Below are positions 1 through 64,000 of a DNA stretch of 64,000 bases, piece after piece. The DNA is from Brachycybe producta (Eukaryota > Arthropoda > Diplopoda > Playtdesmida > Andrognathidae). Numbering within the stretch: position 1 is the stretch's first letter; each line of letters begins with the position of its first letter. The position numbers were made by a program, and so were the translations under genes. The notes under the pieces are model-generated. The model made no database searches and was not told where the DNA came from. It was given only the letters and a program-made list of their open reading frames with translations. Location of the stretch: assembly GCA_036925085.1 (NCBI GenBank), contig JAUPFP010000037.1, positions 1,384,001 to 1,448,000 of the forward strand, given 5' to 3'.

Positions 1-561
1 AATTTTCTTACAGTAATGTATGTGAGATATTTTTTTTGTTAAAGATTAATATCTAGGAATAAAAATCATCATAAATATGAAATGGGGTTTTCTGTGTAAA
101 GGTAGGTGGGTGATTTTTGTTTTTCTTAGAAAAGGGCCCAGCCCTCAATGTTCATCTCAAAACACCTTCTTTTCTACTTTTTAAATGTGTTGTCCTCAAT
201 TAAACAATGAAAGTTTAAAAGGACTTAGGTCCTTGTCTGGTGTTTTGACTCCATTTTTTTTTCTTCTTCTTCTTCCAACTAACCTACATTTGAAAAATAA
301 GCATAGTAATATTTTTTTTTTGCCTTCTGAGAAGGATGTGACTAATAGCCCAATTTTCATTTTGCAATCTCATGAAAAAGGAAACAAAACTTTGAAAGTG
401 TTTTTACCAAAATGTGTGTACCATAAAGTAAAAACCACTGGTCATCAAAGTGACCCATATTTTTGTACATGTTTTCAATTTACAGTTTTAAAGTCAAAAC
501 GCGTCACTGGAACTCTTCATTTTATTCTTTGTCTCGGAAGTAATCTTATGATAAACTTGAA
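1..561. other. AT-rich intergenic, no supported gene
   Basis: No gene is supported here. A 128-codon open frame (185-571, +) lacks a signal peptide, a recognisable domain and a convincing TATA or splice context. Its composition follows the background, with runs of T giving F/L stretches. I treat it as chance. Confidence 0.5.
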
Positions 562-832
562 TGTGGTTTAGAAACTAGAAGAGTAGATGAATCAATGAAT
601 GCTCCATTAAACGTTTATTATTAAAAATCTGAACCTTAAAAATTATCTTTTAATTTTTTTTAACTTTTCTAGTTTTTTTTATAATACTTTAAATTGTTCT
701 TCTTGTTATTGATATATTTAAAATATTTTTTATGGCTGTTTGAAAATGAACTTTGAAAATTAGGAGTTTGTTCATAAAACGTTTATTTTTAAAGATATCA
801 ACTCTTCTAGTTTTTAAAACACATTCAAATTA
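562..832. repeat. MITE family C copy (AGAAACTAGAA hairpin)
   Basis: Left end reads TTTAGAAACTAGAAGAGTA and the right end is its inverted partner, ACTCTTCTAGTTTTTAAAAC. Between them are ACGTTTATTATTAAAA-like and ACGTTTATTTTTAAAGATAT segments that also pair. This is the first of about eighteen copies of a roughly 230-300 bp hairpin repeat in the window. No open frame and no transposase are present, so it is a non-autonomous element by inference. Confidence 0.75.
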
Positions 833-3228
833 TTCTTCACATTGTTTCTAAAATTCAGAATAACCAAAAAAAGATAATCAAATGATTAATGATGATCTTC
901 ATATAGGAAATTTACATTATATTTGCATAGGCCTAGAGTATATTCAATTTTATTACACCAATTTTTTTTAAATATTAGAAATCAATAAAAACCTGATGTC
1001 ATTCTTAGTTTATTAGTTATTAAAATTTAGTTTATCACTTATTGTCTCATCTGAATGGTTCAATGTCATATAAACGGATGTCCTTGTCAAGATTTTACTA
1101 TTCAAAATATATATAAATTTCTATGATAGAATTGTGTTCAGTATTCATGTATAACCCGTATAAATATTGTCTGTTCTACATAAGTTACATTACATTCGTC
1201 TGATAATAAAAGTACGTTGACATATTCTTCATAATTTCATCTGAAGAATGAAAAGTTTATTCAACCTTTGCCAATCTTTCAAATAACAATAGTTTTTTTT
1301 ATGAATTCTTAAATTAAAATGACTTTTATTTAAGTCTTATTATGATTATTATGAATTGAAAGTGCATTTTGGGAGGAGTCTTAAAGGGGGAAGTAAAAAA
1401 AAACACTTTTGCACAAGAAATTTTTTTCCTCATGTACTAACTTCATTTTTGAAGGGAAATAAATTATGCAAATTATTAATTGTATACTTTGCACCCACAT
1501 TTTCACACTTTAATATCAAGTTTTTTTAATTGCTTTGCAATTATTAAAACTATAATTGAAATATTGATGTAAAATGATTAATTAATGTCTGTTTTTTATT
1601 TTCGAATGTAATAATTAAGATTTTATTTAAATGTTTCAAATTTAAATGAGCTGAAAAAGTTCATCATGATATATCTACGCATAGAGGTAGCTCAAACTAA
1701 GAGCTCTGTCCTATGCCTGGTGCTAAATCTAAATCTTCTATGGGTGCATTTGGGAATGACAAAAAACTAATAGGTTTGGTGGCATTCGGTATAAAGCATT
1801 TGAGACTGTTGGTAATTAATATTAATTATTTTTAATTTCTACAGTGACAGCCGTAAAATTATGACAAAAACAACAAAAATGATGAGCAGGAGAGAGAAAA
1901 CTGAAAAACAACATGGTACATACTGTACATGTTGAGGTGACATACATGATTTTATTGTTAAGATCTGCAAGTGATATTTGCAGAATTAACTAGCCTCCTA
2001 CTTGTATTATGGAGCTCTTATATTGTTGAGTTTTGACAATGCATTTCATATGCCGCAATTGGATTTTTGTTCCTCTGCCATAGAGTTCTCTGCTTGCAGA
2101 GTAATATTGCTCAACTATTCTACTCTTATTCAACTATTGCAACAAAAGTAGACATTCCCAATGGAAGGGATAAAAAGAATAAGGAGAAGCTTGATGAGAG
2201 GATATACAATTAAAGCTCAATTACATTATTTTCTAACATATAATTCGGATATCTCTATGTTTACATCTATTTTTCTTTTCAGGTAAAAATCTTCATTGAT
2301 TGGAATGCAATTTAAGTAATTTGTAAGATTACTTAATTTTTTTTTAACGTGAATCATTTTGGAATTCAAGGTACTTTTATTTATTTTCTGACTGTTTTAT
2401 TGTTTATTATTTGGGGATGTTTATATATTCTAATGCATGAGGAGGACAGAAAGAAACAAGTGGCTACATTTCCTTGAAAACGCGCGACATACTCGTAAAT
2501 TTAACACGGAAGTGTAATTTTGAACGACTGAAAAACTTTCAAACTATTTTGATGAGTCAGTGTTGCTAATTACTTTTTTTTCACTCAGTAAGTAGGCCTA
2601 CCTTGAGTTTTTACCTTTTCTTTCTTTTTTGTTTTTTTCTAGTTTTTTTTTGTGACAGTATTTTTTTTTTAATGTTTGTGTCTGTTTATGTTTTTTCATG
2701 TGTTAATTTTTTCGTGTCTCAGTCTGACACAAAGTATTTTTTTACCTTTTATGTATGAAGTATTTCACGAATGTAAAATGCAAATTTAATTGTTAAAAAA
2801 ACGTAATTATAACTCTTTGATTATTTTGTGTTGCAAATATTTTTATCTTAATTGTCTATAAATAGAAATTAACTTTTTTATGGCAGTTTGATTCTGAAAT
2901 ACGAGCTTATTTTGCATAATATTACAATGGTTGCTTGTAATATATTTTAATTTTATTCAAAAATGAAAGCATGTTGATTTTGCTTGTTGATTTACGTTTA
3001 AAAAATGAAGTTTAAAGTGTAGTCAGAGTTATAGAAATTTATTTATCTAGTTGAGCAGATTGACATATTTTTATTATTATTATTAACTAATTATGTTGAG
3101 CAATGAGACTAATTAAAATGCACAATTGTGTACTTTGGTTAAATCTGTTAATTATAAATGTCAATTTTGCTCTCGAGTTTTTTTAATAACCATTGTTATA
3201 TTTCACTTGGATAATTTTCTGCCTCAAC
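833..3228. other. AT-rich intergenic
   Basis: No gene, RNA gene or clear repeat was recognised in this 2.4 kb. It consists of poly-A/T tracts and short chance frames. A (TTA)n-like stretch lies near 3070-3085. Confidence 0.4.
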
Positions 3229-3612
3229 TCTCAGGCCCTTGGCAAGCAGACCACTTTGTTGTGGTCGTGTTCTACTGCAAAATGAAGTCGGCGTGTGGTT
3301 CGTGTTTAAAGGTCTGGCGTCTTTACATAGAAGTACATTGCAAATACAGCTGCAAATTATTGTCGCAGATGGACTGTGGTTTACAATGTATTGCTATGGC
3401 AAGATGTCGAACCTTTGCACACGAGCGACACGCCGACTACATTATGCAGTTGCACTCGACCACTACTCGACCACGGCTTTTAAACATAATGATTACTTTC
3501 AAGAGTCTTTTCATTTCAATACGTTGTCAACCACAGCCCAGCCACTAGCTGTGACAACATTTTGCAGTCAAACTCAACCACTCAAGAACGGTTCGTGTAA
3601 CAAGGCCCTAAA
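3229..3612. repeat. MITE family D copy (GACCACTTT hairpin)
   Basis: The left end reads AGGCCCTTGGCAAGCAGACC and the right end, read in reverse complement, AGGGCCTTGTTACACGAACC. Inside are TGCAAAATGAAGTCG and TTGCAATGTA-type segments that recur in the other family D copies (19980, 25450, 32411 and 40560). GC content is above the local background. Two overlapping open frames of 127-140 codons fall inside it and are by-products of this repeat, not genes. Confidence 0.7.
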
Positions 3613-4040
3613 AAAATTCTAAACTAAAATCGATTTTTTGAAAATAAGTTATGTCCAATTTTGTACCCTTTTTTATGGTATTGTTTAATTATGTCCTTAT
3701 TTTTTCCCGGTAATTATAATTAAATAAATGACATGATTATGTTATGTAATAAGATTGGGATTAATTACTTTTTTGAATGTTTTTTTTGTGTCATTTAGCC
3801 AATATATAGGTCCACATGTAAAATGCTAAACTGTTAAATATTATGGCCATTAATTATGACTCTTATGAGTGATTGATTCTCTTTGTATTATTTTTTTAAG
3901 AAAAATATGCCATTATGGCCTAATACTGTATTAGGCTTTTGACCACACCCTTTCAGTTGAGGAAAGAATCATAGAAAGAGTTAAGCAACCAAACCCTCCC
4001 TTTTTGTTGAATAATTTTGAACGCAAATTTAAAAACAAAT

Positions 4041-4352
4041 TGAAAGAATGCTAGAAACTAGAATAGTAAGCAAATTAATTGTTTGGTTTTAAAAGATTTT
4101 GTAAAATGAGTTTGTAATTTAATTTTAAAGCACGTCCATTTCAAAGGTTAGCTCAATCACTTAAGTTCATGTTGATATCTTTCAAAAGAAACTTTTAATA
4201 AAGACAGCAATTTTTTAAAAAAATATTGACTGCTTAAATTTGTGTCATTTTCAAATTGACATAAAAAGGTTATTTTGGAAGATAATCAATATGAAAATTT
4301 TATTTAGATTTATTTAGATGCCATTCTAGTTTCTAAAACACATTCAAATTTC
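4041..4352. repeat. MITE family C copy
   Basis: It starts GCTAGAAACTAGAATAGTA and ends CCATTCTAGTTTCTAAAAC. The inner halves contain the GATATCTTTCAAAA / complementary hairpin segments and a TCATTTTCAAATTGACATAA block shared with the other copies. No coding capacity. Confidence 0.8.
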
Positions 4353-4432
4353 TCTTCATTTAAAACCATCTTAATTTTTTTTAAAAAAAAGGTAATAGAT
4401 CCTATATATTATGAATAATAAACAGGGCTTGG

Positions 4433-4719
4433 ATTTTTATGCACTAATCAAGCAAATGTTTCTCAATTTGTAGCCCAAGTGTCAATTGTGAAGTAACTGC
4501 AAATATGCTTTTTTTTCTAATCAAAAAGGCTTGTCAGAGGCTATGTGTCTGTTTACTATCAGATTTCAATTAAGAGGTCTAGCCTCTAACCAGTATTTTT
4601 GATTGAAAAAACAATTAATTGTTGGTTAATCTAAACGCGATTGTTACTTCACAATCTGCCCTTTGGGCGAAAAATTGAGAAACAATTTCTTTGCTAAATT
4701 ACATACAAATCCGATTTAG
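4433..4719. repeat. MITE family B copy (hAT-like, CAGGGCTCGG hairpin)
   Basis: Left end CAGGGCTTGGATTTTTATGC. Right end is the diverged inverse, ACAAATCCGATTT. Inner segments GTTTCTCAATTTGTAGCCCA and TGTTACTTCACAAT pair with each other. It belongs to the roughly 290-bp family that carries 8-bp target duplications in better preserved copies (46119, 48861), which points to the hAT superfamily. Confidence 0.8.
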
Positions 4720-6823
4720 TAGTGTGAATTGTGAATAAGTTGTTTGTACTCAAAAGATTTATTTAAATTTATTTTGTTCTTAGATTCTATTTTATTATTG
4801 TTAAAATATTTTTTTATATTAAATGGTAATGTAGGCTAATGTGCATATCTGTTGGTGAGAATTGGGAATTGGTTTTCTTATATATTTTGTTGTGGTTGAT
4901 CAAGTTGAGTGTTGTTACCTGTGGCTCATTCATGGTCATGACCAACATAAAAGAATTGAAATATCCAATGTGAAGATTACATAAAATACCAACACATTTA
5001 ACACTCAATTACATTTCAAGTTTATCATCAATTCTCAATATTTCATTCAAACTTATGGTTCAGTAAGTTTTTTCCCTTAAAAAAAACTCTTCAAAATTCA
5101 CACGGTTTTTTTTTATTCTGTTATTCATTGCCACCATTTCTAAGCAATTAACACTATTTATACTATAATAAAAACAATTGTTAGTTTAATTGCTTTATGT
5201 TTGAAGCCTCCAATGAAAAGTAATAATGAGTGTAATTTTGCTGAATTTAAATGTAAAATTTAGATCAAAAATATAAAAAGTAAAAGTGTGTAGTTCCTTG
5301 TCTTTGTGTTTTTCTCTTAAAGAGTGAACACACACAAACACATTATAAAATAAATTAAGGTCACCCTGTAATTTAATGATGATCATCAAAAATTGTAAAT
5401 GTGTGTGAATTGAACTAGATATGTTTTGTTTTTTTGCATAAATTAGAATCAAATGCGGAATTTACATCAAGTAGAAGATTTTGTTGGCCAATTATAGCTG
5501 ACCAAGAATTAACAATAATAAAAACTTGGAGATGTTTAAAAAACTAGAAGACTAACTGAACAATTTTTGTTAATCTTCATGGTAATTTGAATATGACAAA
5601 ATGTTCCGTTTTTGGACGTTTTCAGATTATTTTTTTTTAGTTTTGTAATCAAGTTTAAATAAAAACTAAAACTATAAGCTGCTTTTGAAAGTATTAAACA
5701 CTCTTGTGACCTATTCATTATTCTATTTTTCACTAGCAACTTCTAAAAAAACCTTGAAAGTGCTTTAGAATCTAGAAGGGTAGTTCAATTAGGGTATTCT
5801 CATGTTGATAATTTGATATCATTTAAAATTTTAATTTATATCAATTTGAAAATAACCGAACTTCCATTATTTCATTTGCATATTTTGCAATGACCTACAG
5901 GTACTTATAAAATGACTAGTTGAAATTTCAAAGTATTGAATTGTATGAAGTTTTGGAATTTTCAGAAGTCGTGACTACTTCGAATATTTGGCTACTTAAG
6001 TATATAGGGGGGGGGGCTACCAAAAATGTTTAAATTCTTATGATGTAAGATCTGAGGAGCAATATTCTGTTGACATGTTTGGCACCTTCATCAGAATAAT
6101 AAACATTCTTTTATAACAAATTTGTGTTTTTTTTTCAGATATAACAATAGAATTTTCTAATTGTTTGCAACCCGGTTTTATGCTTAATATGTTATAATTA
6201 AAAACCATATTTAATAAGGCTTTTTTTTTTGGATGAACCTGTTTCCAATGTTAACAAATGTTAATTAGTTGTCTTAATACTTGACATTAGAAATATTTGA
6301 TGTAACAAGTTTCATTCTTTCTTTATATTGTTATTTTCTAAGAGAGGATGATGGTATCTAATAGGTCCCATAGCAAATATGCCGTGGTGAGAATTTGAAA
6401 TGTCATTTGTATAATGACAACTCAAATCGTCACTTTGATATTTAAAGGGAAAAAAAAGTAACTTGTAATTTCACGATGTAGTTAGATTTTTTACGTTCAA
6501 AATTATTCACTGTGAAAGGGTGTGACCAAAAATAAATTTATTTCAAGCTAAAATTTAGTACTTTAGAAACTTAAGAAATTGGGTAAAATGTGAATTTTGG
6601 TCATTTCTTTGTGCTTGTCAGTCAAAATATTTAATTATTTAATTAATAACATTATTATGTCGTATTCATCATTAGACAAGCTATAGAATTAGCATAAATA
6701 GTATTTTATTTTTACTCATAAGATAATCATAAAAATTGTCATTTCTTTTTATGGTGGCTTCAAAGTGTAAGCACTTCTTCAACTATGATTATTCTGTTTT
6801 TCAAATGCACAAAGAAAAAAAAA
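4720..6823. other. AT-rich intergenic with repeat fragments
   Basis: No gene is supported. A partial family C arm (GCTTTAGAATCTAGAAGGGT) lies at about 5762-5781, and another CTAGAAG arm at about 5540-5560. A run of nine G lies near 6006-6014. The minus-strand frames of 64-85 codons are AT-rich and lack any feature of a gene. Confidence 0.45.
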
Positions 6824-7060
6824 AGTAGAAAGTGTTTTTAGAAGCTAGAAGGGTAACTCAATCACTCAAAAGGATATTTTCATTGTTGATATCTTTTCAA
6901 ATAAGTTTTATTGGAATTTGAAAATGACCCAACTTTAAATTTTTGTCTATAAAACGTTTATTTTGAAAGATATCAAACGTAAAACTACCCTTAAAACTGC
7001 TTTAAGTGATTGAGTTATTGTTCTAGTTTCTAAAACAATTTCTAGTTTCTCTTAATTTTC
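6824..7060. repeat. MITE family C copy
   Basis: Left arm AAGTGTTTTTAGAAGCTAGAAG and inverted right arm TTCTAGTTTCTAAAACAATT. It contains ACGTTTATTTTGAAAGATAT near its centre. Same family as 562-832. Confidence 0.8.
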
Positions 7061-7356
7061 TTTTAATTTAAAAACACAATATAATCAGAGTTTGAAAATC
7101 AACTTTTCATAAACCATCTTAACCATTAATTAAACCATTCTATTTTTTTAAATTCTTTAATTTCTTAAATTGTATTTATTCTTTAATCATCTTTCTTCAT
7201 CATCGCCGCTATCGTTTGGATTCACATGAGAAAATGTGTACATGAATAATCCTCTTGTATTACAAATGGTGAAGCACAGAATATAGCCTATAAATATAAT
7301 GGAGAAGTTGAACCAATATGGCGACGCCTTATAAATATTACTCAGGGAGGAAGACA

Positions 7357-7545
7357 GGCATCTGTAGACCGCTTCAGAATTTTTTTGGCTCAGCTCTTTT
7401 ATGAGCGTCAGACCCCAAATATCAACCAATTGGAAATTTAAAATGCGGGGCATATGACATCACACCCAGTAACAAGCCAATTAGAAATTAATAACGCTCA
7501 TAAAAGGGTGGAGCCAACGAAATCCTGAAGCTGTCTACAGATGCC
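7357..7545. repeat. MITE hairpin, diverged relative of family A
   Basis: The ends are perfect inverted repeats: GGCATCTGTAGAC at 7357-7369 and GTCTACAGATGCC at 7533-7545. Further pairing follows inward (CTTCAGAATTTTTTTGGCTC against GGAGCCAACGAAATCCTGAAG). The centre holds CCAATTGGAAATT and CCAATTAGAAATT, like family A (10215-10424). An 88-codon minus-strand frame across it is not a gene. Confidence 0.75.
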
Positions 7546-7867
7546 TTTGAAAAGTAGGGTGTGTGGCTTATCGGCCATATTGCAAAGACCCTGAAGAAAG
7601 TTTATATATTAAGTTTCATGATAAAAATTACGACGTTATTTTGTTTATTTTTTTAAATAAAAGTTTATTTACATTAAATCAAACAAAAAAGATATATAAG
7701 CATGAAAACAATAATGCAAAGTTTGTGAGAAATATAAAAATATTGTAATATATTAAATGCACACTTTTGTAGTCTGAAATTATGGGACTGCTGGCAATTC
7801 CGATGAAAAACATCGATATATCGCATTTCCTATAATTATAAAAATTTAAAAACAGTAAAATTTAAAA

Positions 7868-7942
7868 GACCCCACTGAGGTTTGAACCCCAGAACTCCAA
7901 ATCAGACAGCAGTGACATTAACCACACAGCTAAACTGACAAC
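7868..7942 (-). repeat. tRNA-like promoter block in left foldback arm
   Basis: Read on the minus strand, this block has an A-box-like TTTAGCTGTGTGGTTAA and a perfect B box GGTTCAAACC, separated by tRNA-like spacing. The ends do not pair into an acceptor stem, so I call it a tRNA-derived sequence (SINE head) and not a tRNA gene. Its inverted partner is at 10757-10831. Confidence 0.6.
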
Positions 7943-8193
7943 TTCAACAACCTAAATAAATAAATTATACTTAGGAACGTTACCAACATTGAATCTTTCA
8001 TAAAACAAAATTAAAAAAAATTCAGTCAAAGTAGATGGAGCCACCATCTCCATTAAAAAAATTTTGCCAAAAAGCAAAAACTTTTTTTTGAGGTATAGGA
8101 TTTTTAACATAGAACTTTTTTAATTAATGTTTGAAATGTTTGAAGACAGGGGCGCTATAATCAACTATTACATAGAGTCCATGTATAAAGTGC

Positions 8194-8211
8194 TAGGTTA
8201 GGTTAGGTTAG
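8194..8211 (+). repeat. Short TTAGG-type array
   Basis: TAGGTTAGGTTAGGTTAG, a pentamer run in the left foldback arm. TTAGG is the telomere unit of most arthropods. Here it is interstitial. Confidence 0.8.
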
Positions 8212-8774
8212 TGGGTTAAGGCGGGTATCCACTTGTTGCATTTCTGCTTATCATATCACCGTTGTATATTGTACATATAATTTCATTAACAAGGAAAGAA
8301 TGATTAAGTAATAACAAATTATTTTAAAGTGGAAATGACATTTTCAAATAAAATTTACAAAATAAATTAAAAAATGTAATTTATTGAACAATTAAAATAA
8401 AATTTAGTACAACATTGAAAAGTGAAATTTAAAAATAAAATTAAAAACTGAAATTTTAAAATACAATTTATTAAAAATTAAAAAATACAATTTATTAAAA
8501 ATTAAAAAATTAAATTTATTAAAAAAATTAATAGCGATAATGAATTTATGAGTGACTACTATCACTTCTTGCAAAATGAATGTTTTTGTCCACATAATTC
8601 AAATATTAACTACTGTGGCGCCATCAAGGGTCTCATTTAGAAACATAAGGCATAATAAGCATTCATTTTCGTTTGTTTTGAAGCAGACGATTTACATGGG
8701 AAAACTATATTTAAATTACACTGTACATTAATTTTAAAGTTTCATTTGAAATCAAACATTATAAATTAAATCAC

Positions 8775-8832
8775 CAGAGACAATTAGAAATTGGGACAAA
8801 CAAGTTGGATCCGCCCTTTTTATGACGAACTG
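8775..8832 (+). repeat. Truncated family A MITE end
   Basis: GACAATTAGAAATTGGGACA followed by a CCGCCCTTTTTATGACGAAC segment matches one arm of family A (10215-10424, 10921-11112, 62165-62356). The other arm is missing. Just downstream, a short perfect hairpin (CCACAGTATAGG, spacer, CCTATACTGTGG) spans about 8850-8881. Confidence 0.65.
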
Positions 8833-9827
8833 GTCTCTTTTAGAAAGGTTAGACCACAGTATAGGGATTTCCTATACTGTGGGTTAGACATTACACAGGT
8901 GTAATGTTATAGCAATTTTCGCCATTTTCGTTTGTAGAACGGATCAGCTGTTTCTATTCATATTTTTAACTTTCTACTTTTCTAGCATATTTTATTAAAA
9001 TAACTAGGCTGGGTGAATAAAATGAATTTTTCGGTCTAATATGTTAATTGCTGTGCGAGAGTAGTGTGGGTTTGTAAACAGAAGTTACAGAATGCAAAAA
9101 TTCTACTTTCTTTGTGTGCGAAAGTTTTTAAAAATGACATTCTACATAGGCTTAGCATAATGACGTTTAACCTCGGATATTTCGGGGAAACAAATCATTT
9201 ACATTTAAAATTCGGGCTTCGTCGTCACGACCTGACACCTGTTTAGATTTAGCTATGCTCAAAATTTCATAAAAATCAGTCACAAGTAATTGCGTGAAAA
9301 ATCGCGTACTTATGGCAAAGTAAGCTGTGCTGCGCTGCGCTTCAAAAAAATTTAAATTTTTTCATTAAAAATAAAACTAAATATCTATTTTCATTTTTAA
9401 AAATTACTATTTTTCCATTTTATTTGTAATAATTCAATAAATAGAGTAGAATTATACACTTAAAAGGAAATATAATTTACAATTTTTGATTTCAAGTGAA
9501 ACTTTAAAATGAATATAGTAATAGTTTTACCTTGTAAATCGTCTGCTTCGAAACAAACAAAAATGGATGCTTATTATGCCTTATGTTTCTAAATGTGACC
9601 CTTGATGGCGCCACAGTAGTTAATATTTGAATTATGTGGACAAAAACATTCATTTTGCAAGAAATGATAGTCACTCATAATCGCTACATTATGTTATTTC
9701 AATAACTTTTTAATGGAGATGCTGGCGCCCTCTATTGGGTATTTTTTAAACTTGCCATGTTGCTATAGCAACAAGTTGGTAAAGGGAAGAATCTAACCAA
9801 CAATAAGGCCGGGCATTATAGGAGGCT

Positions 9828-10210
9828 ATGGGCCGGGTATCCACTTGTTGAATTTCTGCGTATCGTATCCCCAATGCGTATCAATGGAACGCAACGAGCC
9901 CGATCGGTCATTTGTCGGTAAAGATACGATACGCGGTGGAGTAAGTTGGGACTGGCGGCGCGCTCTGTCATTCCGTTGCACAATATTTGTTCATTCGCGT
10001 TTAATTGGGAACTAGATGAAACGGTGACGTCTGCAATCTCGTATCGTGCATTTGGAAACGCAACGCATTGATGATACGAGAAACATCGAGTAGTGTGTAC
10101 TCCGTATCCGTGAATGATACGCGTACAATACGCAACGGTGATACGATATCGTATCACCGTTGCGTATCGTACCCGTATATACGCAGAAATGCAACAAGTG
10201 GATACCCGCC
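9828..10210. mobile_element. MITE with GGGTATCCACTTGTTG ends
   Basis: The left end GGCCGGGTATCCACTTGTTG is inverted at the right end as CAACAAGTGGATACCCGCC. The interior is rich in CGTATCGTATC-type motifs on both strands and much less AT-rich than its surroundings. A 5'-truncated copy lies at about 8216-8275 in the opposite foldback arm. TTAA follows the right end. A 135-codon minus-strand frame inside is a by-product of this repeat. Confidence 0.75.
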
Positions 10211-10214
10211 TTAA

Positions 10215-10424
10215 CACAGGCATTTAGAAATCGGGACGAACTTCAGTTTTCTCCGCCCTTTTTATGACCAACGCAACTTCTAATTGGTTGTTGTTGTGTG
10301 GTTCGATGTTGAAAAGGACGGAGCATGGGACGTCAGACTACATAACCAACCAATTAGAAGTTGGTTTCGTCATAACAATGGCGGAGCCAACTGAAGTTCG
10401 TCCCTTTTTCTGAATGGCTGTGCC
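10215..10424. mobile_element. MITE family A copy with TTAA duplication
   Basis: The inverted ends are CACAGGCATTTAGAAATCGG (left) and, in reverse complement, GGCACAGCCATTCAGAAA. Inner arms share CTTCTAATTGGTTG / CAACCAATTAGAAG. TTAA flanks it at 10211-10214 and 10425-10428. The opposite foldback arm holds the same site with one TTAA and no insert (about 8210-8225), so the insertion and its TTAA duplication are directly visible. TTAA targeting is known for piggyBac and Kolobok elements. Confidence 0.85.
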
Positions 10425-10433
10425 TTAACCCAC

Positions 10434-10505
10434 TAACCTAACCTAACCTAACCCAACACTAACCAACTAACCTAACCTAACCCAACACTAACCTACCTAA
10501 CCTAG
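10434..10505 (-). repeat. CCTAA (TTAGG) interstitial array
   Basis: Repeated CCTAACCTAACCTAACCC units, interrupted by ACACTAACCAACTAA spacers, in the right foldback arm. It is the inverted, expanded counterpart of 8194-8211. The unit matches the arthropod telomere pentamer, though short arrays of this kind also occur inside repeats. Confidence 0.8.
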
Positions 10506-10756
10506 CACTTTATACATTGACTCTACGAAATAGTTGATTGTAGCGCCCCTGTCTTCAAACATTTGAAACATTAATTAAAAAAGTTCTATGTTAAAAATCC
10601 TATACCTCAAAAAAAAGTTTTTGCTTTTTGGCAAAATTTTTTTAATGGAGACGGTGGCTCCATCTACTTTGACTGAATTTTTTTTAATTTTGTTTTATGA
10701 AAGATTCAATGTTGGTAACGTTCCTAAGTATAATTTATTTGTTGATTTGTTGCAGT

Positions 10757-10831
10757 TGTCAGTTTGGCTGTGTGGTTAACGTCACTGTTGTCTGATCTGA
10801 AGTTCTGGGGTTCAAACCTCGGTGGTGTCTT
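10757..10831 (+). repeat. tRNA-like promoter block in right foldback arm
   Basis: This is the inverted partner of 7868-7942. The A-box-like part is TTTGGCTGTGTGGTTAACG and the B box GGTTCAAACC lies at 10809-10818. No convincing acceptor stem is visible. RNA polymerase III could in principle read both copies, each from one arm toward the outside of the foldback. Confidence 0.6.
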
Positions 10832-10920
10832 TTAAATTTTACTGTTTTTAAATTTTTAAAATTATAGGAAAAGCGATATATCGATGTTTTTCATCGGAAT
10901 TGTCGGCAATCCCTTATTTT

Positions 10921-11112
10921 CACGGGCATTTAGAAATCCGGACGAACTTCAGTTGGCTCCGTCCTTTTTATGACGAACGCAACTTCTAATTGGTTGGAAT
11001 AAGTAGTCTGACGTCACATGCTCAGCCCTTTTTAACGTCGAACCACACAACAAACCAATTAGAAGGGCGGATCCAACAGAAGTTCGTCCCGATTTCTAAT
11101 TGCCTGTCTTCA
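10921..11112. mobile_element. MITE family A copy
   Basis: Ends CACGGGCATTTAGAAATCCG and GATTTCTAATTGCCTGTC are inverted. Inner arms share GACGAACTTCAGTTGGCTCC and GATCCAACAGAAGTTCGTCC. It abuts the right end of the 3.1-kb foldback. Confidence 0.8.
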
Positions 11113-12865
11113 TTTCAGACTACAAAAGTGTGCAATGGGAGTGGCGAGTAACAAACTCTCTGCATGTACCTCTGAGGTTCGTATTATTTTGTTTATTAGT
11201 ATCCACTAATGGGCTAGAGATAAATTAAATTATTGGGGATTCGGTGGACAGAAGTTCACAGTTTGAAGAACACTGAAATTCAGTAAGATTCACTGTAGGT
11301 CAGGTCAGAGGTAAGCCATTTTTCTTGTGTGAAATACCATTCCCAGTGAAGTGTGCAAGACAAGCATGTCTTCATTTCCTGTGTGCAATATATATGCGCG
11401 CCTCACAGGGTTGGGCCAATTTAGAGAGTGGGCGCGTGGTCGTGGTGCTTCTATTGATTGATGTTCATGAAAATGCGACTAAGGAAATTCATTGCTGCAC
11501 GTGAACCGGAAGAGTTGGAACGGAAACATATCATCAGAATTTGTGAAAATTGTAAAAGTGAAGCGATTTCATAAAAAAAAAAAAATTTAATTGATTGTTT
11601 CAGTTATCATATTCAAATGTGTGGTATTTTTTGTTGTTGTTGTTTTGTAGATAGTGACGATCAAAACACATCCTGAGAGACTCTCCACGAGAAAGATCCA
11701 AGAAATCAACAGAATAAGGGACAGGTTAACAGGTGGTGCAGTTTGAAGTTAGTTTGAAAGCGATCAAATTGCACATTATGTCTGTTATATTCTATTCGAT
11801 CCGTTTTTCAGGTCTTGCTTTTTTTTTTTCAGAACAAAACTTCAGATGATCCGAATCAAATAAAGCTACCGAGGAAACGGGCATCGTCTTACGAAAATGT
11901 TTCGCAGGACCAGTGCCGGTGTTAATTGACATTTGATGGTATTGAAACTTATTTTGCTTTGTTTCATACGAATAAGATGAGTTTCTAGTTTTAGAAAGCA
12001 ATTAACACGGAGACAAAATTGAAAATCAAAATGAAAAGTTCAGTTTCATTGATAACCGGGTAATGTCTACTCTCAATATGTAAAATATTACTAAAAGCTA
12101 TTGTGTTTTTGACATTGACTACTCGACATGCATTGTGGACTAGTGCCCGCCCTATTTGATGAAAGACTGTTTGAATCCAATTTATTTATAATGACGAAAA
12201 GTGGAAACCACGCACACAACGACAGCTTGCAAAACGGCGACGACAGGTAGGACGACGATGTGGCCACACGACAGACATATGTGGCCCCCAGTTATTTTTC
12301 GCTGGCACAACAAAAGAGGAGCCTGGAGACGAAACCATCAATAGTAAACTGACTAAACTATAAGATCGGAGTATGTAACGAACTGAGATTTCCTAAGTTC
12401 ATTATTGCATAGTTAGGGTTTTAAACTGGGTTCCGTACACCAGGATTTTGTTGTGAGGACTGGGTGTGAGTTATTAAAAGAAGAAAGTGAGAATGTTTAT
12501 CCGGGTAAGTTCTGCAAATGGAAACTCTAACTAGTCAATGTGGAAAACTCCGAAAACAATCTACGGAAGAATCTCGATTATATCCGGATCTCGGTAATCT
12601 TATTTTTTTGCAATTTATGGTAAAACAGAAATAGAATCTGCAATTTTGTATCTTTTAGAAGAGAATTCAATTTCAATATTGCAAATGTTAAAAAAAATAC
12701 AAGTTCTGTATTTACATTGAATTTTATTTCAGATGGTGATTTTTAACATTAAAAGACATTAAAGAGGGTCGGTGTATATTCCACAGTTGTTGAATTTTGC
12801 ACACAACTAAATGCTGCGGAAATTCATAATAGTTAAAGAAAATGAATGTCCTCCTCTTGCAATTT
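11113..12865. other. Unique, less AT-rich sequence with one possible exon
   Basis: This stretch is less AT-rich than its flanks and has no obvious repeats. An acceptor-like GTTGTTTTGTAG precedes an open 74-nt segment (11651-11724) followed by a GT. One frame reads IVTIKTHPERLSTRKIQEIN, loosely like the helix-turn-helix start of mariner-type transposases (inference only). A donor-like CAGAG|GTAAGC lies near 11312. No long reading frame is present. Confidence 0.3.
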
Positions 12866-13335
12866 GGAATGTGCGCCAAACGTTTTCAATTGGCGCATGC
12901 CTATTGAAAAACTTCAAACGAAATGCAAACTTCGAAGTTTGCGCAACTTTTGGAATAATTCGATTATTTTTGGAAAGAGCATTGTTTTTTAAATGAAATG
13001 ACATCTTATGCTCTCGTTACGATCATGTAGCTATATTGCATGGCATATAGCATTGCAGAAAAATGACGTCACTGCCGGCGCCTTCTACCACATTGCAATG
13101 TTGTACGTCATGGTGGTAACGCTATTTCTCTGTTATGCTGTATGCAGTGCAGTAGCTGCATGAGCATAACGAGAGCATCATTACAGTTTCCGTTAGCTAA
13201 CATGGTTAATTTTTTACATCAATTTTTGAATGTGCGCCAAACGTTTTCAATGGACATGAAAAACGTTGAACGAAATGCAAACTTTGAAACTGTGTAACTT
13301 TTCATTAGTAAGTCACATATTGGAAATTCGATTTA
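12866..13335 (+). repeat. Diverged direct repeat (GTGCGCCAAACGTTTTCAA)
   Basis: GAATGTGCGCCAAACGTTTT occurs near 12868 and again near 13228. Each is followed by a conserved CGAAATGCAAACTT segment and GGAA-AATTCGATT. A third, weaker copy is near 13573 (TGTGGGCCAAATGTTTTCAA). A MITE (13007-13183) sits between the first two copies. Confidence 0.7.
13007..13183. mobile_element. MITE family F (ATGCTCTCGTTA ends)
   Basis: The left end ATGCTCTCGTTACGATCATG is inverted at the right end as CATGAGCATAACGAGAGCAT. The interior holds GCATTGCA and TGACGTCACTGC segments. About 175 bp, no coding capacity, inserted between two copies of the direct repeat described at 12866. Confidence 0.8.
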
Positions 13336-13389
13336 GTTTTTAAAGATCGTAAACTTTTTGCAATTTCTTTAAGCTCACATGATTAATTT

Positions 13390-13552
13390 CAGTGGTGTAG
13401 CTATTTTTGATTGTGACCCCTGCCACCCCTTGCTGCTTAAAACATTGAGCCCCCTTTGTACCTCCCAAAATGCGCCCTACAAACCTCCAGCGCCCCCCCC
13501 CTCCCACTCCTCTCGCAGTGGCGGGGGTTGCAGGTCTTCAGCTACGCCTCTG
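13390..13552. mobile_element. hAT-type MITE with 8-bp target duplication
   Basis: The ends CAGTGGTGTAGCTA and TAGCTACGCCTCTG (inverted, one or two mismatches) are the common CAGTGGCGTAGCTA hAT terminus. ATTAATTT flanks it on both sides (13382-13389 and 13553-13560), a perfect 8-bp duplication as expected for hAT. The interior is C-rich. A 78-codon frame across it is not a gene. A lone copy of this terminus lies at about 55948. Confidence 0.85.
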
Positions 13553-14225
13553 ATTAATTTTGCATCGATTTTTGACTGTGGGCCAAATGTTTTCAATGGG
13601 CATGTGGTCCCATGAATGAAAAAGATGCGGCATTATTTGTAAATTGCATCTAAAAACATATATTTGAGCATAGCATTATAGCCATTGTAGCGCTATCCGG
13701 GGGGGGGGTGTTGAAAACAAAATATCTATTCAGTCATCTTATTACGAAATCTACATATTTTTTTTAAATTAAGTTTTAATTAATTTTAATTCTAAGGACT
13801 ATTTTCTAATTAGGTTTTAATTAATTGTGAAGCTGCAGATTTTTTTTTTATATTTTAAATAATTGTAAAAGCTACGTATTTTTTTTTTTCACGTCGTGTT
13901 TTAATTAATTTGAAAATTCCGTCTGCTTTTCTTTAAGAAAAAAAAGAGGATACATGTCGGTTTGTCACAAGGTGGCGTAAGTTGCCACAATTTATTTTCA
14001 TATCACCTGACCTATTTTTGTTAGTTCACTGACACCTTTATTTACAGGTGATCTAACGAAATATTCTATAATAAGACCTGAATCACAAATGTGGTTACTA
14101 CGTGACTCACAAATCATAGCTCGGTTACAGTTGTTATTTGACGAGAGCACTTTTCTCATTGATATCTGTGTTTGTTTGTAGACATACGAAATGGATGTCT
14201 TTATGAAAAAAAAATTAAAGAGAAA

Positions 14226-14448
14226 ATAGAAAGTGTTTTATAAACTAGAAGAGTGTCCTCAATCACTTACGGCTATTTTCATTTTGATATCTTTCAAAAT
14301 AAACTTTTTATAGAAAAAATATTGTCAAGTTGGGTCTGCATTTTCAAACTTATATAAAAAGTTTATTTGAAAAGTTATCAACTTGAAAATACTTTAAAGT
14401 GATTGAGTTACCATTCTAGTTTCTAAAACACATTCAAGTTTCTCTTCA
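14226..14448. repeat. MITE family C copy
   Basis: Left arm AAGTGTTTTATAAACTAGAA; right arm CCATTCTAGTTTCTAAAACA. Inside is TTGATATCTTTCAAAATAAA, facing AGTTTATTTGAAAAGTTATC. Same family as 562-832. Confidence 0.85.
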
Positions 14449-14607
14449 TAATTTTTTTTACCTGAAAGACGGAATAATCAAAGTTCAAGAGGCGTTTACA
14501 CTTTAAAAAAAACACCTTAAAAGTGGTTTATGACATAAACTCATTGAAGTTAATTCATTTGAAGGCCCATTTGAAATCATTTTGATTAATCACTAATTGG
14601 CAGCAGC

Positions 14608-14917
14608 AAGCCGTAAGATAAATAGACTTGGCCCGAGCTGCCAGTGGAGAAAGTCTCCACTTGTGGTACTAGATGTCTCGGGTTCGAATCCTGGCATGAG
14701 CATGGATATTTGTGTTGTCCTCACTTTTTACTTGAATACTGAACTTTTGTATAGAACTGATTGACCTGTGAATTGATTGCAATTGGCATGTGAATTTTTA
14801 TGTTTAATTGGACTCGTGACTCGATTGGACTGGTTGCGAATTGACGCGTACGTTCGTATGTCCCGCAATCACTTTGATGTTAAATAAGTTAGTAAACAAC
14901 AACAACAACAACAAAAA
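14608..14917 (+). mobile_element. tRNA-derived SINE with CAA tail
   Basis: The 5' part looks tRNA-derived: an A-box-like TGGCCCGAGCTGCCAGTGG and, about 50 bp on, a B box GGTTCGAATCC at 14681-14691. A body of about 190 bp (containing GACGCGTACGTTCGTATGTC and AATCACTTTGATGTTAAAT) follows. The element ends in a (CAA)n tail at 14896-14917. It appears complete and is the only copy seen in the window. The partner LINE is unknown. Confidence 0.8.
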
Positions 14918-16261
14918 CCCATGCTTCTGAAGTTCAGATATCCTCAATGGCAATAGCTTGGTTTTCTTCCTAAAAATGATAATTCCGCAAGCACAACTTA
15001 TTCTTATAATTTCCAGCTATCAAAGCGAGCCATAAAAATAACAGCATTTTTAATATGAAATATAATTGTAGTTCAAACACTTTATTTTCTTTTCAATTAC
15101 ATAAAAATTACATATTAAAATATGAAATTTGGCTTTAGAAAGGGGGAAAGCGAACTCCTTGCCGATATCAGCATGTGCCCATGAGTCAAACTAAAATCTA
15201 GCATATCCGTTACTCAGACTGGAATGCCAATCTCAAACCAAGTTCTTTGCTTTTGACGGAAAATGCATTTTTTTCTGGGTTGCCTTATTAATTGATATAA
15301 CATTATTATTTATTAATCAGGGAAATTTAAAAATAATATTTTAAAATTAAAATTAAATTGGAACCCAGTGCCGGGAGCAAACCACGCCTCACTGCAACGC
15401 CACTGGGTATCCTGAAAGTCTCAAATTATTATTATGGGAGAGGTGTCCGTTTTCAACAAAAAGGAGTTTAGTTTTCCTAGTAAAAAATGTTTAGAAAAGA
15501 AGAGACATTTTTCATTTTTCTTGTGAAATTTCACTGACCGTAAAAGAGAACAATTCTGAATTAGAAAATATTCAATCACCAAAAACAAACTTGTTTTGGG
15601 GGGGTTTTGTTTGAAATTACTTGTACTTTCGTGTTTGAAAAAAGAACAAATTTTGAGAGATTTATTTAATCTAAATTATATTCTAATTATACATTATGCA
15701 AATTTAAAATCTGATAAAACAAGTCTTAACTTTTTTATTTAATTACCGGTTATTTAAAAAAGCATTCTCCACCCTAATTGATACATGAGGAATAAATAAT
15801 TAGAATATTTTGACCGACTAATTTGCATAATTGTTTCAAGCTGTGCAGTATTTGTCATACGATCTATTCTTTTTATAATATAGTTTCTGAAGGAAAAAAG
15901 GGGATGTTGTGTCGGTGGTTCGGTGCCATTGTACCGGGTAACATTTCATTCCCCTTTCTTAAGTTCAAAATGGATTTAATACGTGCAAAACGATTAAAAC
16001 CAATGTCTACAAAAATCTATGAAAAAACCTAGTCTGGAAAAGGCTGTGATATTTGAAAAAAATAGAAACTTCATTGAACTTAATGAACGAATTTATCTTG
16101 TGGTTGTCATTCTAAACATTCTGTTATTCATTGTTGTATCCAGCGATGTGACTTCACATTGCTGGATATATGGAGAAATAACTGAATGTACAGATTGTTT
16201 GATTGACGTTGACATTTTTTTTTGTCAAAAGTAGCTTTGGAGTAGAGACCTTCATTTAAAA
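14918..16261. other. AT-rich intergenic
   Basis: No gene is supported. A GC-richer patch at about 15360-15420 (CCCAGTGCCGGGAGCAAACC ... GCAACGCCACTGGGTATCC) has inverted CCCAGTG/CACTGGG ends and looks like a fragment of a small DNA element. Frames of 69-71 codons at 15823-16234 have no recognisable content. Confidence 0.4.
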
Positions 16262-16365
16262 AAAAAATTAAGGCCCAGACTACCAAGCTCATGAGGCCCA
16301 CAAAGTGCACCAAACTCATGAAGTCAACAAAGTCCACCAGGCACATGTAGACCACAAAGCGATTA
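16262..16365. repeat. Minisatellite, about 30-bp unit
   Basis: Three to four diverged units of the type CACCAAACTCATGAAGTCAA / CACCAGGCACATGTAGACCA, each ending in CACAAAGTG or CAACAAAGTC. On the minus strand it gives a periodic frame with repeated F-V-x-x-M-S-L-V. That periodicity is a by-product of the tandem repeat and not evidence of a gene. Confidence 0.65.
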
Positions 16366-16475
16366 CCTTTTTTCAAAATAATGCCCAGCCTAAATGATGC
16401 AATTCAACTGAATTTTAGTGTGTTTTTACCCTGGACAAATTCCAAATTGCCCCATAAAACTCAGGGGACATCCTT

Positions 16476-16785
16476 AAAACACGGTCCACATGCATATTTC
16501 TGTACAACATTTTGCCTGGGCAGGCAAAATTGTGTAAAAATACGTTGTAGTTCAGGGTTGTCCAAACAATATAGTTTACAGCACCTTTTTTCCATAATCA
16601 GTCTCACGGAATCCAGCGAACACTGTTCCGGCACCAAAATCGAAGGCAAATTGTGCAGGCCTCAGTTGTTCGTCTCCGTGTACCGTCACCGCGCAGGTCA
16701 CATAATTGTACAGTTTTTTTTTCTGCTTTGAACTGCGCAGGCAAAATGTTGTACAAAAACATTGCATGTGGACCGGCTTTAAAAG
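16476..16785. mobile_element. MITE family E (GGTCCACATGC ends)
   Basis: The left end AACACGGTCCACATGCATAT is inverted at the right end as GCATGTGGACCGGCTTTAAA. Next inward, TGTACAACATTTTGCCTG pairs with CAGGCAAAATGTTGTACA. TTAA-like tetramers touch both ends. The right terminus of a second copy is near 59969-59993. Three overlapping short frames inside are artefacts. Confidence 0.8.
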
Positions 16786-18480
16786 TTGGAATTTAATGTT
16801 GACGTTTAAAGACCTCATATTCTCTTATTCTGATTTTATTTCTCAGATCTTAGAACTGAATCTTTGAAAAAACTAATAAATAATTTAATTATTTTAATAA
16901 GGAAATCTGTGTTATGTATTCTTAAAATTGAAATAAATGTACAGTGTCTAAAGATGAACGAACATTTTATTAAAATGTATTTTCTAAATTACAAAGCGTA
17001 TTGTTTTAAATGAGATACAATGAAGTTAGAATTGATCTAGATCGAGAAATCCCTCCTGTAGTTTTTAAACTGGAGTTAAGGACGAAATGAGACTAAAATG
17101 AAATTAAGCTCAGCCACATGACCACATGAGGAAATAAATGGAAATGAGATTTACAAAATAAAACTGTCTTAAACTGATTATAAATAATAAATGCAAGAAA
17201 GTAGAATGGTAAAATAAGTCTAAATAGATTGAATAGATAGTACATTATAATTGTGGAGTATTTTCCTATAGAAACATAATTAGAATCATTCGTGATGACA
17301 TTTTTGTGCTCTTTTTCTGTTTTTGCTTGTTTTAATTAATTATTAAGTGGTGAATATATAATATTTCAATATATATTTCAATTAAAAATTATAAGAAAAA
17401 AAAAACAGTTTGAAATAGAAGTTATAAGACCATAACAAGCCAAACCAAGCAAAACAGAAATTGAATCAGATGCTTAAATCATTAATTAATAAATTACAGC
17501 AATGGAAAAGTGAAAATTTGAAAAGGAATGTGGAAACATTCACTTGAGAACAACTTTTAAAACTCCACCTATAATTTTTTTATCTTCAAGAAATGACTCG
17601 TGAGAATAAAATTTAGAATATTACAGAATTTTTTAAGTAACTGTAAAGTAGCGATCACACTGGCCATTTTTTTTCTCGCAAGATTTCGTGCAAGAAATAA
17701 ATAAGTAAAATATTGCTGTGAATCTTGCAGTGTTTCTTGCAAAAAGATGAAGATCAGCGTTTTCTTTAAGACGGTGTGTGCAAGAAACCACTTGCAAGAG
17801 TATTATCGCATTAGCAAATTGCAAGGCAATGCAAGCTTAGGTAAGGCAAGGCAATTGCATTTCAAGATATTTTTTAACGAAAAAGAGCTGATTCTTTAAT
17901 TCTGCGTTTTCAAAGTAACGTTTTTTAAGTAAAATTGAAGTAACTTCAAGTTAAAATTGCTTTTGATGAATCTGATGACTTTTGATGAGTCTCATGACTA
18001 AATTAGCACTAAATAATATTTCTTAATCTTGATGCTAATTAGCATTGTATCAAGTTATTTAAAATAGTTTGTTATTGTTTTTTGTGCTATATACAATATT
18101 GTTATTATGGGTTAGTAAGCTAAGGTGAGGTAAATTTGAGAGTCCTACTTTTCACATGAAATGTAACGGTCTATTAGATAAATGTTTTTTTTTCCTAATA
18201 GTTTTTTTCTATTTGCTTCACTTCCTTATGTTTTTCTTTTTCTACCTGTACTTACTTACCTGTCTATCTATATGTGTGTCCGGAAGTAGCCATTCAATTT
18301 TGTAGATTGACCAACAACAACAAGTTAATAAAAGGAGATTGGATGGTGGCGAAAAGAACGAATCACAAGCCTTGATGAACAACAGCAGTTTTTAAAAAAA
18401 AGGTTGTTTCTACTTTTTATTACTTGATTTGTTTTCTTACCTGGAAGTTATTTTTTCTTTCATCTCTTTTATCTTAATAT
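16786..18480. other. AT-rich upstream region of gene 1
   Basis: No gene. A region rich in CTTGCAAGA/TCTTGCA motifs at about 17650-17830 (TTCTTGCAAAAAG, AAACCACTTGCAAG) looks like a decayed hairpin repeat beginning GCGATCACACTGGCCA. Confidence 0.4.
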
Positions 18481-18492
18481 ATATATAAGTGA

Positions 18493-18500
18493 TATAAAAA
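18493..18500 (+). promoter_or_regulatory. TATA box of the proline-rich gene
   Basis: TATAAAAA lies 88 bp upstream of the proposed start codon (18581). Transcription would be expected to start about 30 bp downstream, near 18523, leaving a 5' leader of about 57 nt. The same spacing is found for the gene at 57362. Confidence 0.6.
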
Positions 18501-18580
18501 GCAAAACTTAGTTGCATTTGCAATTGAGAACTGACTTAAATAATATTGGGGGGCTCCAGATGAAAGGTGAATCAACAAAA

Positions 18581-21500
18581 ATGAAGTGTCTGGTAAGTAA
18601 TCATCATCACCACCATAAGTAATGCTAACATGTGTTAGTAATGACTTTCTAACACATGGCTTTTATTCTGTACTTTATACATTTTTTTGTGTGCAATGAA
18701 TGAATTCCAATTTAGTTGAAGGCTGCAAATGCAAATTTAAGAGAAACTTGTGTTTTAGAAACTAGAAAAGTAACTCAATCAATTGTAGCCTCATATTTGA
18801 ATTCGCCACCCCCACACCCTCCTTTCCTGAGGTTTTGAGAAAATTTTAAGTATTTCATGCAAACTGTTTTAACTTTTAAGGAGAAAAATTCTGAAAAATT
18901 CAAAGTGTTTTAGTATTAAACTTTTTATGACAGTTTGAAAAAGGCAAAAAATAGTTTATCATGAAATTTCAACGAAAAACCAAAAAAACGGGTCATTTTC
19001 AAACTGCTATAAAATGTTTATTTTTTAAGATTTTGTCAGGAAAAACTTGCACTATTCTAGTTTAAAAACAAAAAGTTTGCAATGATGTTTTTGTATCCAA
19101 AAACAAGTATATGGAACCATCTTAAGGATAGCTTCATATTGAAATCTTTTAAAATAAGCTTTTTACGTCAGTTTGAAAGTGTCTCAACTTTAAGCAGACG
19201 TTATTCTGAAATTTTTGTTTCTTTTGAAAGATATCAACATGGAAGTAGTATTATGTTATCTAGTTTTTAACACACTTTCAATTTCGTTTTAGTGTTGCTC
19301 ATGAAACAAGAATAATCAGATTTCAAAAATCAGCTGTTCATGTGGTTGTGGTTTGTCAGCGAAATTTTATAAGATTTATTTGAAGAATAGGCCTAAACGA
19401 AGTTTTATGGTTTACTTTCATTACAATATCTTTTAAAATAAACTTTTAATGACAGTTTGTAATGTACATTTTAAATTTTTCATTTATAAAAAAATAATGT
19501 AGTTTGAGACTGTTTTTAGTTTGTAAAAGTTTTCAAAATTTGTTTTTAAAAAGCATTTTCTATAGCTGTGAAAGTGAAGAAGTGTTTAATAAGTTGTATT
19601 TGTAATGACTCATTCAATTGGTTATTTCGTAAACTAATTTGCATATGGTAGAAAGTGAGATTTTTGTTTTATTTATGTTATAGGAAGTGAAACTGTATTA
19701 ATTGTTCCTCTCCAAAACTTGTTGGAAGAATTGCCGAACCTGTTAGTGTGCCACTGACCCACATGCCAACCAATTTGAAAACATTTAACAGGAAGCACCT
19801 GTTCTAATCATTGCATAAGCTCCCCTGTTTAGCTTCAGGCTTAGTTTACAACCAGATAATATGGGATGGGAAACGTAATCGTAGACTTTTGGGGTTTCCA
19901 GTTGGTTTTGCGTCTTTGACCACCATTTTTTTTCCAGGTCTTAATTAAAATATTGTTCTCCATCTCGGAATCTTTTTAAAGTTCATTTAAAACATGAAAT
20001 AGAAGACGTACAGCATATGGCTGCAAGATGCTGTAAAAGGCTGCTGACTGTGTATCAACCATGCTACATGAACTTGAGTGGGAAATGCTGGCATTCTTAG
20101 CCATCCAGGTTCCTAGATGGTAGTTGCAATGTAATGCTATGGAAATATGCAAAACATTTGCACACAAGCCACATGCAGACTTCATGTTGCAGTCAAACTT
20201 GACTGCTAAAAAGTGTGCCAAGGCACTAAAGAGCTAGACCAGTAGAACTGATGCATATTTATGGTTTTTCTTTCCATATGTATTTAGACGTTGGAATTCG
20301 CTTAATGAAGATGGGGTTGAAACAAGCAGTCGCGTGTGTGTTTCAACCCTTAATGCCTTACTAGAGCTCAATGAAAAGAACTGGAAAAATCTTCCAGAAA
20401 AATAAATTTCACAAACAAGCTGTCTATATCAGGGTTTACGTGGTGCACATGCGTTAAAGACACTTTGGATGGGCCTACTAGGTCACATTGTCATCTTGAA
20501 CTTTTGCTATGTTGCATTCGTTTAGATTTTCTATTGGATTTCGGAAGTTTTTATATTATTTCATAGTACTCCACTTTGCCTTTCCGAATCGACAGTTTTC
20601 GGAAGAAAAAACTTGCGAAAGCTATCATTTCTGAAATTCTGAGTGTTTCATTGAGCTCTGGTGAGGCCTTCAGAACGAAATCAATTTGATTATGATTTCT
20701 AAAGTTTGTCTACATGACAATCGTTTATGATTGGGAATTAATTATCTTGCCTATCACGTTGCTCTCGAGCTGATTGACGGCGTACTTAGTTTAATTGAAT
20801 ATTATTGGTGTTATATGGGTTGGAGTCGTTGATAAATTATGACATGTTTTATTTTAAAGAAGGTTTTGTTGTTGTTTTTTTCTTTTCACATTCAGACACT
20901 TTTCCTTTTGTTGTGTGCGAGCGTTTCGTCAATAGCCGCAGACGTAAAAGATGACGATGATCATTTGGTAGCACCGACGGAGAACAGACACGACAAAAGA
21001 AGTGTGGAACTCATTGGTCCTCTTCTCAACAGTCTGTCGTCATCAATGGGAGGAAGCAACGATTACATCGGTAGTATGGGAGGAAATGGTGGGCTCTTAG
21101 GTCTGGTAGGAAACCTCATGAACAATGCCATGGGTGTCACTTTTAGTCGAGAGGGAATCAACATGAACTTGAAGACACCTCCGAGCACAAATAATCAGGA
21201 ATCGCGATCTGGTAATAGCGGTGGTTCTACCGGATTAAATCCGGGAGGTGTTGGTTTAAACTTTGACCTGACCAAGATAGGAAGTAATCTTATCAATGGT
21301 TATCGTGTCGGTAAAGCGGCTGGATCAGCCGGAGGTGGTTTCCTGAGTACTATCTTAAATGGGGTGAATGGTGTTGCTGATAGTCTGTCATTGGGGTCTG
21401 TAACCGATAATAATTTCAATCGGCTTCCTCCACCACCTAGGGTACATCCTCCACCTCAGAATAACCATCCTCCACCTCAGAATAATCATCCTCCCCCTCA

Positions 21501-22647
21501 GGATAACCATCCTCCACCGCAGAATAACCATCCTCCACCTCAGGATAACCATCCTCCACCTCAGGATAACCATCCTCCACCTCAGAATAACCATCCTCCA
21601 CCACCACCTTTTGATGGACCTCATCCTCCACAGCAAAGTAACCTTCCTCCGCATCCTCCACCACCACCTTTCGATGGACCTCATCCTCCACAACCAAATA
21701 ACCTTCCTCCGCATCCTTCACAGCCCAATAATCTCCATCCCCATCCTCCACACCCGAATAATCCACGTCCACCACAACATGGCCCATATCCACCTCCGTC
21801 TCCTCTACAGGGACCATTTTTGCCTCCACCTTCTCCTCAGCAGCTTCCAAATCACGAGAATCATCCGATGCCTCATCAGATTCAACACGAAAACACAGAT
21901 AATTACAGAGGTCCTCCAAGAGACATTGTACACGAACATCCGAATCGTCCTCTAGATCACGACAACTTCCGTGAAGAAGGTCGGCATATGTCATCTGAAA
22001 AGCCAAACGGACATCACGAGAGCAGCAGTAGCAGCGACACCAGCACCACCGAAGAGCCAGACAAGAAATCTACAAGGAGACCTAATAAGAACAAAGGGTC
22101 CAAAGACAATCACAGGGAAGATAATCAGTCTTCATCATCGAGTGCGTCAAGAACGAATTCTAATGAAAAACCAAATGGAAGAATTATAGAGGAGGAACCA
22201 CGTAACAAAAATGTGAACAATAATAACAATTTGAAACATCCTGGAGTACAGTATGTTGATCTTTTACCAGTTCCGCAACCCGCTTTCTTAGCTGATAATG
22301 GCCCAATTGTTGAGAATATTCAGGTGCCACTTAATGTTCAGTTAGTTGATCGCAAGCCTGATTTTATTGTTGCACAAGGTATGCCTCCGCCTGACGCTGT
22401 TCGTAATGGCCGTAGTCACCCGCTTGCTGGTTATGAACCAAGTGGTGAATTTAACGGTTTTAGACAATTGGTTCCTGGTGTTTTTAGAGATGGTTTCTTT
22501 GTAGTTCCACCTGATGGGCCGATTTACGACGGAAGACCTAATGGTGATGTACGTGCCATTTACAGTGGGAACGAGGCTGATAGACACAGCGATGCAATGG
22601 AACGTGGACGTGGACAACAACCTATCAGTTCTTATCTGCCACACTAG
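18581..22647 (+). CDS. Secreted proline-rich low-complexity protein (two exons)
   Basis: Joined exons 18581-18592 and 20896-22647 give about 587 residues. Exon 1 encodes only MKCL before CTG|GTAAGTAA; exon 2 follows the acceptor CACATTCAG and continues TLFLLLCASVSSIA, completing a typical signal peptide cut near residue 18-19. An in-frame ATG at 18560 adds seven residues but has a poor context (C at -3). An acidic propeptide-like stretch (D23-D26) ends in a dibasic KR at 38-39, followed by SVELIGPLLNSL. Residues 122-171 hold a G-rich hydrophobic block containing NGYRVGKAAGSAGGG. Residues 188-236 are seven HPPPQ(N/D)N repeats, followed by two 20-residue HPPPPPFDGP units. Then come His/Glu-rich and Ser/Lys-rich segments and a non-repetitive 130-residue C terminus. 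Probably an extracellular matrix or cuticle-like structural protein. No family domain recognised. Confidence 0.85.
18741..19080. repeat. MITE family C copy in intron
   Basis: Left arm TGTTTTAGAAACTAGAAAAG, then TAACTCAATC; right arm CACTATTCTAGTTTAAAAAC. It contains a CGCCACCCCCACACCCTCC insertion not seen in other copies. Confidence 0.7.
19110..19292. repeat. MITE family C copy in intron
   Basis: The left arm is eroded (CATCTTAAGGATAGCTTCAT, TTGAAATCTTTTAAAATAAG). The right arm is clear (GAAAGATATCAACATGGAAG, ATCTAGTTTTTAACACACTT). AACTTTAAGCAGACG is shared with the copy at 34363. Confidence 0.65.
19980..20235. repeat. MITE family D copy in intron
   Basis: TTGCAATGTAATGCTATGG, AACATTTGCACACAAGC and CAGACTTCATGTTGCAGTC match the element at 3229-3612 (TACAATGTATTGCTATGG, CCTTTGCACACGAGC). 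The right end reads GTGTGCCAAGGCACTAAA. The 81-codon minus-strand frame is not a gene. Confidence 0.65.
21445..21711 (+). repeat. Coding tandem repeats (21 bp x7, 60 bp x2)
   Basis: Seven in-frame 21-bp units encoding HPPPQ(N/D)N occupy 21445-21591. They are followed by two 60-bp units, 21592-21651 and 21652-21711, encoding HPPPPPFDGPHPPQ-type segments. Unit length is a multiple of three throughout, so copy number can change without breaking the frame. Long shadow frames on the opposite strand come from this repeat. Confidence 0.9.
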
Positions 22648-22685
22648 CAACCATGATTGCGTATTTGTGTCTCCATGTTCAATTT

Positions 22686-22910
22686 AGAGCCTTTTCACAC
22701 GAACCACTTCTGGTGATCGAGTTCGCTTTCCTCCAAAGCAGACCACTCGAGTCGAGATTTTTTTTTTTTTTTTTGCAGTTCACTCAACAAAACATCGAAA
22801 CCACTTTCTAACCACTGCAGTAGACTCGAGTGGTCTGTTTTAGCAAAGCTGTGACTGCTTTTGGCAATCGAATTTTACAACCAAAATGGTTCGGGTGACA
22901 AGGGTCTCAA
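22686..22910. repeat. MITE family D-like element downstream of gene 1
   Basis: The left end GAGCCTTTTCACACGAACCAC is inverted at the right as GTTCGGGTGACAAGGGTCTC. The inner arms GCAGACCACTCGAGTCGAG and CTCGAGTGGTCTG pair strongly. A run of about 18 T lies in the loop. It begins only about 40 bp after the stop codon, so it is probably within the 3' UTR. Confidence 0.65.
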
Positions 22911-23080
22911 AGAAGTCAATATTGGTGGGAATTCCATCGAATTTTAAAAAATACCTTTCTATTTGGTTCATGTTGACAGTATAAACAAACGTTTATCATG
23001 TTCATGTGACTCCGTAGATGTTTTTGAAACGCCAAGTGAACTTTTTTTTAGAAACAACATTACAAAAAAAAAATCAAATT

Positions 23081-23315
23081 GTTTTTTTTTAAAAAACTAG
23101 AATGGTAGAAGATTATTCGTGACGATATCTTAAAAAATAAACATTTTATAGCAGTTTGAAAATTACCCGATTTTTGGGTTTTCAATTGACATTTCATGAA
23201 TAACTATTTTTGCCTTTTTCAAACTGTCATAAAAAGTTTATTTTGAAAGATAACATCATGCAAATAATTTTAGAAATATCACCAATTATTCTAGTTTCTA
23301 AAACACTTTGAATTT
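23081..23315. repeat. MITE family C copy downstream of gene 1
   Basis: Left arm AAAAAACTAGAATGGTAGAA; right arm ACCAATTATTCTAGTTTCTA. It contains AATAAA at 23136-23141, which might serve as a poly-A signal for the upstream gene, but that is not established. Confidence 0.75.
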
Positions 23316-23387
23316 TTTTAAATGTTTTTCCAGAAAAAAAGATTTTGCTTGAAAAAATTATAAATTTTGGCAAACTTTCGGGGTAAC

Positions 23388-23434
23388 ACCATAGTTTCAT
23401 AGTTGAATTCCACATTCAACTATGAAACTATGGT
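23388..23434. repeat. Perfect 21-bp hairpin with 5-nt loop
   Basis: ACCATAGTTTCATAGTTGAA(T) at 23388-23408 is perfectly inverted at 23414-23434. The loop is TCCAC. It is unlike the MITE families here and is followed by a less AT-rich stretch (23435-23630) with no supported gene. Confidence 0.85.
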
Positions 23435-25449
23435 CTGGCGAGCTTCTCATCGCACAACGTGCATGTCTACATTTCGAATGGGATACAAAAGACACTGGAA
23501 TTCTGTCTCGCAACTGTCCCGAGATTTCGGAACATTTTCCTCTCGACAGTACATGTAACTTGACAGTCGCTAGACAAGGCAACTTCGTATCCTTTAGGGT
23601 CGTATTTTCAACTACTGCAAAGTCATAACTCTAATGCTAAGATAGATAATCAACTTTTACATGAAACTTACTGTCAAAATTTCATGAGTTTAGCACTGCC
23701 TTTCAATTAGCAATCGTTCAAAATACGATTCTAAACATACTTGTAATCGATAGCTAGTTGTTTATCTGATTCTCGTATGGTTTAGGGTCACTTTTTCACA
23801 TTGTTTTTTTTTTTACGAATAACAAAGAATGATGTTGATTTTGGTCACAGATTAGAAAAGTGACCACTGTACGCAAATTTATGTTGCAACAATCAAATGT
23901 ATTTTTAATCATCTCTTCAAATATAGCCAAGGAATAAATAAGTTCATCTCGAACGACAATTAGGATTGGTGGTGGTGGCTTGAAATGCTTCTTGGAAATG
24001 TGGTTAGAATGTGTTGGTGAGGGAGGATTTTAATTGGGCTTCCGCGCAAAGCACCGGCACACTTGGTACTCTAATGGAATCCTCTTATAGCTAGCCTCTA
24101 CCTCCAACTCTCATCGTCGTTTGAGATGAGTATACAACAACAAAAAATGGAATCCATGGATAAAAAAAAACCAAATACGCTAGTAAAGTAATAAAATATT
24201 ACACATATGTAAATTAATGGGTTCTTCAACATCACAAACTTTTGTAATATCTTACAAAACTCTTTCTTAACTAATGACTTACTAACCCTTTTCGATGAAA
24301 TCGTTATGTCACTTGTACAATTGTATATATATATATATAATGGTGTTTCAGTTAACAGGAAATAGATTTTCATTTCTTTATTATTATTGTTTAATTTGTT
24401 ATATATTATTTACCTATGACAAAAATTGTAAAAAAAAATTGTTTGTATTTGTTTCTGTATTTTATTAAATAAATCAATGAAAACAACTAAAAATTGTTTA
24501 TTTTGATATTCACATTTTTGTAATGTTGCACAGGTAAAGCAGAAAGCTACAAGACATTGCATTCAGTGTTGGGATAAATAACTTTTCAAAGTAATTAATT
24601 ACACCACTGAAAAACTAATTAAATATAATTACAGTACTATACAGTATTAAAAATGAACTACAATTACTATATTTTAAAAAGTAATTACAATTACTCAATT
24701 TCTCAAAGCATTTCAATTGCAAATCATTAAAAACATAATTAACGAAAATGAATACAGAAAGTCATCCTCAAGTTTATTTGAAAATAATTAGCACCAATAG
24801 TTTAAAGAGGTTGTGAGTTTGAAATGTAATTTAAAGGAATTGCATTTTTCATTAGAAAAGAAAATTAGAAATAAAAATTACAAAGTTTTAAATAAAATTT
24901 GATGAATAACTGATTAGTTAAAAAAGAAATCAATTGTTATTAATTTAGTTATTTTGTGAAAGATTTGTACAAAAGAAAATTTTTGTTTTGTGTAAACGGG
25001 GTATTTTTCAACTGAAAGTATTCACGATTTAAACGGAACAAAAAGTCGGGTTTTGCTGGAACTTTTCGCAAAAAGTTGGATTTCATTTTTTTTTATGAAA
25101 AGGAATCAAACTTTTTTCAGAAAAGTTTGACAAAATGTTTAGTAAAATGCTTAGGGCTTTATTGTACATGTATGGTCTTTTATTGGTGCTTATATTATTT
25201 TTATAAAATCCATATTTTTTTACTAAATTATTCGATTAAACTTTATAAATTACCACCTATTTTTCTGTCTTTAAGTAGCTTTACATTATTTTTTAAATGT
25301 TCTATAATCCCATATATATATATATATGTATCCATATAGATCCCATTTAAAAGTTCCAATCTTTTATTTATTAACTTAAAATGCTAAAATTTAAAAATGG
25401 AATCTGCAGGTAAATAAATGATGTTGTTGTTCAGTTTTGTTGTGTTTAA
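23435..25449. other. Intergenic with hAT-like fragment
   Basis: No gene is supported. At about 24544-24720, CAGTGTTGGGATAAATAACT followed by repeated AAAGTAATTA(C)A motifs on both strands resembles the CAGTGTTGGG terminus of a widespread hAT group. Short TA runs lie at 24324-24340 and 25315-25328. AATAAA at 23933-23938 is a possible distant poly-A signal. Confidence 0.4.
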
Positions 25450-25672
25450 AACCCTTGGTACACAAAACCACTTATAGTGTCCGATTTCGACTGCAAAATG
25501 AAGTTGCAGGTGGTTGATCAGGCTGTGGTTGCAACATGGTTGCAATGTATTTTTTTATAGAAAGGCTCGAAGCGGTTGGTTTAGGCAAAACCCGACATCA
25601 TTTTCCTGTCAAAATTAACCAAAAAAAATGGGATCTGTGTGTTCCAACCCTTAAAGTTGCGTGATACGCAAC
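25450..25672. repeat. MITE family D copy
   Basis: Left AAACCCTTGGTACACAAAACC, then GATTTCGACTGCAAAATGAAG and GGTTGCAATGTAT. Right end GATCTGTGTGTTCCAACCCTT is the inverse of the left. Confidence 0.75.
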
Positions 25673-27609
25673 ATTTTATTTTTACATAAACTTATATAAA
25701 AAAAATAATTGTGTATAGAAATGGAAGTCTTTAACAAACACATTCGGGTGTGGACGGTACAAACGTTGGGTTGTTGTCTCTATTGAGTTAATATTCTAAT
25801 TTCTAGCCATCAATTTATCATTGCAGAAGGAAAAAATAATACATGTATATGAATATTTTTTTCTACTCATAAGAATATTTAAAAATAACATGGTCTATCA
25901 TTATTTTCTATGCGCTGATGTTGTCAGTAAGAAGAAGTTTTATTTGTCTCCCCATTTCTTATTTTATCATCAAAAGAAAAAGTTGTTTTGACATTTTTCT
26001 TTATATTTTGAAAAATTAAATACAAGTAGGGCCTAGTTTTTATGCAAAACGACATAAGATTGAACCAAAAACTAGATTCAAAGATTGGACATTTTTTAGT
26101 GTTTATTAAATGAACTCATTTGGCGTTTTTTTAATGAAAAAAATGGTATTTTGCTAAAGGGGCAGCCTATCATTATTATTTAATAAGATATTGCAAGACA
26201 AGTATTTATTTTTCAACCCTTATTTTCCATACTTTTGTTTAAAAAAATCCACAAATGAATAATAAATAAATAATGAAAAATTTAAAATGGGAATAAGATG
26301 TCATTTTGAATGAAAGTAACTTTTAAAATATAATATTATATTATGATAGTAAAACATGCGGAAATTAAATTAATAAAAGTAATAATGTAGACCTTATGAT
26401 ACGGTAGACAGTATATTTATCGTACATTGTTTTCTAGTTTAATAAAATAATATAGATTATTACATTTTTTTTGCATAGTTTTTTTTAAAGTGTCATCGGT
26501 ATTTTACACCTGTTATTAGAATACCATTATATGGTTTAATATATATATTTATAATTATTACTATGGTACTAACTTAATATATTTATATACCTTACATAAT
26601 ATTACTTTTTAATAGTACCATTTTTTTAATATTAAATAATAATATTGGTCATAAAAATGTACATTACAATTAATTTTGATTTGACAAAAAGCTACTCCTT
26701 TATTTTTATGAAACTCATTTCTTTTAATATGTATATTAGTTTGACCCAAATTATATTAAAGAAAACGTTGTAAAACTGTAAAACACAAATAATAATGGAT
26801 GACAAATAGTTTTGGTATAATTTTTTAAATAGGAAGTAGCTAATAAGAATTGTTACAAAATAAAGTGAAACGGACATTAAACAATATGTGGGTTCCTTAA
26901 GGTCTTTTTTTAAATTTACTGTACTATTGTGTACATTTTTAAAGATATGACAGAATGATATTTTGTATACTATAAGGTGACAGGTCATCAAGTAATATAA
27001 AAATATTTCTGTTTTATAGAAATATTATGGAAATATTTACACGTATAGCGGAAATAATTTTTTTGTTAAAAAAATGAAGGAAATGTTATATAATGTTTTT
27101 CATAAAACAGATTGGGATGAATGGATTTGCATCTATTGCAATAATATGTGAAGAATGAAACGTTGGGACAGAATGTCAAAATTGAACAAACATTTGAATG
27201 CAAAAAACACTGCCTTGCTTTTTTTTTGCATTACTTGTATTTACTTTGGATGAAATGAAGAATGTTTGTTTAGTAAACGCAAACAAGCCCGTTTTGCTCG
27301 TTTAAGACAACTTTATAAGTGGCCATTACAAAATAATGTATGCAAATGAAAGTCTACGATAGAATAAAAATTTGGCTATTTTGCATTTTTAGAAACAAAC
27401 ATCATTTTTTAAAAAAATGAAAATGTTTTAGAAACTAGAATAGTAAATGATTCACTTAAGAGGATATCCATTTTAACTCAGTTTTTGTTTTCACTTCACG
27501 TTTTATCAAACATTTAAAAAAACAATTTAATAATGTTTAAACTAAAACTAAAAATGAGGTCTTTTTCAAACTGCATTAAATTTTTTTAATATTTCTAAAA
27601 TACAGAAAG
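25673..27609. other. AT-rich intergenic
   Basis: Nothing coding is recognised. A single family C arm (TGTTTTAGAAACTAGAATAG) lies at about 27424-27450. A 99-codon minus-strand frame at 26692-26991 is F/I/K-rich and typical of chance frames in AT-rich DNA. Confidence 0.4.
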
Positions 27610-27935
27610 ACTGGGGCCGTTTTATCGATTAGGCCCAATAGGCACAGTGCCTAGAGCCTACGAACAAAAACACGAAATACAAATTTATTCTCCAAAATCG
27701 ATTTTAATAAATGTTTAATTAGATAACTAACTTGCATAATTTTGTCAATTACAGAAAGCACTAAAAAATTATAAATAATAATAATAAGATACTTAAATAA
27801 TGTGTAGGCCTACTTTTCGACATTTTTATAGACAAATTTGCTATCTTTGAATGTCATCTCTCCCATAACATTATTTTCAATTGAGAGTAGTTTAAGAGTG
27901 CCTAAGGCCTACGAAGGTCTTAAAACGGCCCTGCA
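27610..27935. mobile_element. MITE family G (GGGCCGTTTTA ends)
   Basis: The left end GGGGCCGTTTTATCGATTAG is inverted at the right as AAAACGGCCCTGCAG. Next inward, GTGCCTAGAGCCTACGA pairs with TGCCTAAGGCCTACGAAGG. The CAGGGCCGTTTTA terminus is hAT-like. A second right end is at about 31313-31362. Confidence 0.75.
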
Positions 27936-29194
27936 GACACAATTTATCCAGAAGTTCAGTGACATATACTAAGCAAGATTATGCATATTTCCTGCAAACA
28001 TTATTTAAATGAGGCAGGGTATTTTTTTAATTATGTTGATGCCATTAAATATTTTGATTTAACTCTTTCCAAAAATTTGCTTTTAAAGGAACATCCAACT
28101 AAACAGTTAGCAAATCCATACATTCATTCATTCAGTAAGCATGCATTCAGGTTGACATAAAAATATTGTACAGTAAGTAGTTTTTTAACCAAAGTTTAAA
28201 CATTTTTTTCTTAGAAAAAAGTAAAAGTAAAAAGTTTGTGTCCTGTTCTTAAGTGTTTCTCTAAATTGTGTTAGCACATTTTCTTGTGAAGTTGTGATTC
28301 ACCTTTATTATTTAATAAATCTACAATAAAATACACTGTCACTTAGGCCTACGTAAAAATAACACAATAAGAAAGATTTAGTTTAAACTCAGGATTTATA
28401 GAAAATATAATTTCTCTTATCATAAACCCACTTTTGATGATTAATTCTACCGGAAATATATGAACACACACAGTTAAATACGGTAAACATTTTTTTTTCA
28501 GTAGACATTCATTTTACCAACAAACTGACATCTAAATCATGAACATAAGCACAAGTGGCATTCAGTAAATGCTCGTATTTTAACATGAAACTTCAATTTA
28601 GAAGAAAATTAATAATTATTAACATTCCATATTACACATGTTAATTTACAATATTTTTCAAATTTGTTTCCTTTAACACGATGTTTACTTTGTTTAAAAA
28701 AGTTTTATTTAAAATTGCTAACCACTGCAGTGTATAAAATAGTATGTTGTAATAATTTGTAATTAATTATAACAAAAAATACCATTGATAAGAGAATTTT
28801 TTTGTATAAATTAAGGAATAATTTTAATGATGCTTTTTCCTTATAAACCAGATTGGTCACGAATTTTTTAAGTTTGTATGTTTTCTTCATAAAAAAAAGA
28901 GAGTTGTGCTAGAAAAAAATATGTACTTAAGAAATTGTTCCATTTTAAAATTAGCAGAATGATAAAAACAACAAGAAAAAAAGGTATTTAAATATATAAA
29001 ACCCGATTTGAAACTTCCGGGTATCCTTGATTTTCATGATTCTATGTCACTCATTAATTACATATTATCTAATATTTCATCATGTTTTGAAAATTAAAAG
29101 TTGACATCTTAAATTAAGGTGACTACTAATGAGATAAATGTTTTTACCATTGGGAATATAATAACAATCTTCCAATTTTTAGTTTTTCTTCTAC
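27936..29194. other. AT-rich intergenic
   Basis: No gene, RNA gene or recognisable repeat was seen in this stretch. Confidence 0.4.
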
Positions 29195-29660
29195 ACCAAT
29201 GGTTAACAAAGGATGTTCTGCGACACACTAATTTGCCACAAATTTTTGCTTCTATTAATAACCATTAAATGGATTAATATTATTTTATAAACTTTTCGAA
29301 TACATTTTTACTTTATTGGAAAAAGCAAAATAAACAAAACTTTTCGATTTGCACAAGGCTGCTATCGGCTCTGTATAATCCTACTAAACAAGTGGTTTCC
29401 AAAGGGTGTACTGTACACACTAGTATGCCGTAAATTGTACTAAGTGTGCCGCGAGATTTGGGATGTTTTAATAAATGTTATAATATTATTTAATTTTTTC
29501 AAATAAATTTCAACTTTATTGGAAAAAAGCAAAATTAGCAAAACTTTCCTATTACATATAGGTCCCTCGTATTTACTAAACTTGTGGTCATCAAAGGATT
29601 TTCTGTAGCACACTTAGTGTGCCGTCAGTTTTACTAAGTGTGCCGCAACTTTTTCATACA
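29195..29660 (+). repeat. Tandem decayed units (GTGTGCCG motif)
   Basis: Three diverged units each contain (T)GGTT..CAAAGG followed by a CACACTA(G/A)T(T/G)TGCC motif (about 29201, 29390 and 29584). The first two also share CTTTATTGGAAAAA(A)GCAAAA and AACAAAACTTT/AGCAAAACTTT. GTGGTTCCCAAAG...GTGTGCCGC is a familiar terminus of hAT-type elements. The array is probably a nested or tandem decayed copy. Confidence 0.55.
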
Positions 29661-32410
29661 AGAAATACTGCGTAGTAGGCAAAAAATTGAAAACCTAAAA
29701 ATGTGGCTGTTATTCAGTTTGGCGCTTATTCAGGTTTTCGTAACTTGCATTTGTTCAATGTGGCGCTTATTCTGTAATCTCTTGGGAACCACTGGTCTAC
29801 ACAAATGTTTACTAATGACACTTTAGTTGCATTTCCATTGAAATGACATAAATAGTAAATAAACATATAATGTAATGTGTGGAAATTAAGTATTTACTAG
29901 TTGCATTTTTGTTTGTAAGTTGTGACCATTTTTGTCACCCTAAGTTTTCAACAAACTTAAATGAGGTTATTGAAAAGAGAGAGAAGGAGGGGGTGGGGGG
30001 GGGGGGTATTATTACAAAGGAAAAAGAAAGTCTTTCTTTGGTCATCCTCACCTTAAACGGTTTTTTTGCATCATATTATTATGATATTGTACTTTCGTGT
30101 TTTATTATTTCTGAACTTGCTTCTATTGTTTTTTCTACACAATATCCTTCCATATGTTAACCAGTGTTAAATATTTTCATATTATAGAAGAATGTAAGCC
30201 TAATAGTCCGCCATAGGCATTTTTTTATATTTCTTCTCTCTCTTTCTCTTTCTCATCATCAACTGACCTTATTCTTTTAAATATGGAGGTTATAGACATT
30301 GGAAAGTGAAAATTAAAATGGTCGTTTATATATTAGAACTGCAAAACAGATGAAATGAAATTGAAAGTTGAAAAGTTGTTCTCATTTTTATTTAAAAAAA
30401 AATACAGAAAACAGACGATTTATAGATAAGAAATTAACTTTGCAAAATTTACATTAAAGCTATCACTCAATATAAAAAAAAACCTCTCGATCACTTTTTT
30501 CTATTTTTCACATGGAAATAACATGTTATTTTTTTTAAAGATATATTTTCCTTTTTTTTTTAATTCAATGATGATCTCATTTTAGGTTATTTTTTTTTCT
30601 ATTCTGAAATGAACTTGTTTCTACCTTAATTTACATATAAATGTATTTTAAAGAAATTAAAGTAACTATAAAGTAACTTGAGTATGTAAAATATAGACCA
30701 TAATGTATGAAATTAATTTGTGGTACCACTTTCACTCACACAGAGATATACCAAAGTAATAAGTGCACAGATTTGATTTGTGATGACAAGAGGACTTACT
30801 GCTTAACACAGTTAGTTAAATCTCGTTAAGATTTTTTTTTAAAAACAAAGTAATTATTTCTTCTAAATGGATTCTGAGGAAATACTCATCAAGATAATGT
30901 ACTTAATCTGTTTACTCTATCTTAACAAGGAAAAGTGATTCCTGTAGAGTTTAATCAATCTCAAACATCAAACATGAATTGAAAAATGAATCCTTTTCTT
31001 TTCATTTTTTGAAATCTATACACAATATACAGTATGTTGTAGTTAAATTATACACAAAACAGTGTATCCTAATTTCCTAAATGCCACTGCCTAGGCATTT
31101 TGATGAAATAGGGTCTATTCAAACATATTTCTTAATGATATATGCAGGGTCACCTCCATTGAACTCAGGCTTTTCTAATTTTAGATGCAGCCCCATCCGC
31201 GCTCATAATATTCTAGTTAATTGTTATTTTAATTTATATTTTTCGAATTATGTACAATTAATTTGTATTTTGTTACTTTTTGGATTTATGTGTCAAATTT
31301 TTGTTAGGCTCTTAAATGCTCGTAGGTTTTAGGTACTGTGCCTAATGGATAAAACGGCCCTGATAACACGATTAATTTTTTGATAATACACTGTATGTAT
31401 ATTTTTTTTAAACAAAATACAAGTGTTTTTAATGTGCTAGAATGACTTTTATAATTTTTTTTTATTAATTTCTTTTAGACCCATAATACGATAATAACAC
31501 CTAAAATGCTTACAAATGTGTTCTACAATGCAGAAATTTGCGGAAACTTGCATAGACGTTTTTTTAGATTTAATAATTGTATTTATTATAAAAAAATATA
31601 CACATAATTAAGTTCATTAATAAATTTTCTTAAAATTAACTCTTTTCGACTAAAATATGCAGGAATTTTTGTAACATCCTATATGTGTAGTATGTAGTCT
31701 AGTCCGTAAATTAGATTATTAATTAGTTTAGGGTATTATTATATGCACAAAACTAGTTTTAACTTGAAGAAAACAACTAGTTTTGTCTGATTTTATTTTT
31801 GTTAAAGTTAGTTTTCATTATTTCACGTATTTACTGTAACATATTGATATATACATATTATAACAATAACAGTATATAGAAAGGTAGTATTTACTATACA
31901 GTAAATGTGTTGGGTAATTGATATTTGTATTGCACTGAAAGCCATTTGTGCACTTCATAGATTTAACAAAAGATGTAAATATCGTTGAATTGAATAATTT
32001 TCTTTTATAAACTCTTAAAAAAGTATTCAGACTTCCGCGTTCATCCAGTGACTTTGCATAATTAATGAACACCAAATGTGTCATCAGTGAGGAAAATAAA
32101 CACAAACATTTGTCTGTTGTTTTGGCGAAGTAGAATCTTGTAAGTTATTAAACTTATCAGGTTTATGTAATTATTAAATTACACAATTGTATGGCAATAT
32201 GGATTATTTTCAAAAAAACAAAAGGAAAAAAATGTTCAATTGAAGTAGTAACACAAAAGGAAAATTTTTAAGTTCGTAATTGATAATTAAATGTCAGAAA
32301 CAATTTCATTATTGCAAGATATTCTCAATACTTTTAGTTGTTTTGGACAATATGTTCTGAAAAAATAATAAGAAAAGGATGGTTTTAATTATAAAATCTT
32401 GAATTTACTT
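29661..32410. other. AT-rich intergenic with family G end
   Basis: No gene is supported. A poly-G run of about 14 lies at 29994-30007. At 31313-31362, AATGCTCGTAGG ... AATGGATAAAACGGCCCTG is the right end of a family G MITE whose left end was not clear. The remaining short frames look like chance. Confidence 0.4.
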
Positions 32411-32618
32411 TTAGGCCCTTGGAACACAGACTACTTTCAGTGGTCGATTTCGGGCTTCAAAATTAAGTTGCAAGTGATTGTACTGTGTTTGCAACGTGGT
32501 TGCAATGTACCGTAATCATTATGGAAAAATTCGAAGTGGTCAGTTTTGACGACAATCGGACTTCTTTTGTAGTAGAAATCAACTACAAAAAGTGGTTTGT
32601 GTGTTCTAACCCTTAATT
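32411..32618. repeat. MITE family D copy upstream of gene 2
   Basis: The left end TAGGCCCTTGGAACACAGAC is inverted at the right as GTTTGTGTGTTCTAACCCTTA. Inside, GTGGTCGATTTCGGG and GTGGTTGCAATGTACCG match other copies. The 87-codon minus-strand frame over it is an artefact. Confidence 0.8.
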
Positions 32619-33164
32619 TGCCATTTTTCCTGGTACTTATAAAGTGCCATAATTTTTTTTTGTATTTTTCATTTATTAAAAATGAAATTAATTGATCCAT
32701 TTTTTATCAGCAACATTCAACAAATGCTTGCTTCATCTTTTAATTAATTTTTCAGAAAAATTTGTTGTATATCGGTGATACCCATACAGTGGCCCATTTT
32801 TATATACAAGTAAGCATGAATAAATTATAAACATCTTATGCATAATTAATTTGAATCATTTTTATCAAAGCAATTATCATTTAAACAAAACATGGGTGCA
32901 CACATTTATTACATATTATCATGTATAGTGTAGAGATTGCTTAGATTTAATTATTGATGAGTGTGTGCATATCTAATCTAAGTGATGAATATATTAAATA
33001 GTAAGTTGTTTAAGATTGCCCACAAAAAAAGTGAAAAACTAAGTTAACCAATGTAATGTGTTCGTGTTGGATTCAATTGAGAGAGAATTGGAGAAAAGTA
33101 ATTTTTTTTTCTCTAGGTCGCCAATGTAAATAAATGTAGGTCGTCATTTCGCTCTCGAATCCAC

Positions 33165-33175
33165 TATATATAAAG
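33165..33175 (+). promoter_or_regulatory. TATA box of the Thr/Gly-rich gene
   Basis: TATATATAAAG lies 185 bp upstream of the start codon at 33350. Transcription is expected near 33197, leaving a leader of about 150 nt that contains no upstream ATG. Confidence 0.6.
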
Positions 33176-33349
33176 GGAACCTCTACCTCACCATAAAGCC
33201 ACTTTTTTATCGGAATATTTTTAAACAGCTTTTCAAACAACACTATTCATTGATCGGTATTTCTTATATAAACTACACATATTATATAACCTGTACGTAT
33301 TTTTTTTATTTAAAAAAAAAATAGGTGCAAAGTTAAAAACACTGCCATT

Positions 33350-36300
33350 ATGAATCAGGTAGGTGAAATAATATTTATTTTCTTAATTTAGATTTAAATT
33401 CAATTTTGTGATAGTTCTATGTGATTATATATGTGTTATGCTAATTAAGAAATAAACAGGTGTTATATAAGTCTAATTGAGTCATTATTACACGGCTTTT
33501 AATATAAAACAGGAAAGTGTTATATAGATGTTAATATTAGTTAAATGTTATATAATTTATATTTCTTAATTTGCCAGAAAAAAAGGTGCAATAATACGTT
33601 ATTTCATAATTGCACTACTATTTAGGAGCATTTATATTATTTTTTAAAATAGTTAGAATTATTTTGAAATAATAGAGCTTTTCCGCCAATCTTTCTTTCA
33701 TTTTGTCGTTGATTTTTTCATTCAACAACAACTTTCTATTTTAGATTTTATATAATCAGAAAAAAATCTAAAAAGCCACCACAAAACCAACTTTTACAAC
33801 AACTTTGGTATTTTTTTTACTGTTATTTGTTGTAAAATAAACGTTTTAACAAATTTATGGTGGCACAAAACCTCTATTATTTCATAATAAGACAATTGAC
33901 TAATTTTACTCTTTTTAAAATTACTTCAACTAATTGTTTTAATATAAATAATACAATAGTTGTGTTGGTATAGTTGGGTGGATCTGTTTTATTTTAAATA
34001 AATAAAAAAGAGAGTAAACGCAAATTTAGGCTAAGTGGCAAAAGTGGTTTAGTAAAAATTCAGTCATTCTAATAATACCTAGTACACACCTAATAAATTA
34101 AATGCATTTAAATAATAAACACGTTTTACAAAACCCTTTTAAGGACTAGAAACATACATTGAATTCAATACATTTTAATATATTCAGTCGTTGCATTTTA
34201 ATATAATGAGTTATTGTAATAAAATTTTCATTAAGCTTATTTAAAAATGTACAGATACTAATTAAAGTAAGGAAGTAAATTTCAAGTTAAGATGGTTTTA
34301 AAATGTAAATGCCTCTCAAACTCTTGATTATTCATTCAGTCTTTCACGTTCAAAATTAAGAGAAGTTTGAATGTGTTTTATAAACTAGAAGGGTAACTCC
34401 ATCACTTAAGGGTATTTTAATGTGGATAATCTTTCAAAGACTCAACTTTAAGCAGACGACGCTTAGCAGAGTATATTTTTTTCATTTTTGTCTATAAAAA
34501 GGTTTATTTTGAATGATATCAATGTGAAAATACCCTTGAGTGTGTTCGAGCTACCCTTCTAGTTTCTAAAACACTTCCTAGTTTCTATTACTTTTGCTTC
34601 TGAAAGATAGAATAAAAATTCGAAAATTAATTGTTCCTAAACCATCTTAATTGGACTCCGAAATATTCAACTAAACACAATTAATTGGAATGCATTTAGT
34701 TAATGTGAAAACAAGTTATTATAAAGTCACATTTCTAAAAAAAAATAGCTTAGTAATCTATTTATTATTTTTGTATGAAAAAATAATTTTTTTTTTTGCT
34801 TTAAAACTATTTAGAAAATTCTAATTTTGTTTTTGTTTATGTTTATTTGAGACATAATTATTATTTTAAGTGTATTTTGCATAAAACATGTTTTTATGAT
34901 GAAAATTTTTCAACAATACAAATAGAGAGGGGTGTTTTTTTTTTCTTTTCTTTTTCTCTAAATTACTTATTTTTCATTTTTATATTGTTTTAAAAGTTAT
35001 TTTTTTTTCTTATTATTATTATGTTGTTTTCATTTATTATCCACATAGGAAGTGAAAACTAAATACAAAAAACTAAAGAAATGTCAAGACTATAAAAAAA
35101 AAGCTAAAAACAAGTGATTGTTGTCCTAAATCCCCATCACATTCATTTTGCTTTGTGAAGTTTTGGGCAACTTTCACTTGTGTGTGTGTTTTTTTTAAAT
35201 AAAAAACCAGCTTTCTTGTAATATAAATCATGTTACCTGATGATGTCACTCAAGCATTTATGTTACATGTTAGGGGCCAATCAGGAAGTGTATTTTTTTA
35301 CTTCTTCTTCTCCTGTTTAAAATATAATTATGGTTATCTATCTAGTTATGAACATTAGAAATAGAAAGTGGAATGAATCAATGTAATATGAAAAGAAAAA
35401 ACAACAAAACAAATGACCACTCCTATGGAGAGAAAGTTATCAACCAAAAAATGAAACAATATAATATAAAAAAAGGTTTTTTGTTTTAATACAAAGTTGA
35501 CCTGAAAGTAAAAGTTTTACCATCCATTTTTTTTTTTGGAATGTGGAATGCAATTAAAATTAAAATTTAAATGAAATTGTACATTGAATCAAAACATTAA
35601 AATTGCAAGGATTATACCTAGTAATTAATACATCTAATAAGATAAATGCATTTCAATATTGAATATATTATACAGAACTCCTGTTATGTCTACACTTTAG
35701 CTAAATCCATTTAATACCTAGTACACACCTGTTAGTTTAAATGCATTTAAATAATACACGTGTTCTACAGAGCCCTGTTGAAGGATAAACAAACAATATG
35801 TCGAATTCAATTTATTCAGTAATCTGAAAATATTGAGTTAATACTTAAATATAATATAGAAACTATTGACAAAATATTGATTTAGTATTTCAATTTAAAA
35901 TATTATTAATTTTTATTTGGTTCGTGTCCTTAACTGGATTCCGTACAATTCACCTAAACACATTTAATTTGAATTCATGTACAAGGAACAAGTTAAATGT
36001 GTTTAATTGTATTATACGAAGTTCAATTAAGAACATGGACAAAATAAATGAACTTAATAGATATGAAGAAAATTTGAATACTAAGTCAATATTTCGCACT
36101 AACCTATTATATTAAAATGAAAATTTGAATATTTAAATATTGACTCAAAATATAGAGATATTAATTGAATAAATTAAATTAGACATTGTTTGTCTTTGAC
36201 AGGGCTCTCTAGAACATGTTTAAGATTTAAACACATTTAACTTTTTTTTAAGTTAGTTGAATCAAATATTGATTTAATAATTCAATACATAGTTCAAATA

Positions 36301-37276
36301 GTTCAAATTTCTAAAACACTTTCTTAATTAATGTTTTTAAAACATGATTATCATGGGCCTCATTAGAGAAAAAGTCATAAAATTAGGACAGTTATACCTA
36401 ATGATGACACTGCTTGTGTGCTATTATTTTAGAGCTATTACATTATGTTGTACACCAGACCATGACAGTCATAAGACAATATATATATCATAACTATTTT
36501 GTAATCTAATTTTATGACTGTTACAAAGTTATACACATGTACATTATCATTCTAGTAATGTCATAAGCTATTTAATTTTTTTAAAAAAATTAAATGATGT
36601 TCTCAACTTCTCACATGATAATTGTTAACAGTTTTAATACTCATTTATTAACTACTAAATTAAGAGCACTATTGCTGTAGAGAATTTCTCAAGGAAGTTT
36701 CTTACTTAGTTTTATGCATAGTTAATTTAATTGTTCGATCACACTTCAGAAAACCGGTACTTAAAGTAACTTTGCAAGTACCAATTGGAAGCAATTTACA
36801 TTTTTTTTTTAAAAAAGGCCATTAATTTGATAATAATTGTCTATTTCTTAAAATATTTTTAAAAAAAAAAACGTTATAAAAAAAACACAAAAACTTTTTT
36901 TTTTATATAAGTTTCAAATCTTTTGAAATTTTAGTTCATTGTTTATGCAGAATAACTGGTTAGATATACATGAACATCAATAAAATATAATTATATGATG
37001 AATAGAGAATGAAACCATTGAGGAAAGGAATCTAAATAGTGTTAAGAGCTAGCTAAGTTTACAGTGTTTATAGTTTATTATATTGAAAGTGTCTGAATTA
37101 TTGAAAAAGTTGGGGCGTTGCGAATTGAATTCGATAGTCAGGTATTGTTACTTGTATTTTCCGGTGTCTTATGAATGAGGTCGTTTCTTTTTTCTTTTTC
37201 TTATACAAAATGATTAAAGTGTCTATAGTCACTTGTAAACTCAAGTGAAATCAATTGGAACTTCAGCATGTTTTCT

Positions 37277-37337
<61 letters not shown>

Positions 37338-40097
37338 ATTTAAACTGGTCAAGAGGAAAAATACATGGAAACAAAAATGCATTCACAAAGATCCTGGTAC
37401 AACATTTTATTTCTAATGTATAAAAATATAAATCATAAATGCAATCATCGAGTGTAGGTTGTATTATTGCAATATATAGGAAATAATACGAGTCTTCTTT
37501 ACGAATGTATGTCACACATAAACACATTACATCCTTGTGTATCAAAACAGGAGAAATTATCTAGAAATGTAGATCAGTTAAGAAGTAACTTTTAGCAGGA
37601 TATTATAATTCATCAATATAATAATAAATTTTATTTTATTTAAAAAAATGAGTTCAAAATGTAGGTAAGAAGTAATCAATAAATAAAATGTACTTGTTGC
37701 ATTATTTCCTTATTACTTATAATATTAATTAATGAAAAGTTTCTATCTGGTATCAATTATTAATATCAGTTTCGTAGCTATGGAAAACAATTGGAGCAGT
37801 TTGCTCCAGGCGCCAATTTGCAAAATGGCGCCTTCAAATCTCGTTTTAATTTTTAATATTTTATTTCCAAGTTTTCTGATTAATAATTAACAGGGCTACG
37901 ATTATTATGCAATATCTAATGAATGTTTCTCAATTTGTGGCCCAAGCGCCAATTGTGAAGTAATCATCAGCATTTAGATGATCTGCTTTATCTAATCAAA
38001 AAGGTCTGGTTAGAGGCTAGATGTCTGATTACTATTAGTTGTCTACTAGAGTTCTAGCCTCTAACCAGTGTTTTTGATTGTAACAAACATAATTGCTGGT
38101 TGATCTAAACAGGGTTATTACTTCACAATTGGCCCTTGGGCCACAGATTGAGAAACATTCATTAGATATTGCATAAAAATCTGAGCCCAAATGTATAATT
38201 AATAATTTTATATTAATTAGTAAGGCAACCGGTCTTTCTCTAAAGTCAGAGAGAAGAAATTCATATTTGTCATGATTAATTTAATTAATATTTATTTTAT
38301 CTGTAACTATAGGTAATAATCTTCTTGACAGTATTGCTGTCAAGTACAGCATTTGTGACATATGCTCAAGATGCTCCAACGACCATCACCATCACCACTA
38401 CAACTCCACCACCACCACCAACAACAATAGCTGCAGCAACAGCAGCACCACAGTCAACGACTGCAATACCATCAACAACAACACCTGTGCCAATTACAAC
38501 CGCAGCAACAGTAACGACATCAGTCACCACACCTCAACCACCATCGACTACGTCGGCAACGCCAAGCACCACCACGACAGCATCAGAACCTTTGATACTA
38601 AATGGTGAAGATAGCTCACTGTATGGACTTTATGGTGATTATGGCTATCCCAGTCTTGTAGGATATGGACCTGAATATGTACCAGATACTGATGTTCGCA
38701 TTGAGACAGGCGTAGATGGTGAAGGCACCAATCAGAAAAGATCGCTTGGGAATATCCTCGGTATGCTCGTTGAAGGAGGCGGTGGTATGGACACGAGCTA
38801 TGGAACAAATAATCATTATGGAGATGCAGGTGCTGATAGGAGCGGAGGAGGTGGCTCCTATGGTGGCAGTGGTGGTGGTGGTGGCTCTTATGGTGGTGGC
38901 AGCTCTTATGGTGGTGACAGCTCTTATGGATCAGGCTATGGACAGGCCAGTTATGCTAAGGGTCTCGGTTATAACGCTGGCTACAATGTAGGAGAATCGA
39001 TGTCTACTGGATTCGATTTGGGAAGATTGATCCGTTTGGTTGGATCTGGACTTCGTAACGTGCAAACCTTGAAGTCGACTCTTTTCCGTGCATTGAGCAG
39101 TGCGGGAGCTACGTTTGGAGCATTAGGAGGAGGTGGTGGCAGTGCCAGTTATGACTCTGGTTCTGGTTATGGTTCTGGTTACAGTTCTGGAAGTTATGGA
39201 GGCGGAGGTGGTGGTGGTGGAGGTAGTGGATTTAGTTTGAAATCTTTTGGCCTCGGTCTGGGTTTGGGTGCTGTGAAAGGTGCCATCATCGGAAAGAAGA
39301 TTGGAATTATCAAGGGTTTAATTCTGGCCAGATTAAAGCAAGCACTTATGAGTAGTCAGATGAGTCAAAGTTATCAGAGTGGTTATTCAGGATATGCTAA
39401 TCAAGGCAGCAACTATGGTGGATACGACAACAGTGGCTACGGACAGGGAAGTTCGTATGGAACTGAATACAGAACTGGTTCTGGAGATTCTTACTATGGT
39501 GATGACCAGTACAAGGGAGATGCTGGAGACGCAAACGGTTATGGTAGTGCTTCGTACGGCACATCTGGTACCAGCAGTGGCGGTTACAGTGGAGGAGGCA
39601 GTGGCGGTTACAGTGGAGGAGGCAGTGGCGGTTACAGTGGAGGAGGCAGTGGCGGTTACAGTGGAGGAGGCGGTGGCACATCATCGGGAACCGGCAGTGG
39701 AACGAGTGCTGGTAGCTATGGGGGTTCGTATGATATGGATAGATCTTATAATGGTGGAATCTATGCTCAACCGGAAGGCTCTCCTTCTACTAGTTTTGGG
39801 GGCTTTGGAGTTGGGGCTGTTCTAGGTGCTCTCAATGGATACAAAACAGGAATTACCAAAGGGCTGTTATACAGTGATATTTATGGAGTGGGCAGTCAGT
39901 CATATGGCAGCAACCGTCGTCCAATCTTTGGTCCAGACGTATATGCTGGCGACACTATTAAAGGAAAATCAGGTACAAGAAGTGGGGGTTCTGTCTTTAG
40001 GCGCCCTGGCAATCCTGCAAGCTACGGTTTTTCAAATTCCAACATGCCAACAGCAGAAACAGCACTTAATGCCTTAGTAATGGGAGTAGCATCTTAA
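33350..40097 (+). CDS. Secreted Thr-rich and Gly/Tyr/Ser-rich protein (two exons)
   Basis: Joined exons 33350-33358 and 38313-40097 give about 597 residues. Exon 1 encodes only MNQ before CAG|GTAGGTGA; exon 2 follows TAACTATAG and continues VIIFLTVLLSSTAFVTYA, completing a signal peptide cut near residue 21. Residues 24-95 are Thr/Pro/Ala-rich and mucin-like, so probably O-glycosylated. A dibasic KR lies at 145-146 (NQKR|SLGNILG), as in the gene at 18581. After it, Gly-Tyr-Ser spacers (GGGGSYGG, four 8-residue GGYSGGGS units) alternate with three hydrophobic/basic blocks: about 219-274 (GFDLGRLIRLVGSGL), 310-352 (GAIIGKKIGIIKGLILARL) and 497-531 (NGYKTGITKGLL). No chitin-binding R&R consensus is seen. 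Likely an extracellular structural protein of cuticle, silk or glue type. Tyrosines could support cross-linking (inference). Confidence 0.87.
34363..34590. repeat. MITE family C copy in intron
   Basis: Left arm ATGTGTTTTATAAACTAGAA, then GGGTAACTCCATCACTTAAG; right arm GAGCTACCCTTCTAGTTTCT. One of the better preserved copies, including ACTTTAAGCAGACGACGC in the middle. Confidence 0.85.
35716..36243. repeat. MITE family H copy (ACCTAGTACACACC)
   Basis: The left part ACCTAGTACACACCTGTTAG, TTTAAATGCATTTAAATAAT and GTTCTACAGAGCCCTGTTGA is inverted on the right as TTGACAGGGCTCTCTAGAAC and TTAAACACATTTAAC. Partial copies lie at 34080-34180 and 56247-56530. A 63-codon frame inside is an artefact. 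Confidence 0.75.
37280..37331. repeat. (TA)n microsatellite
   Basis: About 25 uninterrupted TA units, likely length-variable. Confidence 0.95.
37891..38190. repeat. MITE family B copy in intron
   Basis: The left end CAGGGCTACGATTATTATGC is inverted at the right as GCATAAAAATCTGAGCCC. The inner arms TTCTCAATTTGTGGCCCAAG and GGGCCACAGATTGAGAAACA pair almost perfectly. It ends about 120 bp before exon 2 of the host gene. Confidence 0.85.
39576..39671 (+). repeat. Coding 24-bp tandem repeat, four copies
   Basis: Four nearly identical in-frame units beginning AGTGGCGGTTACAGTGGAGG encode the GGYSGGGS-type repeat. Near identity of the copies points to recent expansion or homogenisation. Confidence 0.9.
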
Positions 40098-40174
40098 GGT
40101 GGCTCAAAAGTAATTCTTAAATGTGAACAAAAACGTTTTTATGTGAAACATTTAGAATGGGGCGGTGGGGGGAT

Positions 40175-40335
40175 TCAAAGTTTTTTTTGTAAACTAGAAT
40201 AGTAGTTAAACAATAATTTCAATATATTTATTTAAAATTAAAAATTTTTTAGGTGGATTTTAAAATGTGTAAAGTGAACATTGATGCATTTTATCACAAT
40301 TGCCTACTATTCTAGTTTATAACAAATTTTGAATT
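40175..40335. repeat. Short family C-like hairpin after gene 2
   Basis: TTTGTAAACTAGAATAGTAG and its inverse CTACTATTCTAGTTTATAAC enclose about 120 bp that also pair in part. It begins about 80 bp after the stop codon, so it is likely in the 3' UTR if no alternative splicing takes place. Confidence 0.7.
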
Positions 40336-40559
40336 TATCCTGAAAAAGTTTCTTTTTCCTAAACACAATCTTACACATATGAATTTGGTCTAATCAGAAA
40401 CTAAACCTGTAAAATACTGTAGTATCCGGAAACAAGATGTGGTTTATAGACACACCGTCATTAAAGAAAATGTGTCCGGGAACCATGTTAGGTCCGCCTA
40501 TACTTCTCAAGAAAGAAAGCTGCAAGCAACTAAACCACATAGTTGTTTTTTTAAGAAAA

Positions 40560-40726
40560 ATAGAGCTTGAGTACATAACCACACTTTTTTTTACACCTTT
40601 TCGACTGCAAAATGAAGTCGAAAAGTGTTTGTGCTATGCTTACAATATATTTTCAATGGAAAGAATCAAGGTGGTTGATTTTGGCGACAAGTGATCAAAA
40701 AGTGGTCTGTGTGCCAAGGGCTATAA
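40560..40726. repeat. Partial family D element
   Basis: CTTTTCGACTGCAAAATGAAG and ATCAAAAAGTGGTCTGTGTG CCAAGGGC match the interior and right end of family D. The left end is eroded. Confidence 0.65.
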
Positions 40727-40976
40727 ATTGCATATGGAGACCTTCAGTGTGAATGTCAGAATTTTTATAAATTATGTTGATGTCAACTTTGCATCATGGC
40801 CTCCTCCTCATATGACCTCCTCAAAATCAAGCACATTCGGAAATTTTATTTTTAACAATTGAAGAATCTCAATTGTAGATTCTTTCCAGCTCAAGTAAAT
40901 ATTCTTTAGTTTCCTATTGTTCCCATTTACTATTGAGCCACTTTAATAATAATAGTTTTTTGCTTTAACTTTTCAG

Positions 40977-41107
40977 TATTTTTTGCATCTTTTGGTGGCA
41001 GTCATGGTGGTGGTGGTGGTGGTGGTGCTAACACTTTTATTAGAGGTGGTGAAGAAAGTACACAATTCACACAGTTAAGTTTAGGGATTTTTATGACGAC
41101 ATTTAAG
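40977..41107 (+). other. Possible alternative Gly-rich exon
   Basis: A 131-nt segment sits between an acceptor-like CTTTAACTTTTCAG and a donor-like TTTAAG|GTAATG. Its third frame is fully open for 43 codons (FFASFGGSHGGGGGGG, then ANTFIRGGEESTQFTQLSLG). The phase fits a donor inside the gene at 33350 (TCAG|GTACAAG at 39972/39973). The glycine run comes from a (GGT)n microsatellite, so a chance match is possible. Confidence 0.3.
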
Positions 41108-41300
41108 GTAATGTATGTTATGAATAAGCAGCATAATCTAGTCTATAAACATGCTTTGATACATGCACAGTGACAATATTTGCATGAAGACAAAAGCTTA
41201 ATGCTAGCATATGTTCCACATCATTAGGCATTTGAATAACTTTGCAACTTTAGTACAATTGATTAATTTGATTTTTGATTTTTTTTTCTTTGCAATTTAG

Positions 41301-41333
41301 CTAAACCGGCGCCAACTGCTGCTGCAACAGTAA
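41301..41333 (+). other. Possible terminal exon after the Gly-rich exon
   Basis: It follows an acceptor-like TTTGCAATTTAG and is less AT-rich than its flanks. In the phase left by 40977-41107 it reads LNRRQLLLQQ then TAA. An AATAAA lies at 42049-42054. It would give the gene at 33350 an alternative C terminus. No direct proof. Confidence 0.25.
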
Positions 41334-43032
41334 GACGGCGGTGAACAATGGAATTTAGGAATCCAAGTGACGAAACCAACTTTTCATAGGAATAGAAATG
41401 AAAGGACCAAAGGTTGTCATGAATTTTTTTCTCAACAAAAAGGTTCTTTTTAAGGAATACTTTACCTTTGAAATTATTTATTTATTTGTGATTTCAAATA
41501 TTGTTGTTCACTTTTGTTCTGCAAAATTGCATCTAGTGAACTATGAAGTATAAAAAGGGCTAAGTGGACAGCATTTTGTTTTAGTAAGAAAATCCAAATT
41601 ATTCATAATTGATTGGAGCTTATTGTATACAATTGTTTATTGTTTTTGTAATATAATGTGTAGGTAATGAGTCTGACTATATAAATGTATATATATGTGG
41701 TATACAATGGCCACTTGTTAATTTTTTTGTTTCTGAATATGGTGTCATACAAAAATGGGAGGGCCATAGATATATGCCAAGAAGTATTTTTATTCTGCTT
41801 TGTCTTTTTTTTTTCATTGTGACACCTTTATCTATCTGAATAAGATGTCTTATTGAAATTAACTGGGAAACTTTATGTTAAATTTGCGGGCAAAAGGGTT
41901 TAGATAGAATGTGGGGTTAAAGGTTATGGAATTTGGGAGAATCATGGAAGAAAATTTTAAATTATATTATAGATAACAATTAAATTAATAAATATTTGTT
42001 TTTTGTAGATAGCAGCAATAATGGAGCTTAATCATACAAATAGGTTCCAATAAATAACGTGTGCTTCAGTGCCATAAAATGCATACATTATATATTCAGA
42101 AATATTACTGTAGTTTAAAATTATTAAGTTTTTCATAGAAATAATGACGAGGAATAATAATTATGCATAGATGGTCTAAAAATGGTAATTATATAATTAC
42201 ATTTTTGAATTTGTTTTATGTTAGCATATATATACATGTATATATATAAGCTCCTATATCTGATGTTATCAAATTGTATACATAATTAAATTATTTATGT
42301 AAATTTGTGTTTAATCTACTTTTATTTTTAACATTATAATCAATATTCGATATGTGTTTGCTCATGTGGCCTAATTTTTTTCTTTCTTGATTTTGATTGG
42401 TTTCACTTTGGATTTTTTGGTAGGTGTTGCTCATTTATAAAATTCCGGGAATTTTGTTTTGTTTTCTCCTTTACCAATTGTGATGAAAGTATGGGGTTTG
42501 TTAAGTAGGTCTAACTAGAGCCCTTATTTTTTTTGTGCATTTTTACTTGGCTGGTTTTTTTTTACTTTTTAGGTGTGTTGCACACCTAATTTCTCAAGTG
42601 AGCCTAAGCAATATTATAAAACGAAAAGTATAAAAAATGAGGCCAATTCTTATTTCTTGTTTTCATGATTCAAATAACAAGTTAGCGCATCTAACGCTAT
42701 TTTATTATAAACACCTTGTCCCCCCTTGGGCCCTTCTCCACCCTACAGATAAAAAACAACATACAATTATATGGCACAGAAAAACAGGAAGTTGTTACGA
42801 AAAATAGAAGTAACCCAATTAAATTGCAAATACAATTTGTAAATCTTTAAAAAATCTTTATTATATGTTGATTAGAATTACTGATTAATCAAGTGTCACT
42901 TGTTTTCTCTTTCAAAGAAAATGGAATTTTTTGAAATGTTTGTTTTATTCATTTTAGGAAGTTTTTTTTAAAAAACTCTTGTGTTTCAGAGGTTATTTTA
43001 CATTTCAATTTCAGAAGCAACACTAAGGAGAA
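41334..43032. other. AT-rich downstream region
   Basis: No gene. It contains AATAAA at 42049-42054, a candidate poly-A signal for a longer form of the upstream gene, and a short hairpin AGGTGTGTTGCACACCT near 42574. Otherwise plain AT-rich sequence. Confidence 0.4.
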
Positions 43033-43265
43033 ATTGAAAATGTGCTAGAAACTAGAAGGATATAGCTGTACCACTTAATAATATTTTCATGTTGATAACT
43101 TTCAAAATAAACTTTTTATAGACAAAACTTAAAAAAAATATCATTCGCTCAAAGTTGGATCATTTTCAATCTGACATAAAAAGCTTATTTTTAAAAATGT
43201 CAACATAAAATTACCCTTAATGGTTGAGCTACTCTTCCAGTTTCTAAAACACTTGCAAGTTTGTC
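43033..43265. repeat. MITE family C copy
   Basis: Left arm AATGTGCTAGAAACTAGAAG; right arm GAGCTACTCTTCCAGTTTCT. Inside, TTGATAACTTTCAAAATAAAC faces AGCTTATTTTTAAAAATGTC. Confidence 0.85.
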
Positions 43266-44700
43266 TCTTTTGATGTTAGGTCCTATACATGATAACATAC
43301 CAAGTTGAAAATAGGTCGTTGGTTTCTCTCAGATTAAACTTTATTGTTATATAAGGTACACTTTATGATAAAAATGTGAAAATTCAATGATATTATCAAA
43401 ACTGTCATATATAAACGCCTTAAATATAAAATAATGCCTTTCTTTAAAAGAAAAAAAAAGAAGCCTGACCCATTTATTTTGTTTTGACTTTATAATTCAT
43501 AATGCTAACTTAGCATGGGGCATTATTGGGGCTGTGGTTCACCAAGTAAAGTTTAGCTACTTTTTCTGTTCTTTTAAAGAACAAAGAAACCTTATAATGT
43601 ACCTGTAATAACCATCATATATGGTAAAAAAAAGTATACATTTATGTTGGGTATTTTAAACTCTGCTGAAATTTATACCATTTTACTACTTACATTTAGT
43701 ATTTTGAAATGGAAATTAACTTAGAGTTCTCTTTCAGGTATTGTGGCCATCTTTGGTTCAAAATCGAGGAATGTTTAGATCTAATCCTTTTTTTTTAAAT
43801 GTTGTTGACCTCTGTTTTTATTTTAACTATATGTCCTTTTAAGATAGCCCTACAGCAACCTACTTAATCTACATTGTTACCAGTATTTTTGCATAATTTA
43901 TTTTTATATGTCTTGTTTTCATTTAGGTAATTTCTAAGCACTTTGTGGTGTAGTAAAATATTTTTTTTTGCCTTTTGGAAATATTTTTAAGTATAATTTG
44001 ATGTTTCTTCATTGTGTGGATTTTAAGATTTATTTATGGTTTTAATAGTTATTTTTTGTTAAATTTCTTTACACTTTAAATTGTCTTGAGGTAATTCTGA
44101 GATTACTTAGGTTAGGTGTTATATCGTACAGTATAATAATTCTATCTAGCCAACTCATGCACATGCATCTTCTCATACTTATAAAATAATTATTATTATA
44201 ATTAAATCATAATTATAATAATAATTATCATATGTTTATGAAATTAACTTACCAATTATTTTAATCAGATTTATTTATATTGTTATTTTCTTCTCAAAAA
44301 GGTCTGATTATTATATTATTTGAAAAGATGCCTTTTTACTTTTGTTTTAATAATTTATTTAAATAATTATTAATTTTAACAATAATTTTAATTATTAAAA
44401 AATACCTCTGTGTACGAGCGTATTGAAATATATGACCAGTTTATTCACGTCTGATTTTTTAAATTTTAATCATTATTAATTTTAATAATAATTTTAGTTA
44501 TGAAAAGACTACACCTCTGTAAAATTACCAATTTATTCACTGGTCTGATGATACATTGCATAAAGTCAAACAAAGCACTTTATTGTTATACATATAAACT
44601 CAAAAAACTGTTCTCTGATTAGTTAGTTAATTACCAATCCAATTTTAAAATATTCCAATGAATAAGATGACGAAATGATAGAAAATGAGAAATATTTATG
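43266..44700. other. AT-rich intergenic
   Basis: No gene. An AT-rich segment with repeated AATTATTA/TAATAATT motifs at about 44200-44510 shows two weakly similar units, each followed by ACCTCTGT. Confidence 0.4.
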
Positions 44701-45034
44701 GCTCGGATTTTTATTGATTGATGTTTTTTGATTGATTTCAAGCAAATGTTTCTCAATGTGTGGCCCAAGTGCCAATTGTGAAGTAATCATCATCTGCATT
44801 ATATTAACTGCAATTATGGCTTTTGCTAATCACAAAGGCTGGTTGGAGGCTAGATGTCTGATTACTATCAGTTGTCAACTAGAGTTCTAGCCTCTTAACT
44901 AGTGTTTTTGATTAAAAAAACAATTGTTGGTTAATATATATGGGATTGTTACTTGACACTAAAGTCAATAATTGGCCCTTGGGCCACTGATTGAAAAACA
45001 TTTGCTTGATATATTGCATAGAAACTCAAGCTAT
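44701..45034. repeat. MITE family B copy
   Basis: Left GCTCGGATTTTTATTGATTG; right GCATAGAAACTCAAGCTATA (eroded). The inner arms GTGGCCCAAGTGCCAATTGT and AATTGGCCCTTGGGCCAC pair well. Confidence 0.8.
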
Positions 45035-46118
45035 AAATAATTCATTTGAAACAAAGGCAGTAAGATAACTTAGTATGTTATAAATTGTACAATTAATTTG
45101 GATGGCTAGTCACCTGTAATTTCTAACTACTCGACAGATTTTTTTTTAGTAAAATTACTTTCCTGTACTTTTATTCTTTTTTGATGAAAATACGAGTTCT
45201 AACTTAATAGCTTTGATAACTATTAATTAGATTATTAGTGATATATACTGATAATTAGATTAATGACAAGTTGACAGATACTCGAGGAAATGTTTTGAAT
45301 ATACAGTAATCACGTCAATTGATTTTTTTTAGTTAACAATGTTATGATTCACTTGTCAGTGACACAGTGTAATGCCTTCAGCCTTAAGGCACACATAAAT
45401 ACAGTATATGATTAATTTCTATCAAGACATTTGAGAGATCATGAGATCTAATTTAATTCAAGTAAATTTAATCAATATTGACAGTGTTATTTTAAATGGG
45501 AAATGAACATGTAATAACACACAATATAGAAAGCCACTACTAGATTTTTATGGTTAATAGACATCGTTGATCTAGTTTTAAATTTTATATTAAAATACAT
45601 TTTTATATTGTTACGATATCAATCTTGACCATATCAAAATTGAACATATAATGAAGAAGAAAAAAAAATAATGACCAACATAAAAGAAAAACCACAATCA
45701 TAAAATGTCTACCACTTCCTCAAATTGACATGTTTTTTTTTATTTTTTTTAACTAGTTTACAAGAAAAAAAGCTGAAAATTATGAATTAGGTTAAAACAA
45801 GTTTTTTTTTGTATTAAGTGTTTTAATATTTTGAAAGTGTTTCCGGAAATAATTACAATGAAATATTTGGTTAATATAGTTTAATTCTTGCATTTATTTT
45901 TACTGTTTAACCCACCTAAAAGCCCAGTTGAAACAATGTGAAGTTTTTTTTTACTAATTAGTTAAAATGAATAAGAATAATGTTTTCTGCTGTTTCTCTA
46001 TTTCTTTCTCTCTTTCTCTTATGTTTATCTATTTTTCTCAGCCTATTTCTGAACTAATTTTTAGAAATGGATTTTCCTAAGATAGGTAAAATACTTTTGA
46101 GTACTAATGATTAATTAC
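45035..46118. other. AT-rich intergenic
   Basis: No gene, RNA gene or clear repeat was recognised. Confidence 0.4.
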
Positions 46119-46386
46119 TAGAGCTCGGATTTTTATGCAATATCAAGCAAATGTTTCTCACTGAGTGACCCAAGAGCCAATTGTAAAGTAACTTGTTTAG
46201 ATCAACCAATAATTATGGTTTTTTCAATCCAAAACAATAGTTAGATACTAGAACTCTATTAGATAACTGATAGTAACCAGACATCTAGCTTTTAAATAGC
46301 TTTTTTTATTTGAAAAAGCATAATTGCAGTTGTTTAACTTGTGCTCTCATGATTTGCTAAAATATTGTATAAAAATCCGAGTCCTA
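46119..46386. mobile_element. MITE family B copy with 8-bp target duplication
   Basis: It starts TAGAGCTCGGATTTTTATGC and ends AAAAATCCGAGTCCTA. TTAATTAC flanks it on both sides (46111-46118 and 46387-46394). The 8-bp duplication and TAGRGCTCGG ends place the family with hAT elements. Confidence 0.88.
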
Positions 46387-48860
46387 TTAATTACCCACAG
46401 ATGTGGCATAAAAATAATATAAAAGTTGACAGTTGGTATACATTTGATTGGTCATACAAAAAGGTATGAAATTAAAAAATTAAGAGTAAAAAAGATGTAA
46501 AATTAAAAAAAAACTTTACCATTGGGCCTCCGACTATGATATACAATTGATATTAAGGCCTGCATTCAATAAGGAAACTTGGCATTTGAAATTCAATTTG
46601 AACCTTTTGAGCAAGTTTCAAACATGGAAAACCCCTTTTGTAAGGTTGGTAAAGTCCAGACCAGAACTGAAAATCCTTCCTAAAATTCAAAAATAAAACT
46701 TGACATAAAAATGGTAGCATTCTTAATGATTTTTAAGTCAAAGCAAGTGCTAAAGCTTATAAACTTTTAGATAGGTATAGTTTCATGTAAATGTTTATGA
46801 GCGTAGAACTAACTTTGACTTAGCAATCATTAAAATAGTGATTGTTAATGTCACGTTTTCTTCACATTTCACAATTGTGTCAAGTTTTCTTTTTAATTTT
46901 AGAGTAACTACTTTCAGTTCTGGCCAATTAATTAAGGACTTTGAACTTAAAATACACAAGAAAATTCTGATTTAGAAGGCATAAAAGCTGGACTCAATGA
47001 CATTGAAATATGGAACAGACCAAATTTATTTTAATTTGATGTAATGAAATTATTCATTAGTATTTATATTTTAATTAATGCTAATTAGGATCTTACTCTG
47101 GATCTATTATATATTGTTTTTAATATTGAATTCTTTTATTAAATAAGGTGAATGATATGCAAAAATGATGTTGCATTGTCTAAAATATGGACACATTTTT
47201 ACATATAGTGGGTGTATATGATTTTGAGTTATTATGAATATAAAATGAGGAAGCTTTTATATATGTCTAGTTGCCAAGACAAAAGTTGACCGAATAATGT
47301 TTCAATTCTAATATAGGCTAACCTCATATTCCTACATGTATATTTTACGAGATACTTCATTAGTTGTTTTGAGATGATATAGGAATACACACATAGTAAT
47401 TTATTAAGACAAGAAAGATGACAACAACAAAAATAATAAATTCAGGTCAGAAAAAAAAGTTGGAAAAATGTTGACTTTTTCATTATTTTTGCATAAAAAT
47501 TAGGTTATATGAAGTTTTTTGTTCATATTTGGAATTGACTAGATTGTAACTAAATAACCTTTAAACTTTTTGTTAAATACATTTTTACGCAATGCCCTGT
47601 TTCTACTTGACGAAATTTATTAAACTGTGGAAATGTGAACTGGAGAAAAATGGTAGTTTACTGTGGTAAAGTTACCTAACGCATTTTCATTAGTTGGACA
47701 ATAATAATGACACTATTAGGAGAAAAGGAATTTGATATGACAGCACAAACGTGGCTAGCCTATTAACTATAATGGTTTGATTTATTATGTTAGGTCAATT
47801 GAAATGAGAAAACCCCTATGGCCCTACCACTTTCTCATAAATTATTACCATTTCTCTTAAATATTTACATTGAAATGGTGTTGTTTTGAGGTAAAGGTGT
47901 AGATAAATCTAACCTAGATCTAATTAAAATGCATCACATTACCTGAAATGATAAATAATTATTTGAAGAAAATGCTAAAATAGAATCATCCTCAGAAGTT
48001 GAAAACAAATTCAACTATTGGATGTGCAAAAACAACGAAAAACTTTAAACCATACCGGTATTTGAGCTAATCTGCATGAAAACATGTTTTCAAATTTCTG
48101 GTTGCAATTAATTTTTGATTTCGATCATTTATGCTTTTACCAGCTTAAAAAGCATTTCCACCCACATTTTCGTCAAGTGGAAACAGGGCCTTGTTAAGAT
48201 ATGGTAATAATTAAACTTTCCATTATTTTTTCTGGAGGGAAAATATACTTTATACACTAATATTTAAGTCCAGTGAACCATTTCTGTGTAAAGAAAAGAT
48301 ATTATTAATTTTTTTTTACATTAATGACAATTTAAACAAAAAAATTTAATCAACTAAGAGGTTTAGGGCTAAGTAAGGCTTAAAAATAATTTTGAATATT
48401 TTTTTTTACATGTGTTGCATCTATATTAAATAGATCTAACATTTATGCCAGTAGCTCTCTTATTATTAGTATGCATTTTTTTTCGAGGGTAAACAAACTT
48501 GAGATGAAATGAATTTCATTATTCTTAACAAAAAAATTTCAGAAACAATTTTTTTTTAAAAATTCGTGGTCCCTTCAACACTTCAAAAGTACCGATAGTA
48601 GCAAACTACTGTATCACAAATGTATATTTTAACATAGGCCTATGTACTTTTAAATGTTATTGCTAGTCTATGGTATATATTTTAAAAACATTAGGGGGCA
48701 TGTTTTCATTTTTTTTGCTATTATATTTATTATAGTGTATAACATGGTCAGATGAGTTTAAATTACATTGTAACTTTAGTTCTAGGTTCTTTTTATTTCA
48801 ATTTTAATTTAGTTTGATATTTTTGAATTTTTTGATCACACAATATTGTCATATCATTTG
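46387..48860. other. AT-rich intergenic
   Basis: No gene is supported. A possible hairpin pair GGCCTGCATTCAATAAGG / related motifs was not convincing. GCCCTGTTTCTACTTGACGA (about 47593) is inverted at 48171-48192 (TCGTCAAGTGGAAACAGGGC), which suggests a roughly 600-bp element with CAGGG-type ends. Confidence 0.45.
47593..48192. mobile_element. Probable 600-bp element with GCCCTGTTTC ends
   Basis: GCCCTGTTTCTACTTGACGA near 47593 and its near-perfect inverse TCGTCAAGTGGAAACAGGGC near 48171-48190 face each other. Next inward, ACTTTTTGTTAAATAC is outside, while AGCATTTCCACCCACATTTT lies just inside the right end. The ends point inward in the GCCCTG...CAGGGC sense, so either the element lies between them or these are the adjoining ends of two elements. 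No frame of note inside. Confidence 0.45.
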
Positions 48861-49159
48861 TAAGGCTCGGATTTTTATGAAATATCAAACAAATGTTTCT
48901 CAATTTATGGCCCAAGTGCCAAATGTGAAGTAATCATCATCATTAAAGCAACTGCAATTATGTTTTTTTTTTCTAATCAAAAAAGCTTGTTATAGTCTAG
49001 ATGTCTGGTTACTATCAGTTGCCAACTACATTTCTAGTCTCTAACCAGTGTTTTTTCATTGAAAAAAACATAATTGTTGGTTTATCTAAACGAGATTGTT
49101 ACTTCACAACTGGCTCTTTGGCCACAAAGAGGCGATATTGCATAAAAATCCGAGCCCTA
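48861..49159. mobile_element. MITE family B copy with 8-bp target duplication
   Basis: It starts TAAGGCTCGGATTTTTATGA and ends CATAAAAATCCGAGCCCTA. ATCATTTG flanks it on both sides (48853-48860 and 49160-49167). The best preserved copy of the family, 299 bp. Confidence 0.9.
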
Positions 49160-49167
49160 ATCATTTG

Positions 49168-50716
49168 AGTTTTGCGTGTCATGATTATTTTTCATCCTTG
49201 AATGCACAAAAGTAAAAAAAATGTCAAATTTTGAAATTTTTTTTTAGTGTCAAGTTTTTTATATGAAATTATTTACCAAAAGTTGTTTATTTACACTAAA
49301 TTACGATTTTTTTCATTAAAAGTAGAGATAAGGTATAATTAAAATGCATTAGTAGCAATATTATGTTGAATTGTAAACATTGCTATCAATTCTACTGTGT
49401 TACTCAGTTTATTCATAACCAGTTCTAACTAACCAATGACTGGCTATTACATATAAACAGCTTAGTTTTTTTTAAAGATATTTTAAAGAGATCCAATGTT
49501 GTCAATTGTTATCCAAGTTCAACATAAAATCTTTTAATTGAAGGTCATTATTTTCAAGTTTTTCAATTATTGTCACTTTTGCTGTTGTTGGTAAGAAGAT
49601 GCTAATATATTTTTTTTATTAAGCTTAAATTAATTTGTCATGGTTTCATAAATAATAAGCATGAAATTAGTGAAGAAGATAATTAGTTTTTTTTAAAAAT
49701 ATGACTGTTAAATAAAATTTAACTAAACTTATTCAACAGGAAGAGAAAAAAAAGTTTAATTACGAAACGTGAGATTATGTCGTTAAGTTAAAATAAATTT
49801 TGAAGAAAATTAAAATGTCTTAACAAGTACCGTAATAACCTCATTTGAACTTGTATACGTGTGTGTGTGATTTTTTATTTTAATATTTCAAACATTTTAT
49901 CAATTTTTTCATTATCATAATCAATAAAAATTAAACAGGACAATTACATCTTTGGCTTTGTAAAATATTAATTTTACTTAACCACACTAATAATTTAGAA
50001 ACCACAATGTTTTCAATAATTTTTTTTTATATTTTCAGGTTTTGTTTTCTTTTTTGTGTATTTTTGTTTAAAGTGAGAGCAAATTTTATTTTCAACCAAA
50101 AAAAAATCCCACTAATATTACTTTTTTGTCTGCAAAAAAAAAATGTAACTTTCATTCTTAAAAATATTTATATTATTATTTCTAAAATATTACTGAAGCA
50201 TTAAACAATTTTTTTTCTCAATTCAGAGAAATAATAAATTTTACATTTTATTTAAGAAACAAACCACAATAATTTCACTTGTTCATTTTTTTTTCTTCAT
50301 TTGTTGTCAATATGAGAAATATAAAACTTAAAAAAAATTGTTAACATTTAAGTAAGCAAACTAGTTCCACCCCAATTTTTTTTTTCAACTTCTCACTTGT
50401 TCCTCGCCCTTCTTTGTTATTTCGTCATAATAACCATAAGAATAAGGTAAGAAAAAAGAATCGAATATATGCATGTATTCATGTGAAACTGGAAATGTAA
50501 TGTAGATGAGGCAGACAACCTTTGAAAGTGTTTTCTGGTTGCGATGACAAGCTTAAGGGGGGGAAAAGAGATCACTGATCTATTTACCCCCATCCCCTTG
50601 AGGGCAGAAACTCTTTTACCTACTCAGTTGACCAATTAAATAAGAGAAAGACAAAATCTTGTTGGTTGATAGAGAAAAATTCAATTTTGTATATCTTTTT
50701 TCCAACCTTAAGAGAC
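49168..50716. other. AT-rich upstream region of gene 3
   Basis: No gene. Long A and T tracts. A patch near 50520-50600 is GC-richer (GCTTAAGGGGGGGAAAAG, CCCCCATCCCCTTGAGGGC) and could hold promoter-proximal sites, but no known motif is recognised. Confidence 0.4.
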
Positions 50717-50726
50717 CTATATATAA
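50717..50726 (+). promoter_or_regulatory. Candidate TATA box of the GGYGG gene
   Basis: TATATATAAG lies 165 bp upstream of the start codon at 50882. The leader would be about 135 nt and hold a ten-codon upstream frame (50796-50828). A second, textbook TATAAAAG lies at 50847-50854, only 35 bp before the ATG, which would leave an unusually short leader. The choice is open. Confidence 0.5.
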
Positions 50727-50881
50727 GGAAAATCATGGCAGCAGAACAAAAAACAATTGCTTCCAAACTAGTTGTATTTGCAGCATTTATTTAGTATGTT
50801 GGTGTTTGCTGTTATTAATTTATATTAAGTGCCCATATATTCCTACTATAAAAGAAGGAAAGACATAAGATACACATCATC

Positions 50882-53114
50882 ATGAAGCTAACTGTAAGTA
50901 CATAACTGTTTGATTATGGTTTTAATGAATGTGCAATTTGAATTTGAATTTTTTTTAAAATTATACTGCAAGCAACCAAAAGACCTATTGCAGAGAGACA
51001 AAATTTCAATTGCAGTATGCGAAATGTATTGTCACAACCCCAAAATATAAACAATTGCAGTGCGTTCTGGTAAAGCTAAAATAATTGCATTGTCAGAAAA
51101 TTAAGACACGTTTTACGTTTCACGTTTTTCACATCAGTTATGTAAATGTTTGTGGCACATTTGTGCCACAAACATTTACATAACTGATGTGAAATTTTTA
51201 GGAACAACTTTAAGGTGCTTTTAGAGTATAAACACCTTTCGAACTCTGGTGATTCTGTTTTCGAGCAGAAAAATGAAGAGAAACTTTGAAAATGTTTTGG
51301 AACCTACAAGGATATAGCTCAATCACTTAAGGGTATTTTCATGTTGATGTAAGTTTATGACAATTTTAAAAGGATTCAGTTTTAATCACAAGAATATTTT
51401 TTTTTCATTTTTATCAACTTTTTTCTTTATTTTGAAAGATATATCAACATGAAAATACTATTAAGTGATTCAGCTATCATTCTAGTTTCTAACACACTTT
51501 CAATTTCTCCTTTGTGTTTGTTGCCTATGAAACGCATAATAAGTAAAATTTAAAAATCACCTGTTTATATATAAAACATCTTCAAGAAAAAATATAAAAA
51601 TTTGTTAGAAACTAGAATGGTATTTAAAAATGCTAAAAGTGTTTTCTAGATGGACATCATTTTTTTAACGAAACAGTGTGTGGTATAAAAAATATCATCA
51701 AATTGTTTTGAAATTAACATGTGGAGTTCATTTTACTATTCCAGTTTTTAACAAATTGCCATTCTTTTCTGTTGAAAAAAAGTTTGCTTTCACTTTATGT
51801 ACTTCAAAGAGTTCTTTCTAAAGTGAACAGTCTATCATAGTTAGTAATTATGAGTTGTTTTGATGTATATAATTTTATAAATTATATGTTATTTATGGTA
51901 TAACACGTGTATTTCTATTTAAGGTTCTTTTTGTGTTGGTCAGTTTGTTTACCCTGACATCAACAAAGAAAAAAGATAAGGAGGACTTTAAAGGAATCAC
52001 AATTTCTCTGAAGGGACCACCATTGCCGTTTCTTCTTCAAAACATTGGTGGTTCAATGTTGCAAGGACTACAAGGAGGTGGTGGGTTCAATCCTTATGAT
52101 GCACAAAGTCGGTCGGACTTTGGAAGATCAGGTGGTTATGGTGGTGGCTATGGAGGTGGCGGATATGGAGGAGGTGGATACGGAGGAGGTGGATACGGAG
52201 GAGGCGGTTACGGAGGTGGTGGTTATGGAGGAGGCGGTTACGGAGGTGGTGGTTACGGAGGAGGCGGTTACGGAGGAGGTGGATACGGAGGTGGTTACAA
52301 TAGCTATTTTGGCAATCCAAAGAAAACTGGCTACCACCTTGGATTGGGACTCGGAGCACTTAAGGGACTTGCCATTGGAGCTGGATCTACTGCTTTAGCT
52401 GCAAAAACACGTGCAGCAAATTATGGTGGTGGATATGGTGGAGGATATGGTGGAGGATATGGTGGTGGCTATGGTGGTGGCTATGGTGGAGGTTATAATG
52501 CAAGAAGTGGTGGTGGATATGGTGGTGGTGATTATGGTGGTTACAATTATATTCCAAGATTTAGTATTCATGATGGACTGTTGATGCTAAGAGGTCTTCT
52601 TGCTGGCAATAGAGAAGCTAAACTTGATGGTTTTGCAGTGGGAAAGAAGCTGGGAGTTTTACAGACACAACTTTTACAAAGAGGTGGTGGTATTTTGAAT
52701 GGTTTATTGCAAGCAAGTATAGCTGGAATGGGAAGTTATAATGGTGGAGGTTATGGTGGTGGCGGTGGTTATGGTGGAGGCGGTGGTTATGGTGGAGGTG
52801 GTGGCTATGGTGGTGGTGGCTATGGTGGAAATAGTTATGGAGGTGGTGATAGTTATGGAGGTGGTGGTCACTCCAGAGGAGACCATGGTATAAATAGTTA
52901 TGAAGGTGGTGGTGGTTACTCTAGAGGTGACAATGGTGATAATATAAATTATGAAGGCCATGGTCATTTTAATGGACCTCAAGTGTACGGAAATCATTTC
53001 GGAAATAATGCTCGTGCTGATTACAGCAGTGGTGAAAATATTCAAAGTATTGATACAAATCATCTTATATTTCCTACACATTTGGTTCAATATAATGGTA
53101 ATAACAATGATTAA
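50882..53114 (+). CDS. Secreted GGYGG-repeat glycine-rich protein (two exons)
   Basis: Joined exons 50882-50893 and 51924-53114 give 400 residues. Exon 1 encodes MKLT before ACT|GTAAGTAC; exon 2 follows TTTCTATTTAAG and completes the signal peptide MKLTVLFVLVSLFTLTST, cut near residue 17-18. A lysine-rich KKKDKED segment follows. Three GGYGG-type arrays (about 74-129, 168-205 and 278-320; unit GGGGY) are separated by two non-repetitive blocks: about 130-167 (TGYHLGLGLGALKGLAIGAG) and 214-277 (DGFAVGKKLGVLQTQLLQRG). These blocks resemble those of the protein at 33350. The C-terminal 80 residues are Asn/Gly/His-rich. GGYGG arrays are typical of arthropod glycine-rich cuticular proteins, keratin-like silk and glue proteins. 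No R&R chitin-binding motif. AATAAA at 53277-53282 is a likely poly-A signal. Confidence 0.9.
51127..51194. repeat. Perfect 33-bp inverted repeat with 2-nt spacer
   Basis: The left arm 51127-51159 starts TTTCACATCAGTTATG; the right arm 51162-51194 is its exact reverse complement; the spacer is TT. It lies in the intron of the GGYGG gene and would form a 33-bp RNA hairpin if transcribed. The two-base loop is too small for a canonical microRNA precursor. Confidence 0.95.
51282..51508. repeat. MITE family C copy in intron
   Basis: Left arm AATGTTTTGGAACCTACAAG, then TAGCTCAATCACTTAAGGG; right arm CAGCTATCATTCTAGTTTCT. Confidence 0.8.
51604..51765. repeat. Short family C-like hairpin in intron
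   Basis: GTTAGAAACTAGAATGGTAT at the left and TACTATTCCAGTTTTTAAC at the right are inverted. A similar size and organisation to the element at 40175-40335, so these may form a short subfamily. Confidence 0.65.
52128..52298 (+). repeat. Coding GGYGG array (15-bp unit)
   Basis: About eleven 15-bp units such as GGAGGAGGTGGATAC. Related arrays in the same gene are at about 52423-52500 and 52741-52870. Shadow frames on both strands across here come from the repeat. Confidence 0.9.
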
Positions 53115-53276
53115 AGTTCCGTTGAAAACGCACACACTGTTTTGTGTGATAAGTAATTTGCACAGGTATAAAATGCCAAACTTTGTGGTAACATTTACCA
53201 CTTTGACATCACGGCATGAATATTGTTCCCTTTTTTGTTTTTGTCTGCTACAGTCCTAAAATGTGTCTTTTGTGTA

Positions 53277-53282
53277 AATAAA
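53277..53282 (+). terminator. Poly-A signal of the GGYGG gene
   Basis: AATAAA 163 bp after the stop codon, followed by a T/G-rich segment (TTTATGTTTATTGTGA), as expected for a cleavage site. Confidence 0.65.
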
Positions 53283-53299
53283 TTTATGTTTATTGTGAT

Positions 53300-54399
53300 A
53301 TACAAAATATTTCACCAATGTCAGTATATGTTTCAGGGAATTTTTTTTTGTTTATAATTTTTTTTCCCAGTGATTATTTGTAATTATTTGTTTTTCTCAT
53401 TTATATTATTATTATTGTTACATTGTACATTTGAAAGATTATATTTTTGTAACTTATTTCTATTTTTTTTAAATAAAATGAAACACTAATTAACCAAAAC
53501 ATACTATATTTATTCATTATTTTAGATTTTTTTTATCAATATACTGATTAATTAATAAAAAGTTCTAATTCCTGACTATAATTAAAAATTAAATTTATTA
53601 ATATTTTTTATAGTCATGATTGTAATTTCTTTTTTACTCGAATTAATCAGAAATACATAAAATAACCACATAGGCCGAAAAGGCGTTTGAAAATGAAAAA
53701 TTATAATCGTGACTTTAAAAAAAGAGAATATTAATAAATTGAATTCTGATTAATATGAATACAAAGTGAATGTCTTTCTATTTTGAGTTAATTTTATTTT
53801 GAATTTTTAATAAATCAGATATAGATGTCTAATATAATATTTTTTTTATTATTATCATTGTAGATTAGTTTACTGTGTATGTGGTTTTTTTTCTTCCCAT
53901 CACGTAAAGAGTGTCACAAATTTGAAAATTTCTAACTTTCTACACACGTAAGTAAAATTATTTTTATGGCATGACTGAACATAATAGTTAAGATAATTTA
54001 CATTTGAGAGTACAATTGCAGTGGTTAAAAAGAGCATGCAACTTAGTATAGGTTATTGTCCACTTCATGAGTAGTAGGCCAACTATGCCTGATTTACTAG
54101 AGTAAATAGTTTGGTTTTTTTTTATTTCAGTTTCTCCATAAATTCATTCCATTGGCTTTTTTTTCTTCTTCACAAATGGTTTCCTTTTTTTGTTACCTGA
54201 CCCACAAACAACTCCACCTTCCTTTAAGTTTTTGCACCAACAAATCTTGTAAACAAACACAAAATTTAATTTTTTTACACATATTGGTTGCTTGTTTGTA
54301 ACATGAGATATTTTTTTTTCTTCAAAAAAGTTTGCAAATAAATTCAGTTTGTAACTTGGAAGTGATACAAAAAAAAATGAATTATTTTAATAATTATAT
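53300..54399. other. AT-rich intergenic
   Basis: No gene or clear repeat was recognised. Confidence 0.4.
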
Positions 54400-54592
54400 A
54401 TAGATCGAATTTTATCCAAATATAAAGTAATTGTTTCTTAATCAGTGATTCAAGTGCCAATTATGTTGCCAATCATCCTTCAATTTAAACATTTTTAAGT
54501 CTATTGTTTAGATAGACATTTGTGACACTTTAGCCATAGACTTAAGTTGAAAAATATTTGCTTGAAAGTGGATAAAAAGTCAATCCCTAATT
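54400..54592. repeat. Decayed family B copy
   Basis: ATTTTATCCAAATATAAAGT, GTTTCTTAATCAGTGATTCA and AGTGCCAATTATG at the left, and AAAAATATTTGCTTGAAAGT then AAAAAGTCAATCCCTAAT at the right, follow the family B layout with heavy divergence. It abuts the better copy at 54597. Confidence 0.6.
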
Positions 54593-54596
54593 ATTA

Positions 54597-54885
54597 AAGC
54601 TCGGATTTTTATGCAGCATCAAGTAAATGTTTCTGAATTTGTGGTACCCGTACCAATCATCATTAGAGCATTGTGCTTTTTCTAATCAAAAAGACTGGTT
54701 AGAGGCTGGAAGTCTGGTTGCTATCAGTTGTGAACTAGAGTTCTAGCCTCTAATCAGTGTTTTTGAATTTAAAAAACCGATAATTATTGGTTGATCTAAA
54801 TGGCATTGTTACATACACAATTTGCTCTTGTGTCATTGATTGAGAAACATTTCCTTGATATTGCCTAAAAATCCGAGCCCTAATA
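54597..54885. repeat. MITE family B copy
   Basis: Left TAAAGCTCGGATTTTTATGC; right CCTAAAAATCCGAGCCCTA. Together with 54400-54592 it forms a tandem or nested pair. A 63-codon minus-strand frame across it is an artefact. Confidence 0.85.
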
Positions 54886-56191
54886 ATATTATATATAGCC
54901 CTATTATATCCCCCACTTGAACTAATTTGTTCCTCTGTCATAGGCCCGCCGAGCTGCTTGTATAGTATTTATTAAAATTCAAATAACGCCTATAGGCTAA
55001 ATTCACGGTCATTCACATTGAAATAATTTGTGCAAAAGCCAATCAATATTTATGGAAATATTTATAAAAGTAAACGGATGGAAAATATAAGAAATAACAA
55101 TAAATTTGTGGTTTTTTGTTCCTTTCAGCTGAATTATTATCATGCACAATCATCTTCAAATACAAAGAGTATGTCCAAACTTTTTTGGTTCTGAGCCACA
55201 TTATAATACAGGGTGTTCAGAACGTCAGTACCTAATTTCGTAAAATAACTGGAAAATATATGGAATTCAATAATATTATAAAACGATAGAAAATTAAAAT
55301 TTCACTGAATATTTAAGAGTAAGGTTCAGCTTAAATTCAAAAGAAATCTCGAAACTTTGTGCCCAGTTGACCTGGCTAAGCCGAGCCTGCGTGATGTTTC
55401 ACTAACAGACGTGTGGGACGTGGCTCCTCCGTGATTATTCTTCGTACTTGCATCCACCTTATTTTTATTTTTACACGGACGACCACGTGTCTCCAAGCAC
55501 GTTTACTGTAGTTTAAGGGTCGATTTTTTTTACGAGAGATCGTATGACGAAACTCAATTAAAGTTTAACAATTGCGAGAGAGAAAAAAAAAACGAATAGA
55601 AAGCTGCTTGATGTTTTTTTAATATTAAAAATTCAAAGAAAGTAATAAGAAAATCTTTCTTAAATAAAAATAAGGAAAGCTGGAAAATATTTCTAAAATT
55701 TTTTTTGGGTAGTTTCACGTATTTAAAAAAAACAGAATTTTGCACACTGAAAGTTGGTGCAAAACAGCGAAAGAAATTGATAAGTTTATTGTAATAGAAA
55801 AAAATGAAATTTGAGGTGGAATTCTATGCATTTTTTTTAGTTTCTTACTCATTAGGGCCTGTAAAAACGATTTTTCCTGGGCCGTTTTTTTTTTGGTTCT
55901 TCTTCTCAAAGTCCGCCCCTTGTTCGTGGAATATCACACTGACACCAGTGGCGTAGCTAGGTTTTTGGCACCCGGGAGTAAAAATCTTTAGGGCGTCCCC
56001 CAAATTTCTTTTTTTTAAATAGAAGAAATTCATAAATAAACGAAAAAAATGCGTTTTTCAGTTGCAGAACCTGGTTAAAGGCTAGAATTTAAAGGTGAAA
56101 CCAGCATCTAGAATAGACTTATAAAAACTCAAAACTTATTAAATGCATTTTTTCATCATATCTCTTTAATTAATACTCCCTTAATATTGTA

Positions 56192-56207
56192 CCCCCCCCC
56201 CCCCCCC
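56192..56207. repeat. Poly-C run
   Basis: Sixteen consecutive C. This is a likely site of sequencing or assembly length error. Confidence 0.9.
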
Positions 56208-56246
56208 TCTATTCTTGCAGTTGCACACCATTGACAGACACTTATA

Positions 56247-56530
56247 CCTAGTACACACTTGATAATTTAAATGCATTTAAATAATAAATGTGTTCTACAG
56301 AGCCCCCTGTGAAGGGCAAACAAACAATATATGGAATTCAATTTATTCAGTTAATAATCTGAAAATATTGAGTTAATAACTATTGACAAAATATTGATTT
56401 AGTAGTTGAATTTAAAATATTAATAATAAAGTCAATTATTATTTGGTTCATGTTCTTAACTGGATTCCGTACTAATTCACCTAAACACATTTAATTTGAA
56501 TTCATTTAACTCATGTGTGTGTATAAGTCA
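56247..56530. repeat. Family H half copy
   Basis: ACCTAGTACACACTTGATAA, TTTAAATGCATTTAAATAAT and GTTCTACAGAGCCCCCTGTG match the left half of 35716-36243 closely. CTAAACACATTTAATTTGAA near 56480 matches its centre. Confidence 0.75.
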
Positions 56531-57273
56531 ACTGTGCACAATAGGGAATTAATGAACACCCTGTATCATAATTAATACACTAATTTTAGGTAGTGTGGGT
56601 TGATATCAAGTGAGGCTCAGACTCTTCTTCTGTTGGTCATGTAGTTTCAGGCATATTATATATTATTATTTTTGGTTGGAAATTTGAAATCCATTTTGAA
56701 TGGACAGTCAAGTGTAACACAAAAGAAGGTATCAAGGAAGTGCTTTACTGGACAATTAAATAGTAAATTACATATATTATATATATATGTATATACATAA
56801 TAGGGTAACATCTTGAGTAAATAAATTATATTCATTATTTATATACATGTAATGTAATATACTTTTCAATTTTTTTTATCTTTATAGCCATTGAACTGTA
56901 TCAAGAAAAGAAAGAGAAATATGTATCCTTTTATTATATATTTCATTGAATTGTGTAAGTTTCATTGACTTCCAGAAAAGGTCATTTTCGCGTGGGAGTT
57001 TACCTGACGTGCAAAATTATCAAAGAACTTCAAGACAATAAGAATAATCAGAAAATATAAAAATTCGAAAAAAAAAAAAATTAAACACATAGGCTAATTT
57101 GAGGGTAGGTCATCATCATCAACATCATCACTAACATCTATATTTATGTGAACAATTTAACGCTACAATGAATGGGAGGAGTTGAATTTTGTAACATTTT
57201 GACATTTTTTTTTTCTTTCTTCACGCCGTTTTCCTTCATATTTTATTCACCACATTGGTTATTATTTTTTAGG

Positions 57274-57284
57274 GTATAAATATA
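57274..57284 (+). promoter_or_regulatory. TATA box of the small secreted protein gene
   Basis: TATAAATATAA lies 88 bp upstream of the start codon (57362). With initiation about 30 bp downstream the leader would be about 57 nt, the same as for the gene at 18581. Confidence 0.65.
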
Positions 57285-57361
57285 AGCTCATCTCTAGCTT
57301 ATTTTTCAATATCTCACATTTTGTGGTGTCATCATCTCAGGAGATACATATATATTCAACA

Positions 57362-59050
57362 ATGAAGGTAAAACAATATTTCATTATAAGCAATGATGAT
57401 ACTTAAGGTGATTTTAAAAATGTAAACTACAACTGAACTAACTATTGGGTTATTTTGTATTTCAGGAACAAAATTTTAGAGAAACATTTTTTTGAAAAAA
57501 AAAAATTAGAAACTGGAAGGGTAACTGAATCTCTTAAGAAAATTTTTATGTTGGTATCTTTTAAATTAAGCTTTATATTAAGCTCGAAATATCAGCTACC
57601 TTAAAAGTTGAATCATTTTCTCAAGTAACATAATACTAATGAGAAAATGACTCAACTTTTAGCAGATGATATTCTTACTTGTTTTCTATAAAAAAAAAAG
57701 TTTATTTTGAAAGATATCAATATAAAAATGCTATTAAGTGATTTGGCTACCGTTCTAGTTTCTAACAATTTCAATTTTTTTTCAGTATGGTTTTCTAAAA
57801 CTTGGTTGTGTTTTAGGGTAGCTCTATCACTTAAATATAATTTCATGTTGATATCTTTTAAAATAAGCTTTTTATGTCAGTTTTACATAATAATGGCCCA
57901 ATTTGTAGCATACGATATTTTTTTAATTTTTGTTCATAAGAAAGGTTAATTTAGAAAGATATCAACATGAAAATGCTATTATAAGTGACTCAGATACCGT
58001 TCTAGTTTCTAACATACTTTCAGTTTATACTCTATGCTTTTCGAAAAACTCGAGTATTTTAGAAACTACTGTACATAGGACCAATAATAACTCTATTCTT
58101 AATTTCATGTTGAATTTTTTTTTAAAAAAATAAGCCTTTTATGTAATTTTGGAAATGGTGATTCAGATACCATTCTAGTTTCTAACACGATGTCAATTTC
58201 TACCATCTATGCTTTTCGAAAAAAACTTGGAAAGTGAGTGTTTTATAAACTAAACCAATGACTCCAGCACTAATTTCATGTTGATATCTTTTAAAATAAG
58301 CTTTTTCTGTTAGTTGGAAAAATACTCAATTGTGAATATACGCTATTGTTTTAATTTTTGTTGATGAAAATTTTACTTTGAAAGATAGCAATTATGAAAA
58401 TACTATTAAATGATTCAGCTAATATTCTAATTTATAACACAATTGCAATTTTTTTTAGTATATTATACAATATATTGCTCCTGAAATGTTAGATTCTAGA
58501 ATAACCAAGAGTTTGGTAAATCAACATAAATTCATATTTTTTGGTTTATGATTTTTTAATGCAGTTTTCTAATTAACATTTTTTCATTATTATTATTTTA
58601 TAGTCTCTTTTGAGTTTCATCTTGTGTTTTGCAATATTTTCTTCATTGTCCATCAGAGCAGTTCCAATGCCACTGATGGACACTTCCCACGTGTTGGTTC
58701 CACCCATTGGAACTTATTTAGAAAGTCACTTTAACAATGCAGTGACCACCACTTCTACTCAATTTCCACCCCTAAAATCACATCACAGACAACCAAGAGC
58801 CGTCAATTTAGGACGACTGAGGCAATTGGTCAACAATGTGGCTCTCAGTGAGTTCTATCGAATTCGAGGCCTCGAAGTGATGGACTCACTTGGGGTTAAT
58901 TACGACCAGGAAACATCGGCTTCAACTAATTCCAATACAAATTCGACTCCAAATTTAACTGTACTTCAGAGTCGAATTTTAAATAGATTAAGAGATGCTT
59001 ATAGACGTGATAAAACGATGCAAAATATTTTCACTTATTTGCAAGATTAA
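57362..59050 (+). CDS. Small secreted basic protein (two exons)
   Basis: Joined exons 57362-57367 and 58604-59050 give 150 residues. Exon 1 encodes only MK before AAG|GTAAAA; exon 2 follows TATTTTATAG and continues SLLSFILCFAIFSSLSIRA, completing a signal peptide cut near residue 21. The following segment, VPMPLMDTSHVLVPPIGTYL, is not repetitive. At 64-67 lies RQPR, an RxxR site of furin type, then AVNLGRLRQLVNNVALSEFY. A Ser/Thr/Asn-rich linker (about 106-118, with a possible N-glycosylation site NLT at 119) leads to a basic, probably helical C terminus (LQSRILNRLRDAYRRDKTMQ). No cysteine lies beyond the signal peptide. It is not recognised as a known family: it could be a propeptide-type secreted factor or a partner of the structural proteins upstream. 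AATAAA at 59212-59217 is a likely poly-A signal. Confidence 0.82.
57368..58603 (+). other. First intron of the small secreted gene, built of family C repeats
   Basis: A 1236-bp phase-0 intron from GTAAAACA to TATTTTATAG. Most of it is made of about four consecutive family C units (about 57500-57785, 57800-58025, 58040-58200 and 58225-58450), each with a GAAACT-type left arm and a TTCTAGTTTCTAAC right arm. Three short open frames inside are repeat artefacts. Confidence 0.75.
57500..58450. repeat. Cluster of about four family C units
   Basis: TTCTAGTTTCTAACA or close variants recur at about 57753, 58000, 58172 and 58424 (ATTCTAATTTATAACAC). Each is preceded by GAAAGATATCAA-type segments and followed by a new left arm such as GTTTTATAAACTAAACCAATG. 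Divergence between units is substantial, so the cluster is old. Confidence 0.75.
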
Positions 59051-59211
59051 CATAAGATTTTAATTAATTAAGAAAATGAAAAAGAACAGAAATTGAAACA
59101 CATTTTTAATTGTTTTTCTTTGTAGTTTCTTTAATAATTGAAATCAAACACTGTACAATTTTTGTATATAAACTTGTGTATTTATTTTTATACGATTTCT
59201 GTAAAATGTAA

Positions 59212-59217
59212 AATAAA
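59212..59217 (+). terminator. Poly-A signal of the small secreted gene
   Basis: AATAAA 162 bp after the stop codon, nearly the same distance as in the gene at 50882. Confidence 0.65.
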
Positions 59218-59235
59218 TCTAAAAAAAATGAATTA

Positions 59236-60195
59236 TAAAAAAAAAAACTTTTACAAGGTGGCTGAATAGATATTTATTGTATTTTTGTTTATGTTCTATA
59301 GGAGGGTCTCTTCCTATCATCAGCAATTTCGAGAAAATTTATGTTTTTTCAAGAGAACGTTTTTCAGGAGAAACATTACGAAAAAGTTCAAAATAATTTA
59401 GAAACTAGAATAGTTGGTGATAATGCTTCAAAGTTTATTCTTGATGATATCTTTCAAAATAAACTTTTTATGACAGTTTCAAAAAAAGGCGAAAGTAGTT
59501 TTTCATGAAAATTGTTTATTTTTTAAGAAAGATTGAAATGAAAAAAACTTTTAATAATCTTTTATGCACAAAAGCTGAAAAAACAAAAACAAAACAAAAA
59601 CTCAAGTATTTCAAAGACAAATTGGCGACAATTCTAAAACATTTCTGCAACTGTTGTGTTTTATTTTTGTCTGCAATTTCACAAACAATTTCATGTCCCT
59701 CCACAAGTCGGTATAAACATCAAAAGGTTTGTGTTTTGTCTCGGTATTATGCAACATTTTGTCAACTATGTCTGTTCAGTGTGGACAGTTAGTATTATGT
59801 ATTAAAACAAAAACAAAACCCTATTTCTTTGTGTTGTGTCACCAGTTTGTTGTGGTTTTGTTTTGAGTACTGCTGACAGTTGTATCAGGTTTGTTTTGTT
59901 TTGATAATCGGCTTTTTCTGGCGTTTTTGTTGTGTTTTTGTCTCGAAATCATATTGAACTTTTTTGTCAACTTGATGTGGACCAGGCTTTATAATCTTAC
60001 GATGATACTAGTGCCATCTGGTGGTGTAATTGTACTAAGGAGGGAAAAATAGCGCTAAATGAGCAATGTCGCGAATAATTCATTTTCGGTCTTGTTTTTT
60101 TTTACATTAAAAATGATATTAATCGAAAAAAGAATCGAGTCAAACGGTCTGCAAAGAAACAGCAATTTATTCAACGTTCATGTGACGTTAACTTG
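59236..60195. other. Intergenic with family C and E fragments
   Basis: A family C left arm lies at about 59398-59420 (TTTAGAAACTAGAATAGTTG), with ATATCTTTCAAAATAAACTT after it. At 59969-59993, GATGTGGACCAGGCTTTATAA is a right end of family E. A 95-codon frame at 59505-59792 runs through repeat sequence and is not supported. Confidence 0.45.
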
Positions 60196-60245
60196 TATTT
60201 AAAAAGTCGCGAAAATCACTAAAAAAAAAGATCTGCCTGATATTC

Positions 60246-60521
60246 ATGGTCAAAAGGTCAGTTTTTTTAGCAACTTTTTAAAATGAAATAAGTAATTTAT
60301 TTGAGTGTTGTTTGTAAGAAAAATAGGTTTTCTTTATGTTTTTCAATGATTCTAAGTAGGAAACGTGTTTTAATGTCGTGTTTTACTCGTTAAATATAAA
60401 GTTTCTTATGTTTTGTTTTACAGCACGTTTTTAAATCCACTTGTTGCATCTGTTCTTGACGTCACCGTCATAGTTTTCTATGTACGTGACGTTACGGTCG
60501 ATGCATTTCATTTCTTAACCG
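60246..60521 (+). other. Possible 5' exons of an unrecognised gene
   Basis: A TATTTAAAAA lies at about 60196-60205. ATGGTCAAAAG at 60246-60256 is followed by GTCAGT. A second segment, 60424-60521, sits between TTTGTTTTACAG and a strong donor G|GTGAGTTA. Joined, the phase fits and reads MVKSTFLNPLVASVLDVTVI and on, 36 codons, open to the second donor. No third exon was found. A CRE-like TGACGTCA at 60457-60464 lies in the second segment, so it may instead be promoter sequence. Confidence 0.25.
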
Positions 60522-60818
60522 GTGAGTTAATCTTGTAGACTGTTTTATGTGGTCGTTTGTTGTCATTGAACTTTATCGCGAGGCTTTGAAATGAAGCGCT
60601 TTTATTTGAACTCTCAATGGAGCGGTTTTTATTTATTACAAGATCGTTATTGGTAAATATCATATGAATGCGGCCATGTTGTTTCTATATACTTTAAGAT
60701 TTTAATGTAGAATGGATGCAAAATGGCGCCTTATCACATAGTTGGATTCTCGAGTTGGATTGTAAGAAACACACCATAGCCATCTGGTGGTAACATTTAG
60801 CATTCGCCTTAAGCTTAA

Positions 60819-61055
60819 GGCTAGATACACACGATCATTTCGGATTTTTCCATAGATCTACTGCGCACAGACTATTCGTTTTAACGTCGAAATTGAAGAG
60901 AAAATTTGTTGTAGCAGTTCGTCGGAGTCATGATGGAAGATTAAGTAAAAATAAATGGAATTAACAAAATACACCACGTACACGTTCAACTTTAATTTTC
61001 GAAAGCCAGAATGCCCGGAATGGAGATGCCGGAATTGATCGTGTGAACCCAGCCT
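60819..61055. mobile_element. MITE family I (GGCTAGATACACACGATCA ends)
   Basis: GGCTAGATACACACGATCAT after TTAA (60815-60818) is inverted at the right as TGATCGTGTGAACCCAGCC, followed by TAAA. Inner arms ATTTCGGATTTTTCC and ATGCCGGAAT pair partly. The 112-codon minus-strand frame starting beyond it is not supported. Confidence 0.75.
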
Positions 61056-61240
61056 AAAAATTAAAAAATGTGCAAATTGTTTGTTTTTCTCCAAATTATG
61101 CATTTTATCCGAATAATAAATCCCAAAATATGAAAGAAAGTTGTTTATTTTATCAACAGAAGATATATTTATTAATTGGTTATATAGGAAAATCACAATT
61201 AATTAAATGTAATTAATATTTACAATAATCAGAACCTATT

Positions 61241-61740
61241 TGAAGCGTGCATTTCCAAAACGTTGTAGATGCCAAAATATAAATTTTTCAGGATAGAAAA
61301 AACAAATTTTCTACTAAACTAATTACATTAAAGACATAAAATATTGTAATACAATTTACAGTAAGCTATAAGAAATGAAGAGAATTTATTAAGAATTGTT
61401 AATCAGTATTAGAATATATTTTTTTTAAATGTTCCAAAATGTTGTAAGTGCCAACATGTAACATAATGCTGACAAGTTGTCACTATACTGTAGTGACATT
61501 GTTGGCATTTACAACGTGAGAATAATCACTGGCCATGTTGCCACTCGAATTACTATTGGCTGTTACAACGTTATAACTTGCATAACAATTCTACTTGAGT
61601 TGTTTTTTTACCACTAGGAACAGCACTTTTGTGACAAGCGAATTCTTCTGCAAAAAGCATGGCGTTTACAACCCATTTTCAATTAAAAACGTATTTTGCC
61701 CTTTTGTGGCGTTTACAACGTTTTGGAAATGCACGCCTCA
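61241..61740. mobile_element. 500-bp element with GCGTGCATTTCC inverted ends
   Basis: The 30-bp ends at 61245-61274 and 61707-61736 match at 28 of 30 positions when inverted (GCGTGCATTTCCAAAACGTT shared). A second, inner inverted pair occurs at about 61437-61457 and 61500-61517 (GTTGTAAGTGCCAAC / GTTGGCATTTACAAC). About 500 bp, non-coding. Superfamily not recognised. Confidence 0.85.
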
Positions 61741-62164
61741 TTGAACATACTCCACCAAAAGACACTAAACCATATGAAAAGAGAAGAAATTAAAATTATT
61801 AATACCCATTGTGCTACACGAGCAAACAGTGGCTTTTGACCTTTAGTTGAACCTATTTGACTACTTTAATAAACGCAACATTATGACGTCAGTGATAATT
61901 GGATTCAATGGCTCCCCCCCCCACGTGCTTCTGTTTTAACTTAACCTGTAGTACGGAGTACAGCATTGTCAGTTAAACTTTTAATGTGAACAAGCTGTAA
62001 CTTCCTAAATTAAAATTAATAATATTATTAAAATAATTATTTTTTAGACACTAGTATAATTGTTTTTTTTTTAATTATTATTTTTGTAATTTCCTGGCGG
62101 AACCCTTACTATATGGCTTTGCAGAACCAAAGGGTTCCTCAGAACCACATTTGGTAAACAATGC
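61741..62164. other. AT-rich intergenic
   Basis: No gene. GGTTCCTCAGAACCACATTTGG-type sequence near 62131-62157 is like the decayed hAT units at 29195-29660. Confidence 0.4.
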
Positions 62165-62356
62165 CTTAGACACAGGCAATTAGAAAACGAGATGAACAGA
62201 AGTTGGCTCCGTCCTTTTTATGACGAACGCAACTTCTAATTGGCTCCGAACTTTTCAACGTCGAACCACACAACAAATCAATTAGAAGTTGCCGTTCGTC
62301 ATAAAAAGGGCGGAGCCAACTAATGTTCATCCCGTTTTCTAATTGCCTGTGCCTTA
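62165..62356. mobile_element. MITE family A copy
   Basis: Left ACACAGGCAATTAGAAAACG; right GTTTTCTAATTGCCTGTGCC. TTAG-like tetramers on both sides are consistent with decayed TTAA duplications. The inner arms (TTGGCTCCGTCCTTTTTATG / AAAAAGGGCGGAGCCAAC) pair well. The best preserved copy of the family. Confidence 0.88.
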
Positions 62357-62574
62357 GACTACCAGCATATTACAACCTCATTAGTCATTAGACTCATTAC
62401 TTAGAAGCATTACAAGCCTCCACCTCCAACCTACATCACAGTTTGAGATGGGGAACACACCTCTTCTAGCAGGCCTTGTAATAATTCATTTGCTCTTCTA
62501 GTTTGTTAAAAAATTTCAATTTCTTCTTGAAACTCAGATTAAGTAACTTTTTTTTTACTGCACGAAATAAATTG

Positions 62575-62940
62575 TTTCCATTCAAACAACGAACCAACAC
62601 AATGTCAACCATTTTGGTTTATGTAAAAATGTTGGCCTGATGATCCGGTCCAACATTGTTGTGTTCGACCATTGGTCTCACTATTGGCTGTACTTTCTGT
62701 CCCAACAATAGCTGAACCTGTCATATCAATGACTTGAGTCTGATATTAATGATTTTTGGGCCAATAAAAATTGGATCATTGTTGGGTCACAATTAAGTGG
62801 GCCGTTGTTGGGCCCAGTATTGAGTGGGTAATTGTTGGTTGACTCTTAATCAGATCATTGTTAGGCCAATATTAAGTTGGGAAATATGTATTTTTGCAAC
62901 ATTGGGCCAAAATAAATTTGGTTAAATTGGTTGTTGCCAT
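62575..62940 (+). repeat. Degenerate tandem repeat (ATTGTTGGGCCAATATTAAG)
   Basis: Six or more loosely conserved units of about 40-45 bp built on TTGTTGGG(C/T)C(A/C)(A/C)..TTAAGT(G/T)G, for example GATCATTGTTGGGTCACAAT and GATCATTGTTAGGCCAATAT. No coding capacity. Confidence 0.65.
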
Positions 62941-64000
62941 AGTTTTGTTAATATTCGCTAACATAAATTCGTGCATTGGGCTAATATGCTGTGCTACTTG
63001 GAATTGGTTTTACTGGTCATTGTGGTCAGTTTGATACAATCCCTAGTTTGACAAAATCTCTCTACTGATTGATTGCATCCGTAGTATTGTACGGAGCTAT
63101 TGCATACGTGCAATAGCTAAACCTAGCTCGTGTTACTGAAATTTTTATACTGAGTTTATATCAGGTTTTTCAGGTAAGTTTTTTTGTTCTGCTTGAACAG
63201 ATACTATTGTATATAGATAGATGCATATGAAAGTGCATTGTACTGTTACACATTTCTTTTCCAATAATAACCTAGAGACCTACCTGTAATCCTTGGAAGA
63301 AGGGCCTGAGGGCTGAGGGGGAGAAGAAAGGAGGAGAGGAAGAGAAAGTTGTGTGTGTGTGACGGTGATCCATTTCACTTTTTTTTGTTACTTATTTGTA
63401 AAATAAGTAACGGTTTTTAAGAATTGATGGGGGTTGGGTGAAAATAAGGAAAACAGGGAGGGAGGAGGCCTCAGGGGTTCAGGTGTTTACTCTCTCTCTC
63501 TCTCTTTCTCTCTCTGAGCTCACGCCCTTTACTTATGAGGACCTTTTTATATATATTTATTATTAGGGGGGAGAAAAAGAGAATTTGGTCTGCAGCTAGA
63601 AACTAGAGGGAAAAAAAAACACTTCCGCATTTTCTCTTTTAACCCAAATAATAAGTTACTTTTGTTTATTAATTTCGAACACGAAATGCAAAAGTTGTTT
63701 ATATTATTCAGAATTGATTTATATAAAAAGGAGACATATTTTAAGACAATTGGAGGGTGAGTGGGTGATGAAGGGGAGGGGAAGGAGGGGGGGGGTTCAG
63801 GTGAAAATAAGAGATGTTAATGTGTTGTTTCAGAAAAGACAATGAAATGGAAATTTAAAGATGAAGATTTTACATTTGAAATCTTAATTAAGTTCATTAA
63901 GAATTATAATAACAGGTAGAAACAGCAGTGCCATCTTAATGGGGGGGAGGGGCAACTGGGCTCAGGGCCTCCGTCTAAACTAGGGCCTCAGTCAGTTAAT
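62941..64000. other. Purine- and CT-rich end of window
   Basis: No gene is supported. Features are a purine-rich tract (about 63300-63350), a (GT)n run (about 63349-63361), a (CT)n run (63489-63516) and several poly-G stretches (for example 63786-63795, 63941-63950). GGGCCTCCGTCTAAACTAGG near 63965 resembles an end of a small DNA element cut by the window edge. Confidence 0.45.

What the first reader, a model, noticed from the sequence alone, without database searches (positions are those of the whole stretch)
18493..59217. Cluster of four secreted-protein genes with one shared, hidden gene plan
All four genes lie on the + strand and have a TATA box, a first coding exon of only 2-4 codons (MKCL, MNQ, MKLT, MK), a phase-0 intron inside the signal peptide, and one large second exon. 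Leader and 3' UTR lengths also match between members (about 57 nt leaders for two; poly-A signals 162-163 bp after the stop for two). This fits descent from a common ancestor or a shared mode of gene birth, in which a promoter and signal-peptide cassette is joined to fast-changing repeat sequence. Open-frame searches alone would misplace every start.
Basis: partly seen in the sequence, partly recalled or inferred. Interest (0 to 1): 0.75.

Follow-up and report, generated by a model that had tools for sequence, protein, structure and literature searches.

The report
Four ordinary insect cuticle-type genes
Four neighbouring genes, probably from an insect, appear to share a tiny first coding exon and one large second exon; this layout is already well documented for insect cuticle genes, so the cluster looks like a new example of a known kind, not a new way of making genes.

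Summary
The four gene models hold up as sequence. Joined at the stated junctions, each gives one open phase-0 frame (587, 597, 400 and 150 aa) with a hydrophobic N-terminus. For genes 1-3 the proposed exon-1 donor is the best-scoring candidate in the preceding 7 kb; for gene 4, 12 other donors score as well or better. Splicing was not shown. The extra matches are weak: gene 1 has an earlier in-frame ATG that breaks the 57-nt leader match, and only genes 3 and 4 share the poly-A distance. The plan is published: Anopheles CPR cuticle genes mostly have first coding exons of 3-36 nt (mode 12) splitting the signal peptide, with TATA and AATAAA (PMC2259329); Drosophila shows a matching phase-0 peak that survives homology reduction (PMC1626468). 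Genes 2 and 3 share a glycine/hydrophobic module and are probably paralogues; genes 1 and 4 are not demonstrably related. No promoter, intron-edge, signal-coding or 3'UTR pair is below 1% of random pairs, so a moved cassette is not supported. Best reading: clustered, secreted, cysteine-free cuticle-type structural protein genes.

The parts
18581..18592 (+). gene 1, proposed first coding exon MKCL (alternative in-frame start 18560, MKGESTKMKCL)
   Evidence: A at -3, donor CTG|GTAAGT score 7.5, best of 59 candidates in 7 kb
20896..22647 (+). gene 1, exon 2: rest of signal peptide, KR site, HPPPQ[ND]N repeats, C-terminal region; protein 587 aa
   Evidence: acceptor TTTTCACATTCAG| score 5.3, open frame; alternative in-frame acceptor 20860 scores 0.1
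33350..33358 (+). gene 2, proposed first coding exon MNQ
   Evidence: donor CAG|GTAGGT score 7.6, best of 54 candidates in 7 kb
38313..40097 (+). gene 2, exon 2: T/P-rich stretch, KR site, GSY-rich repeats, helical modules; protein 597 aa
   Evidence: acceptor ..ACTATAG| score 1.1, open frame with no upstream Met
39246..39335 (+). gene 2, glycine/hydrophobic module copy 1
   Evidence: alignment with copy 2 and gene 3; helix in a single-sequence AlphaFold2 model
39795..39881 (+). gene 2, module copy 2
   Evidence: z about 6 against copy 1, 0 of 300 shuffles of either kind
50882..50893 (+). gene 3, proposed first coding exon MKLT
   Evidence: donor ACT|GTAAGT score 2.4, best of 65 candidates in 7 kb
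51924..53114 (+). gene 3, exon 2: GGYGG repeats (22 overlapping) and two module-like stretches; protein 400 aa
   Evidence: acceptor ATTTAAG| score -0.7, open frame
52332..52415 (+). gene 3, stretch like the gene 2 module
   Evidence: z about 4 against gene 2 module copy 1; 0 of 300 full shuffles, 1 of 300 local shuffles
52626..52715 (+). gene 3, second module-like stretch
   Evidence: z 4.2 (full) and 5.7 (local) against the gene 2 copy 2 segment, 0 of 300 each; against the copy 1 segment only 1% and 9%
57362..57367 (+). gene 4, proposed first coding exon MK (uncertain; alternative donor 57407, MILK/MMILK)
   Evidence: donor AAG|GTAAAA score 1.6; 12 other donors in 7 kb score as well or better, 57407 scores 4.1
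58604..59050 (+). gene 4, exon 2; protein 150 aa, not repetitive
   Evidence: acceptor ATTTTATAG| score 2.1, open frame with no Met before the hydrophobic stretch

Best explanation
Four neighbouring genes for secreted structural proteins, most likely cuticle-type, built on the usual insect cuticle-gene plan: a TATA promoter, a short first exon ending a few codons into the signal peptide, a phase-0 intron, and one large exon. Proposed working: the spliced mRNA is translated into the secretory path, the signal peptide is removed, genes 1, 2 and 4 may be cut further at basic sites (HDKR, NQKR, RQPR), and the cysteine-free chains (Gly/Tyr-rich in genes 2 and 3, Pro/Asn/His-rich in gene 1) assemble outside the cell. 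In genes 2 and 3 hydrophobic helical modules would act as stickers between flexible Gly/Tyr spacers, with tyrosines available for cross-linking. Genes 2 and 3 are probably paralogues; genes 1 and 4 share the plan and the place but not demonstrable sequence. Shown: frames, splice-site sequences, composition and the gene 2/3 module. Inferred: splicing, secretion, cleavage, cuticle location, cross-linking and insect origin.
For: Phase-0 open models; proposed donors rank first in 7 kb for genes 1-3. No cysteine or tryptophan after residue 20 in 4 of 4 proteins; glycine 25% and 38%, tyrosine 8% and 11% in genes 2 and 3; 22 GGYGG in gene 3. PMC3766229 (passages) gives abundant glycine, GGYGG/GGY motifs, a signal peptide and no cysteine in the mature protein as features that may mark cuticle proteins. 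Gene plan: PMC2259329 (passages), PMC1626468 (abstract and passages), PMC2793513 (passages). Gene 2/3 module; two predicted helices in gene 2, part of one with pLDDT near 90, in a single-sequence model of mean pLDDT 65.7 and pTM 0.28.
Against: No Pfam or NCBIfam match above threshold for any of the four; PDB was searched only with gene 4 exon 2 and the N-terminal part of gene 1 exon 2, without a relative. No RNA data; organism unknown. Gene 4 has no cuticle-like composition, its ORF length alone is within chance and its donor is not the best nearby. Gene 3's acceptor is poor. Intron positions are 5, 4, 5 and 3 in the numbering of PMC1626468, so only genes 1 and 3 sit on its position-5 peak. 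Gly-rich secreted proteins also occur in silk and tick cement (listing and passages).
Confidence: 0.7

Rival explanations
1. The genes encode products of a secretory gland (silk, salivary sheath or cement) and not of the epidermis, with a similar two-exon plan.
For: Silk and eggshell genes have a related plan: FibH has two exons with a 39-45 bp exon 1 (PMC11241164, passages) and silkmoth chorion genes have a minor exon 1 of about 50 nt (PMC4639761, passages). Gly/Ser/Tyr-rich repeats would fit silk or cement as well.
Against: First coding exons of 6-12 nt lie in the 3-36 nt range of Anopheles CPR genes and not at the 39-50 nt of those genes.
Confidence: 0.2
2. The four genes were made by one promoter/signal-peptide cassette being joined to different sequences.
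For: Same strand, phase and plan; TATA-like boxes 83-88 nt before the ATG in 3 of 4 genes, 0.00045 for four random ATGs but about 4% for three ATGs that each have a box; the 13-nt motif AGTTGYATTTGCA occurs only at 18510 and 50770, near the starts of genes 1 and 3.
Against: 0 of 30 comparisons of upstream, intron-edge, signal-coding and 3'UTR DNA are below 1% of random window pairs; the lowest are 2.1% and 3.4%. The alignment holding the motif is reached by 8% of random pairs. The plan is common among cuticle genes that are not alike in sequence.
Confidence: 0.05
3. Not exclusive of the best explanation: one or more first exons are wrong (gene 4 above all); the real starts lie elsewhere, though the second exons are real.
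For: 12 other donors equal or beat gene 4's, among them 57407 between the proposed donor and the acceptor; gene 1 has an earlier in-frame ATG and an alternative in-frame acceptor at 20860; gene 3's acceptor is poor.
Against: Proposed donors rank first in 7 kb for genes 1-3; the joints give hydrophobic signal-like starts, with lysine after Met in three of four. The donor at 57407 would leave the first ATG at 57362 out of frame (read).
Confidence: 0.35

Closest known systems
CPR cuticular protein genes (Anopheles gambiae, Drosophila)
   Same: Short first coding exon (3-36 nt, mode 12; here 12, 9, 12, 6) splitting the signal peptide; 55% have two exons, 82% TATAAA, 84% AATAAA within 500 nt; many lie in clusters (PMC2259329)
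   Different: No R&R (Pfam PF00379) match and none to a loose pattern of my own
CPG glycine-rich cuticular proteins
   Same: GGYGG and GGxGG repeats in gene 3, GGxGG in gene 2
   Different: Assigned by homology to Bombyx members and described as found only in Lepidoptera so far (PMC10138643, passages); genes 1 and 4 lack these repeats apart from one GGxGG in gene 1; whether CPG proteins carry the helical module was not tested
Fibroin heavy chain
   Same: Two exons, the second long and repetitive, intron inside the signal peptide (PMC11241164, passages)
   Different: FibH exon 1 is 39-45 bp and exon 2 is 7-29 kb; here 6-12 nt and 0.4-1.8 kb

Membership tests
Insect cuticle-type gene plan | Short first coding exon (3-36 nt) with an intron inside the signal peptide | tested here: met
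   12, 9, 12 and 6 nt, phase 0, as sequence models only, gene 4 uncertain; range from PMC2259329
Insect cuticle-type gene plan | TATA box and poly-A signal | tested here: inconclusive
   TATA-like boxes upstream of 4 of 4, but 28% of random points have one in the scanned span; AATAAA within 500 nt in 3 of 4
CPR | R&R consensus (Pfam PF00379) | tested here: not met
   No match for 4 of 4 proteins with the limit at E 10, though filters drop most matches above 0.1; loose pattern also none
CPG | Multiple GGYGG or GGxGG repeats | tested here: inconclusive
   Met for gene 3 (22 and 25) and for GGxGG in gene 2 (12); not for genes 1 (0 and 1) and 4 (0 and 0)
CPG | Homology to Bombyx CPG proteins | not testable with these tools
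   No insect protein collection on hand
Fibroin heavy chain | Exon 1 of 39-45 bp and exon 2 of 7-29 kb | tested here: not met
   6-12 nt and 0.4-1.8 kb
Secreted structural protein | Expression and location in cuticle or secretion | not testable with these tools
   No RNA or protein data

The most novel reading that the evidence does not exclude
The cluster is a small nursery of an undescribed insect structural-protein family, in which hydrophobic helical stickers alternate with Gly/Tyr spacers (genes 2 and 3) and neighbours with different cores (genes 1 and 4) took over the same ancient 5' exon, now diverged beyond recognition.
Probability: 0.07. Interest if true: 0.55.

Novelty: new member of a known kind. 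Interest (0 to 1): 0.2.

Why it matters
It shows four genes that plain ORF finding would start in the wrong place, and two carry a Gly/hydrophobic module that Pfam and NCBIfam did not match. The gene plan itself is well known and tells little about gene birth.

Tried and rejected
Family searches: Pfam gave only sub-threshold rows (Chi-conotoxin E 0.12 over the first 35 residues of gene 1, COPI_C E 0.24 on gene 4, none for genes 2 and 3); NCBIfam none for four exon-2 products; PDB none for gene 4 exon 2, and two rows read as noise for the first 180 residues of gene 1 exon 2 (E 0.024 and 0.53). Rfam and tRNA scans of the window found nothing. Relatives were sought in viral contigs with gene 3 only and in prokaryote genome contigs with gene 4 only; none was confirmed. 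A search of held papers for three module strings and one long GGYGG string found 0 papers.

Homology of genes 1 or 4 to the others: best z 2.9, 2.8, 2.6 and 2.4, reached by 1.7-2.7% of full and 2.3-5% of local shuffles, among 55 pairs of segments that I cut by eye; not accepted. Shared promoter or cassette: not supported. Neighbouring genes: 79 of the 150 frames of 60 aa or more listed were scanned against Pfam; the other 71, many of them over the four genes, were not. 11 families matched one frame each, best E 0.0033, read as noise. Gene 4 structure: mean pLDDT 47.3, not used. Gene 2 residues 231-358: used only for the presence of two helices; no fold search was made.

Full report
What was checked. 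The window is 64,000 bases with no N, about 30% G+C. No whole genome is held for it, no tRNA or Rfam family was found, and the organism was not identified. The insect reading is an inference from protein composition, gene plan and a CCTAA-like array at 10433-10504; that TTAGG is the common insect telomere motif is recalled.

The gene models. Donors read CTG|GTAAGT, CAG|GTAGGT, ACT|GTAAGT and AAG|GTAAAA; acceptors end TTCAG, TATAG, TTAAG and TATAG. On a rough matrix written from recall the donors score 7.5, 7.6, 2.4 and 1.6. Four mini-exon candidates, at three donors, reach 7 on the + strand and none on the - strand; two of the donors are those of genes 1 and 2, the third is MFIR at 12493-12504, unexplained. 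Within the 7 kb before each acceptor the proposed donor ranks first for genes 1, 2 and 3 (of 59, 54 and 65 candidates), while 12 other donors equal or beat gene 4's (169 candidates), among them 57407 with 4.1. Gene 1 has an in-frame ATG at 18560 as well as 18581, so its first exon may be 11 codons, and a second in-frame acceptor at 20860 that scores 0.1 against 5.3. A scan of both strands with cut-offs set after seeing the genes gave 6 hits, of which 4 fall on genes 1 (twice), 2 and 4; gene 3 was missed because its acceptor scores -0.7.

Chance. Exon-2 frames of 583, 594 and 396 codons far exceed simulated windows (largest 185 in 40); gene 4's 148 codons do not, with 7 such frames in 40 windows. 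TATA-like boxes occur in the scanned span at 28% of random points. Boxes 83-88 nt before the ATG in genes 1, 2 and 4 would be rare for random ATGs (0.00045) but about 4% for ATGs that each have a box; this fits real promoters with short leaders but says little about kinship. The 162/163-nt poly-A match of genes 3 and 4 has about a 1% chance for some pair of four random points and was chosen after the fact; genes 1 and 2 do not share it.

What the proteins look like. None of the four has cysteine or tryptophan after residue 20. Gene 1 carries HPPPQ[ND]N repeats, gene 2 GSY-rich repeats, gene 3 22 overlapping GGYGG; gene 4 is not repetitive. Genes 1, 2 and 4 have a KR or RxxR site beginning between residues 38 and 145; gene 3 has none. 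With repeat stretches cut away by eye, genes 2 and 3 share a glycine/hydrophobic module (z about 4, and about 6 between the two copies in gene 2). One further gene 2/3 pair that looked good against full shuffles (1%) fell to 9% against local ones. A single-sequence model of gene 2 residues 231-358 predicts two helices, the second over module copy 1.

What is known. In Anopheles, 86% of CPR genes with introns split the signal peptide, giving first exons of 3-36 nt with median and mode 12; 55% have two exons, 82% have TATAAA and 84% have AATAAA within 500 nt, and the authors note that this trait is an obstacle to annotation and not unique to CPR genes (PMC2259329, passages). In Drosophila, a phase-0 peak at position 5 of signal-peptide genes holds 88 proteins: 38 cuticle constituents, 46 without known function, 4 others; the peak remains in a homology-reduced arthropod set of 20, and two Tenebrio cuticle genes have such introns at positions 4 and 5 (PMC1626468, abstract and passages). 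In that numbering the four genes here are at 5, 4, 5 and 3. [quoted passage not shown] So the shared plan is the usual one for insect cuticle-type genes and needs no special mode of gene birth.

Cassette test. Pairs of 300-nt upstream regions, intron ends, 75-nt signal-coding starts and 3'UTRs were compared with random window pairs: 0 of 30 fell below 1%; the lowest were 2.1% (genes 3 and 4, intron 3' ends) and 3.4% (genes 1 and 4, intron 5' ends). Dispersed repeats lie in these introns and may account for those two; the alignments were not inspected. The best upstream similarity over 209 nt, 19 columns between genes 1 and 3, is reached by 8% of random pairs.

Verdict. A cluster of four plausible secreted structural-protein genes on a well-known plan, two of them probable paralogues. 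Splicing, expression, location and organism remain untested.

Noticed in passing
7775-10922: About 3.1 kb bounded by long inverted repeats (249 nt at 97% and 176 nt at 91%), with a CCTAA-rich array at 10433-10504 beside one arm; looks like a foldback or terminal-inverted-repeat element.
   Followed up: partly
37883-38204, also 4448-4673, 44706-44921, 46111-46319, 48853-49128, 54587-54777: Dispersed repeat family, some copies with inverted arms; one copy ends about 110 nt before gene 2's acceptor.
   Followed up: no
57531-58468 and 51451-51646, also 4152-4367, 14258-14457, 19119-19183, 43063-43278: Another dispersed repeat family (TTCTAGTTTCTAA / TTTCATGTTGATATCTTT) present in the introns of genes 1, 3 and 4, densest in gene 4's.
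   Followed up: no
12493-12504: Mini-exon candidate MFIR with the best donor score of the window (8.1); no partner exon was looked for.
   Followed up: no
18510-18522 and 50770-50782: The 13-nt motif AGTTGYATTTGCA occurs only twice in the window, both upstream of exon 1 of genes 1 and 3; the alignment is not significant.
   Followed up: partly
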